Of a stretch of 64,000 nucleotides of DNA, positions 1 through 64,000 are shown one piece after another. The position numbers and the translations under genes were made by a program. Source of the DNA: Agelas oroides (lineage: Eukaryota; Porifera; Demospongiae; Agelasida; Agelasidae); the NCBI GenBank assembly GCA_949130485.1, contig OX422190.1:3710281-3774280 (forward strand). The letters run 5' to 3'. Within the stretch, counting starts at the first letter, position 1. Each line of letters begins with the position of its first letter. The notes beneath the pieces are model-generated. The model saw nothing but the letters and a program-made list of their open reading frames with translations, did no database searches and had not been told where the DNA came from.

Positions 1-2525
1 GGTAGAGTGGGGGTAGAGTGTGGTAGAGTTCGGTAGAGTTCGGTCTAGACAGGGTAGAGTGTGGTAGGGTGAGGTAGAGTCGCGTCGAGATAGGGTAGAG
101 TGTGGAAGAGTGAGGTAGAGTTGGGGTAGAGTGTGGGAAAGTGAGGTAGAATCGGGGCGAGCCAGGGTAGAGTGTGGTAGAGTGAGGTAGAGTCCGGTCA
201 AGCCAAGGTAGAGTGTGGTAGAGTGAGGTAGAGTCGGGATAGGGAGTGGTGGAGTGAGGTAGAGTCGGGGTAGAGTGTGGTAGAGTGAGGTAGAGTCCGG
301 TCTAGCCAGGGTAGAGTGTGGTAGAGTGAGGTAGAGTCGGGGTAGAGGGTGGTAGAGTGAGATAGAGTCGGTGTAGTGTGTGGTAGAATGAGGTAGAGTT
401 GGGTCAAACAAGGGTAGAGTGTGGTAGAGTGAGGGAGAGTCGGGTCGAGCCTGGGTAGAGAGTGGTAGAGTGAGGTAGAGTCAGGGTAGAGTGTGGTAGA
501 GTGACGTATAGTCGGGGTAGTGTGTGGTAGAGTGAGGTAGAATCGGGTCGAGCCAGGGTAGAGTGTGGTAGAGTGAGGTAGAATCGGGTCGAGCCAGGGT
601 AAAGTGTGGTAGAGTGAGGTAGAGGAGGGTAGAGTGTGGTAGAAGGAGGTAGAGACGGGTCGAGCCAGGGTAGAGTGTGGTAGAAGGAGGTAGAGACGGG
701 TCGAGCCAGGGTAGAGTGTGGTAGAGTGAGGTAGAGGCGGGGTAGAGTGTGGTGGAATGAGGTACATTCGGGGTAGAGTGTGGTAGAATGAGGTACAGTC
801 GGGTCGAAACAGGGTAGACTGAGGTAGAGTGAGGTAGATTCGGTTCTAGACTCGGTAGAGTGTGGTAGAGTGAGGTAGAGTCGGGTAGAGCAAGGGTAGA
901 GTGTGGTAGAGTGAGGTAGAGTCGGGTCGAGCCACGGTAGAATGTGGTAGAAGGAGGTAGAGTCGGGTCGAGCCAGGGTAGAGTGTGGTAGAGTGCGGTA
1001 GAGTCGTGTCTAGCCAGGGTAGAGTGTGGTAGAGTGAGGTAGAGTCAGGGTAGAGTGTGGTAGAGTGAGTTAGAGTCAGGGTAGAGTGTGGTAGAGTGAG
1101 GCAGAGTCGGGTCGAGCCAGGGTAGAGTGTGGTAAAGTGAGGTAGAGTCAGGGTAGAGTGAGGTAGAGTGAGGTAGAGTCGGGGTGGGGTGCGGTAGAGT
1201 GAGGTAGAGTCGTATTGAGGCAGGGTAGAGTGTGGTAGAGGGAGGTAGCGTCGGGTCAAGTCTGGATAGAGTGTGGTAGAGTGAGGTAGAGTCGGGTAGA
1301 GCCAGGGTAGAGTGTGGTAGAGAGAGGTAGAGTCGGGGTAGAGTGAGGTAGAGTGAGGTAGAGACCTGTCGAGGCAGGGTAGACTGTGGTAGAGTGAGGT
1401 AGAGTCGGCTCGAGCTAGGGTAGAGTGTGGTAGAGTGGGGTAGAGTGAGGTAGAGTCAGGTCGAGCAAGGGTAGAGTGTGGTAGAGGGAGGTAGAGTCGG
1501 GTCAAGCCAGGGTAGAGTGGGGTAGAGTGAGGTAGAGTCGGTACGAGCAAGGGTAGAGTGTGGGAGAGTGTGGTAGAGTGAGGTAGAATCGGGTTGAGCT
1601 AGGGTAGAGATTGGTAGAGTGAGAGAGAGTCGGGTTGAGCCAGGGTAGAGTGTGGTAGAATGAGGAAGACTAAGGGTAGAGTGTGGTAGAGTAAGGTAGA
1701 GTCGGGGTAGAGTGTGGGAGACTGAGGTAGAGTCTGATCGAGCCAGGGTAGAGTGTGGTAGAGTGAGGTAGAGTCGGGTCGCGCCAGGGTAGAGTGTGGT
1801 AGAGTGAGATAGAGTCGGGTCAAGCCACGGTAGAGTGTGGTAGAGTGAGGTAGAGTCGGGTCGAGCCACGGTAGAGTGTGGTAGAGGGAGGTAGAATTGT
1901 GTCGAGCCAGGGTAGAGTGTGGTAGAGTGAGGTAGAGTCGGGTCGAGCCAGGGTAGAGTGTTGTAGAGTGAGGTAGAGTCAGGTAGAGCCAGGGTAGAGT
2001 GTGGTAGAGAAAGGTAGAGTCGGGGTAGAGTGTGGTAGAGTGAGGTAGAGTCAGGGTAGAGTGTGGTAGAGTGAGGTAGAGTCAGGTCGAGATAGGGTAG
2101 AGTGTGGTAGAGTCGGGATAGAGTGTGGTACAGTGAGGTAGAGTCGGGTAGAGGCAGGGTAGAGTGTGGTAGAGTGAGGTAGAGTCGGGTAGAGTGTGGT
2201 TGAGTCGATTCAAGCCAGGGTAGAAGGTGGTAGAGGGAGGTAGATTTGGTTTGAGCCAGGGTAGATTGTGGTAGAGTGAGGTAGAATCGGGTCGAGCCAG
2301 GGTAGAGTGTGGTAGAGTGAGGTAGAATCGGGTCGAGCCAGGGTAGAGTGTGGTAGAGTGGGGTAGAGTGAGGTAGAGTCGGGTCGAGCAAGGGTAGAGT
2401 GTGGTAGAGTGAGGTGGAGTTGGGTCTAGCCATGGTAGAGTGTGGTAGAGTGAGGTAGAGACTGGTCGAGCCAGGGTAGAGTGTGGTAGAGTGAGGTAGA
2501 GTCGGGGTAGGGAATGGTAGAGTGA
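1..2525 (+). repeat. HOR-A copy 1 (2.52-kb higher-order repeat)
   Basis: First of three tandem copies of a 2.52-kb HOR. Landmarks: a GTTCGGTCTAGACAGGG variant near 40-55, GTCGCGTCGAGATAGGG near 80-95, TCTAGACTCGG near 845-856, the TAGCGTCGGGTCAAGTCTGG variant near 1,247, and GTCGATTCAAGCC near 2,207. The window's first base happens to fall at the same phase as 2,526, so the true left edge is unknown. It holds no gene; - strand open frames (such as 846-1,550) are compositional. Confidence 0.93.
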
Positions 2526-5049
2526 GGTAGAGTGGGGGTAGAGTGTGGTAGAGTTCGGTAGAGTTCGGTCTAGACAGGGTAGAGTGTGGTAGGGTGAGGT
2601 AGAGTCGCGTCGAGATAGGGTAGAGTGTGGAAGAGTGAGGTAGAGTTGGGGTAGAGTGTGGGAAAGTGAGGTAGAATCGGGGCGAGCCAGGGTAGATGTG
2701 GTAGAGTGAGGTAGAGTCCGGTCAAGCCAAGGTAGAGTGTGGTAGAGTGAGGTAGAGTCGGGATAGGGAGTGGTGGAGTGAGGTAGAGTCGGGGTAGAGT
2801 GTGGTAGAGTGAGGTAGAGTCCGGTCTAGCCAGGGTAGAGTGTGGTAGAGTGAGGTAGAGTCGGGGTAGAGGGTGGTAGAGTGAGATAGAGTCGGTGTAG
2901 TGTGTGGTAGAATGAGGTAGAGTTGGGTCAAACAAGGGTAGAGTGTGGTAGAGTGAGGGAGAGTCGGGTCGAGCCTGGGTACAGAGTGGTAGAGTGAGGT
3001 AGAGTCAGGGTAGAGTGTGGTAGAGTGACGTATAGTCGGGGTAGTGTGTGGTAGAGTGAGGTAGAATCGGGTCGAGCCAGGGTAGAGTGTGGTAGAGTGA
3101 GGTAGAATCGGGTCGAGCCAGGGTAAAGTGTGGTAGAGTGAGGTAGAGGAGGGTAGAGTGTGGTAGAAGGAGGTAGAGACGGGTCGAGCCAGGGTAGAGT
3201 GTGGTAGAAGGAGGTAGAGACGGGTCGAGCCAGGGTAGAGTGTGGTAGAGTGAGGTAGAGGCGGGGTAGAGTGTGGTGGAATGAGGTACATTCGGGGTAG
3301 AGTGTGGTAGAATGAGGTACAGTCGGGTCGAAACAGGGTAGACTGAGGTAGAGTGAGGTAGATTCGGTTCTAGACTCGGTAGAGTGTGGTAGAGTGAGGT
3401 AGAGTCGGGTAGAGCAAGGGTAGAGTGTGGTAGAGTGAGGTAGAGTCGGGTCGAGCCACGGTAGAATGTGGTAGAAGGAGGTAGAGTCGGGTCGAGCCAG
3501 GGTAGAGTGTGGTAGAGTGCGGTAGAGTCGTGTCTAGCCAGGGTAGAGTGTGGTAGAGTGAGGTAGAGTCAGGGTAGAGTGTGGTAGAGTGAGTTAGAGT
3601 CAGGGTAGAGTGTGGTAGAGTGAGGCAGAGTCGGGTCGAGCCAGGGTAGAGTGTGGTAAAGTGAGGTAGAGTCAGGGTAGAGTGAGGTAGAGTGAGGTAG
3701 AGTCGGGGTGGGGTGCGGTAGAGTGAGGTAGAGTCGTATTGAGGCAGGGTAGAGTGTGGTAGAGGGAGGTAGCGTCGGGTCAAGTCTGGATAGAGTGTGG
3801 TAGAGTGAGGTAGAGTCGGGTAGAGCCAGGGTAGAGTGTGGTAGAGAGAGGTAGAGTCGGGGTAGAGTGAGGTAGAGTGAGGTAGAGACCTGTCGAGGCA
3901 GGGTAGACTGTGGTAGAGTGAGGTAGAGTCGGCTCGAGCTAGGGTAGAGTGTGGTAGAGTGGGGTAGAGTGAGGTAGAGTCAGGTCGAGCAAGGGTAGAG
4001 TGTGGTAGAGGGAGGTAGAGTCGGGTCAAGCCAGGGTAGAGTGGGGTAGAGTGAGGTAGAGTCGGTACGAGCAAGGGTAGAGTGTGGGAGAGTGTGGTAG
4101 AGTGAGGTAGAATCGGGTTGAGCTAGGGTAGAGATTGGTAGAGTGAGAGAGAGTCGGGTTGAGCCAGGGTATAGTGTGGTAGAATGAGGAAGACTAAGGG
4201 TAGAGTGTGGTAGAGTAAGGTAGAGTCGGGGTAGAGTGTGGGAGACTGAGGTAGAGTCTGATCGAGCCAGGGTAGAGTGTGGTAGAGTGAGGTAGAGTCG
4301 GGTCGCGCCAGGGTAGAGTGTGGTAGAGTGAGATAGAGTCGGGTCAAGCCACGGTAGAGTGTGGTAGAGTGAGGTAGAGTCGGGTCGAGCCACGGTAGAG
4401 TGTGGTAGAGGGAGGTAGAATTGTGTCGAGCCAGGGTAGAGTGTGGTAGAGTGAGGTAGAGTCGGGTCGAGCCAGGGTAGAGTGTTGTAGAGTGAGGTAG
4501 AGTCAGGTAGAGCCAGGGTAGAGTGTGGTAGAGAAAGGTAGAGTCGGGGTAGAGTGTGGTAGAGTGAGGTAGAGTCAGGGTAGAGTGTGGTAGAGTGAGG
4601 TAGAGTCAGGTCGAGATAGGGTAGAGTGTGGTAGAGTCGGGATAGAGTGTGGTACAGTGAGGTAGAGTCGGGTAGAGGCAGGGTAGAGTGTGGTAGAGTG
4701 AGGTAGAGTCGGGTAGAGTGTGGTTGAGTCGATTCAAGCCAGGGTAGAAGGTGGTAGAGGGAGGTAGATTTGGTTTGAGCCAGGGTAGATTGTGGTAGAG
4801 TGAGGTAGAATCGGGTCGAGCCAGGTTAGAGTGTGGTAGAGTGAGGTAGAATCGGGTCGAGCCAGGGTAGAGTGTGGTAGAGTGGGGTAGAGTGAGGTAG
4901 AGTCGGGTCGAGCAAGGGTAGAGTGTGGTAGAGTGAGGTGGAGTTGGGTCTAGCCATGGTAGAGTGTGGTAGAGTGAGGTAGAGACTGGTCGAGCCAGGG
5001 TAGAGTGTGGTAGAGTGAGGTAGAGTCGGGGTAGGGAATGGTAGAGTGA
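2526..5049 (+). repeat. HOR-A copy 2
   Basis: Matches copy 1 at an offset of 2,525, falling to 2,524 after a one-base deletion near 2,696. Only a handful of differences were noticed over the unit, for example at 2,982 (G to C), 4,172 (G to T) and 4,826 (G to T). Such likeness in a satellite implies recent duplication or homogenisation. No gene. Confidence 0.93.
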
Positions 5050-7210
5050 GGTAGAGTGGGGGTAGAGTGTGGTAGAGTTCGGTAGAGTTCGGTCTAGACA
5101 GGGTAGAGTGTGGTAGAGTGAGGTAGAGTCGCGTCGAGATAGGGAAGAGTGTGGAAGAGTGAGGTAGAGTTGGGGTAGAGTGTGGGATAGTGAGGTAGAA
5201 TCGGGTCGAGCCAGGGTAGAGTGTGGTAGAGTGAGGTAGAGTCCGGTCAAGCCAAGGTAGAGTGTGGTAGAGTGAGGTAGAGTCGGGATAGGGAGTGGTG
5301 GAGTGAGGTAGAGTCGGGGTAGAGTGTGGTAGAGTGAGGTAGATTCCGGTCTAGCCAGGGTAGAGTGTGGTAGAGTGAGGTAGAGTCGGGGTAGAGGGTG
5401 GTAGAGTGAGATAGAGTCGGGGTAGTGTGTGGTAGAATGAGGTAGAGTTGGGTCAAACAAGGGTAGAGTGTGGTAGAGTGAGGGAGAGTCGGGTCGAGCC
5501 TGGGTAGAGAGTGGTAGAGTGAGGTAGAGTCAGGGTAGAGTGGGGTAGAGTGACGTATAGTCGGGGTAGTGTGTGGTAGAGTGAGGTAGAATCGGGTCGA
5601 GCCAGGGTAGAGTGTGGTAGAGTGAGGTAGAATCGGGTCGAGCCAGGGTAGAGTGTGGTAGAGTGAGGTAGAGGCGGGTCGAGCCAGGGTAGAGTGTGGT
5701 AGAAGGAGGTAGAGACGGGTCGAGACAGGATAGAGTGTGGTAGAGTGAGGTAGAGGCGGGATAGAGTGTGGTGGAATGAGGTACATTCGGGGTAGAGTGT
5801 GGTAGAATGAGGTACAGTCGGGTCGAAACAGGGTAGACTGAGGTAGAGTGAGGTAGATTCGGTTCTAGACTCGGTAGAGTGTGGTAGAGTGAGGTAGAGT
5901 CGGGTAGAGCAAGGGTAGAGTGTGGTAGAGTGAGGTAGAGTCGGGTCGAGCCACGGTAGAGTGTGGTAGAAGGAGGTAGAGTCGGGTCGAGCCAGGGTAG
6001 AGTGTGGTAGAGTGCGGTAGAGTCGTGTCTAGCCAGGGTAGAGTGTGGTAGAGTGAGGTAGAGTCAGGGTAGAGTGTGGTAGAGTGAGTTAGAGTCAGGG
6101 TAGAGTGTGGTAGAGTGAGGCAGAGTCTGGTCGAGCCAGGGTAGAGTGTGGTAAAGTGAGGTAGAGTCAGGGTAGAGTGAGGTAGAATGAGGTAGAGTCG
6201 GGGTGGGGTGCGGTAGAGTGAGGTAGAGTCGTGTTGAGGCAGGGTAGAGTGTGGTAGAGGGAGGTAGCGTCGGGTTAAGTCTGGATAGAGTGTGGTAGAG
6301 TGAGGTAGAGTCGGGTAGAGCCAGGGTAGAGTGTGGTAGAGAGAGGTAGAGTCGGGGTAGAGTGTTGTAGAGTGAGGTAGAGACTTGTCGAGGCAGGGTA
6401 GACTGTGGTAGAGTGAGGTAGAGTCGGTTCGAGTTAGCGTAGAGTGTGGTAGAGTGGGGTAGAGTGAGGTAGAGTCAGGTCGAGGAAGGGTAGAGTGTGG
6501 TAGAGGGAGGTAGAGTCGGGTCAAGCCAGGGTAGAGTGGGGTAGAGTGAGGTAGAGTCGGTACGAGCAAGGGTAGAGTGTGGTAGAGTGTGGTAGAGTGA
6601 GGTAGAATCGGGTTGAGCTAGGGTAGAGATTGGTAGAGTGAGAGAGAGTCGGGTTGAGCCAGGGTAGAGTGTGGTAGAGTGAGGAAGACTAAGGGTAGAG
6701 TGTGGTAGAGTAAGGTAGAGTCAGGGTAGAGTGTGGGAGACTGAGGTAGAGTCTGATCGAGCCAGGGTAGAGTGAGGTAGAGTCGGGTCGCGCCAGGGTA
6801 GAGTGTGGTAGAGTGAGATAGAGTCAGGTCAAGCCACGGTAGAGTGTGGTAGAGTGAGGTAGAGTCGGGGTAGAGTGTGGTAGAGTGAGGTAGAGTCGGG
6901 TTGAGCCACGGTAGAGTGTGGTAGAGGGAGGTAGAATTGTGTCGAGCCAGGGTAGAGTGTGGTAGAGTGAGGTAGAGTCGGGTCGAGCCAGGGTAGAGTG
7001 TGGTAGAGTGAGGTAGAGTCAGGTAGAGCCAGGGTAGAGTGTGGTAGAGAAAGGTAGAGTCGGGGTAGAGTGTGGTAGAGTGAGGTAGAGTCAGGGTAGA
7101 GTGTGGTAGAGTGAGGTAGAGTCGGGTCGGGACAGGGTAGAGTGTGGTAGAGTCGGGGTAGAGTGTGGTAGAGTGAGGAAGAGTCGGGTAGAGCCAGGGT
7201 AGAGTGTGGT
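5050..7210 (+). repeat. HOR-A copy 3, partial and more diverged
   Basis: Starts with the same GTTCGGTCTAGACAGGG landmark as copies 1 and 2 and follows them to about 7,210. It then switches to a (GA)-rich variant not present at that point in copies 1 and 2. It differs from copy 2 by whole-module events: a net loss of about 30 bp near 5,680, loss of 10 bp near 6,775 and a gain of 31 bp near 6,870, plus many substitutions. The last 970 bp (6,240-7,210) is the start of the 'P' block found again five times downstream, so this copy bridges HOR-A and the mosaic. Confidence 0.88.
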
Positions 7211-7925
7211 AGAGAGAGAGAGAGTCGGGTTGAGCCAGGGTAGAGTGTGGAAGAGTGAGGTATAGCAAGGGTAGAGTGTGATAGAGTGAGGTAGACTCGG
7301 GGAAGAGTGTGGTAGAGTGAGGTAGAGTCGGGGTAGAGTGTGGTATAGTGAGTTAGATTCGGCTCGAACTAGGGTAGAGTGTGGTAGAGTGAGTTGGAGT
7401 CAGGGTAGAGTGTGGTAGAGTGAGGTAGAGTCGGTTCGAGCCCGGGTAGAGTGTGGTATAGTGAGGTAGACTCAGGGTAGAGTAAGGTAGAGTGAGATAG
7501 AGTCGGGGTGGAGTGCGGTAGAGTGAGGTAGAATCGTGTTGAGGCAGGGTAGAGTGTGGTAGAGTGAGGTAGAGTCGGGTCAAGCCAGGGTAGAGTGTGG
7601 TAGAGTGAGGTAGAGTCGGGTAGAGCCAGGGTAGAGAGTGGTAGAGAGAGATACAGTCGGGGTAGAGTGTGGTAGAGTGAGGTAGAGTCGTCGAGGCAGG
7701 GTAGACTGTGGTAGAGTGAGGTAGAGTCGGGTTTAGCTAGGGTAGAGTGTGGTTGAGTGGGGTAGAGTGAGGTAGAGTCCGGTCGAGCAAGGGTAGAGTG
7801 CGGTAGAGTGAGGTAGAGTCGGGTCGAGCCAGGGTAGAGTGAGTGGTAGATTGAGGTAGACTCGCGTCGAGCTAGGGGAGAGTGTGGTAGAGTGAGGTAG
7901 AGTCGGGGTAGAGTGAGGTAGAGTG
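7211..7925 (+). repeat. Mosaic segment: beta, gamma, m4 and m5 marker blocks
   Basis: Holds, in order: the beta marker (a GAGAGAGAGAG monomer, then GGAAGAGTGAGGTATAGCAA); m3 (TTCGGCTCGAACTAGGG near 7,357); gamma (GTAAGGTAGAGTGAGATAG, then GGGGTGGAGTGCGG near 7,505); m4 (GTCGTCGAGGCAGGG near 7,687); and m5 (GAGTGGTAGATTGAGG near 7,841). The same series recurs near 11.2-11.85, 31.0-31.6 and 35.15-35.8 kb. Only satellite monomers are present. Confidence 0.85.
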
Positions 7926-8674
7926 AGGTAGAATCGGATCGAGCCAGGGTAGAGTGTGGTAGAGTGAGGTAGAATCTGGTTGAGCCAGGGTAAAGTGTGG
8001 TAGAGTGAGGTAGAGTCGGGGTAGGGAGTGGTAGAGTGAGGTAGAGTCGGGGTAGAGTGTGGTAGAGTGAGGTAGAGTCCGGTCTAGCCATGTTAGAGTG
8101 TGGTAGAGCGAGGTAGAGTCGGGGTAGAGTGTGGTAGAGTGAGGTAGAGTCCGGTCTAGCCATGGTAGAGTGTGGTAGAGTGAGGTAGAGTCGGGGTAGA
8201 GGGTGGTAGAGCGAGATAGAGTCGGGGTAGTGTGTGGTAGAATGAGGTAGAGTCGGGTGGAACCAGGGTAGAGTGTGGTAGAGTGAGGGAGAGTCGTGTC
8301 GAGCGACGGTAGAGTGTGGTAGAGCGAGGTGGAGTCAGGTCTAGCCATGGTAGAGTGTGGTAGAGTGAGGTAGAGTCTGGTCGAGCCAGGGTAGAGAGTG
8401 TTAGAGTGAGGTAGAGTCAGGGTAAAGTGTGGTATAGTGAGGTAGAGTCGGGTAGAGCCAGGGTAGAGTGTGGTAGAGTGAGGTAGAATCGGGTAGAGTG
8501 TGGTTGAGTCGGTTCAAGCCAGGATAGAAGGTAGTAGAGGGAGGTAGAGTTGGGTTGAACCAGGGTAGATTGTGGTAGAGTGAGGTAGAGTCAGGTCGAG
8601 CCAGGGTAGAGTGTGGTAGAGTGAGGTAGAGTCGGGTCGAGTCAGGGTAGAGTGTGGTAGAGTGGGGTAGAGTG
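7926..8674 (+). repeat. 749-bp tandem duplication, copy 1
   Basis: The variant GAATCGGATCGAGCC at 7,931 recurs at 8,680, and GTCTAGCCATGG near 8,340 recurs near 9,089, both at an offset of 749. The unit holds the m6 (GTCCGGTCTAGCCAT), m7 (GTCAGGTCTAGCCATGG) and m8 (GGTTCAAGCCAGGATAG) markers. Confidence 0.88.
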
Positions 8675-9379
8675 AGGTAGAATCGGATCGAGCCAGGGTA
8701 GAGTGTGGTAGAGTGAGATAGAATCTGGTCGAGCCAGGGTAAAGTGTGGTAGAGTGAGGTAGAGTCGGGGTAGGGAGTGGTAGAGTGAGGTAGAGTCGGG
8801 GTAGAGTGTGGTAGAGTGAGGTAGAGTCCGGTCTAGCCATGTTAGAGTGTGGTAGAGTGAGGTAGAGTCGGGGTAGAGTGTGGTAGAGTGAGGTAGAGTC
8901 CGGTCTAGCCATGGTAGAGTGTGGTAGAGTGAGGTAGAGTCGGGGTAGAGGGTGGTAGTGCGAGATAGAGTCGGGGTAGTGTGTGGTAGAATGAGGTAGA
9001 GTCGGGTGGAACCAGGGTAGAGTGTGGTAGAGTGAGGGAGAGTCGTGTCGAGCGAGGGTAGAGTGTGGTAGAGCGAGGTGGAGTCAGGTCTAGCCATGGT
9101 AGAGTGTGGTAGAGTGAGGTAGAGTCTCGTCAAGCAAGGGTAGAGAGTGGTAGAGTGAGGTAGAGTCGGGGTAAAGTGTGGTATAGTGAGGTAGAGTCGG
9201 ATAGAGCCAGGGTAGAGTGTGGTAGAGTGAGGTAGAATCGGGTAGAGTGTGGTTGAGTCGGTTCAAGCCAGGATAGAAGGTAGTAGAGGGAGGTAGAGTT
9301 GGGTTGAACCAGGGTAGATTGTGGTAGAGTGAGGTAGAGTCAGGTCGAGCCAGGGTAGAGTGTGGTAGAGTGAGGTAGA
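8675..9379 (+). repeat. 749-bp tandem duplication, copy 2
   Basis: Follows copy 1 at offset 749 until about 9,379, where it changes to a GGCGGGTGGAGCC variant (m15). Scattered single-base differences from copy 1 occur, for example GTCTCGTCAAGCAAGGG near 9,124 against GTCTGGTCGAGCCAGGG near 8,375. This duplication is older than the 26.8-kb event, whose copies are much more alike. Confidence 0.85.
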
Positions 9380-10204
9380 GGCGGGTGGAGCCAGGGTAGA
9401 GAGTGGTAAAAGGAGGTAGAGTCGGGTAGAGCAAGGGTAGAGTGTGGTATAGTGAGGTAGAGTCGGGGTAGAGTGTGGTGAAGTGAGGTACAGTCGGGGT
9501 AGAGTGTGGTAGAGTGAGGTGGATTTGGGTCGAGACAGGGTAGACTGTGGTAGAGTGAGGTAGATTCGGGTCTAGCCTGGGTAGAGTGTGGTAGAGTGAG
9601 GTAGAGTTGGGTCGAGCCAGGGTAGAGTGGGGTAGAGTGAGGTAGAGTCGGGTCGGGACAGGGTAGAGTGTGGTAGAGTCGGGGTAGAGTGTGGTAGAGT
9701 GAGGAAGAGTCGGGTAGAGCCAGGGTAGAGTGTGGTAGAGTGAGGTAGAGTCGGATAGAGTGTGGTTGAGTTGGTTCAAGCCAGGGGAGAAGGTGGTAGA
9801 GGGAGGTAGAGTTGGGTTGAGCCAGGGTAGATTGTGGTAGAGTGAGGTAGAGTCGGGTCGAGCCAGGGTAGAGTGTGGTAGAGTGAGGTAGAGTCGGGTC
9901 GAGCCAGGGTAGACTTTGGTAGAGTGGGGTAGAGTGAGGTACAGTCGGTTGAGCAAGGGTAGAGTGTGGTAGAGTGAGGTGGAGTTGGGTTGAGCCAGGG
10001 CAGAGTGTGGTAGAGAGAGAGAGAGTCGGGTTGAGCCAGGGTAGAGTGTGGAAGAGTGAGGTATAGCAAGGGTAGAGTGTGATAGAGTGAGGTAGACGCG
10101 GGGAAGAGTGTGGTAGAGTGAGGTAGAGTCCGGGTAGAGTGTGGTATAGTGAGTTAGATTCGGCTCGAGCTAGGGTAGAGTGTGGTAGAGTGAGTTGGAG
10201 TCAG
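9380..10204 (+). repeat. Mosaic segment: m15 to m18 markers, then beta
   Basis: Starts abruptly at m15 (GGCGGGTGGAGCC then GGTAAAAGGAGG). It continues with m16 (GGTGGATTTGGGTCGAGAC near 9,520), m17 (GTTGGTTCAAGCCAGGGGAG near 9,771), m18 (GACTTTGGTAGAGTGGGG near 9,912) and beta near 10,012. The jump from m8 at about 9,250 to m15 skips markers m9-m14 that stand between them elsewhere, which marks a deletion or exchange breakpoint near 9,379. Confidence 0.82.
9867..9907 (+). repeat. Reference example of the 41-bp monomer
   Basis: An exact copy of the consensus: module a at 9,867-9,876, b at 9,877-9,886, c at 9,887-9,896 and d at 9,897-9,907. Module d differs from b at three positions where A, T or G became C, and is one base longer, so it looks like a diverged copy of the same 10-mer. 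The d module carries a TCGA (TaqI) site and one of the two CpGs of the monomer; the other CpG is at the end of module c. Confidence 0.95.
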
Positions 10205-11548
10205 GGTAGAGTGTGGTAGAGGGAGGTAGCGTCAGGTCAAGTCTGGATAGAGTGTGGTAGAGTGAGGTAGAGTCGGGTAGAGCCAGGGTAGAGTGTGGTA
10301 GAGAGAGGTAGAGTCAGGGTAGAGTGTTGTAGAGTGAGGTAGAGACCTGTCGAGGCAGGGTAGACTGTGGTAGAGTGAGGTAGAGTCGGCTCGAGCTAGG
10401 GTAGAGTGTGGTAGAGTGGGGTAGAGTGAGGTAGAGTCAGGTCGAGGAAGGGTAGAGTGTGGTAGAGGGAGGTAGAGTCGGGTCAAGCCAGGGTAGAGTG
10501 GGGTAGAGTGAGGTAGAGTCGGTACGAGCAAGGGTAGAGTGTGGTAGAGTGTGGTAGAGTGAGGTAGAATCGGGGTTGAGCTAGGGTAGAGATTGGTAGA
10601 GTGAGAGAGAGTCGGGTTGAGCCAGGGTAGAGTGTGGTAGAGTGAGGAAGACTAAGGGTAGAGTGTGGTAGAGTAAGGTAGAGTCGGGGTAGAGTGTGGG
10701 AGACTGAGGTAGAGTCTAATCGAGCCAGGGTAGAGTGTGGTAGAGTGAGGTAGAGTCGGGTCGCGCCAGGGTAGAGTGTGGTAGAGTGAGATAGAGTCGG
10801 GTCAAGCCACGGTAGAGTGTGGTAGAGTGAGGTAGAGTCGGGGTAGAGTGTGGTAGAGTGAGGTAGAGTCAGGTCGAGCCACAGTAGAGTGTGGTAGAGG
10901 GAGGTAGAATTGTGTCGAGCCAGGGTAGAGTGTGGTAGAGTGAGGTAGAGTCGGGTCGAGCCAGGGTAGAGTGTTATAGAGTGAGGTAGAGTCAGGTAGA
11001 GCCAGGGTAGAGTGTGGTAGAGAAAGGTAGAGTCGGGGTAGAGTGTGGTAGAGTGAGGTAGAGTCAGGGTAGAGTGTGGTAGAGTGAGGTAGAGTCGGGT
11101 CGGGACAGGGTAGAGTGTGGTAGAGTCGGGGTAGAGTGTGGTAGAGTGAGGAAGAGTCGGGTAGAGCCAGGGTAGAGTGTGGTAGAGAGAGAGAGAGTCG
11201 GGTTGAGCCAGGGTAGAGTGTGGAAGAGTGAGGTATAGCAAGGGTAGAGTGTGATAGAGTGAGGTAGACTCGGGGAAGAGTGTGGTAGAGTGAGGTAGAG
11301 TCAAGGTAGAGTGTGGTATAGTGAGTTAGATTTGGCTCGAACTAGGGTAGAGTGTGGTAGAGTAAGTTGGAGTCAGGGTAGAGTGTGGTAGAGTGAGGTA
11401 GAGTCGGTTCGAGCCAGGGTAGAGTGTGGTATAGTGAGGTAGAGTCAGGGTAGAGTAAGGTAGAGTGAGGTAGAGTCGGGGTGGAGTGTGGTAGAGTGAG
11501 GTAGAATCGTGTTGAGGCAGGGTAGAGTGTGGTAGAGTGAGGTAGAGT
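10205..11548 (+). repeat. P block (second occurrence) with beta, m3 and gamma
   Basis: Homologous to 6,240-7,580 at an offset of about 3,962-3,966. Landmarks: TAGCGTCAGGTCAAGTCTGG at about 10,227, TGGATAGAG, GACCTGTCGAGGCAGGG near 10,345, and beta near 11,180. The P block ends in GAAGAGTCGGGTAGAGCC just before beta. The homology runs on to about 12,305, beyond the boundary used here, which is set by the 5.17-kb duplication. Confidence 0.85.
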
Positions 11549-14538
11549 CGGGTCAAGCCAGGGTAGAGTGTGGTAGAGTGAGGTAGAGTCGGGTAGAGCC
11601 AGGGTAGAGAGTGGTAGAGAGAGGTACAGTCGGGGTAGAGTGTGGTAGAGTGAGGTAGAGTCGTCGAGGCAGGGTAGACTGTGGTAGAGTGAGGTAGAGT
11701 CGGGTTGAGCTAGGGTAGAGTGTGGTTGAGTGGGGTAGAGTGAGGTAGAGTCCGGTCGAGCAAGGGTAGAGTGTGGTAGAGTGAGGTAGAGTAGCCGGGG
11801 TAGAGTGAGTGGTAGATTGAGGTAGACTCGCGTCGAGCTAGGGGAGAGTGTGGTAGAGTGAGGTAGAGTCGGGGTAGAGTGAGGTAGAGTCAGGTAGAAT
11901 CGGATCGAGCCAGGGTAGAGTGTGGTGGAGTGAGGTAGAATCTGGTCGAGCCAGGGTAAAGTGTGGTAGAGTGAGGTAGAGTCGGGGTAGGGAGTGGTAG
12001 AGTGAGGTAGAGTCGGGGTAGAGTGTGGTAGAGTGAGGTAGAGTCCGGTCTAGCCATGTTAGAGTGTGGTAGAGTGAGGTAGAGTCGGGGTAGAGTGTGG
12101 TAGAGTGAGGTAGAGTCCGGTCTAGCCATGGTAGAGTGTGGTAGAGTGAGGTAGAGTCGGGGTAGAGGGTGGTAGAGCGAGATAGAGTCGGGGTAGTGTG
12201 TGGTAGAATGAGGTAGAGTCGGGAGGAACCAGGGTAGAGTGTGGTAGAGTGAGGGAGACTCGTGGTAGAGTGCGGTAGAGCGAGGTGGAGTCAGGTCTAG
12301 CCATGGTAGAGTGTGGTAGAGTGAAGTAGAGTCTGGTCGAGCCAGGGTAGAGAGTGGTAGAGTGAGGTAGAGTCGGGGTAAAGTGTGGTATAGTGAGGTA
12401 GAGTCGGGTAGAGCCAGGGTAGTGTGTGGTAGAGTGAGGTAGAATCGGGTAGAGTGTGGTTGAGTCGGTTCAAGCCAGGATAGAAGGTAGTAGAGGGAGG
12501 TAGAGTTGGGTTGAACCAGGGTAGATTGTGGTAGAGTGAGGTAGAGTCAGGTCGAGCCAGGGTAGAGTGTGGTAGAGTGAGGTAGAGTCGGGTCGAGTCA
12601 GGGTAGAGTGTGGTAGAGTGGGGTAGAGTGAGGTAGAGTCGGGTCGAGCAAGGGTAGAGTGTGGTAGAGTGAGGTGGAGTTGGGTCGAGACAGGGTAGAG
12701 GGTGGTAGAGAGAGAGAGTTGGGTTGAGCCAGGGTAGAGTGTGGTAGAGTGAGGTAGAGTCGCGTCGAGCTAGGGTAGAGTGTGGTAGAGTGAGGTAGAG
12801 TCGGGTCGAGATAGGGTAGAGTGTGTTAGAGTGTGGTAGAGTCGGGGTAGAGTGTGGTAGAGTGAGGTAGAGTCGGGTAGAGCCAGGTTAGAGTGTGGTA
12901 GAGTGAGGTAGAGTCGTGTAGAGTGTGGTTGAGTCGGTTCAAGTCAGAGTAGAAGGCGGTAGAAGGAGGTACAGTTGGTTTGAGCCAGGTTAGATTCTAG
13001 TAGAGTGAGGTAGAGTCGGGTCGAGCAAGGGTAGAGTGTGGTAGAGTGAGGTAGAGTCGGGTCGAGCCAGGGTAGAGTATGGTAGAGTGGGGTAGAGTGA
13101 GGTAGAGTCGGTTGAGCAAGGGTAGAGTGTGGTAGAGTGAGGTAGAGTCAGGTAGAGTCAGGTAGAGCCAGGGTAGAGTGTGCTAGAGAAAGGTAGAGTC
13201 GGGGTAGAGTGTGGTAGAGTGAGGTAGAGTCAGGGTAGAGTGTGGTAGAGTGAGGTAGAGTCGGGTCGGGACAGGGTAGAGTGTGGTAGAGTCGGGGTAG
13301 AGTGTGGTAGAGTGAGGAAGAGTCGGGTAGAGCCAGGGTAGAGTGTGGTAGAGAGAGAGAGAGTCGGGTTGAGCCAGGGTAGAGTGTGGAAGAGTGAGGT
13401 ATAGCAAGGGTAGAGTGTGATAGAGTGAGGTAGACTCGGGGAAGAGTGTGGTAGAGTGAGGTAGAGTCAGGGTAGAGTGTGGTATAGTGAGTTAGATTCG
13501 GCTCGAACTAGGGTAGAGTGTGGTAGAGTGAGTTGGAGTCAGGGTAGAGTGTGGTAGAGTGAGATAGAGTCGGTTCGAGCCAGGGTAGAGTGTGGTATAG
13601 TGAGGTAGAGTCGGGGTGGAGTGCGGTAGAGTGAGGTAGAATCGTGTTGAGGCAGGGTAGAGTGTGGTAGAGTGAGGTAGAGTCGGGTCAAGCCAGGGTA
13701 GAGTGTGGTAGAGTGAGGTAGAGTCTGGTCGAGCCAGGGTAGAGAGTGGTAGAGTGAGGTAGAGTCGGGGTAAAGTGTGGTATAGTGAGGTAGAGTCGGG
13801 TAGAGCCAGGGTAGAGTGTGGTAGAGTGAGGTAGAATCGGGTAGAGTGTGGTTGAGTCGGTTCAAGCCAGGATAGAAGGTAGTAGAGGGAGGTAGAGTTG
13901 GGTTGAACCAGGGTAGATTGTGGTAGAGTGAGGTAGAGTCAGGTCGAGCCAGGGTAGAGTGTGGTAGAGTGAGGTAGAGTCGGGTCGAGTCAGGGTAGAG
14001 TGTGGTAGAGTGGGGTAGAGTGAGGTAGAGTCGGGTGGAGCAAGGGTAGAGTGTGGTAGAGTGAGGTGGAGTTGGGTCGAGACAGGGTAGAGGGTGGTAG
14101 AGAGAGAGAGTTGGGTTGAGCCAGGGTAGAGTGTGGTAGAGTGAGGTAGAGTCGCGTCGAGCTAGGGTAGAGTGTGGTAGACTGAGGTAGAGTCGGGTCG
14201 AGATAGGGTAGAGTGTGTTAGAGTGTGGTAGAGTCGGGGTAGAGTGTGGTAGAGTGAGGTAGAGTCGGGTAGAGCCAGGTTAGAGTGTGGTAGAGTGAGG
14301 TAGAGTCGTGTAGAGTGTGGTTGAGTCGGTTCAAGTCAGGGTAGAAGGTGGTAGAAGGAGGTAGAGTTGGTTTGAGCCAGGGTAGATTCTGGTAGAGTGA
14401 GGTAGAGTCGAGTCGAGCCAGGGTAGAGTGTGGTAGAGTGAGGTAGAGTCGGGTCGAGCCAGGGTAGAGTATGGTAGAGTGGGGTAGAGTGAGGTAGAGT
14501 CGGTTGAGCAAGGATAGAGTGTGGTAGAGTGAGGTGGA

Positions 14539-15380
14539 GTTGGGTCGAGCCAGGGTAGATTGTGGTAGAGAGAGAGAGAGTCAGGTTGAGCCAGGGTAGA
14601 GTGTGGTAGAATGAGGTATAGCAAGGGTAGAGTGTGGTAGAGTGAGGTAGAGTCGGGGAAGAGTGTGGTAGAGTGAGGTAGAGTCGGGGTAGAGTGTGGT
14701 ATAGTGAGTTAGATTCGGCTCGAGCTAGGGTAGAGTGTGGTAAAGTGGGGTAGAGTGAGGTAGTGTCGGGTCGAGCAAGGGTAGAGTGTGGTAGAGTGAA
14801 GTACAGTCGTGTCGAGCCAGGGTAGAGTGTGGTAGAGTGAGGTAGAGTCAGGGTAGAGTGTGGTAGAGTGAGTTAGAGTCGGGGAAGAGTGTGGTAGACT
14901 GAGGTAGAGTCGGGGAAGAGTGTGGTAGACTGAGGTAGAGTCGGGTCGAGCCAGGGTAGAGTGTGGTAGAGTGAGGTAGAGGCGGGTGGAGCCAGGGTAG
15001 AGAGTGGTAAAAGGAGGTAGAGTCGGGTAGAGCAAGGGTAGAGTGTGGTATAGTGAGGTAGAGTCGGGGTAGAGTGTGGTGAAGTGAGGTACAGTCGGGG
15101 TAGAGTGTGGTAGAGTGAGGTGGATTTGGGTCGAGACAGGGTAGACTGTGGTAGAGTGAGGTAGATTCGGGTCTAGCCTGGGTAGAGTGTGGTAGAGTGA
15201 GGTAGAGTCGGGGTAGAGTGTGGTAGAGTGAGGAAGAGTCGGGTAGAGCCAGGGTAGAGTGTGGTAGAGTGAGGTAGAGTTGGATAGAGTGTGGTTGAGT
15301 TGGTTCAAGCCAGGGGAGAAGGTGGTAGAGAGAGGTAGAGTTGGGTTGAGCCAGGGTAGATTGTGGTAGAGTGAGGTAGA
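14539..15380 (+). repeat. 842-bp sub-repeat, copy 1
   Basis: Begins at GTTGGGTCGAGCCAGGG followed by a (GA)-rich monomer. It contains the lambda start (TTCGGCTCGAGCTAGGG near 14,712, then GGTAAAGTGGGG) and markers m15-m17. It is 31 bp longer than copy 2 because a short monomer is doubled at 14,881-14,942 (GGGGAAGAGTGTGG twice). Confidence 0.88.
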
Positions 15381-16191
15381 GTTGGGTCGAGCCAGGGTAG
15401 ATTGTGGTAGAGAGAGAGAGAGTCAGGTTGAGAAAGGGTAGAGTGTGGTAGAGTGAGGTATAGCAAGGGTAGAGTGTGGTAGAGTGAGGTAGAGTCGGGG
15501 AAGAGTGTGGTAGAGTGAGGTAGAGTCGGGGTAGAGTGTGGTATAGTGAGTTAGATTCGGCTCGAGCTAGGGTAGAGTGTGGTAAAGTGGGGTAGAGTGA
15601 GGTAGTGTCGGGTCGAGCAAGGGTAGAGTGTGGTAGAGTGAAGTACAGTCGTGTCGAGCCAGGGTAGAGTGTGGTAGAGTGAGGTAGAGTCAGGGTAGAG
15701 TGTGGTAGAGTGAGTTAGAGTCGGGGAAGAGTGTGGTAGACTGAGGTAGAGTCGGGTCGAGCCAGGGTAGAGTGTGGTAGAGTGAGGTAGAGGCGGGTGG
15801 AGCCAGGGTAGAGAGTGGTAAAAGGAGGTAGAGTCGGGTAGAGCAAGGGTAGAGTGTGGTATAGTGAGGTAGAGTCGGGGTAGAGTGTGGTGAAGTGAGG
15901 TACAGTCGGGGTAGAGTGTGGTAGAGTGAGGTGGATTTGGGTCGAGACAGGGTAGACTGTGGTAGAGTGAGGTAGATTCGGGTCTAGCCTGGGTAGAGTG
16001 TGGTAGAGTGAGGTAGAGTCGGGGTAGAGTGTGGTAGAGTGAGGAAGAGTCGGGTAGAGCCAGGGTAGAGTGTGGTAGAGTGAGGTAGAGTTGGATAGAG
16101 TGTGGTTGAGTTGGTTCAAGCCAGGGGAGAAGGTGGTAGAGAGAGGTAGAGTTGGGTTGAGCCAGGGTAGATTGTGGTAGAGTGAGGTAGA
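15381..16191 (+). repeat. 811-bp sub-repeat, copy 2
   Basis: Matches copy 1 at an offset of 842 before, and 811 after, the extra 31-bp monomer of copy 1. The lambda landmark stands at 15,543 (ATAGTGAGTTAGATTCGG). No substitutions relative to copy 3 were noticed in the compared stretches apart from those near the end of copy 3. Confidence 0.88.
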
Positions 16192-16719
16192 GTTGGGTCG
16201 AGCCAGGGTAGATTGTGGTAGAGAGAGAGAGAGTCAGGTTGAGAAAGGGTAGAGTGTGGTAGAGTGAGGTATAGCAAGGGTAGAGTGTGGTAGAGTGAGG
16301 TAGAGTCGGGGAAGAGTGTGGTAGAGTGAGGTAGAGTCGGGGTAGAGTGTGGTATAGTGAGTTAGATTCGGCTCGAGCTAGGGTAGAGTGTGGTAAAGTG
16401 GGGTAGAGTGAGGTAGTGTCGGGTCGAGCAAGGGTAGAGTGTGGTAGAGTGAAGTACAGTCGTGTCGAGCCAGGGTAGAGTGTGGTAGAGTGAGGTAGAG
16501 TCAGGGTAGAGTGTGGTAGAGTGAGTTAGAGTCGGGGAAGAGTGTGGTAGACTGAGGTAGAGTCGGGTCGAGCCAGGGTAGAGTGTGGTAGAGTGAGGTA
16601 GAGGCGGGTGGAGCCAGGGTAGAGAGTGGTAAAAGGAGATAGAGTCGGGTAGAGCAAGGGTAGAGTGTGGTATAGTGAGGTAGAGTCGGGGTAGAGTGTG
16701 GTGGAGTGAGGTACAGTCG
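16192..16719 (+). repeat. 811-bp sub-repeat, copy 3, truncated
   Basis: Matches copy 2 at offset 811 until about 16,720. There GTACAGTCGGGG of copy 2 is replaced by GTACAGTCGGGTCAAGCC, and the sequence jumps to the gamma/m4 part of the mosaic. This truncation point is also the junction of the 5.17-kb duplication, so one exchange probably made both. Confidence 0.85.
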
Positions 16720-18648
16720 GGTCAAGCCAGGGTAGAGTGTGGTAGAGTGAGGTAGAGTCGGGTAGAGCCAGGGTAGAGAGTGGTAGAGAGAGGTACAGTC
16801 GGGGTAGAGTGTGGTAGAGTGAGGTAGAGTCGTCGAGGCAGGGTAGACTGTGGTAGAGTGAGGTAGAGTCGGGTTGAGCTAGTGTAGAGTGTGGTTGAGT
16901 GGGGTAGAGTGAGGTAGAGTCCGGTCGAGCAAGGGTAGAGTGTGGTAGAGTGAGGTAGAGTAGCCAGGGTAGAGTGAGTGGTAGATTGAGGTAGACTCGC
17001 GTCGAGCTAGGGGAGAGTGTGGTAGAGTGAGGTAGAGTCGGGGTAGAGTGAGGTAGAGTGAGGTAGAATCGGATCGAGCCAGGGTAGAGTGTGGTAGAGT
17101 GAGGTAGAATCTGGTCGAGCCAGGGTAAAGTGTGGTAGAGTGAGGTAGAGTCGGGGTAGGGAGTGGTAGAGTGAGGTAGAGTCGGGGTAGAGTGTGGTAG
17201 AGTGAGGTAGAGTCCGGTCTAGCCATGTTAGAGTGTGGTAGAGTGAGGTAGAGTCGGGGTAGAGTGTGGTAGAGTGAGGTAGAGTCCGGTCTAGCCATGG
17301 TAGAGTGTGGTAGAGTGAGGTAGAGTCGGGGTAGAGGGTGGTAGAGCGAGATAGAGTCGGGGTAGTGTGTGGTAGAATGAGGTAGAGTCGGGAGGAACCA
17401 GGGTAGAGTGTGGTAGAGTGAGGGAGAGTCGTGTCGAGCGAGGGTAGAGTGTGGTAGAGCGAGGTGGAGTCAGGTCTAGCCATGGTAGAGTGTGGTAGAG
17501 TGAAGTAGAGTCTGGTCGAGCCAGGGTAGAGAGTGGTAGAGTGAGGTAGAGTCGGGGTAAAGTGTGGTATAGTGAGGTAGAGTCGGGTAGAGCCAGGGTA
17601 GAGTGTGGTAGAGTGAGGTAGAATCGGGTAGAGTGTGGTTGAGTCGGTTCAAGCCAGGATAGAAGGTAGTAGAGGGAGGTAGAGTTGGGTTGAATCAGGG
17701 TAGATTGTGGTAGAGTGAGGTAGAGTCAGGTCAAGCCAGGGTAGAGTGTGGTAGAGTGAGGTAGAGTCGGGTCGAGTCAGGGTAGAGTGTGGTAGAGTGG
17801 GGAAGAGTGAGGTAGAGTCGGGTCGAGCAAGGGTAGAGTGTGGTATAGTGAGGTGGAATTGGGTCGAGCCAGGGTAGAGGGTGGTAGAGAAAGAGAGAGT
17901 CGGGTTGAGCAAGGGTAGAGTGTGGTAGAGTGAGGTAGAGTCGCGTCGAGCTAGGGTAGAGTGTGGTAGAGTGAGGTAGAGTCGGGTCGAGATAGGGTAG
18001 AGTGTGTTAGAGTGTGGTAGAGTCGGGGTAGAGTGTGGTAGAGTGAGGTAGAGTCGGGTAGAGCCATGTTAGAGTGTGGTAGAGTGAGGTAGAGTCGTGT
18101 AGAGTGTGGTTGAGTCGGTTCAAGTCAGAGTAGAAGGTGGTAGAAGGAGGTAGAGTTGGTTTGAGCCAGGTTAGATTCTAGTAGACTGAGGTAGAGTCGG
18201 GTTGAGCCAGGGTAGAGTGTGGTAGAGTGAGGTAGAGTCGGGTCGAGCCAGGGTAGAGTATGGTAGAGTGGGGTAGAGTGAGGTAGAGTCGGTTGAGCAA
18301 GGGTAGAGTGTGGTAGAGTGAGGTAGAGTCAGGTAGAGCCCGGGTAGAGTGTGCTAGAGAAAGGTAGAGTCGGGGTAGAGTGTGGTAGAGTGAGGTAGAG
18401 TCAGGGTAGAGTGTGGTAGAGTGAGGTAGAGTCGGGTCGGGACAGGGTAGAGTGTGGTAGAGTCGGGGTAGAGTGTGGTAGAGTGAGGAAGAGTCGGGTA
18501 GAGCCAGGGTAGAGTGTGGTAGAGAGAGAGAGAGTCGGGTTGAGCCAGGGTAGAGTGTGGAAGAGTGAGGTATAGCAAAGGTAGAGTGTGATAGAGTGAG
18601 GTAGACTCGGGGAAGCGTGTGGTAGAGTGAGGTAGAGTCGGGGTAGAG
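16720..18648 (+). repeat. 5.17-kb duplication copy 2, part left of the 26.8-kb unit
   Basis: Follows 11,549-13,480 at an offset of 5,171: m4 near 16,830, m5 near 16,978, m6 near 17,215 and 17,287, m7 near 17,470, m8 near 17,510, m9-m12, the HOR-A-like tail near 18,325 and beta near 18,520. Homology to copy 1 continues past 18,648 to about 20,865 (offset 5,202), with an internal gap. Scattered substitutions distinguish the copies. Confidence 0.85.
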
Positions 18649-18920
18649 TGTGGTATAGTGAGTTAGATTCGGCTCGAACTAGGGTAGAGTGTGGTAGAGT
18701 GAGTTGGAGTCAAGGTAGAGTGTGGTAGAGTGAGATAGAGTCGGTTCGAGCCAGGGTAGAGGGTGGTATAGTGAGGTAGACTCAGGGTAGAGTAAGGTAG
18801 AGTGAGGTAGAGTCGGGGTGGAGTGCGGTAGAGTGAGGTAGAATCGTGTTGAGGCAGGGTAGAGTGTGGTAGAGTGAGGTAGAGTCGGGTCAAGCCAGGG
18901 TAGAGTGTGGTAGAGTGAGG

Positions 18921-20865
18921 TAGAGTCTGGTCGAGCCAGGGTAGAGAGTGGTAGAGTGAGGTAGAGTCGGGGTAAAGTGTGGTATAGTGAGGTAGAGTCG
19001 GGTAGAGCCAGGGTAGAGTGTGGTAGAGTGAGGTAGAATCGGGTAGAGTGTGGTTGAGTCGGTTCAAGCCAGGATAGAAGGTAGTAGAGGGAGGTAGAGT
19101 TGGGTTGAACCAGGGTAGATTGTGGTAGAGTGAGGTAGAGTCAGGTCGAGCCAGGGTAGAGTGTGGTAGAGTGAGGTAGAGTCGGGTCGAGTCAGGGTAG
19201 AGTGTGGTAGAGTGGGGTAGAGTGAGGTAGAGTCGGGTCGAGCAAGGGTAGAGTGTGGTAGAGTGAGGTGGAGTTGGGTCGAGACAGGGTAGAGGGTGGT
19301 AGAGAGAGAGAGTTGGGTTGAGCCAGGGTAGAGTGTGGTAGAGTGAGGTAGAGTCGCGTCGAGCTAGGGTAGAGTGTGGTAGACTGAGGTAGAGTCGGGT
19401 CGAGATAGGGTAGAGTGTGTTAGAGTGTGGTAGAGTCGGGGTAGAGTGTGGTAGAGTGAGGTAGAGTCGGGTAGAGCCAGGTTAGAGTGTGGTAGAGTGA
19501 GGTAGAGTCGTGTAGAGTGTGGTTGAGTCGGTTCAAGTCAGGGTAGAAGGTGGTAGAAGGAGGTAGAGTTGGTTTGAGCCAGGGTAGATTCTGGTAGAGT
19601 GAGGTAGAGTCGGGTCGAACCAGGGTAGAGTGTGGTAGAGTGAGGTAGAGTCGGGTCGAGCCAGGGTAGAGTATGGTAGAGTGGGGTAGAGTGAGGTAGA
19701 GTCGGTTGAGCAAGGGTAGAGTGTGGTAGAGTGAGGTGGAGTTGGGTCGAGCCAGGGTAGATTGTGGTAGAGAGAGAGAGAGTCAGGTTCAGCCAGGGTA
19801 GAGTGTGGTAGAATGAGGTATAGCAAGGGTAGAGTGTGGTAGAGTGAGGTAGAGTCGGGGAAGAGTGTGGTAGAGTGAGGTAGAGTCGGGGTAGAGTGTG
19901 GTATAGTGAGTTAGATTCGGCTCGAGCTAGGGTAGGGTGTGGTAAAGTGGGGTAGAGTGAGGTAGTGTCGGGTCGAGCAAGGGTAGAGTGTGGTAGAGTG
20001 AAGTACAGTCGTGTCGAGCCAGGGTAGAGTGTGGTAGAGTGAGGTAGAGTCAGGGTAGAGTGTGGTAGAGTGAGTTAGAGTTGGGGAAGAGTGTGGTAGA
20101 CTGAGGTAGAGTCGGGTCGAGCCAGGGTAGAGTGTGGTAGAGTGAGGTAGAGGCGGGTGGAGCCAGGGTAGAGAGTGGTAAAAGGAGGTAGAGTCGGGTA
20201 GAGCAAGGGTAGAGTGTGGTATTGTTAGGTAGAGTCGGGGTAGAGTGTGGTGAAGTGAGGTACAGTCGGGGTAGAGTGTGGTAGAGTGAGGTGGATTTGG
20301 GTCGAGACAGGGTAGACTGTGGTAGAGTGAGGTAGATTCGGGTCTAGCCTGGGTAGAGTGTGGTAGAGTGAGGTAGAGTTGGGTCGAGCCAGGGTAGAGT
20401 GGGGTAGAGTGAGGTAGAGTTGGGTCGGGACAGGGTAGAGTGTGGTAGAGTCGGGGTAGAGTGTGGTAGAGTGAGGAAGAGTCGGGTAGAGCCAGGGTAG
20501 AGTGTGGTAGAGTGAGGTAGAGTCGGATAGAGTGTGGTTGAGTTGGTTCAAGCCAGGGGAGAAGGTGGTAGAGGGAGGTAGAGTTGGGTTGAGCCAGGGT
20601 AGATTCTGGTAGAGTGAGGTAGAGTCGGGTCGAGCCAGGGTAGAGTGTGGTAGAGTGAGGTAGAGTCGGGTCGAGCCAGGGTAGATTTTGGTAGAGTGGG
20701 GTAGAGTGAGGTAGAGTCGGGTCGAGCAAGGGTAGAGTGTGGTAGACTGAGGTGGAGTTGGGTTGAGCCAGGGTAGAGTGTGGTAGAGAGAGAGAGAGTC
20801 GGGTTGAGCCAGGGTAGAGTGTGGAAGAGTGAGGTATAGCAAGGGTAGAGTGTGGTAGAGTGAGG
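18921..20865 (+). repeat. 1.95-kb HOR, copy 1 of 3
   Basis: Starts at TAGAGTCTGGTCGAGCC (m8) and runs through m9, m10, m11, m12, m13, lambda, m15, m16, m17, m18 and beta. The same landmark recurs at 20,866 (offset 1,945) and 22,627 (offset 1,761). All three copies share the order of variants. No gene. Confidence 0.9.
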
Positions 20866-22626
20866 TAGAGTCTGGTCGAGCCAGGGTAGAGAGTGGTAGA
20901 GTGAGGTAGAGTCGGGGTAAAGTGTGGTATAGTGAGGTAGAGTCGGGTAGAGCCAGGGTAGAGTGTGGTAGAGTGAGGTAGAATCGGGTAGAGTGTGGTT
21001 TAGTCGGTTCAAGCCAGGATAGAAGGTAGTAGAGGGAGGTAGAGTTGGGTTGAACCAGGGTAGATTGTGGTAGAGTGAGGTAGAGTCAGGTCGAGCCAGG
21101 GTAGAGTGTGGTAGAGTGAGGTAGAGTCGGGTCGAGTCAGGGTAGAGTGTGGTAGAGTGGGGTAGAGTGAGGTAGAGTCGGGTCGAGCAAGGGTAGAGTG
21201 TGGTAGAGTGAGGTGGAGTTGGGTCGAGACAGGGTAGAGGGTGGTAGAGAGAGAGAGTTGGGTTGAGCCAGGGTAGAGTGTGGTAGAGCGAGGTAGAGTC
21301 GCGTCGAGCTAGGGTAGAGTGTGGTAGACTGAGGTAGAGTCGGGTCGAGATAGGGTAGAGTGTGTTAGAGTGTGGTAGAGTCGGGGTAGAGTGTGGTAGA
21401 GTGAGGTAGAGTCGGGTCGAGCCAGGGTAGAGTATGGTAGAGTGGGGTAGAGTGAGGTAGAGTCGGTTGAGCAAGGGTAGAGTGTGGTAGAGTGAGGTGG
21501 AGTTGGGTCGAGCCAGGGTAGATTGTGGTAGAGAGAGAGAGAGTCAGGTTCAGCCAGGGTAGAGTGTGGTAGAATGTGGTATAGCAAGGGTAGAGTGTGG
21601 TAGAGTGAGGTAGAGTCGGGGAAGAGTGTGGTAGAGTGAGGTAGAGTCGGGGTAGAGTGTGGTATAGTGAGTTAGATTTGGCTCGAGCTAGGGTAGAGTG
21701 TGGTAAAGTGGGGTAGAGTGAGGTAGTGTCTGGTCGAGCAAGGGTAGAGTGTGGTAGAGTGAAGTACAGTCGTGTCGAGCCAGGGTAGAGTGTGGTAGAG
21801 TGAGGTAGAGTCAGGGTAGAGTGTGGTAGAGTGAGTTAGAGTTGGGGAAGAGTGTGGTAGACTGAGGTAGAGTCGGGTCGAGCCAGGGTAGAGTGTGGTA
21901 GAGTGAGGTAGAGGCGGGTGGAGCCAGGGTAGAGAGTGGTAAAAGGAGGTAGAGTCGGGTAGAGCAAGGGTAGAGTGTGGTATAGTGAGGTAGAGTCGGG
22001 GTAGAGTGTGGTGAAGTGAGGTACAGTCGGGGTAGAGTGTGGTAGAGTGAGGTGGATTTGGGTCGAGACAGGGTAGACTGTGGTAGAGTGAGGTAGATTC
22101 GGGTCTAGCCTGGGTAGAGTGTGGTAGAGTGAGGTAGAGTTGGGTCGAGCCAGGGTAGAGTGGGGTAGAGTGAGGTAGAGTCGGGTCGGGACAGGGTAGA
22201 GTGTGGTAGAGTCGGGGTAGAGTGTGGTAGAGTGAGGAAGAGTTGGGTAGAGCCAGGGTAGAGTGTGGTAGAGTGAGGTAGAGTCGGATAGAGTGTGGTT
22301 GAGTTGGTTCAAGCCAGGGGAGAAGGTGGTAGAGGGAGGTAGAGTTGGGTTGAGCCAGGGTAGATTCTGGTAGAGTGAGGTAGAGTCGGGTCGAGCCAGG
22401 GTAGAGTGTGGTAGAGTGAGGTAGAGTCGGGTCGAGCCAGGGTAGACTTTGGTAGAGTGGGGTAGAGTGAGGTAGAGTCGGGTCGAGCAAGGGTAGAGTG
22501 TGGTAGAGTGAGGTGGAGTTGGGTTGAGCCAGGGTAGAGTGTGGTAGAGAGAGAGAGAGTCAGGTTGAGCCAGGGTAGAGTGTGGAAGAGTGAGGTATAG
22601 CAATGGTAGAGTGTGGTAGAGTGAGG
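20866..22626 (+). repeat. 1.76-kb HOR, copy 2 of 3 (184 bp shorter)
   Basis: Same order as its neighbours. Near 21,410 it passes directly from the m10 region (GTGTTAGAGTGTGG) to GTCGGGTCGAGCCAGGG before m12 (GTATGGTAGAGTGGGG). It thus lacks the m11 stretch (GTTCAAGTCAGGGTAGAAGG) present near 19,532 and 23,238, a clean loss of 184 bp. Confidence 0.9.
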
Positions 22627-24571
22627 TAGAGTCTGGTCGAGCCAGGGTAGAGAGTGGTAGAGTGAGGTAGAGTCGGGGTAAAGTGTGGTATAGTGAGGTA
22701 GAGTCGGGTAGAGCCAGGGTAGAGTGTGGTAGAGTGAGGTAGAATCGGGTAGAGTGTGGTTGAGTCGGTTCAAGCCAGGATAGAAGGTAGTAGAGGGAGG
22801 TAGAGTTGGGTTGAACCAGGGTAGATTGTGGTAGAGTGAGGTAGAGTCAGGTCGAGCCAGGGTAGAGTGTGGTAGAGTGAGGTAGAGTCGGGTCGAGTCA
22901 GGGTAGAGTGTGGTAGAGTGGGGTAGAGTGAGGTAGAGTCGGGTCGAGCAAGGGTAGAGTGTGGTAGAGTGAGGTGGAGTTAGGTCGAGACAGGGTAGAG
23001 GGTGGTAGAGAGAGAGAGTTGGGTTGAGCCAGGGTAGAGTGTGGTAGAGTGAGGTAGAGTCGCGTCGAGCTAGGGTAGAGTGTGGTAGACTGAGGTAGAG
23101 TCGGGTCGAGATAGGGTAGAGTGTGTTAGAGTGTGGTAGAGTCGGGGTAGAGTGTGGTAGAGTGAGGTAGAGTCGGGTAGAGCCAGGTTAGAGTGTGGTA
23201 GAGTGAGGTAGAGTCGTGTAGAGTGTGGTTGAGTCGGTTCAAGTCAGGGTAGAAGGTGGTAGAAGGAGGTAGAGTTGGTTTGAGCCAGGGTAGATTCTGG
23301 TAGAGTGAGGTAGAGTCGGGTCGAACCAGGGTAGAGTGTGGTAGAGTGAGGTAGAGTCGGGTCGAGCCAGGGTAGAGTATGGTAGAGTGGGGTAGAGTGA
23401 GGTAGAGTCGGTTGAGCAAGGGTAGAGTGTGGTAGAGTGAGGTGGAGTTGGGTCGAGCCAGGGTAGATTGTGGTAGAGAGAGAGAGAGTCAGGTTCAGCC
23501 AGGGTAGAGTGTGGTAGAATGAGGTATAGCAAGGGTAGAGTGTGGTAGAGTGAGGTAGAGTCGGGGAAGAGTGTGGTAGAGTGAGGTAGAGTCGGGGTAG
23601 AGTGTGGTATAGTGAGTTAGATTCGGCTCGAGCTAGGGTAGAGTGTGGTAAAGTGGGGTAGAGTGAGGTAGTGTCGGGTCGAGCAAGGGTAGAGTGTGGT
23701 GGAGTGAAGTACAGTCGTGTCGAGCCAGGGTAGAGTGTGGTAGAGTGAGGTAGAGTCAGGGTAGAGTGTGGTAGAGTGAGTTAGAGTTGGGGAAGAGTGT
23801 GGTAGACTGAGGTAGAGTCGGGTCGAGCCAGGGTAGAGTGTGGTAGAGTGAGGTAGAGGCGGGTGGAGCCAGGGTAGAGAGTGGTAAAAGGAGGTAGAGT
23901 CGGGTAGAGCAAGGGTAGAGTGTGGTATAGTGAGGTAGAGTCGGGGTAGAGTGTGGTGAAGTGAGGTACAGTCGGGGTAGAGTGTGGTAGAGTGAGGTGG
24001 ATTTGGGTCGAGACAGGGTAGACTGTGGTAGAGTGAGGTAGATTCGGGTCTAGCCTGGGTAGAGTGTGGTAGAGTGAGGTAGAGTTGGGTCGAGCCAGGG
24101 TAGAGTGGGGTAGAGTGAGGTAGAGTCGGGTCGGGACAGGGTAGAGTGTGGTAGAGTCGGGGTAGAGTGTGGTAGAGTGAGGAAGAGTCGGGTAGAGCCA
24201 GGGTAGAGTGTGGTAGAGTGAGGTAGAGTCGGATAGAGTGTGGTTGAGTTGGTTCAAGCCAGGGGAGAAGGTGGTAGAGGGAGGTAGAGTTGGGTTGAGC
24301 CAGGGTAGATTCTGGTAGAGTGAGGTAGAGTCGGGTCGAGCCAGGGTAGAGTGTGGTAGAGTGAGGTAGAGTCGGGTCGAGCCAGGGTAGACTTTGGTAG
24401 AGTGGGGTAGAGTGAGGTAGAGTCGGGTCGAGCAAGGGTAGAGTGTGGTAGAGTGAGGTGGAGTTGGGTTGAGCCAGGGTAGAGTGTGGTAGAGAGAGAG
24501 AGAGTCGAGTTGAGCCAGGGTAGAGTGTGGAAGAGTGAGGTATAGCAAGGGTAGAGTGTGATAGAGTGAGG
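22627..24571 (+). repeat. 1.95-kb HOR, copy 3 of 3
   Basis: Restores the full 1,945-bp form with m11 present. It ends near 24,571, where the sequence continues into TAGACTCGGGGAAGAG (beta) instead of another m8. G at 23,701 is one of the two positions that differ from the second 26.8-kb unit. Confidence 0.88.
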
Positions 24572-24624
24572 TAGACTCGGGGAAGAGTGTGGTAGAGTGA
24601 GGTAGAGTCGGGGTAGAGTGTGGT

Positions 24625-24726
24625 ATAGTGAGTTAGATTCGGCTCGAGCTAGGGTAGAGTGTGGTAGAGTGTGGTATAGTGAGTTAGATTCGGCTCGAGC
24701 TAGGGTAGAGTGTGGTAGAGTGAGTT
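24625..24726 (+). repeat. Local 51-bp tandem duplication at the P-block entry
   Basis: The stretch TATAGTGAGTTAGATTCGG with TCGAGCTAGGG occurs at 24,625 and again at 24,676, an offset of 51 bp (five modules, one of them 11 bp). Other P-block entries (10,155; 34,121) have it once. The same doubling is at 51,416-51,517 in the second 26.8-kb unit. Confidence 0.85.
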
Positions 24727-24734
24727 GGAGTCAG

Positions 24735-26430
24735 GGTAGAGTGTGGTAGAGGGAGGTAGCGTCGGGTCAAGTCTGGATAGAGTGTGGTAGAGTGAGGTAG
24801 AGTCGGGTAGAGCCAGGGTAGAGTGTGGTAGAGAGAGGTAGAGTCAGGGTAGAGTGTTGTAGAGTGAGGTAGAGACCTGTCGAGGCAGGGTAGACTGTGG
24901 TAGAGTGAGGTAGAGTCGGCTCGAGCTAGGGTAGAGTGTGGTAGAGTGGGGTAGAGTGAGGTAGAGTCAGGTCGAGCAAGGGTAGAGTGTGGTAGAGGGA
25001 GGTAGAGTCGGGTCAAGCCAGGGTAGAGTGGGGTAGAGTGAGGTAGAGTCGGTACGAGCAAGGGTAGAGTGTGGTAGAGTGTGGTAGAGTGAGGTAGAAT
25101 CGGGTTGAGCTAGGGTAGAGATTGGTAGAGTGAGAGAGAGTCGGGTTGAGCCAGGGTAGTGTGTGGTAGAGTGAGGAAGACTAAGGGTAGAGTGTGGTAG
25201 AGTAAGGTAGAGTCGGGGTAGAGTGTGGGAGACTGAGGTAGAGTCTGATCGAGCCAGGGTAGAGTGTGGTAGAGTGAGGTAGAGTCGGGTCGCGCCAGGG
25301 TAGAGTGTGGTAGAGTGAGATAGAGTCGGGTCAAGCCACGGTAGAGTGTGGTAGAGTGAGGTAGAGTCGGGGTAGAGTGTGGTAGAGTGAGGTAGAATCG
25401 GGTCGAGCCACGGTAGAGTGTGGTAGAAGGAGGTAGAATTGTGTCGAGCCAGGGTAGAGTGTGGTAGAGTGAGGTAGAGTCGGGTCGAGCCAGGGTAGAG
25501 TGTGGTAGAGTGAGGTAGAGTCAGGTAGAGCCAGGGTAGAGTGTGGTAGAGAAAGGGAGAGTCGGGGTAGAGTGTGGTAGAGTCAGGTAGAGTCAGGGTA
25601 GAGTGTGGTAGAGTGAGGTAGAGTCGGGTCGGGACAGGGTAGAGTGTGGTAGAGTCGGGGTAGAGTGTTGTAGAGTGAGGAAGAGTCGGGTAGAGCCAGG
25701 GTAGAGTGTGGTAGAGAGAGAGAGAGTCGGGTTGAGCCAGGGTAGAGTGTGGAAGAGTGAGGTATAGCAAGGGTAGAGTGTAATAGAGTGAGGTAGACTC
25801 GGGGAAGAGTGTGGTAGAGTGAGGTAGAGTCGGGGTAGAGTGTGGTATAGTGAGTTAGATTTGGCTCGAACTAGGGTAGAGTGTGGTAGAGTGAGTTGGA
25901 GTCAGGGTAGAGTGTGGTAGAGTGAGGTAGAGTCGGTTCGAGCCAGGGTAGAGTGTGGTATAGTGAGGTAGAGTCAGGGTAGAGTAAGGTAGAGTGAGGT
26001 AGAATCGGGGTGGAGTGCGGTAGAGTGAGGTAGAATCATGTTGAGGCAGGGTAGAGTGTGGTAGAGTGAGGTAGAGTCGGGTCAAGCCAGGGTAGAGTGT
26101 GGTAGAGTGAGGTAGAGTCGGGTAGAGCCAGGGTAGAGAGTGGTAGAGAGAGGCACAGTCGGGGTAGAGTGTGGTAGAGTGAGGTAGAGTCGTCGAGGCA
26201 GGGTAGACTGTGGTAGAGTGAGGTAGAGTCCGGTCTAGCCATGGTAGAGTGTGGTAGAGTGAGGTAGAGTCGGGGTAGAGGGTGGTAGAGCGAGATAGAG
26301 TCGGGGTAGTGTGTGGTAGAATGAGGTAGAGTCGGGTGGAACCAGGGTAGAGTGTGGTAGAGTGAGGGAGAGTCGTGTCGAGCGAGGGTAGAGTGTGGTA
26401 GAGCGAGGTGGAGTCAGGTCTAGCCATGGT
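24735..26430 (+). repeat. P block, third occurrence, with a ~0.4-kb deletion
   Basis: Begins with GGAGGTAGCGTCGGGTCAAG at about 24,753 and follows the order seen at 10,205-12,305 and 34,172-36,256. It is about 0.4 kb shorter: after m4 (GTCGTCGAGGCAGGG near 26,190) it goes directly to the second GTCCGGTCTAGCCATGG (m6) near 26,229, without m5. Ends with m7 near 26,427. Confidence 0.85.
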
Positions 26431-29400
26431 AGAGTGTGGTAGAGTGAGGTAGAGTCTGGTCGAGCCAGGTTAGAGAGTGGTAGAGTGAGGTAGAGTCGGG
26501 GTAAAGTGTGGTATAGTGAGGTAGAGTCGGGTAGAGCCAGGGTAGAGTGTGGTAGAGTGAGGTAGAATCGGGTAGAGTGTGGTTGAGTCGGTTCAAGCCA
26601 GGATAGAAGGTAGTAGAGGGAGGTAGAGTTGGGTTGAACCAGGGTAGATTGTGGTAGAGTGAGGTAGAGTCAGGTCGAGCCAGGGTAGAGTGTGGTAGAG
26701 TGAGGTAGAGTCGGGTCGAGTCAGGGTAGAGTGTGGTAGAGTGGGGTAGAGTGAGGTAGAGTCGGGTCGAGCAAGGGTAGAGTGTGGTAGAGTGAGGTGG
26801 TGTTGGGTCGAGACAGGGTAGAGGGTGGTAGAGAGAGAGAGTTGGGTTGAGCCAGGGTAGAGTGTGGTAGAGTGAGGTAGAGTCGCGTCGAGCTAGGGTA
26901 GAGTGTGGTAGAGTGAGGTAGAGTCGGGTCGGGATAGGGTAGAGTGTGGTAGAGTCGGGGTAGAGTGTGGTAGAGTGAGGAAGAGTCGGGTAGAGCCAGG
27001 GTAGAGTGTGGTAGAGTGAGGTAGAGTCGGATAGAGTGTGGTTGAGTTGGTTCAAGCCAGGGGAGAAGGTGGTAGAGGGAGGTAGAGTTGGGTTGAGCCA
27101 GGGTAGATTGTGGTAGAGTGAGGTAGAGTCGTGTCGAGCCAGGGTAGAGTGTGGTAGAGTGAGGTAGAGTCGGGTCGAGACAGGGTAGACTTTGGTAGAG
27201 TTGGGTAGAGTGAGGTAGAGTCAGGTCGAGCAAGGGTAGAGTGTGGTAGAGTGAGGTGGAGTTGGGTTGAGCCAGGGTAGAGTGTGGAAGAGTGAGGTAT
27301 AGCAAGGGTAGAGTGTGATAGAGTGAGGTAGACTCGGGGAAGAGTGTGGTAGAGTGACGGAGAGTCGTGGTAGAGTGTGGTATAGTGAGTTAGATTCGGC
27401 TCGAGCTAGGGTAGAGTGTGGTAGAGTGAGTTGGAGTCAGGGTAGAGTGTGGTAGAGTGAGGTAGAGTCGGTTCGAGCCAGGGTAGAGTGTGGTATAGTG
27501 AGGTAGAGTCAGGGTAGAGTAAGGTAGAGTGAGGTAGAGTCGGGGTGGAGTGCGGTAGAGTGAGGTAGAATCGTGTTGAGGCAGGGTAGAGTGTGGTAGA
27601 GTGAGGTAGAGTCGGGTCAATCCAGGGTAGAGTGTGGTAGAGTGAGGTAGAGTCGGATAGAGCCAGGGTAGAGAGTGGTAGAGAGAGGTACAGTCGGGGT
27701 AGAGTGTGGTAGAGTGAGGTAGAGTCGTCGAGGCAGGGTAGACTGTGGTAGAGTGAGGTAGAGTCGGGTTGAGCTAGGGTAGAGTGTGGTGGAGTGGGGT
27801 AGAGTGAGGTAGAGTCCGGTCGAGCAAGGGTAGAGTGTGGTAGAGTGAGGTAGAGTCGGGTCGAGCCAGGGTAGAGTGAGTGGTAGATTGAGGTAGACTC
27901 GCGTCGAGCTAGGGTAGAGTGTGGTAGAGTGAGGTAGAGTGAGGTAGAATCGGATCGAGCCAGGGTAGAGTGTGGTAGAGTGAGGTAGAATCTGGTCGAG
28001 CCAGGGTAAAGTGTGGTAGAGTGAGGTAGAGTCGGGGTAGGGAGTGGTAGAGTGAGGTAGAGTCGGGGTAGAGTGTGGTAGAGTGAGGGAGAGTCGTGTC
28101 GAGCGAGGGTAGAGTGTGGTAGAGCGAGGTGGAGTCAGGTCTAGCCATGGTAGAGTGTGGTAGAGTGAGGTAGAGTCTGGTCGAGCGAGGGTAGAGAGTG
28201 GTAGAGTGAGGTAGAGTCGGGTAGAGCCAGGGTAGAGTGTGGTAGAGTGAGGTAGAATCGGGTAGAGTGTGGTTGAGTCGGTTCAAGCCAGGATAGAAGG
28301 TAGTAGAGGGAGGTAGAGTTGGGTTGAACCAGGGTAGATTGTGGTAGAGTGAGGTAGAGTCAGGTCGAGCCAGGGTAGAGTGTGGTAGAGTGAGGTAGAG
28401 TCGGGTCGAGTCAGGGTAGAGTGTGGTAGAGTGGGGTAGAGTGAGGTAGAGTCGGGTCGAGCAAGGGTAGAGTGTGGTAGAGTGAGGTGGAGTTGGGTCG
28501 AGACAGGGTAGAGGGTGGTAGAGAGAGAGAGTTGGGTTGAGCCAGGGTAGAGTGTGGTAGAGTGAGGTAGAGTCGCGTTGAGCTAGGGTAGAGTGTGGTA
28601 GAGTGAGGTAGAGTCGGGTCGAGATAGGGTAGAGTGTGTTAGAGTGTGGTAGAGTGAGGTAGAGTCGGGTAGAGCCAGGTTAGAGTGTGGTAGAGTGAGG
28701 TAGAGTCGTGTAGAGTGTGGTTGAGTCGGTTCAAGTCAGGGTAGAAGGTGGTAGAAGGAGGTAGAGTTGGTTTGAGCCAGGGTAGATTCTGGTAGAGTGA
28801 GGTAGAGTCGGGTCGAGCCAGGGTAGAGTGTGGTAGAGTGAGGTAGAGTCGGGTCGAGCCAGGGTAGAGTATGGTAGAGTGGGGTAGAGTGAGGTAGAGT
28901 CGGTTGAGCAAGGGTAGAGTGTGGTAGAGTGAGGTGGAGTTGGGTCGAGCCAGGGTAGATTGTGGTAGAGAGAGAGAGAGTCAGGTTGAGCCAGGGTAGA
29001 GTGTGGTAGAGTGAGGTATAGCAAGGGTAGAGTGTGGTAGAGTGAGGTAGAGTCGGGGAAGAGTGTGGTAGAGTGAGGTAGAGTCGGGGTAGAGTGTGGT
29101 ATAGTGAGTTAGATTCGGCTCGAGCTAGGGTAGAGTGTGGTATAGTGGGGTAGAGTGAGGTAGTGTCGGGTCGAGCAAGGGTAGAGTGTGGTAGAGTGAA
29201 GTACAGTCGTGTCGAGCCAGGGTAGAGTGTGGTAGAGTGAGGTAGAGTCAGGGTAGAGTGTGGTAGAGTGAGTTAGAGTCGGGGAAGAGTGTGGTAGACT
29301 GAGGTAGAGTCGGGTCGAGCCAGGGTAGAGTGTGGTAGAGTGAGGTAGAAGCGGGTGGAGCCAGGATAGAGAGTGGTAAAAGGAGGTAGAGTCGGGTAGA

Positions 29401-30959
29401 GCAAGGGTAGAGTGTGGTATAGTGAGGTAGAGTCGGGGTAGAGTGTGGTGGAGTGAGGTACAGTCGGGGTAGAGTGTGGTAGAGTGAGGTGGATTTGGGT
29501 CGAGACAGGGTAGACTGTGGTAGAGTGAGGTAGATTCCGGTCTAGCCTGGGTAGAGTGTGGTAGAGTGAGGTAGAGTTGGGTCGAGCCAGGGTAGAGTGG
29601 GATAGAGTGAGGTAGAGTCGGGTCGGGACAGGGTAGAGTGTGGTAGAGTCGGGGTAGAGTGTGGTAGAGTGAGGAAGAGTCGGGTAGAGCCAGGGAACAG
29701 TGTGGTAGAGTGAGGTAGAGTCGGATAGAGTGTGGTTGAGTTAGTTCAAGCCAGGGGAGAAGGTGGTAGAGGGAGGTAGATTTGGGTTGAGCCAGGGTAG
29801 ATTGTGGTAGAGTGAGGTAGAGTCGGGTCGAGCCAGGGTAGAGTGTGGTAGAGTGAGGTAGAGTCGGGTCGAGCCAGGGTAGACTTTGGTAGAGTGGGGT
29901 AGAGTGAGGTAGAGTCGGGTCGAGCAAGGGTAGAGTGTGGTAGAGTGAGGTGGAGTTGGGTTGAGCCAGGGTAGAGTGTGGTAGAGAGAGAGAGAGTCGG
30001 GTTGAGCCAGGGTAGAGTGTGGAAGAGTGAGGTATAGCAAGGGTAGAGTGTGATAGAGTGAGGTAGACTCGGGGAAGAGTGTGCTAGAGTGAGGTAGAGT
30101 CGGGGTAGAGTGTGGTATAGTGAGTTAGATTCGGCTCGAGCTAGGGTAGAGTGTGGTAGAGTGAGTTGGAGTCAGGGTAGAGTGTGGTAGAGTGAGGTAG
30201 AGTCGGGTAGAGCCAGGGTAGAGTGTAGTATAGTGGGGTAGAGTGAGGTAGAGTCGGGTCGAGCAAGGGTAGAGTGTGGTAGAGTGAGGTGGAGTTGGGT
30301 CGAGACAGGGTAGAGGGTGGTAGAGAGAGAGAGTTGGGTTGAGCCAGGGTAGAGTGTGGTAGAGTGAGGTAGAGTCGCGTCGAGCTAGGGTAGAGTGTGG
30401 TAGACTGAGGTAGAGTCGGGTCGAGATAGGGTAGAGTGTGTTAGAGTGTGGTAGAGTCGGGGTAGAGTGTGGTAGAGTGAGGTAGAGTCGGGTAGAGCCA
30501 GGTTAGAGTGTGGTAGAGTGAGGTAGAGTCGTGTAGAGTGTGGTTGAGTCGGTTCAAGTCAGAGTAGAAGGTGGTAGAAGGAGGTAGAGTTGGTTTGAGC
30601 TAGGTTAGATTCTGGTAGAGTGAGGTAGAGTCGGGTCGAGCCAGGGTAGAGTGTGGTAGAGTGAGGTAGAGTCGGGTCGAGCCAGGGTAGAGTATGGTAG
30701 AGTGGGGTAGAGTGAGGTAGAGTCGGTTGAGCAAGGGTAGAGTGTGGTAGAGTGAGGTAGAGTCAGGTAGAGCCAGGGTAGAGTGTGGTAGAGAAAGGGA
30801 GAGTCGGGGTAGAGTGTGGTAGAGTGAGGTAGAGTCAGGGTAGAGTGTGGTAGAGTGAGGTAGAGTCGGGTCGGGACAGGGTAGAGTGTGGTAGAGTCGG
30901 GGTAGAGTGTGGTAGAGTGAGGAAGAGTCGGGTAGAGCCAGGGTAGAGTGTGGTAGAGA
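26431..30959 (+). repeat. Mosaic segment with three partial marker cycles
   Basis: Order read: m8 (26,455), m9 (26,815), m10 (26,882), jump to m17 (27,050), m18 (27,188), beta (27,290), m3 (27,395), m4 (27,725), m5 (27,880), m7 (28,137), m8 (28,180), m9-m13, lambda (29,110), m15-m18, beta (29,985), m3 (30,130), jump to m9 (30,305), m10, m11, m12 (30,690), HOR-A-like tail (30,765), beta (30,955). All positions are approximate. Each jump skips markers but never reverses their order. Only satellite monomers. Confidence 0.8.
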
Positions 30960-33900
30960 GAGAGAGAGTCGGGTTGAACCAGGGTAGAGTGTGGAAGAGT
31001 GAGGTATAGCAAGGGTAGAGTGTGATAGAGTGAGGTAGACTCGGGGAAGAGTGTGGTAGAGTGAGGTAGAGTCGGGGTAGAGTGTGGTATAGTGAGTTAG
31101 ATTCGGCTCGAACTAGGGTAGAGTGTGGTAGAGTGAGTTGGAGTCAGGGTAGAGTATGGTAGAGTGAGGTAGAGTCGGTTCGAGCCAGGGTAGAGTGTGG
31201 TATAGTGAGGTAGACTCAGGGTAGAGTAAGGTAGAGTGAGGTAGAGTCGGGGTGGAGTGCGGTAGAGTGAGGTAGAATCGTGTTGAGGCTGGGTAGAGTG
31301 TGGTAGAGTGAGGTAGAGTCGGGTCAAGCCAGGGTAGAGTGTGGTGGAGTGAGGTAGAGTCGGGTAGAGCCAGGGTAGAAAGTGGTAGAGAGAGGTACAG
31401 TCGGGGTAGAGTGTGGTAGAGTGAGGTAGAGTCGTCGACGCAGGGTAGACTGTGGTAGAGTGAGGTAGAGTCGGGTTGAGCTAGGGTAGAGTGTGGTTGA
31501 GTGGGGTAGAGTGAGGTAGAGTCCGGTCGAGCAAGGGTAGAGTGTGGTAGAGTGAGGTAGAGTCGGGTCGAGCCAGGGTAGAGTGAGCGGTAGATTGAGG
31601 TAGACTCGCGTCGAGCTAGGGGAGAGTGTGGTAGAGTGAGGTAGAGTCGGGGTAGAGTGAGGTAGAGTGAGGTAGAATCTGATCGAGCCAGGGTAGAGTG
31701 TGGTAGAGTGAGGTAGAATCTGGTCGAGCCAGGGTAAAGTGTGGTACAGTGAGGTAGAGTCGGGGTAGGGAGTGGTAGAGTGAGGTAGAGTCGGGGTAGA
31801 GTGTGGTAGAGTGAGGTAGAGTCCGGTCTAGCCATGTTAGAGTGTGGTAGAGTGAGGTAGAGTCGGGGTAGAGTGTGGTAGAGTGAGGTAGAGTCCGGTC
31901 TAGCCATGGTAGAGTGTGGTAGAGTGAGGTAGAGTCGGGGTAGAGGGTGGTAGAGCGAGATAGAGTCGGGGTAGTGTGTGGTAGAATGAGGTAGAGTCGG
32001 GTGGAACCAGGGTAGAGTGTGGTAGAGTGAGGGAGAGTCGTGTCGAGCGAGGGTAGAGTGTGGTAGAGCGAGGTGGAGTCAGGTCTAGCCATGGTAGAGT
32101 GTGGTAGAGTGAGGTAGAGTCTGGTCGAGCCAGGTTAGAGAGTGGTAGAGTGAGGTAGAGTCGGGGTAAAGTGTGGTATAGTGAGGTAGAGTCGGGTAGA
32201 GCCAGGGTAGAGTGTGGTAGAGTGAGGTAGAATCGGGTAGAGTGTGGTTGAGTCGGTTCAAGCCAGGATAGAAGGTAGTAGAGGGAGGTAGAGTTGGGTT
32301 GAACCAGGGTAGATTGTGGTAGAGTGAGGTAGAGTCAGGTCGAGCCAGGGTAGAGTGTGGTAGAGTGAGGTAGAGTCGGGTCGAGTCAGGGTAGAGTGTG
32401 GTAGAGTGGGGTAGAGTGAGGTAGAGTCGGGTCGAGCAAGGGTAGAGTGTGGTAGAGTGAGGTGGAGTTGGGTCGAGACAGGGTAGAGGGTGGTAGAGAG
32501 AGAGAGTTGGGTTGAGCCAGGGTAGAGTGTGGTAGAGTGAGGTAGAGTCGCGTCGAGCTAGGGTAGAGTGTGGTAGAGTGAGGTAGAGTCGGGTCGAGAT
32601 AGGGTAGAGTGTGTTAGAGTGTGGTAGAGTCGGGGTAGAGTGTGGTAGAGTGAGGTAGAGTCGGGTAGAGCCAGGTTAGAGTGTGGTAGAGTGAGGTAGA
32701 GTCGTGTAGAGTGTGGTTGAGTCGGTTCAAGTCAGGGTAGAAGGTGGTAGAAGGAGGTAGAGTTGGTTTGAGCCAGGGTAGATTCTGGTAGAGTGAGGTA
32801 GAGTCGGGTCGAGCCAGGGTAGAGTGTGGTAGAGTGAGGTAGAGTCGGGTCGAGCCAGGGTAGAGTATGGTAGAGTGGGGTAGAGTGAGGTAGAGTCGGT
32901 TGAGCAAGGGTAGAGTGTGGTAGAGTGAGGTGGAGTTGGGTCGAGACAGGGTAGATTGTGGTAGAGAGGGAGAGAGTCAGGTTGAGCCAGGGTAGAGTGT
33001 GGTAGAATGAAGTATAGCAAGGGTAGAGTGTGGTAGAGTGAGGTAGAGTCGGGGAAGAGTGTGGTAGAGTGAGGTAGAGTCGGGGTAGAGTGTGGTATAG
33101 TGAGTTAGATTCGGCTCGAGCTAGGGTAGAGTGTGGTAAAGTGGGGTAGAGTGAGGTAGTGTCGGGTCGAGCAAGGGTAGAGTGTGGTAGACTGAAGTAC
33201 AGTCGTGTCGAGCCAGGGTAGAGTGTGGTAGAGTGAGGTAGAGTCAGGGTAGAGTGTGGTAGAGTGAGTTAGAGTCGGGGAAGAGTGTGGTAGACTGAGG
33301 TAAAGTCGGATCGAGCCAGGGTAGAGTGTGGTAGAGTGAGGTAGAGGCGGGTGGAGCCAGGGTAGAGAGTGGTAAAAGGAGGTAGAGTCGGGTAGAGCAA
33401 GGGTAGAGTGTGGTATAGTGAGGTAGAGTCGGGGTAGAGTGTGGTGAAGTGAGGTACAGTCGGGGTAGAGTGTGGTAGAGTGAGGTGGATTTGGGTCGAG
33501 ACAGGGTAGACTGTGGTAGAGTGAGGTAGATTCGGGTCTATCTTGGGTAGAGTGTGGTAGAGTGAGGTAGAGTTGGGTCGAGCCAGGGTAGAGTGGGGTA
33601 GAGTGAGGTAGAGTCGGGTCAGGACAGGGTAGAGTGTGGTAGAGTCGGGGTAGAGTGTGGTAGAGTGAGGAAGAGTCGGGTAGAGCCAGGGTAGAGTGTG
33701 GTAGAGTGAGGTAGAGTCGGACAGAGTGTGGTTGAGTTGGTTCAAGCCAGGGGAGAATGTGGTAGAGGGAGGTAGAGTTGGGTTGAGCCAGGGTAGATTG
33801 TGGTAGAGTGAGGTAGAGTCGGGTCGAGCCAGGGTAGAGTGTGGTAGAGTGAGGTAGAGTCGGGTCGAGCCAGGGTAGACTTTGGTAGAGTGGGGTAGAG

Positions 33901-34171
33901 TGAGGTAGAGTCGGGTCGAGCAAGGGTAGAGTGTGGTAGAGTGAGGTGGAGTTGGGATGAGACAGGGTAGAGTGTGGTAGAGAGAGAGAGAGTCGGGTTG
34001 AGCCAGGGTAGAGTGTGGAAGAGTGAGGTAAAGCAAGGGTAGGGTGTGATAGAGTGAGGTAGACTCGGGGAAGAGTGTGGTAGAGTGAGGTAGAGTCGGG
34101 GTAGAGTGTGGTATAGTGAGTTAGATTCGGCTCGAGCTAGGGTAGAGTGTGGTAGAGTGAGTTGGAGTCAG
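30960..34171 (+). repeat. Most complete marker cycle from beta to P entry
   Basis: Beta near 30,960 is followed without a gap by m3, gamma, m4, m5, m6 (twice), m7, m8, m9, m10, m11, m12, m13, lambda, m15, m16, m17, m18 and a second beta near 33,980, a cycle of about 3.0 kb. It then enters P near 34,172. It is the best template for the ancestral order. G at 31,346 is the second of the two differences from the other 26.8-kb unit. No gene. Confidence 0.83.
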
Positions 34172-36256
34172 GGTAGAGTGTGGTAGAGGGAGGTAGCGTC
34201 GGGTCAAGTCTGGATAGAGTGTGGTAGAGTGAGGTAGAGTCGGGTAGAGCCAGGGTAGAGTGTGGTAGAGAGAGGTAGAGTCAGGGTAGAGTGTTGTAGA
34301 GTGAGGTAGAGACCTGTCGAGGCAGGGTAGACTGTGGTAGAGTGAGGTAGAGTCGGCTCGAGCTAGGGTAGAGTGTGGTAGAGTGGGGTAGAGTGAGGTA
34401 GAGTCAGGTCGAGCAAGGGTTGAGTGTGGTAGAGGGAGGTAGAGTCGGGTCAAGCCAGGGTAGAGTGGGGTAGAGTGAGGTAGAGTCGGTACGAGCAAGG
34501 GTAGAGTGTGGTAGAGTGAGGTAGAATCGGGTTGAGCTAGGGTAGAGATTGGTAGAGTGAGAGAGAGTCGGGTTGAGCCAGGGTAGAGTGTGGTAGAGTG
34601 AGGAAGACTAAGGGTAGAGTGTGGTAGAGTAAGGTAGAGTCGGGGTAGAGTGTGGGAGACTGAGGTAGAGTCTGATCGAGCCAGGGTAGAGTGTGGTAGA
34701 GTGAGGTAGAGTCGGGTCGCGCCAGGGTAGAGTGTGCTAGAGTGAGATAGAGTCGGGTCAAGCCACGGTAGAGTGTGGTAGAGCGAGGTAGAGTCGGGGT
34801 AGAGTGTGGTAGAGTAAGGTAGAGTCGAGTCGAGCCACGGTAGAGTGTGGTAGAGGGAGGTAGAATTGTGTCGAGCCAGGGTAGAGTGTGGTAGAGTGAG
34901 GTAGAGTCGGGTCGAGCCAGGGTAGAGTGTGGTAGAGTGAGGTAGAGTCAGGTAGAGCCAGGGTAGAGTGTGGTAGAGAAAGGTAGAGTCGGGGTAGAGT
35001 GTGGTAGAGTGAGGTAGAGTCAGGGTAGAGTGTGGTAGAGTGAGGTAGAGTCGGGTCGGGACAGGGTAGAGTGTGGTAGAGTCGGGGTAGAGTGTGGTAG
35101 AGTGAGGAAGAGTCGGGTCGAGCCAGGGTAGAGTGTGGTAGAGAGAGAGAGAGTCGGGTTGAGACAGGGTAGAGTGTGGAAGAGTGAGGTATAGCAAGGG
35201 TAGAGTGTGATAGAGTGAGGTAGACTCGGGGAAGAGTGTGGTAGAGTGAGGTAGAGTCAGGTTAGAGTGTGGTATAGTGAGTTAGATTTGGCTCGAACTA
35301 GGGTAGAGTGTGGTAGAGTGAGTTGGAGTCAGGGTAGAGTGTGGTAGAGTGAGGTAGAGTCGGTTCGAGCCAGGGTAGAGTGTCGTATATTGAGGTAGAG
35401 TCGGGGTAGAGTAAGGTAGAGTGAGGTAGAGTCGGGGTGGAGTGCGGTAGAGTGAGGTAGAATCGTGTTGAGGCAGGGTAGAGTGTGGTAGAGTGAGGTA
35501 GAGTCGGGTCATGCCAGGATAGAGTGTGGTAGAGTGAGGTAGAGTCGGGTAGAGCCAGGGTAGAGAGTGGTAGAGAGAGGCACAGTCGGGGTAGAGTGTG
35601 GTAGAGTGAGGTAGAGTCGTCGAGGCAGGGTAGACTGTGGTAGAGTGAGGTAGAGTCGGGTTGAGCTAGGGTAGAGTGTGGTTGAGTGGGATAGAGTGAG
35701 GTAGAGTCCGGTCGAGCAAGGGTAGAGTGTGGTAGAGTGAGGTAGAGTCGGGTCGAGCCAGGGTGTAGTGAGTGGTAGATTGAGGTAGACTTGCGTCGAG
35801 CTAGGGGAGAGTGTGGTAGAGTGAGGTAGAGTGAGGCAGAATCGGATCGAGCCAGGGTAGAGTGTGGTAGAGTGAGGTAGAATCTGGTCGAGCCAGGGTA
35901 AAGTGTGGTAGAGTGAGGTAGAGTCGGGGTAGGGAGTGGTAGAGTGAGGTAGAGTCGGGGTAGAGTGTGGTAGAGTGAGGTAGAGTCCGGTCTAGCCATG
36001 TTAGAGTGTGGTAGAGTGAGGTAGAGTCGGGATAGGGTGTGGTAGAGTGAGGTAGAGTCCGGTCTAGCCATGGTAGAGTGTGGTAGAGTGAGGTAGAGTC
36101 GGGGTAGAGGGTGGTAGAGCGAGATAGAGTCGGGGTAGTGTGTGGTAGAATGAGGTAGAGTCGGGTGGAACCAGGGTAGGGTGTGGTAGAGTGAGGGAGA
36201 GTCGTGTCGAGCGATGGTAGAGTGTGGTAGAGCGAGGTGGAGTCAGGTCTAGCCAT
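34172..36256 (+). repeat. P block, fourth occurrence, about 2.08 kb
   Basis: Runs from TAGCGTCGGGTCAAGTCTGG at about 34,194 through beta (35,140), m3 (35,287), m4 (35,617), m5 (35,773) and m6 (35,988 and 36,059) to m7 (GTCTAGCCATGG near 36,248). It contains the longest stop-free stretch of the - strand (34,121-35,197, 358 codons), which is a property of the repeat and not a gene. Confidence 0.85.
34993..35023 (+). repeat. Reference example of the 31-bp short monomer
   Basis: Modules a, b and c followed by a single G, then directly the next module a. The d module is absent as a unit. Here module c ends in CA rather than CG. Short monomers are interspersed with 41-bp ones throughout and account for most of the length differences between otherwise matching HOR copies. 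Confidence 0.92.
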
Positions 36257-36715
36257 GGTAGAGTGTGGTAGAGTGAGGTAGAGTGTGGTCGAGCCAGGGT
36301 AGAGTGTGGTAGAGTGAGGTAGAGTCGGGGTAAAGTGTGGTATAGTGAGGTAGAGTCGGAGTAGAGCCAGGGTAGAGTGTGGTAGAGTGAGGTAGAATCG
36401 GGTAGAGTGTGATTGAGTCGGCTCAAGCCAGGATAGAAGGTAGTAGAGGGAGGTAGAGTTGGGTTGAACCAGGGTAGATTGTGGTAGAGTGAGGTAGAGT
36501 CAGGTCGAGCCAGGGTAGAGTGTGGTAGAGTGAGGTAGAGTCGGGTCGAGTCAGGGTAGAGTGTGGTAGAGTGGGGTAGAGTGAGGTAGAGTCGGGTCGA
36601 CCAAGGGTAGAGTGTGGTATAGTGAGGTGGAGTTGGGTCGAGACAGGGTAGAGGGTGGTAGAGAGAGAGAGTTGGGTTGAGCCAGGGTAGAGTGTGGTAG
36701 AGTGAGGTAGAGTCG
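36257..36715 (+). repeat. Mosaic segment: m8 to m9
   Basis: Holds m8 (GGCTCAAGCCAGGATAG near 36,420, a C variant of the usual GGTTCAAGCC) and m9 (GAGACAGGGTAGAGGG near 36,640, then a GAGAGAGAG run), leading into the 2,967-bp duplication. Satellite only. Confidence 0.8.
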
Positions 36716-39682
36716 CGTCGAGCTAGGGTAGAGTGTGGTAGAGTGAGGTAGAGTCGGGTCGAGATAGGGTAGAGTGTGTTAGAGTGTGGTAGAGTCGGGG
36801 TAGAGTGTGGTAGAGTGAGGTAGAGTCGGGTAGAGCCAGGTTAGAGTGTGGTAGAGTGAGGTAGAGTCTGATCGAGCCAGGGTAGAGTGTGGTAGAGTGA
36901 GGTAGAGTCGGGTCGCGCCAGGGTAGAGTGTGGTAGAGTGAGATAGAGTCGGGTCAAGCCACGGTAGAGTGTGGTAGAGTGAGGTAGAGTCGGGGTAGAG
37001 TGTGGTAGAGTGAGGTAGAGTCGGGTTGAGCCACGGTAGAGTGTGGTAGAGGGAGGTAGAATTGTGTCGAGCCAGGGTAGAGTGTTGTAGAGTGAGGTAG
37101 AGTCGGGTCGAGCCAGGGTAGAGTGTGGTAGAGTGAGGTAGAGTCAGGTAGAGCCAGGGTAGAGTGTGGTAGAGAAAGGTAGAGTCGGGGTAGAGTGTGG
37201 TAGAGTGAGGTAGAGTCAGGGTAGAGTGTGGTAGAGTGAGGTAGAGTCGGGTCGGGACAGGGTAGAGTGTGGTAGAGTCGGGGTAGAGTGTGGTAGAGTG
37301 AGGAAGAGTCGGGTCGAGCCAGGGTAGAGTGTGGTAGAGAGAGAGAGAGTCGGGTTGAGCCAGGGTAGAGTGTGGAAGAGTGAGGTAGAATCGGGTAGAG
37401 TGTGGTTGAGTCGGCTCAAGCCAGGATAGAAGGTAGTAGAGGGAGGTAGAGTTGGGTTGAACCAGGGTAGATTGTGGTAGAGTGAGGTAGAGTCAGGTCG
37501 AGCCAGGGTAGAGTGTGGTAGAGTGAGGTAGAGTCGGGTCGAGTCAGGGTAGAGTGTGGTAGAGTGGGGTAGAGTGAGGTAGAGTCGGGTCGAGCAAGGG
37601 TAGAGTGTGGTAGAGTGAGGTGGAGTTGGGTCGAGACAGGGTAGAGGGTGGTAGAGAGAGAGAGTTGGGTTGAGCCAGGGTAGAGTGTGGTAGAGTGAGG
37701 TAGAGTCGCGTCGAGCTAGGGTAGAGTGCGGTAGAGTGAGGTAGAGTCGGGTCGAGATAGGGTAGAGTGTGTTAGAGTGTGGTAGAGTCGGGTAGAGCCA
37801 GGTTAGAGTGTGGTAGAGTGAGGCACAGTCGGGGAAGAGTGTGGTAGAGTGAGGTAGAGTCGTCGAGGCAGGGTAGACTGTGGTAGAGTGAGGTAGAGTC
37901 GGGTTGAGCTAGGGTAGAGTGTGGTTGAGTGGGGTAGAGTGAGGTAGAGTCCGGTCGAGCAAGGGTAGAGTGTGGTAGAGTGAGGTAGAGTCGGGTCGAG
38001 CCAGGGTGTAGTGAGTGGTAGATTGAGGTAGACTTGCGTCGAGCTAGGGGAGAGTGTGGTAGAGTGAGGTAGAGTCGGGTCGAGTCAGGGTAGAGTGTGG
38101 TAGAGTGGGGTAGAGTGAGGTAGAGTCGGGTCGAGCAAGGGTAGAGTGTGGTAGAGTGAGGTGGAGTTGGGTCGAGACAGGGTAGAGGGTGGTAGAGAGA
38201 GAGAGTTGGGTTGAGCCAGGGTAGAGTGTGGTAGAGTGAGGTAGAGTCGCGTCGAGCTAGGGTAGAGTGTGGTAGAGTGAGGTAGAGTCGGGTCGAGATA
38301 GGGTAGAGTGTGTTAGAGTGTGGTAGAGTCGGGGTAGAGTGTGGTAGAGTGAGGTAGAGTCGGGTAGAGCCAGGTTAGAGTGTGGTAGAGTGAGGCACAG
38401 TCGGGGTAGAGTGTGGTAGAGTGAGGTAGAGTCGTCGAGGCAGGGTAGACTGTGGTAGAGTGAGGTAGAGTCGGGTTGAGCTAGGGTAGAGTGTGGTTGA
38501 GTGGGGTAGAGTGAGGTAGAGTCCGGTCTAGCCATGGTAGAGTGTGGTAGAGTGAGGTAGAGTCGGGGTAGAGGGTGGTAGAGCGAGATAGAGTCGGGGT
38601 AGTGTGTGGTAGAATGAGGTAGAGTCGGGTGGAACCAGGGTAGGGTGTGGTAGAGTGAGGGAGAGTCGTGTCGAGCGAGGGTAGAGTGTGGTAGTGAGAG
38701 GTGGAGTCAGGTCTAGCCATGGTAGAGTGTGGTAGAGTGAGGTAGAGTCTGGTCGAGCCAGGGTAGAGAGTGGTAGAGTGAGGTAGAGTCGGGGTAAAGT
38801 GTGGTATAGTGAGGTAGAGTCGGAGTAGAGCCAGGGTAGAGTGTGGTAGAGTGAGGTAGAATCGGGTAGAGTGTGATTGAGTCGGCTCAAGCCAGGATAG
38901 AAGGTAGTAGAGGGAGGTAGAGTTGGGTTGAACCAGGGTAGATTGTGGTAGAGTGAGGTAGAGTCAGGTCGAGCCAGGGTAGAGTGTGGTAGAGTGAGGT
39001 AGAGTCGGGTCGAGTCAGGGTAGAGTGTGGTAGAGTGGGGTAGAGTGAGGTAGAGTCGGGTCGAGCAAGGGTAGAGTGTGGTAGAGTGAGGTGGAGTTGG
39101 GTCGAGACAGGGTAGAGGGTGGTAGAGAGAGAGAGTTGGGTTGAGCCAGGGTAGAGTGTGGTAGAGTGAGGTAGAGTCGCGTCGAGCTAGGGTAGAGTGT
39201 GGTAGAGTGAGGTAGAGTCGGGTCGAGATAGGGTAGAGTGTGTTAGAGTGTGGTAGAGTCGGGGTAGAGTGTGGTAGAGTGAGGTAGAGTCGGGTAGAGC
39301 CAGGTTAGAGTGTGGTAGAGTGAGGTAGAGTCTGATCGAGCAAGGGTAGAGTGTGGTAGAGTGAGGTAGAGTCGGGTCGCGCCAGGGTAGAGTGTGCTAG
39401 AGTGAGATAGAGTCGGGTCAAGCCACGGTAGAGTGTGGTAGAGTGAGGTAGAGTCGGGTCGAGCCACGGTAGAGTGTGGTAGAGGGAGGTAGAATTGTGT
39501 CGAGCCAGGGTAGAGGGTGGTAGAGTGAGGTAGAGTCGGGTCGAGCCAGGGTAGAGTGTGGTAGAGTGAGGTAGAGTCAGGTAGAGCCAGGGTAGAGTGT
39601 GGTAGAGAAAGGTAGAGTCGGGGTAGAGTGTGGTAGAGTGAGGTAGAGTCAGGGTAGAGTGTGGTAGAGTGAGGTAGAGTCG
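36716..39682 (+). repeat. 2,967-bp tandem duplication, copy 1
   Basis: Begins within GTCGCGTCGAGCTAGGG (m10) and recurs at +2,967. No difference between the copies was seen in any compared stretch, including rare variants such as GGTAGAGTGCGG near 37,726 and 40,693. The unit itself is a patchwork: m10, P-block tail, m8-m10, m4, m5, m9, m10, m4, m6, m7, m8-m10, P-block tail. Its first 494 bp are also inside the 26.8-kb duplication (63,507-64,000). Confidence 0.88.
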
Positions 39683-42649
39683 CGTCGAGCTAGGGTAGAG
39701 TGTGGTAGAGTGAGGTAGAGTCGGGTCGAGATAGGGTAGAGTGTGTTAGAGTGTGGTAGAGTCGGGGTAGAGTGTGGTAGAGTGAGGTAGAGTCGGGTAG
39801 AGCCAGGTTAGAGTGTGGTAGAGTGAGGTAGAGTCTGATCGAGCCAGGGTAGAGTGTGGTAGAGTGAGGTAGAGTCGGGTCGCGCCAGGGTAGAGTGTGG
39901 TAGAGTGAGATAGAGTCGGGTCAAGCCACGGTAGAGTGTGGTAGAGTGAGGTAGAGTCGGGGTAGAGTGTGGTAGAGTGAGGTAGAGTCGGGTTGAGCCA
40001 CGGTAGAGTGTGGTAGAGGGAGGTAGAATTGTGTCGAGCCAGGGTAGAGTGTTGTAGAGTGAGGTAGAGTCGGGTCGAGCCAGGGTAGAGTGTGGTAGAG
40101 TGAGGTAGAGTCAGGTAGAGCCAGGGTAGAGTGTGGTAGAGAAAGGTAGAGTCGGGGTAGAGTGTGGTAGAGTGAGGTAGAGTCAGGGTAGAGTGTGGTA
40201 GAGTGAGGTAGAGTCGGGTCGGGACAGGGTAGAGTGTGGTAGAGTCGGGGTAGAGTGTGGTAGAGTGAGGAAGAGTCGGGTCGAGCCAGGGTAGAGTGTG
40301 GTAGAGAGAGAGAGAGTCGGGTTGAGCCAGGGTAGAGTGTGGAAGAGTGAGGTAGAATCGGGTAGAGTGTGGTTGAGTCGGCTCAAGCCAGGATAGAAGG
40401 TAGTAGAGGGAGGTAGAGTTGGGTTGAACCAGGGTAGATTGTGGTAGAGTGAGGTAGAGTCAGGTCGAGCCAGGGTAGAGTGTGGTAGAGTGAGGTAGAG
40501 TCGGGTCGAGTCAGGGTAGAGTGTGGTAGAGTGGGGTAGAGTGAGGTAGAGTCGGGTCGAGCAAGGGTAGAGTGTGGTAGAGTGAGGTGGAGTTGGGTCG
40601 AGACAGGGTAGAGGGTGGTAGAGAGAGAGAGTTGGGTTGAGCCAGGGTAGAGTGTGGTAGAGTGAGGTAGAGTCGCGTCGAGCTAGGGTAGAGTGCGGTA
40701 GAGTGAGGTAGAGTCGGGTCGAGATAGGGTAGAGTGTGTTAGAGTGTGGTAGAGTCGGGTAGAGCCAGGTTAGAGTGTGGTAGAGTGAGGCACAGTCGGG
40801 GAAGAGTGTGGTAGAGTGAGGTAGAGTCGTCGAGGCAGGGTAGACTGTGGTAGAGTGAGGTAGAGTCGGGTTGAGCTAGGGTAGAGTGTGGTTGAGTGGG
40901 GTAGAGTGAGGTAGAGTCCGGTCGAGCAAGGGTAGAGTGTGGTAGAGTGAGGTAGAGTCGGGTCGAGCCAGGGTGTAGTGAGTGGTAGATTGAGGTAGAC
41001 TTGCGTCGAGCTAGGGGAGAGTGTGGTAGAGTGAGGTAGAGTCGGGTCGAGTCAGGGTAGAGTGTGGTAGAGTGGGGTAGAGTGAGGTAGAGTCGGGTCG
41101 AGCAAGGGTAGAGTGTGGTAGAGTGAGGTGGAGTTGGGTCGAGACAGGGTAGAGGGTGGTAGAGAGAGAGAGTTGGGTTGAGCCAGGGTAGAGTGTGGTA
41201 GAGTGAGGTAGAGTCGCGTCGAGCTAGGGTAGAGTGTGGTAGAGTGAGGTAGAGTCGGGTCGAGATAGGGTAGAGTGTGTTAGAGTGTGGTAGAGTCGGG
41301 GTAGAGTGTGGTAGAGTGAGGTAGAGTCGGGTAGAGCCAGGTTAGAGTGTGGTAGAGTGAGGCACAGTCGGGGTAGAGTGTGGTAGAGTGAGGTAGAGTC
41401 GTCGAGGCAGGGTAGACTGTGGTAGAGTGAGGTAGAGTCGGGTTGAGCTAGGGTAGAGTGTGGTTGAGTGGGGTAGAGTGAGGTAGAGTCCGGTCTAGCC
41501 ATGGTAGAGTGTGGTAGAGTGAGGTAGAGTCGGGGTAGAGGGTGGTAGAGCGAGATAGAGTCGGGGTAGTGTGTGGTAGAATGAGGTAGAGTCGGGTGGA
41601 ACCAGGGTAGGGTGTGGTAGAGTGAGGGAGAGTCGTGTCGAGCGAGGGTAGAGTGTGGTAGTGAGAGGTGGAGTCAGGTCTAGCCATGGTAGAGTGTGGT
41701 AGAGTGAGGTAGAGTCTGGTCGAGCCAGGGTAGAGAGTGGTAGAGTGAGGTAGAGTCGGGGTAAAGTGTGGTATAGTGAGGTAGAGTCGGAGTAGAGCCA
41801 GGGTAGAGTGTGGTAGAGTGAGGTAGAATCGGGTAGAGTGTGATTGAGTCGGCTCAAGCCAGGATAGAAGGTAGTAGAGGGAGGTAGAGTTGGGTTGAAC
41901 CAGGGTAGATTGTGGTAGAGTGAGGTAGAGTCAGGTCGAGCCAGGGTAGAGTGTGGTAGAGTGAGGTAGAGTCGGGTCGAGTCAGGGTAGAGTGTGGTAG
42001 AGTGGGGTAGAGTGAGGTAGAGTCGGGTCGAGCAAGGGTAGAGTGTGGTAGAGTGAGGTGGAGTTGGGTCGAGACAGGGTAGAGGGTGGTAGAGAGAGAG
42101 AGTTGGGTTGAGCCAGGGTAGAGTGTGGTAGAGTGAGGTAGAGTCGCGTCGAGCTAGGGTAGAGTGTGGTAGAGTGAGGTAGAGTCGGGTCGAGATAGGG
42201 TAGAGTGTGTTAGAGTGTGGTAGAGTCGGGGTAGAGTGTGGTAGAGTGAGGTAGAGTCGGGTAGAGCCAGGTTAGAGTGTGGTAGAGTGAGGTAGAGTCT
42301 GATCGAGCAAGGGTAGAGTGTGGTAGAGTGAGGTAGAGTCGGGTCGCGCCAGGGTAGAGTGTGCTAGAGTGAGATAGAGTCGGGTCAAGCCACGGTAGAG
42401 TGTGGTAGAGTGAGGTAGAGTCGGGTCGAGCCACGGTAGAGTGTGGTAGAGGGAGGTAGAATTGTGTCGAGCCAGGGTAGAGGGTGGTAGAGTGAGGTAG
42501 AGTCGGGTCGAGCCAGGGTAGAGTGTGGTAGAGTGAGGTAGAGTCAGGTAGAGCCAGGGTAGAGTGTGGTAGAGAAAGGTAGAGTCGGGGTAGAGTGTGG
42601 TAGAGTGAGGTAGAGTCAGGGTAGAGTGTGGTAGAGTGAGGTAGAGTCG
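39683..42649 (+). repeat. 2,967-bp tandem duplication, copy 2
   Basis: Matches copy 1 until about 42,649. There the sequence continues into GTCGGGTCGGGACAGGG and the P-block tail, while copy 1 at the same phase (39,683) restarts with GTCGCGTCGAGC. Both flanks share about 40 bp of generic monomer at the junction, the substrate expected for unequal exchange. Confidence 0.88.
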
Positions 42650-45439
42650 GGTCGGGACAGGGTAGAGTGTGGTAGAGTCGGGGTAGAGTGTGGTAGAGTG
42701 AGGAAGAGTCGGGTCGAGCCAGGGTAGAGTGTGGTAGAGAGAGAGAGAGTCGGGTTGAGCCAGGGTAGAGTGTGGAAGAGTGAGGTATAGCAAGGGTAGA
42801 GTGTGATAGAGTGAGGTAGACTCGGGGAAGAGTGTGGTAGAGTAAGGTAGAGTCAGGGTAGAGTGTGGTATAGTGAGTTAGATTTGGCTCGAACTAGGGT
42901 AGAGTGTGGTAGAGTGAGTTGGAGTCATGGTAGAGGGTGGTAGAGTGAGGTAGAGTCAGTTCGAGCCAGGGTAGAGTGTCGTATAGTGAGGTAGAGTCAG
43001 GGTAGAGTAAGGTAGAGTGAGGTAGAGTCGGGGTGGAGTGCGGTAGAGTGAGGTAGAATCGTGTTGAGGCAGGGTAGAGTGTGGTAGAGTGAGGTAGAGT
43101 CGTGTCAAGCCAGGATAGAGTGTGGTAGAGTGAGGTAGAGTCGGGTAGAGCCAGGGTAGAGAGTGGTAGAGAGAGGCACAGTCGGGGTAGAGTGTGGTAG
43201 AGTGAGGTAGAGTCGTCGAGGCAGGGTAGACTGTGGTAGAGTGAGGTAGAGTCGGGTTGAGCTAGGGTAGAGTGTGGTTGAGTGGGGTAGAGTGAGGTAG
43301 AGTCCGGTCGAGCAAGGGTAGAGTGTGGTAGAGTGAGGTAGAGTCGGGTCGAGCCAGGGTGTAGTGAGTGGTAGATTGAGGTAGACTTGCGTCGAGCTAG
43401 GGGAGAGTGTGGTAGAGTGAGGTAGAGTGAGGTAGAATCTGGTCGAGCCAGGGTAAAGTGTGGTAGAGTGAGGTAGAGTCGGGGTAGGGAGTGGTAGAGT
43501 GAGGTAGAGTCGGGGTAGAGTGTGGTAGAGTGAGGTAGAGTCCGGTCTAGCCAATTTAGAGTGTGGTAGAGTGAGGTAGAGTCGGGGTAGAGTGTGGTAG
43601 AGTGAGGTAGAGTCCGGTCTAGCCATGGTAGAGTGTGGTAGAGTGAGGTAGAGTCGGGGTAGAGGGTGGTAGAGCGAGATAGAGTCGGGGTAGTGTGTGG
43701 TAGAATGAGGTAGAGTCGGGTGGAACCAGGGTAGAGTGTGGTAGAGTGAGGGAGAGTCGTGTCGAGCGAGGGTAGAGTGTGGTAGAGCGAGGTGGAGTCA
43801 GGTCTAGCCATGGTAGAGTGTGGTAGAGTGAGGTAGAGTCTGGTCGAGCCAGGGTAGAGAGTGGTAGAGTGAGGTAGAGTCGGGGTAAAGTGTGGTATAG
43901 TGAGGTAGAGTCGGAGTAGAGCCAGGGTAGAGTGTGGTAGAGTGAGGTAGAATCGGGTAGAGTGTGGTTGAGTCGGTTCAAGCCAGGATAGAAGGTAGTA
44001 GAGGGAGGTAGAGTTGGGTTGAACCAGGGTAGATTGTGGTAGAGTGAGGTAGAGTCAGGTCGAGCCAGGGTAGAGTGTGGTAGAGTGAGGTAGAGTCGGG
44101 TCGAGTCAGGGTAGAGTGTGGTACAGTGGGGTAGAGTGAGGTAGAGTCGGGTCGAGATAGGGTAGAGTGTGTTAGAGTGTGGTAGAGTCGGGGTAGAGTG
44201 TAGTAGAGTGAGGTAGAGTCGGGTCGAGCCAGGGTAGAGTATGGTAGAGTGGGGTAGAGTGAGGTAGAGTCGGTTGAGCAAGGGTAGAGTGTGGTAGAGT
44301 GAGGTGGAGTTGGGTCGAGCCAGGGTAGATTGTGGTAGAGAGAGAGAGAGTCAGGTTGAGCCAGGGTAGAGTGTGGTAGAGTGAGGTATAGCAAGGGTAG
44401 AGTGTGGTAGAGTGAGGTAGAGTCGGGGAAGAGTGTGGTAGAGTGAGGTAGAGTCGGGGTAGAGTGTGGTATAGTGAGTTAGAGTCGGCTCGAGCTAGGG
44501 TAGAGTGTGGTAAAGTGGGGTAGAGTGAGGTAGTGTCGGGTCGAGCAAGGGTAGAGTGTGGTAGAGTGAAGTACAGTCGTGTCGAGCCAGGGTAGAGTGT
44601 GGTAGAGTGAGGTAGAGTCAGGGTAGAGTGTGGTAGAGTGAGTTAGAGTCGGGGAAGAGTGTGGTAGACTGAGGTAGAGTCGGGTCGAGCCAGGGTAGAG
44701 TGTGGTAAAGTGAGGTAGAGGCGGGTGGAGCCAGGGAAGAGAGTGGTAAAAGGAGGTAGAGTCGGGTAGAGCAAGGGTAGAGGGTGGTATAGTGAGGTAG
44801 AGTCGGGGTAGAGTGTGGTGGAGTGAGGTACAGTCGGGGTAGAGTGTGGTAGAGTGAGGTGGATTTGGGTCGAGACAGGGTAGACTGTGGTAGAGTGAGG
44901 TAGATTCGGGTCTACCCTGGGTAGAGTGTGGTAGAGTGAGGTAGAGTTAGGTCGAGCCAGGGTAGAGTGGGATAGAGTGAGGTAGAGTCGGGTTGGGACA
45001 GGGTAGAGTGTGGTAGAGTCGGGGTAGAGTGTGGTAGAGTGAGGAAGAGTCGGGTAGAGCCAGGGTAGAGTGTGGTAGAGTGAGGTAGAGTCGGATAGAG
45101 TGTGGTTGAGTTGGTTCAAGCCAGGGGAGAAGGTGGTAGAGTGAGGTAGAGTTGGGTTCAGCGAGGGTAGAGTGTGGTAGAGTGAGGTAGAGTCGGGTCG
45201 AGCCAGGGTAGACTTTGGTAGAGTGGGGTAGAGTGAGGTAGAGTCAGGTCGAGCAAGGGTAGAGTGTGGTAGAGTGAGGTGGAGTTGGGTTGAGCCAGGG
45301 TAGAGTGTGGTAGAGAGAGAGAGAGTCGGGTTGAGCCAGGGTAGAGTGTGGAAGAGTGAGGTATAGCAAGGGTAGAGTGTGATAGAGTGAGGTAGACTCT
45401 GGGAAGGGTGTGGTAGAGTGAGGTAGAGTCGGGGTAGAC
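42650..45439 (+). repeat. Mosaic segment closing the first 26.8-kb unit
   Basis: Order read: P-block tail, beta (42,735), m3 (42,888), gamma, m4 (43,212), m5 (43,370), m6 (43,540 and 43,613), m7 (43,797), m8 (43,835), a jump to m12 (44,238), m13, lambda (44,485), m15, m16, m17, m18 (45,207) and beta (45,315). The second 26.8-kb unit starts inside or just after that last beta. The corresponding part of unit 2 lies outside the window. Confidence 0.82.
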
Positions 45440-45711
45440 TGTGGTATAGTGAGTTAGATTCGGCTCGAACTAGGGTAGAGTGTGGTAGAGTGAGTTGGAG
45501 TCAAGGTAGAGTGTGGTAGAGTGAGATAGAGTCGGTTCGAGCCAGGGTAGAGGGTGGTATAGTGAGGTAGACTCAGGGTAGAGTAAGGTAGAGTGAGGTA
45601 GAGTCGGGGTGGAGTGCGGTAGAGTGAGGTAGAATCGTGTTGAGGCAGGGTAGAGTGTGGTAGAGTGAGGTAGAGTCGGGTCAAGCCAGGGTAGAGTGTG
45701 GTAGAGTGAGG

Positions 45712-47656
45712 TAGAGTCTGGTCGAGCCAGGGTAGAGAGTGGTAGAGTGAGGTAGAGTCGGGGTAAAGTGTGGTATAGTGAGGTAGAGTCGGGTAGAGCC
45801 AGGGTAGAGTGTGGTAGAGTGAGGTAGAATCGGGTAGAGTGTGGTTGAGTCGGTTCAAGCCAGGATAGAAGGTAGTAGAGGGAGGTAGAGTTGGGTTGAA
45901 CCAGGGTAGATTGTGGTAGAGTGAGGTAGAGTCAGGTCGAGCCAGGGTAGAGTGTGGTAGAGTGAGGTAGAGTCGGGTCGAGTCAGGGTAGAGTGTGGTA
46001 GAGTGGGGTAGAGTGAGGTAGAGTCGGGTCGAGCAAGGGTAGAGTGTGGTAGAGTGAGGTGGAGTTGGGTCGAGACAGGGTAGAGGGTGGTAGAGAGAGA
46101 GAGTTGGGTTGAGCCAGGGTAGAGTGTGGTAGAGTGAGGTAGAGTCGCGTCGAGCTAGGGTAGAGTGTGGTAGACTGAGGTAGAGTCGGGTCGAGATAGG
46201 GTAGAGTGTGTTAGAGTGTGGTAGAGTCGGGGTAGAGTGTGGTAGAGTGAGGTAGAGTCGGGTAGAGCCAGGTTAGAGTGTGGTAGAGTGAGGTAGAGTC
46301 GTGTAGAGTGTGGTTGAGTCGGTTCAAGTCAGGGTAGAAGGTGGTAGAAGGAGGTAGAGTTGGTTTGAGCCAGGGTAGATTCTGGTAGAGTGAGGTAGAG
46401 TCGGGTCGAACCAGGGTAGAGTGTGGTAGAGTGAGGTAGAGTCGGGTCGAGCCAGGGTAGAGTATGGTAGAGTGGGGTAGAGTGAGGTAGAGTCGGTTGA
46501 GCAAGGGTAGAGTGTGGTAGAGTGAGGTGGAGTTGGGTCGAGCCAGGGTAGATTGTGGTAGAGAGAGAGAGAGTCAGGTTCAGCCAGGGTAGAGTGTGGT
46601 AGAATGAGGTATAGCAAGGGTAGAGTGTGGTAGAGTGAGGTAGAGTCGGGGAAGAGTGTGGTAGAGTGAGGTAGAGTCGGGGTAGAGTGTGGTATAGTGA
46701 GTTAGATTCGGCTCGAGCTAGGGTAGGGTGTGGTAAAGTGGGGTAGAGTGAGGTAGTGTCGGGTCGAGCAAGGGTAGAGTGTGGTAGAGTGAAGTACAGT
46801 CGTGTCGAGCCAGGGTAGAGTGTGGTAGAGTGAGGTAGAGTCAGGGTAGAGTGTGGTAGAGTGAGTTAGAGTTGGGGAAGAGTGTGGTAGACTGAGGTAG
46901 AGTCGGGTCGAGCCAGGGTAGAGTGTGGTAGAGTGAGGTAGAGGCGGGTGGAGCCAGGGTAGAGAGTGGTAAAAGGAGGTAGAGTCGGGTAGAGCAAGGG
47001 TAGAGTGTGGTATTGTTAGGTAGAGTCGGGGTAGAGTGTGGTGAAGTGAGGTACAGTCGGGGTAGAGTGTGGTAGAGTGAGGTGGATTTGGGTCGAGACA
47101 GGGTAGACTGTGGTAGAGTGAGGTAGATTCGGGTCTAGCCTGGGTAGAGTGTGGTAGAGTGAGGTAGAGTTGGGTCGAGCCAGGGTAGAGTGGGGTAGAG
47201 TGAGGTAGAGTTGGGTCGGGACAGGGTAGAGTGTGGTAGAGTCGGGGTAGAGTGTGGTAGAGTGAGGAAGAGTCGGGTAGAGCCAGGGTAGAGTGTGGTA
47301 GAGTGAGGTAGAGTCGGATAGAGTGTGGTTGAGTTGGTTCAAGCCAGGGGAGAAGGTGGTAGAGGGAGGTAGAGTTGGGTTGAGCCAGGGTAGATTCTGG
47401 TAGAGTGAGGTAGAGTCGGGTCGAGCCAGGGTAGAGTGTGGTAGAGTGAGGTAGAGTCGGGTCGAGCCAGGGTAGATTTTGGTAGAGTGGGGTAGAGTGA
47501 GGTAGAGTCGGGTCGAGCAAGGGTAGAGTGTGGTAGACTGAGGTGGAGTTGGGTTGAGCCAGGGTAGAGTGTGGTAGAGAGAGAGAGAGTCGGGTTGAGC
47601 CAGGGTAGAGTGTGGAAGAGTGAGGTATAGCAAGGGTAGAGTGTGGTAGAGTGAGG
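45712..47656 (+). repeat. 1.95-kb HOR copy 1, second 26.8-kb unit
   Basis: Counterpart of 18,921-20,865 at +26,791. Starts at TAGAGTCTGGTCGAGCC and holds markers m8 to m18 and beta in the same order. Confidence 0.88.
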
Positions 47657-49417
47657 TAGAGTCTGGTCGAGCCAGGGTAGAGAGTGGTAGAGTGAGGTAG
47701 AGTCGGGGTAAAGTGTGGTATAGTGAGGTAGAGTCGGGTAGAGCCAGGGTAGAGTGTGGTAGAGTGAGGTAGAATCGGGTAGAGTGTGGTTTAGTCGGTT
47801 CAAGCCAGGATAGAAGGTAGTAGAGGGAGGTAGAGTTGGGTTGAACCAGGGTAGATTGTGGTAGAGTGAGGTAGAGTCAGGTCGAGCCAGGGTAGAGTGT
47901 GGTAGAGTGAGGTAGAGTCGGGTCGAGTCAGGGTAGAGTGTGGTAGAGTGGGGTAGAGTGAGGTAGAGTCGGGTCGAGCAAGGGTAGAGTGTGGTAGAGT
48001 GAGGTGGAGTTGGGTCGAGACAGGGTAGAGGGTGGTAGAGAGAGAGAGTTGGGTTGAGCCAGGGTAGAGTGTGGTAGAGCGAGGTAGAGTCGCGTCGAGC
48101 TAGGGTAGAGTGTGGTAGACTGAGGTAGAGTCGGGTCGAGATAGGGTAGAGTGTGTTAGAGTGTGGTAGAGTCGGGGTAGAGTGTGGTAGAGTGAGGTAG
48201 AGTCGGGTCGAGCCAGGGTAGAGTATGGTAGAGTGGGGTAGAGTGAGGTAGAGTCGGTTGAGCAAGGGTAGAGTGTGGTAGAGTGAGGTGGAGTTGGGTC
48301 GAGCCAGGGTAGATTGTGGTAGAGAGAGAGAGAGTCAGGTTCAGCCAGGGTAGAGTGTGGTAGAATGTGGTATAGCAAGGGTAGAGTGTGGTAGAGTGAG
48401 GTAGAGTCGGGGAAGAGTGTGGTAGAGTGAGGTAGAGTCGGGGTAGAGTGTGGTATAGTGAGTTAGATTTGGCTCGAGCTAGGGTAGAGTGTGGTAAAGT
48501 GGGGTAGAGTGAGGTAGTGTCTGGTCGAGCAAGGGTAGAGTGTGGTAGAGTGAAGTACAGTCGTGTCGAGCCAGGGTAGAGTGTGGTAGAGTGAGGTAGA
48601 GTCAGGGTAGAGTGTGGTAGAGTGAGTTAGAGTTGGGGAAGAGTGTGGTAGACTGAGGTAGAGTCGGGTCGAGCCAGGGTAGAGTGTGGTAGAGTGAGGT
48701 AGAGGCGGGTGGAGCCAGGGTAGAGAGTGGTAAAAGGAGGTAGAGTCGGGTAGAGCAAGGGTAGAGTGTGGTATAGTGAGGTAGAGTCGGGGTAGAGTGT
48801 GGTGAAGTGAGGTACAGTCGGGGTAGAGTGTGGTAGAGTGAGGTGGATTTGGGTCGAGACAGGGTAGACTGTGGTAGAGTGAGGTAGATTCGGGTCTAGC
48901 CTGGGTAGAGTGTGGTAGAGTGAGGTAGAGTTGGGTCGAGCCAGGGTAGAGTGGGGTAGAGTGAGGTAGAGTCGGGTCGGGACAGGGTAGAGTGTGGTAG
49001 AGTCGGGGTAGAGTGTGGTAGAGTGAGGAAGAGTTGGGTAGAGCCAGGGTAGAGTGTGGTAGAGTGAGGTAGAGTCGGATAGAGTGTGGTTGAGTTGGTT
49101 CAAGCCAGGGGAGAAGGTGGTAGAGGGAGGTAGAGTTGGGTTGAGCCAGGGTAGATTCTGGTAGAGTGAGGTAGAGTCGGGTCGAGCCAGGGTAGAGTGT
49201 GGTAGAGTGAGGTAGAGTCGGGTCGAGCCAGGGTAGACTTTGGTAGAGTGGGGTAGAGTGAGGTAGAGTCGGGTCGAGCAAGGGTAGAGTGTGGTAGAGT
49301 GAGGTGGAGTTGGGTTGAGCCAGGGTAGAGTGTGGTAGAGAGAGAGAGAGTCAGGTTGAGCCAGGGTAGAGTGTGGAAGAGTGAGGTATAGCAATGGTAG
49401 AGTGTGGTAGAGTGAGG
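47657..49417 (+). repeat. 1.76-kb HOR copy 2, second 26.8-kb unit
   Basis: Counterpart of 20,866-22,626, with the same 184-bp absence of the m11 stretch near 48,200. Sharing this gap shows that the deletion predates the 26.8-kb duplication. Confidence 0.88.
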
Positions 49418-51362
49418 TAGAGTCTGGTCGAGCCAGGGTAGAGAGTGGTAGAGTGAGGTAGAGTCGGGGTAAAGTGTGGTATAGTGAGGTAGAGTCGGGT
49501 AGAGCCAGGGTAGAGTGTGGTAGAGTGAGGTAGAATCGGGTAGAGTGTGGTTGAGTCGGTTCAAGCCAGGATAGAAGGTAGTAGAGGGAGGTAGAGTTGG
49601 GTTGAACCAGGGTAGATTGTGGTAGAGTGAGGTAGAGTCAGGTCGAGCCAGGGTAGAGTGTGGTAGAGTGAGGTAGAGTCGGGTCGAGTCAGGGTAGAGT
49701 GTGGTAGAGTGGGGTAGAGTGAGGTAGAGTCGGGTCGAGCAAGGGTAGAGTGTGGTAGAGTGAGGTGGAGTTAGGTCGAGACAGGGTAGAGGGTGGTAGA
49801 GAGAGAGAGTTGGGTTGAGCCAGGGTAGAGTGTGGTAGAGTGAGGTAGAGTCGCGTCGAGCTAGGGTAGAGTGTGGTAGACTGAGGTAGAGTCGGGTCGA
49901 GATAGGGTAGAGTGTGTTAGAGTGTGGTAGAGTCGGGGTAGAGTGTGGTAGAGTGAGGTAGAGTCGGGTAGAGCCAGGTTAGAGTGTGGTAGAGTGAGGT
50001 AGAGTCGTGTAGAGTGTGGTTGAGTCGGTTCAAGTCAGGGTAGAAGGTGGTAGAAGGAGGTAGAGTTGGTTTGAGCCAGGGTAGATTCTGGTAGAGTGAG
50101 GTAGAGTCGGGTCGAACCAGGGTAGAGTGTGGTAGAGTGAGGTAGAGTCGGGTCGAGCCAGGGTAGAGTATGGTAGAGTGGGGTAGAGTGAGGTAGAGTC
50201 GGTTGAGCAAGGGTAGAGTGTGGTAGAGTGAGGTGGAGTTGGGTCGAGCCAGGGTAGATTGTGGTAGAGAGAGAGAGAGTCAGGTTCAGCCAGGGTAGAG
50301 TGTGGTAGAATGAGGTATAGCAAGGGTAGAGTGTGGTAGAGTGAGGTAGAGTCGGGGAAGAGTGTGGTAGAGTGAGGTAGAGTCGGGGTAGAGTGTGGTA
50401 TAGTGAGTTAGATTCGGCTCGAGCTAGGGTAGAGTGTGGTAAAGTGGGGTAGAGTGAGGTAGTGTCGGGTCGAGCAAGGGTAGAGTGTGGTAGAGTGAAG
50501 TACAGTCGTGTCGAGCCAGGGTAGAGTGTGGTAGAGTGAGGTAGAGTCAGGGTAGAGTGTGGTAGAGTGAGTTAGAGTTGGGGAAGAGTGTGGTAGACTG
50601 AGGTAGAGTCGGGTCGAGCCAGGGTAGAGTGTGGTAGAGTGAGGTAGAGGCGGGTGGAGCCAGGGTAGAGAGTGGTAAAAGGAGGTAGAGTCGGGTAGAG
50701 CAAGGGTAGAGTGTGGTATAGTGAGGTAGAGTCGGGGTAGAGTGTGGTGAAGTGAGGTACAGTCGGGGTAGAGTGTGGTAGAGTGAGGTGGATTTGGGTC
50801 GAGACAGGGTAGACTGTGGTAGAGTGAGGTAGATTCGGGTCTAGCCTGGGTAGAGTGTGGTAGAGTGAGGTAGAGTTGGGTCGAGCCAGGGTAGAGTGGG
50901 GTAGAGTGAGGTAGAGTCGGGTCGGGACAGGGTAGAGTGTGGTAGAGTCGGGGTAGAGTGTGGTAGAGTGAGGAAGAGTCGGGTAGAGCCAGGGTAGAGT
51001 GTGGTAGAGTGAGGTAGAGTCGGATAGAGTGTGGTTGAGTTGGTTCAAGCCAGGGGAGAAGGTGGTAGAGGGAGGTAGAGTTGGGTTGAGCCAGGGTAGA
51101 TTCTGGTAGAGTGAGGTAGAGTCGGGTCGAGCCAGGGTAGAGTGTGGTAGAGTGAGGTAGAGTCGGGTCGAGCCAGGGTAGACTTTGGTAGAGTGGGGTA
51201 GAGTGAGGTAGAGTCGGGTCGAGCAAGGGTAGAGTGTGGTAGAGTGAGGTGGAGTTGGGTTGAGCCAGGGTAGAGTGTGGTAGAGAGAGAGAGAGTCGAG
51301 TTGAGCCAGGGTAGAGTGTGGAAGAGTGAGGTATAGCAAGGGTAGAGTGTGATAGAGTGAGG
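49418..51362 (+). repeat. 1.95-kb HOR copy 3, second 26.8-kb unit
   Basis: Counterpart of 22,627-24,571. Carries A at 50,492 against G at 23,701. Confidence 0.88.
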
Positions 51363-51525
51363 TAGACTCGGGGAAGAGTGTGGTAGAGTGAGGTAGAGTC
51401 GGGGTAGAGTGTGGTATAGTGAGTTAGATTCGGCTCGAGCTAGGGTAGAGTGTGGTAGAGTGTGGTATAGTGAGTTAGATTCGGCTCGAGCTAGGGTAGA
51501 GTGTGGTAGAGTGAGTTGGAGTCAG

Positions 51526-53221
51526 GGTAGAGTGTGGTAGAGGGAGGTAGCGTCGGGTCAAGTCTGGATAGAGTGTGGTAGAGTGAGGTAGAGTCGGGTA
51601 GAGCCAGGGTAGAGTGTGGTAGAGAGAGGTAGAGTCAGGGTAGAGTGTTGTAGAGTGAGGTAGAGACCTGTCGAGGCAGGGTAGACTGTGGTAGAGTGAG
51701 GTAGAGTCGGCTCGAGCTAGGGTAGAGTGTGGTAGAGTGGGGTAGAGTGAGGTAGAGTCAGGTCGAGCAAGGGTAGAGTGTGGTAGAGGGAGGTAGAGTC
51801 GGGTCAAGCCAGGGTAGAGTGGGGTAGAGTGAGGTAGAGTCGGTACGAGCAAGGGTAGAGTGTGGTAGAGTGTGGTAGAGTGAGGTAGAATCGGGTTGAG
51901 CTAGGGTAGAGATTGGTAGAGTGAGAGAGAGTCGGGTTGAGCCAGGGTAGTGTGTGGTAGAGTGAGGAAGACTAAGGGTAGAGTGTGGTAGAGTAAGGTA
52001 GAGTCGGGGTAGAGTGTGGGAGACTGAGGTAGAGTCTGATCGAGCCAGGGTAGAGTGTGGTAGAGTGAGGTAGAGTCGGGTCGCGCCAGGGTAGAGTGTG
52101 GTAGAGTGAGATAGAGTCGGGTCAAGCCACGGTAGAGTGTGGTAGAGTGAGGTAGAGTCGGGGTAGAGTGTGGTAGAGTGAGGTAGAATCGGGTCGAGCC
52201 ACGGTAGAGTGTGGTAGAAGGAGGTAGAATTGTGTCGAGCCAGGGTAGAGTGTGGTAGAGTGAGGTAGAGTCGGGTCGAGCCAGGGTAGAGTGTGGTAGA
52301 GTGAGGTAGAGTCAGGTAGAGCCAGGGTAGAGTGTGGTAGAGAAAGGGAGAGTCGGGGTAGAGTGTGGTAGAGTCAGGTAGAGTCAGGGTAGAGTGTGGT
52401 AGAGTGAGGTAGAGTCGGGTCGGGACAGGGTAGAGTGTGGTAGAGTCGGGGTAGAGTGTTGTAGAGTGAGGAAGAGTCGGGTAGAGCCAGGGTAGAGTGT
52501 GGTAGAGAGAGAGAGAGTCGGGTTGAGCCAGGGTAGAGTGTGGAAGAGTGAGGTATAGCAAGGGTAGAGTGTAATAGAGTGAGGTAGACTCGGGGAAGAG
52601 TGTGGTAGAGTGAGGTAGAGTCGGGGTAGAGTGTGGTATAGTGAGTTAGATTTGGCTCGAACTAGGGTAGAGTGTGGTAGAGTGAGTTGGAGTCAGGGTA
52701 GAGTGTGGTAGAGTGAGGTAGAGTCGGTTCGAGCCAGGGTAGAGTGTGGTATAGTGAGGTAGAGTCAGGGTAGAGTAAGGTAGAGTGAGGTAGAATCGGG
52801 GTGGAGTGCGGTAGAGTGAGGTAGAATCATGTTGAGGCAGGGTAGAGTGTGGTAGAGTGAGGTAGAGTCGGGTCAAGCCAGGGTAGAGTGTGGTAGAGTG
52901 AGGTAGAGTCGGGTAGAGCCAGGGTAGAGAGTGGTAGAGAGAGGCACAGTCGGGGTAGAGTGTGGTAGAGTGAGGTAGAGTCGTCGAGGCAGGGTAGACT
53001 GTGGTAGAGTGAGGTAGAGTCCGGTCTAGCCATGGTAGAGTGTGGTAGAGTGAGGTAGAGTCGGGGTAGAGGGTGGTAGAGCGAGATAGAGTCGGGGTAG
53101 TGTGTGGTAGAATGAGGTAGAGTCGGGTGGAACCAGGGTAGAGTGTGGTAGAGTGAGGGAGAGTCGTGTCGAGCGAGGGTAGAGTGTGGTAGAGCGAGGT
53201 GGAGTCAGGTCTAGCCATGGT
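51526..53221 (+). repeat. P block with ~0.4-kb deletion, second 26.8-kb unit
   Basis: Counterpart of 24,735-26,430, with the same m4-to-m6 jump near 53,020 and the same 51-bp doubling just upstream (51,416-51,517). Confidence 0.85.
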
Positions 53222-56200
53222 AGAGTGTGGTAGAGTGAGGTAGAGTCTGGTCGAGCCAGGTTAGAGAGTGGTAGAGTGAGGTAGAGTCGGGGTAAAGTGT
53301 GGTATAGTGAGGTAGAGTCGGGTAGAGCCAGGGTAGAGTGTGGTAGAGTGAGGTAGAATCGGGTAGAGTGTGGTTGAGTCGGTTCAAGCCAGGATAGAAG
53401 GTAGTAGAGGGAGGTAGAGTTGGGTTGAACCAGGGTAGATTGTGGTAGAGTGAGGTAGAGTCAGGTCGAGCCAGGGTAGAGTGTGGTAGAGTGAGGTAGA
53501 GTCGGGTCGAGTCAGGGTAGAGTGTGGTAGAGTGGGGTAGAGTGAGGTAGAGTCGGGTCGAGCAAGGGTAGAGTGTGGTAGAGTGAGGTGGTGTTGGGTC
53601 GAGACAGGGTAGAGGGTGGTAGAGAGAGAGAGTTGGGTTGAGCCAGGGTAGAGTGTGGTAGAGTGAGGTAGAGTCGCGTCGAGCTAGGGTAGAGTGTGGT
53701 AGAGTGAGGTAGAGTCGGGTCGGGATAGGGTAGAGTGTGGTAGAGTCGGGGTAGAGTGTGGTAGAGTGAGGAAGAGTCGGGTAGAGCCAGGGTAGAGTGT
53801 GGTAGAGTGAGGTAGAGTCGGATAGAGTGTGGTTGAGTTGGTTCAAGCCAGGGGAGAAGGTGGTAGAGGGAGGTAGAGTTGGGTTGAGCCAGGGTAGATT
53901 GTGGTAGAGTGAGGTAGAGTCGTGTCGAGCCAGGGTAGAGTGTGGTAGAGTGAGGTAGAGTCGGGTCGAGACAGGGTAGACTTTGGTAGAGTTGGGTAGA
54001 GTGAGGTAGAGTCAGGTCGAGCAAGGGTAGAGTGTGGTAGAGTGAGGTGGAGTTGGGTTGAGCCAGGGTAGAGTGTGGAAGAGTGAGGTATAGCAAGGGT
54101 AGAGTGTGATAGAGTGAGGTAGACTCGGGGAAGAGTGTGGTAGAGTGACGGAGAGTCGTGGTAGAGTGTGGTATAGTGAGTTAGATTCGGCTCGAGCTAG
54201 GGTAGAGTGTGGTAGAGTGAGTTGGAGTCAGGGTAGAGTGTGGTAGAGTGAGGTAGAGTCGGTTCGAGCCAGGGTAGAGTGTGGTATAGTGAGGTAGAGT
54301 CAGGGTAGAGTAAGGTAGAGTGAGGTAGAGTCGGGGTGGAGTGCGGTAGAGTGAGGTAGAATCGTGTTGAGGCAGGGTAGAGTGTGGTAGAGTGAGGTAG
54401 AGTCGGGTCAATCCAGGGTAGAGTGTGGTAGAGTGAGGTAGAGTCGGATAGAGCCAGGGTAGAGAGTGGTAGAGAGAGGTACAGTCGGGGTAGAGTGTGG
54501 TAGAGTGAGGTAGAGTCGTCGAGGCAGGGTAGACTGTGGTAGAGTGAGGTAGAGTCGGGTTGAGCTAGGGTAGAGTGTGGTGGAGTGGGGTAGAGTGAGG
54601 TAGAGTCCGGTCGAGCAAGGGTAGAGTGTGGTAGAGTGAGGTAGAGTCGGGTCGAGCCAGGGTAGAGTGAGTGGTAGATTGAGGTAGACTCGCGTCGAGC
54701 TAGGGTAGAGTGTGGTAGAGTGAGGTAGAGTGAGGTAGAATCGGATCGAGCCAGGGTAGAGTGTGGTAGAGTGAGGTAGAATCTGGTCGAGCCAGGGTAA
54801 AGTGTGGTAGAGTGAGGTAGAGTCGGGGTAGGGAGTGGTAGAGTGAGGTAGAGTCGGGGTAGAGTGTGGTAGAGTGAGGGAGAGTCGTGTCGAGCGAGGG
54901 TAGAGTGTGGTAGAGCGAGGTGGAGTCAGGTCTAGCCATGGTAGAGTGTGGTAGAGTGAGGTAGAGTCTGGTCGAGCGAGGGTAGAGAGTGGTAGAGTGA
55001 GGTAGAGTCGGGTAGAGCCAGGGTAGAGTGTGGTAGAGTGAGGTAGAATCGGGTAGAGTGTGGTTGAGTCGGTTCAAGCCAGGATAGAAGGTAGTAGAGG
55101 GAGGTAGAGTTGGGTTGAACCAGGGTAGATTGTGGTAGAGTGAGGTAGAGTCAGGTCGAGCCAGGGTAGAGTGTGGTAGAGTGAGGTAGAGTCGGGTCGA
55201 GTCAGGGTAGAGTGTGGTAGAGTGGGGTAGAGTGAGGTAGAGTCGGGTCGAGCAAGGGTAGAGTGTGGTAGAGTGAGGTGGAGTTGGGTCGAGACAGGGT
55301 AGAGGGTGGTAGAGAGAGAGAGTTGGGTTGAGCCAGGGTAGAGTGTGGTAGAGTGAGGTAGAGTCGCGTTGAGCTAGGGTAGAGTGTGGTAGAGTGAGGT
55401 AGAGTCGGGTCGAGATAGGGTAGAGTGTGTTAGAGTGTGGTAGAGTGAGGTAGAGTCGGGTAGAGCCAGGTTAGAGTGTGGTAGAGTGAGGTAGAGTCGT
55501 GTAGAGTGTGGTTGAGTCGGTTCAAGTCAGGGTAGAAGGTGGTAGAAGGAGGTAGAGTTGGTTTGAGCCAGGGTAGATTCTGGTAGAGTGAGGTAGAGTC
55601 GGGTCGAGCCAGGGTAGAGTGTGGTAGAGTGAGGTAGAGTCGGGTCGAGCCAGGGTAGAGTATGGTAGAGTGGGGTAGAGTGAGGTAGAGTCGGTTGAGC
55701 AAGGGTAGAGTGTGGTAGAGTGAGGTGGAGTTGGGTCGAGCCAGGGTAGATTGTGGTAGAGAGAGAGAGAGTCAGGTTGAGCCAGGGTAGAGTGTGGTAG
55801 AGTGAGGTATAGCAAGGGTAGAGTGTGGTAGAGTGAGGTAGAGTCGGGGAAGAGTGTGGTAGAGTGAGGTAGAGTCGGGGTAGAGTGTGGTATAGTGAGT
55901 TAGATTCGGCTCGAGCTAGGGTAGAGTGTGGTATAGTGGGGTAGAGTGAGGTAGTGTCGGGTCGAGCAAGGGTAGAGTGTGGTAGAGTGAAGTACAGTCG
56001 TGTCGAGCCAGGGTAGAGTGTGGTAGAGTGAGGTAGAGTCAGGGTAGAGTGTGGTAGAGTGAGTTAGAGTCGGGGAAGAGTGTGGTAGACTGAGGTAGAG
56101 TCGGGTCGAGCCAGGGTAGAGTGTGGTAGAGTGAGGTAGAAGCGGGTGGAGCCAGGATAGAGAGTGGTAAAAGGAGGTAGAGTCGGGTAGAGCAAGGGTA

Positions 56201-59200
56201 GAGTGTGGTATAGTGAGGTAGAGTCGGGGTAGAGTGTGGTGGAGTGAGGTACAGTCGGGGTAGAGTGTGGTAGAGTGAGGTGGATTTGGGTCGAGACAGG
56301 GTAGACTGTGGTAGAGTGAGGTAGATTCCGGTCTAGCCTGGGTAGAGTGTGGTAGAGTGAGGTAGAGTTGGGTCGAGCCAGGGTAGAGTGGGATAGAGTG
56401 AGGTAGAGTCGGGTCGGGACAGGGTAGAGTGTGGTAGAGTCGGGGTAGAGTGTGGTAGAGTGAGGAAGAGTCGGGTAGAGCCAGGGAACAGTGTGGTAGA
56501 GTGAGGTAGAGTCGGATAGAGTGTGGTTGAGTTAGTTCAAGCCAGGGGAGAAGGTGGTAGAGGGAGGTAGATTTGGGTTGAGCCAGGGTAGATTGTGGTA
56601 GAGTGAGGTAGAGTCGGGTCGAGCCAGGGTAGAGTGTGGTAGAGTGAGGTAGAGTCGGGTCGAGCCAGGGTAGACTTTGGTAGAGTGGGGTAGAGTGAGG
56701 TAGAGTCGGGTCGAGCAAGGGTAGAGTGTGGTAGAGTGAGGTGGAGTTGGGTTGAGCCAGGGTAGAGTGTGGTAGAGAGAGAGAGAGTCGGGTTGAGCCA
56801 GGGTAGAGTGTGGAAGAGTGAGGTATAGCAAGGGTAGAGTGTGATAGAGTGAGGTAGACTCGGGGAAGAGTGTGCTAGAGTGAGGTAGAGTCGGGGTAGA
56901 GTGTGGTATAGTGAGTTAGATTCGGCTCGAGCTAGGGTAGAGTGTGGTAGAGTGAGTTGGAGTCAGGGTAGAGTGTGGTAGAGTGAGGTAGAGTCGGGTA
57001 GAGCCAGGGTAGAGTGTAGTATAGTGGGGTAGAGTGAGGTAGAGTCGGGTCGAGCAAGGGTAGAGTGTGGTAGAGTGAGGTGGAGTTGGGTCGAGACAGG
57101 GTAGAGGGTGGTAGAGAGAGAGAGTTGGGTTGAGCCAGGGTAGAGTGTGGTAGAGTGAGGTAGAGTCGCGTCGAGCTAGGGTAGAGTGTGGTAGACTGAG
57201 GTAGAGTCGGGTCGAGATAGGGTAGAGTGTGTTAGAGTGTGGTAGAGTCGGGGTAGAGTGTGGTAGAGTGAGGTAGAGTCGGGTAGAGCCAGGTTAGAGT
57301 GTGGTAGAGTGAGGTAGAGTCGTGTAGAGTGTGGTTGAGTCGGTTCAAGTCAGAGTAGAAGGTGGTAGAAGGAGGTAGAGTTGGTTTGAGCTAGGTTAGA
57401 TTCTGGTAGAGTGAGGTAGAGTCGGGTCGAGCCAGGGTAGAGTGTGGTAGAGTGAGGTAGAGTCGGGTCGAGCCAGGGTAGAGTATGGTAGAGTGGGGTA
57501 GAGTGAGGTAGAGTCGGTTGAGCAAGGGTAGAGTGTGGTAGAGTGAGGTAGAGTCAGGTAGAGCCAGGGTAGAGTGTGGTAGAGAAAGGGAGAGTCGGGG
57601 TAGAGTGTGGTAGAGTGAGGTAGAGTCAGGGTAGAGTGTGGTAGAGTGAGGTAGAGTCGGGTCGGGACAGGGTAGAGTGTGGTAGAGTCGGGGTAGAGTG
57701 TGGTAGAGTGAGGAAGAGTCGGGTAGAGCCAGGGTAGAGTGTGGTAGAGAGAGAGAGAGTCGGGTTGAACCAGGGTAGAGTGTGGAAGAGTGAGGTATAG
57801 CAAGGGTAGAGTGTGATAGAGTGAGGTAGACTCGGGGAAGAGTGTGGTAGAGTGAGGTAGAGTCGGGGTAGAGTGTGGTATAGTGAGTTAGATTCGGCTC
57901 GAACTAGGGTAGAGTGTGGTAGAGTGAGTTGGAGTCAGGGTAGAGTATGGTAGAGTGAGGTAGAGTCGGTTCGAGCCAGGGTAGAGTGTGGTATAGTGAG
58001 GTAGACTCAGGGTAGAGTAAGGTAGAGTGAGGTAGAGTCGGGGTGGAGTGCGGTAGAGTGAGGTAGAATCGTGTTGAGGCTGGGTAGAGTGTGGTAGAGT
58101 GAGGTAGAGTCGGGTCAAGCCAGGGTAGAGTGTGGTAGAGTGAGGTAGAGTCGGGTAGAGCCAGGGTAGAAAGTGGTAGAGAGAGGTACAGTCGGGGTAG
58201 AGTGTGGTAGAGTGAGGTAGAGTCGTCGACGCAGGGTAGACTGTGGTAGAGTGAGGTAGAGTCGGGTTGAGCTAGGGTAGAGTGTGGTTGAGTGGGGTAG
58301 AGTGAGGTAGAGTCCGGTCGAGCAAGGGTAGAGTGTGGTAGAGTGAGGTAGAGTCGGGTCGAGCCAGGGTAGAGTGAGCGGTAGATTGAGGTAGACTCGC
58401 GTCGAGCTAGGGGAGAGTGTGGTAGAGTGAGGTAGAGTCGGGGTAGAGTGAGGTAGAGTGAGGTAGAATCTGATCGAGCCAGGGTAGAGTGTGGTAGAGT
58501 GAGGTAGAATCTGGTCGAGCCAGGGTAAAGTGTGGTACAGTGAGGTAGAGTCGGGGTAGGGAGTGGTAGAGTGAGGTAGAGTCGGGGTAGAGTGTGGTAG
58601 AGTGAGGTAGAGTCCGGTCTAGCCATGTTAGAGTGTGGTAGAGTGAGGTAGAGTCGGGGTAGAGTGTGGTAGAGTGAGGTAGAGTCCGGTCTAGCCATGG
58701 TAGAGTGTGGTAGAGTGAGGTAGAGTCGGGGTAGAGGGTGGTAGAGCGAGATAGAGTCGGGGTAGTGTGTGGTAGAATGAGGTAGAGTCGGGTGGAACCA
58801 GGGTAGAGTGTGGTAGAGTGAGGGAGAGTCGTGTCGAGCGAGGGTAGAGTGTGGTAGAGCGAGGTGGAGTCAGGTCTAGCCATGGTAGAGTGTGGTAGAG
58901 TGAGGTAGAGTCTGGTCGAGCCAGGTTAGAGAGTGGTAGAGTGAGGTAGAGTCGGGGTAAAGTGTGGTATAGTGAGGTAGAGTCGGGTAGAGCCAGGGTA
59001 GAGTGTGGTAGAGTGAGGTAGAATCGGGTAGAGTGTGGTTGAGTCGGTTCAAGCCAGGATAGAAGGTAGTAGAGGGAGGTAGAGTTGGGTTGAACCAGGG
59101 TAGATTGTGGTAGAGTGAGGTAGAGTCAGGTCGAGCCAGGGTAGAGTGTGGTAGAGTGAGGTAGAGTCGGGTCGAGTCAGGGTAGAGTGTGGTAGAGTGG

Positions 59201-60962
59201 GGTAGAGTGAGGTAGAGTCGGGTCGAGCAAGGGTAGAGTGTGGTAGAGTGAGGTGGAGTTGGGTCGAGACAGGGTAGAGGGTGGTAGAGAGAGAGAGTTG
59301 GGTTGAGCCAGGGTAGAGTGTGGTAGAGTGAGGTAGAGTCGCGTCGAGCTAGGGTAGAGTGTGGTAGAGTGAGGTAGAGTCGGGTCGAGATAGGGTAGAG
59401 TGTGTTAGAGTGTGGTAGAGTCGGGGTAGAGTGTGGTAGAGTGAGGTAGAGTCGGGTAGAGCCAGGTTAGAGTGTGGTAGAGTGAGGTAGAGTCGTGTAG
59501 AGTGTGGTTGAGTCGGTTCAAGTCAGGGTAGAAGGTGGTAGAAGGAGGTAGAGTTGGTTTGAGCCAGGGTAGATTCTGGTAGAGTGAGGTAGAGTCGGGT
59601 CGAGCCAGGGTAGAGTGTGGTAGAGTGAGGTAGAGTCGGGTCGAGCCAGGGTAGAGTATGGTAGAGTGGGGTAGAGTGAGGTAGAGTCGGTTGAGCAAGG
59701 GTAGAGTGTGGTAGAGTGAGGTGGAGTTGGGTCGAGACAGGGTAGATTGTGGTAGAGAGGGAGAGAGTCAGGTTGAGCCAGGGTAGAGTGTGGTAGAATG
59801 AAGTATAGCAAGGGTAGAGTGTGGTAGAGTGAGGTAGAGTCGGGGAAGAGTGTGGTAGAGTGAGGTAGAGTCGGGGTAGAGTGTGGTATAGTGAGTTAGA
59901 TTCGGCTCGAGCTAGGGTAGAGTGTGGTAAAGTGGGGTAGAGTGAGGTAGTGTCGGGTCGAGCAAGGGTAGAGTGTGGTAGACTGAAGTACAGTCGTGTC
60001 GAGCCAGGGTAGAGTGTGGTAGAGTGAGGTAGAGTCAGGGTAGAGTGTGGTAGAGTGAGTTAGAGTCGGGGAAGAGTGTGGTAGACTGAGGTAAAGTCGG
60101 ATCGAGCCAGGGTAGAGTGTGGTAGAGTGAGGTAGAGGCGGGTGGAGCCAGGGTAGAGAGTGGTAAAAGGAGGTAGAGTCGGGTAGAGCAAGGGTAGAGT
60201 GTGGTATAGTGAGGTAGAGTCGGGGTAGAGTGTGGTGAAGTGAGGTACAGTCGGGGTAGAGTGTGGTAGAGTGAGGTGGATTTGGGTCGAGACAGGGTAG
60301 ACTGTGGTAGAGTGAGGTAGATTCGGGTCTATCTTGGGTAGAGTGTGGTAGAGTGAGGTAGAGTTGGGTCGAGCCAGGGTAGAGTGGGGTAGAGTGAGGT
60401 AGAGTCGGGTCAGGACAGGGTAGAGTGTGGTAGAGTCGGGGTAGAGTGTGGTAGAGTGAGGAAGAGTCGGGTAGAGCCAGGGTAGAGTGTGGTAGAGTGA
60501 GGTAGAGTCGGACAGAGTGTGGTTGAGTTGGTTCAAGCCAGGGGAGAATGTGGTAGAGGGAGGTAGAGTTGGGTTGAGCCAGGGTAGATTGTGGTAGAGT
60601 GAGGTAGAGTCGGGTCGAGCCAGGGTAGAGTGTGGTAGAGTGAGGTAGAGTCGGGTCGAGCCAGGGTAGACTTTGGTAGAGTGGGGTAGAGTGAGGTAGA
60701 GTCGGGTCGAGCAAGGGTAGAGTGTGGTAGAGTGAGGTGGAGTTGGGATGAGACAGGGTAGAGTGTGGTAGAGAGAGAGAGAGTCGGGTTGAGCCAGGGT
60801 AGAGTGTGGAAGAGTGAGGTAAAGCAAGGGTAGGGTGTGATAGAGTGAGGTAGACTCGGGGAAGAGTGTGGTAGAGTGAGGTAGAGTCGGGGTAGAGTGT
60901 GGTATAGTGAGTTAGATTCGGCTCGAGCTAGGGTAGAGTGTGGTAGAGTGAGTTGGAGTCAG
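53222..60962 (+). repeat. Mosaic marker cycles, second 26.8-kb unit
   Basis: Counterpart of 26,431-34,171 with the same series of jumps (m10 to m17 near 53,720; m3 to m9 near 57,000; m12 to HOR-A-like tail near 57,550). A at 58,137 replaces G of unit 1. Satellite only. Confidence 0.85.
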
Positions 60963-63047
60963 GGTAGAGTGTGGTAGAGGGAGGTAGCGTCGGGTCAAGT
61001 CTGGATAGAGTGTGGTAGAGTGAGGTAGAGTCGGGTAGAGCCAGGGTAGAGTGTGGTAGAGAGAGGTAGAGTCAGGGTAGAGTGTTGTAGAGTGAGGTAG
61101 AGACCTGTCGAGGCAGGGTAGACTGTGGTAGAGTGAGGTAGAGTCGGCTCGAGCTAGGGTAGAGTGTGGTAGAGTGGGGTAGAGTGAGGTAGAGTCAGGT
61201 CGAGCAAGGGTTGAGTGTGGTAGAGGGAGGTAGAGTCGGGTCAAGCCAGGGTAGAGTGGGGTAGAGTGAGGTAGAGTCGGTACGAGCAAGGGTAGAGTGT
61301 GGTAGAGTGAGGTAGAATCGGGTTGAGCTAGGGTAGAGATTGGTAGAGTGAGAGAGAGTCGGGTTGAGCCAGGGTAGAGTGTGGTAGAGTGAGGAAGACT
61401 AAGGGTAGAGTGTGGTAGAGTAAGGTAGAGTCGGGGTAGAGTGTGGGAGACTGAGGTAGAGTCTGATCGAGCCAGGGTAGAGTGTGGTAGAGTGAGGTAG
61501 AGTCGGGTCGCGCCAGGGTAGAGTGTGCTAGAGTGAGATAGAGTCGGGTCAAGCCACGGTAGAGTGTGGTAGAGCGAGGTAGAGTCGGGGTAGAGTGTGG
61601 TAGAGTAAGGTAGAGTCGAGTCGAGCCACGGTAGAGTGTGGTAGAGGGAGGTAGAATTGTGTCGAGCCAGGGTAGAGTGTGGTAGAGTGAGGTAGAGTCG
61701 GGTCGAGCCAGGGTAGAGTGTGGTAGAGTGAGGTAGAGTCAGGTAGAGCCAGGGTAGAGTGTGGTAGAGAAAGGTAGAGTCGGGGTAGAGTGTGGTAGAG
61801 TGAGGTAGAGTCAGGGTAGAGTGTGGTAGAGTGAGGTAGAGTCGGGTCGGGACAGGGTAGAGTGTGGTAGAGTCGGGGTAGAGTGTGGTAGAGTGAGGAA
61901 GAGTCGGGTCGAGCCAGGGTAGAGTGTGGTAGAGAGAGAGAGAGTCGGGTTGAGACAGGGTAGAGTGTGGAAGAGTGAGGTATAGCAAGGGTAGAGTGTG
62001 ATAGAGTGAGGTAGACTCGGGGAAGAGTGTGGTAGAGTGAGGTAGAGTCAGGTTAGAGTGTGGTATAGTGAGTTAGATTTGGCTCGAACTAGGGTAGAGT
62101 GTGGTAGAGTGAGTTGGAGTCAGGGTAGAGTGTGGTAGAGTGAGGTAGAGTCGGTTCGAGCCAGGGTAGAGTGTCGTATATTGAGGTAGAGTCGGGGTAG
62201 AGTAAGGTAGAGTGAGGTAGAGTCGGGGTGGAGTGCGGTAGAGTGAGGTAGAATCGTGTTGAGGCAGGGTAGAGTGTGGTAGAGTGAGGTAGAGTCGGGT
62301 CATGCCAGGATAGAGTGTGGTAGAGTGAGGTAGAGTCGGGTAGAGCCAGGGTAGAGAGTGGTAGAGAGAGGCACAGTCGGGGTAGAGTGTGGTAGAGTGA
62401 GGTAGAGTCGTCGAGGCAGGGTAGACTGTGGTAGAGTGAGGTAGAGTCGGGTTGAGCTAGGGTAGAGTGTGGTTGAGTGGGATAGAGTGAGGTAGAGTCC
62501 GGTCGAGCAAGGGTAGAGTGTGGTAGAGTGAGGTAGAGTCGGGTCGAGCCAGGGTGTAGTGAGTGGTAGATTGAGGTAGACTTGCGTCGAGCTAGGGGAG
62601 AGTGTGGTAGAGTGAGGTAGAGTGAGGCAGAATCGGATCGAGCCAGGGTAGAGTGTGGTAGAGTGAGGTAGAATCTGGTCGAGCCAGGGTAAAGTGTGGT
62701 AGAGTGAGGTAGAGTCGGGGTAGGGAGTGGTAGAGTGAGGTAGAGTCGGGGTAGAGTGTGGTAGAGTGAGGTAGAGTCCGGTCTAGCCATGTTAGAGTGT
62801 GGTAGAGTGAGGTAGAGTCGGGATAGGGTGTGGTAGAGTGAGGTAGAGTCCGGTCTAGCCATGGTAGAGTGTGGTAGAGTGAGGTAGAGTCGGGGTAGAG
62901 GGTGGTAGAGCGAGATAGAGTCGGGGTAGTGTGTGGTAGAATGAGGTAGAGTCGGGTGGAACCAGGGTAGGGTGTGGTAGAGTGAGGGAGAGTCGTGTCG
63001 AGCGATGGTAGAGTGTGGTAGAGCGAGGTGGAGTCAGGTCTAGCCAT
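60963..63047 (+). repeat. P block about 2.08 kb, second 26.8-kb unit
   Basis: Counterpart of 34,172-36,256. Contains the repeat of the 358-codon stop-free - strand stretch (60,912-61,988), again not a gene. Confidence 0.85.
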
Positions 63048-64000
63048 GGTAGAGTGTGGTAGAGTGAGGTAGAGTGTGGTCGAGCCAGGGTAGAGTGTGG
63101 TAGAGTGAGGTAGAGTCGGGGTAAAGTGTGGTATAGTGAGGTAGAGTCGGAGTAGAGCCAGGGTAGAGTGTGGTAGAGTGAGGTAGAATCGGGTAGAGTG
63201 TGATTGAGTCGGCTCAAGCCAGGATAGAAGGTAGTAGAGGGAGGTAGAGTTGGGTTGAACCAGGGTAGATTGTGGTAGAGTGAGGTAGAGTCAGGTCGAG
63301 CCAGGGTAGAGTGTGGTAGAGTGAGGTAGAGTCGGGTCGAGTCAGGGTAGAGTGTGGTAGAGTGGGGTAGAGTGAGGTAGAGTCGGGTCGACCAAGGGTA
63401 GAGTGTGGTATAGTGAGGTGGAGTTGGGTCGAGACAGGGTAGAGGGTGGTAGAGAGAGAGAGTTGGGTTGAGCCAGGGTAGAGTGTGGTAGAGTGAGGTA
63501 GAGTCGCGTCGAGCTAGGGTAGAGTGTGGTAGAGTGAGGTAGAGTCGGGTCGAGATAGGGTAGAGTGTGTTAGAGTGTGGTAGAGTCGGGGTAGAGTGTG
63601 GTAGAGTGAGGTAGAGTCGGGTAGAGCCAGGTTAGAGTGTGGTAGAGTGAGGTAGAGTCTGATCGAGCCAGGGTAGAGTGTGGTAGAGTGAGGTAGAGTC
63701 GGGTCGCGCCAGGGTAGAGTGTGGTAGAGTGAGATAGAGTCGGGTCAAGCCACGGTAGAGTGTGGTAGAGTGAGGTAGAGTCGGGGTAGAGTGTGGTAGA
63801 GTGAGGTAGAGTCGGGTTGAGCCACGGTAGAGTGTGGTAGAGGGAGGTAGAATTGTGTCGAGCCAGGGTAGAGTGTTGTAGAGTGAGGTAGAGTCGGGTC
63901 GAGCCAGGGTAGAGTGTGGTAGAGTGAGGTAGAGTCAGGTAGAGCCAGGGTAGAGTGTGGTAGAGAAAGGTAGAGTCGGGGTAGAGTGTGGTAGAGTGAG
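63048..64000 (+). repeat. m8-m10 and start of the 2,967-bp unit, second 26.8-kb unit
   Basis: Counterpart of 36,257-37,209. From 63,507 it enters the sequence that begins the 2,967-bp duplication in unit 1. The array leaves the window mid-monomer. Confidence 0.83.

Follow-up and report, generated by a model that had tools for sequence, protein, structure and literature searches.

The 64,000-bp stretch of Agelas oroides DNA analysed here (the window) lies inside a satellite array and contains a long repetition that is nearly free of differences. This raises the question of whether the repetition is a recent duplication in the genome or a product of the assembly. In window numbering, the array extends from about -37,400 to about 193,500, i.e. 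~231 kb without Ns inside a 10.4-Mb contig, and takes up the entire window:

1..64000, + strand: interior of the satellite array, G-rich, with ~10-bp subunits in 31/41/72-bp repeats

The initial annotation had read 18,649-37,209 as repeated exactly 26,791 bp further on, with two base differences, and the self-alignment that it had proposed as a check on offset and difference count returned the same values: 45,440-64,000 equals 18,649-37,209 at an offset of 26,791 with 2 mismatches in 18,561 bp (G at 23,701 and A at 50,492; G at 31,346 and A at 58,137). Leftward, the first mismatch of this pairing is at 18,648/45,439. Rightward, flanking DNA was read, and the +26,791 register stops at 39,682/66,473, 2.5 kb beyond the right edge of the window. 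After 39,682, the pairing shifts to +23,824 and holds through 45,468 with one further mismatch; the change of register falls within 39,650-39,682, and it rules out a single duplicated block of 26,791 bp. The duplication covers a block of 23,824 bp, which lies head to tail in two near-identical copies that differ at 3 positions in 23,853 bp, and the offset of 26,791 is the sum of 23,824 and 2,967, the latter being an extra exact tandem copy inside the first unit. The units and the internal pair are:

18649..45439, + strand: first unit (unit 1), 26,791 bp, made up of the 23,824-bp block and the additional 2,967 bp of the internal tandem copy; it matches the second unit at +26,791 over 18,649-39,682 with 2 mismatches, and at +23,824 over 39,650-45,468 with 1
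45440..64000 in the window, + strand: second unit (unit 2), 23,824 bp in full, continuing to ~69,263 in window numbering
36683..42649, + strand: internal tandem pair, with 36,683-39,682 equal to 39,650-42,649 over 3,000 bp at an offset of 2,967

Any feature inside 18,649-39,682 is automatically common to both units. The copy number of two is a lower bound, and extra identical copies could be collapsed in the assembly.

Exact matches within the array are longest between unit 1 and unit 2, which account for the top four (8,336, 7,644, 5,058 and 5,052 bp); these are followed by a match of 3,000 bp, from the internal 2,967-bp copy, and by matches of 2,709, 2,000 and 1,836 bp. In long gapped blastn alignments, other stretches of the array are 79-92% identical, mostly ~80%. 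Because the longest exact matches all join unit 1 to unit 2 while identity elsewhere is mostly ~80%, chance likeness of low-complexity satellite is ruled out. The earlier remark that other copies in the array diverge more is thus borne out, except for the exact 2,967-bp pair. Moreover, with a longest exact repeat of 8,336 bp, sites that distinguish the units are at most ~8.3 kb apart, a spacing that is reachable by ordinary long accurate reads.

The point at which the two units meet can be placed within a few tens of bases:

45440..45468, + strand: tract at the junction, with the same 29 bp in both parents, based on flanking mismatches at 18,648/45,439 and 45,469/69,293
18501..19000, + strand: left parent site of the proposed exchange, 500 bp, 97.0% ungapped identity to the right parent site

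To the left of the tract lies the right end of the block (the stretch ending at 69,263), and to the right lies its left end, beginning at 18,649. These two ends are recombined at the junction: the sequence resembles the right end up to 45,439 and the left end from 45,469, and the switch lies within homologous sequence and in monomer register. The parent sites differ at 4 positions in the 148 bp to the left of the junction point and at 11 in the 352 bp to the right, and the 50-bp flanks have 94-96% ungapped identity. For 500-bp windows, a span that was picked after the junction had been inspected, 97% identity was reached by 2,729 of 68,467 (~4%) sampled in-phase pairs (75% or more; offsets 15-33 kb) and by the same 2,729 among all 109,309,800 sampled pairs. 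A genome search with the junction region listed eight places, all on the contig of the window (C8) and with the query's own place absent, and was uninformative on other contigs. The anatomy of the junction, i.e. a 29-bp switch, in register, within 500 bp at 97% identity, is consistent with homologous unequal exchange.

As judged from the sequence, the repetition is most likely a true duplication rather than an artefact, and we consider it probable that 23,824 bp were recently duplicated in tandem, head to tail, by out-of-step homologous exchange within the ~231-kb array. Two sites 23.8 kb apart, whose repeats agree in register at 97% over 500 bp, would have paired out of step on sister chromatids or homologues, and from the observed junction anatomy we infer an exchange between chromatids inside the 29-bp identical tract, one product of which would carry the block twice. 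Later, unit 1 would have gained three single-base changes, and a difference of one 2,967-bp tandem copy would have arisen between the units. The very recent unequal exchange offered as one option in the initial annotation is therefore retained as the best reading, whereas its added block of 26.8 kb resolves into 23,824 bp and a separate 2,967-bp copy. The underlying process is ordinary satellite evolution, as expected of such repeat arrays.

Unit 2 has a single copy of the 2,967-bp segment, identical to both copies in unit 1. Because this difference in copy number separates the two units, the 2,967-bp change postdates the large duplication, which had initially been regarded as the youngest event in the window. 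The smaller event has a 33-bp identical tract between flanks of 64-68% gapped identity, and our guess is that it was a gain in unit 1 rather than a loss in unit 2. The single-base differences between the units are:

23701, + strand: unit 1-private change, A to G; 50,492 is A
31346, + strand: unit 1-private change, A to G; 58,137 is A
44708, + strand: third unit 1-private change, G to A; its partner 68,532, beyond the window, is G

At all three sites, unit 2 has kept the usual base of the array. The exact 80-base context of 23,701 occurs at 20 other places, all 20 with A, and contexts with up to 8 mismatches give 449 A, 4 G and 3 T. The exact contexts of the other two sites occur nowhere else; within 2 mismatches, A is present at 24 of 24 places for 31,346 and G at 23 of 23 for 44,708, and contexts with up to 8 mismatches give 703 A, 2 T, 1 G and 1 C for the former and 400 G, 2 A and 1 C for the latter. 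The three differences in unit 1 could in part be consensus errors.

The same differences bear on a second mechanism, to which we assign a low probability, namely that the tandem duplication is real but goes back to break-induced replication or synthesis-dependent repair out of register, not to a reciprocal crossover. Under such one-sided copying, new changes would be carried by the freshly synthesised copy, as suggested by the location of three of three substitutions in unit 1 and by the 2,967-bp difference if this arose by gain in unit 1. However, the asymmetry is weak, as three of three changes fall in one copy with a chance of 1 in 4, and four of four with a chance of 1 in 8, and the 2,967-bp difference could run in either direction (gain or loss). 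Moreover, a single array presents the identical end product under one-sided copying and crossover. That unit 1 in particular is the newly made copy, produced by error-prone break-induced replication, is very unlikely; if true, fresh block duplications in such arrays would reveal which copy is new.

It is also unlikely that the repetition is an assembly artefact, i.e. a head-to-tail splice of two haplotypes or a contig that has taken in a chimeric read. Near-exact repeats exceeding read length are a classic trouble spot, and the assembly does contain gaps, including 200 Ns at -42,125 to -41,926, outside the array. However, the joined parents overlap exactly over only 29 bp, far less than an assembler would need to join them by overlap. 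The array is without Ns and satellite-like in composition throughout, indicating that no flanking DNA was carried along. The units diverge by 0.013%, less than is often seen between haplotypes in outbred animals. Finally, unit 2 lacks the 2,967-bp copy of unit 1 and differs from it by three substitutions. The suggestion in the initial annotation that the same molecule had been laid end to end conflicts with these substitutions and with the 29-bp parental overlap, and it is ruled out by the 2,967-bp difference between the units.

The array itself carries many other block duplications of differing ages, with offsets of about 0.7 to 17 kb, among them both small tandem pairs and larger displaced pairs; these come from the same assembly and hence provide no independent proof against assembly error. 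The tandem pairs measure 749 to 3,116 bp at 97.6-100% identity, and include pairs of 3,116, 2,792, 2,524, 2,283, 1,998 and 1,761 bp at 99.2-99.8%. The displaced pairs have offsets of ~10.7 kb and 16.5-17.1 kb, and their better ungapped pieces are ~99.4-99.9% identical; in gapped blastn alignments, the ~10.7-kb and ~17-kb pairs give overlapping chains at 79-92%. For six other tandem pairs, the edges of which were set by score drop-off and are not mapped junctions, the 50-bp flanks have only 18-84% ungapped identity. Because these flanks are weak and those of the 2,967-bp event are at 64-68%, long homology at the break is unsupported as a general feature of the array. End joining, microhomology-mediated repair or replication slippage, in which longer homology would play no role, is nevertheless the least probable source of the large duplication, since the exact tract of just 29 bp, the 33-bp tract of the 2,967-bp event within its poor flanks and the poor ungapped flanks of other tandem pairs are set against large-junction flanks that are in register and 97% identical over 500 bp, as are ~4% of sampled in-phase pairs.

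The copies in the array had been called HOR copies, a loose term here. With up to 6 mismatches allowed, a marker of 52 bases was found at 115 places with irregular spacings of 448 to 19,981 bp, which rules out a regular HOR array; spacings of 469 and 1,015 bp recur, though not as one regular unit.

Beyond this array, which is the only one that was read through, matches to the satellite pattern are clustered on contigs C4, C5, C7, C8, C10, C11 and C12 (among the 100 of 171 places listed, which reach C12) as well as on C15. C12 has two clusters and C1-C3 have isolated places only; C6 and C9 have none among the matches listed. A centromeric satellite, by comparison, would be expected to form a single discrete array on each chromosome. 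C15 contains a pair of 10,160 bp, of which 5,000 bp were compared and differ at 1 position; candidate pairs on C4 and C12 were read from the spacing of pattern matches alone. In the same assembly, the mitochondrial contig C141 (22,436 bp) carries TGA within COX1, a LAGLIDADG reading frame that separates two parts of COX1, and, in the portion scanned, tRNA genes for Ser, Ala and Cys, features that point to a non-bilaterian animal and perhaps to a sponge. A literature search by topic, rather than by repeat unit, found no published work on sponge satellite DNA. With satellite clusters on eight contigs and the similarly fresh pair on C15, this genome could be used to gauge block sizes, homology needs and event ages, and such measurements would come from an animal outside the usual models.

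In the classical model of satellite evolution, unequal crossover takes place between sister chromatids. The duplication described here resembles this model in that a block would be gained where homologous repeats had paired out of register, and the crossover would lie where the repeats are locally alike; unlike the model, one assembled genome cannot display the reciprocal product or the generation of origin. The locus nevertheless offers a clean young case of satellite array growth, in which the switch point is pinned to 29 bp and later changes are partly ordered. In passages of PMC11062924, human centromeric alpha-satellite is described as forming long tandem arrays in which change comes about through unequal crossing over and saltatory amplification. 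At the level of sequence, the sponge array differs from alpha-satellite in having a ~10-bp subunit in 31/41-bp repeats and no regular higher-order unit. It is similar to the alpha-satellite described in those passages in forming a long tandem array in which near-identical young copies lie amid older diverged ones (PMC11062924).

To define the extent of the duplication, we compared the window with itself at an offset of 26,791 bp. Only two mismatches were detected in 18,561 bp (18,649-37,209), and the first mismatch leftward of this match is at 18,648; the coordinates and difference count of the initial annotation were exact. The match at this offset stops at 39,682, while a +23,824 register takes over from 39,650 and runs to 45,468; its sole mismatch is at 44,708. 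The register shifts because the first unit holds an extra 2,967-bp tandem copy, i.e. 36,683-39,682 equals 39,650-42,649 over 3,000 bp at an offset of 2,967; the second unit carries this segment only once, and it matches each of the two copies in unit 1 exactly. The units therefore differ in length, and three differences separate them over the shared 23,853 bp.

Units of the duplication and mismatches at +26,791
18,649-45,439: unit 1, 26,791 bp
45,440 to about 69,263 (window numbering): unit 2, 23,824 bp
23,701: G vs A
31,346: G vs A

The window covers 3,710,281-3,774,280 of C8, a contig of 10,367,247 bp in a genome of 259 Mb and 141 contigs, and we added flanks of 60 kb on the left and 140 kb on the right. 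The G-rich satellite (periods of 10, 31, 41 and 72 bp) forms an array from about -37,400 to about 193,500 (window numbering), i.e. ~231 kb, in a single orientation and without Ns; the sole N run in the fetched stretch comprises 200 bases (-42,125 to -41,926). Another satellite, of 192-bp period, flanks the array on both sides (sequence pieces L010:4-7874, L010:8075-10000 and L028:790-10000), and on the left its printed unit lies on opposite strands either side of the 200-N gap. Just beyond the left edge, an RVT_1 reverse-transcriptase frame (L011:1143-2432, minus strand, E 6.5e-32) is probably a retrotransposon.

The C-rich strand is poor in stop codons (TAA/TAG/TGA 135/190/335 vs 105/4847/1660 on the other strand), and this scarcity leaves repetitive frames as long as 358 aa open, probably an effect of composition alone. 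The two longest are at matching places in both units.

Longest open frames
34121-35197, minus strand, one in unit 1
60912-61988, minus strand, one in unit 2

Elsewhere in the assembly, C141 (22,436 bp; L045, L046) is a mitochondrial contig with TGA inside COX1 and several tRNA genes, its COX1 comprising two segments that flank a LAGLIDADG frame. The COX1 frame on C107 (16,816 bp, L047), unlike the mitochondrial one, lacks internal stop codons and is possibly bacterial. C1 and C2 carry TTAGGG runs at numerous internal positions, and such repeats are also present near the C2 end (26,170,172-26,170,339 of 26,170,762).

At the junction, the sequence left of 45,440 corresponds to the right end of the duplicated 23,824-bp block, and from 45,469 it corresponds to the left end, unlike what comes after the right end; the 29 bases between are common to both parent sites. 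A gap-free alignment of these sites spans 500 bp (18,501-19,000) and shows 4 differences in the 148 bp left of the switch and 11 in the 352 bp right of it; when gaps are allowed and 500 to 1,500 bp are compared, identity is 73-75% for the left side and 81-87% for the right. Among 109,309,800 sampled pairs of 500-bp windows (offsets 15-33 kb, unit 2 left out), 68,467 were in phase (>=75%) and 2,729 reached at least 97%, the 500-bp length having been chosen after seeing the junction. Because so few sampled pairs reach 97%, we conclude that, at this post hoc window length, the break is placed where the two parents match better than most pairs do, in line with homologous pairing. The edges of the 2,967-bp pair share 33 identical bases, with gapped flanks of 64-68%. 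In six tandem pairs (2,967, 2,792, 2,524, 3,116, 2,283 and 1,998 bp), ungapped 50-bp flanks are 18-84% identical vs 94-96% at the large junction; with edges set at score drop-off points, this is a weak test, but its outcome speaks against a general requirement for long homology.

To assign polarity to the three differences, all of them A/G transitions, we examined which base stands at the corresponding position wherever else the fetched sequence has a similar 80-base context. Unit 2's base was present at 20 of 20 other places with the exact context of 23,701 (with <=8 mismatches: 449 A, 4 G, 3 T), at 24 of 24 for 31,346 with <=2 mismatches (<=8: 703 A, 2 T, 1 G, 1 C) and at 23 of 23 for 44,708 with <=2 mismatches (<=8: 400 G, 2 A, 1 C); the exact contexts of the latter two occur at no other place in the fetched sequence. 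Because these places share unit 2's base, unit 1 is most likely where the substitutions arose. The difference in copy number of the 2,967-bp segment must postdate the large duplication, so the latter, initially proposed as the window's youngest event, is not; the later change is either a gain in unit 1 or a loss in unit 2, and 0 differences in 3,000 bp fit both. Purely as an illustration, three differences over 23,853 bp and two lineages give 6.3e-5 per site and lineage; the pair could also seem younger than its true age owing to gene conversion.

The simplest account is that an out-of-register homologous exchange added 23,824 bp and that minor changes then gathered in one unit. One-sided copying repair would yield the same end product and would account for the confinement of the later changes to one unit; however, by chance alone all three would fall in one unit in 1 of 4 cases, and all four in 1 of 8. 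An assembly artefact, by a chimeric read or a haplotype splice, is improbable: an overlap error is hard to reconcile with junction parents sharing only 29 exact bases, and no exact repeat in the array exceeds 8,336 bp, so that reads of at least 10 kb, which are within usual read lengths, could separate the units. The earlier alternative of one molecule assembled twice end to end fails, as the two copies are structurally different and are also distinguished by three bases.

Out-of-register exchange with later minor changes can be set beside other block duplications of this satellite, all compared within a single assembly.

Other tandem pairs in the C8 array
3,116 bp: 7 differences
2,792 bp: 6 differences
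2,524 bp: 7 differences
2,283 bp: 12 differences
1,998 bp: 10 differences
1,761 bp: 15 differences

Shorter pairs (1,015, 811 and 749 bp) have identities down to 97.6%, and two larger displaced pairs (offsets 10,645-10,686 and 16,515-17,112 bp) are indel-broken, with ~99.4-99.9% in the better ungapped pieces. The 23,824-bp pair is the array's largest and the least diverged among the large ones. On C15, a pair at 10,160-bp spacing has 1 difference in 5,000 bases compared; pattern matches recur at 5,460 bp on C4 and at 2,816 bp on C12, as known from spacing alone. Satellite matches cluster on C4, C5, C7, C8, C10, C11 and C12 (among 100 of 171 places listed) and also on C15, while C1, C2 and C3 have only isolated places among the matches listed. 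Two kb of the units (29,836-31,864 and 56,627-58,655) are 99.4-99.5% identical to 128,311-130,339 (window numbering), 98.5 and 71.7 kb off, which suggests that distant parts of the array exchange or convert sequence.

One literature search, aimed at a guessed group (sponges), returned no published work on sponge satellite DNA. The duplication is an ordinary example, resolved in detail, of a process already known. Changes of these kinds are also described for human centromeres (PMC11062924), where mechanisms beyond simple unequal crossover are argued for as well.
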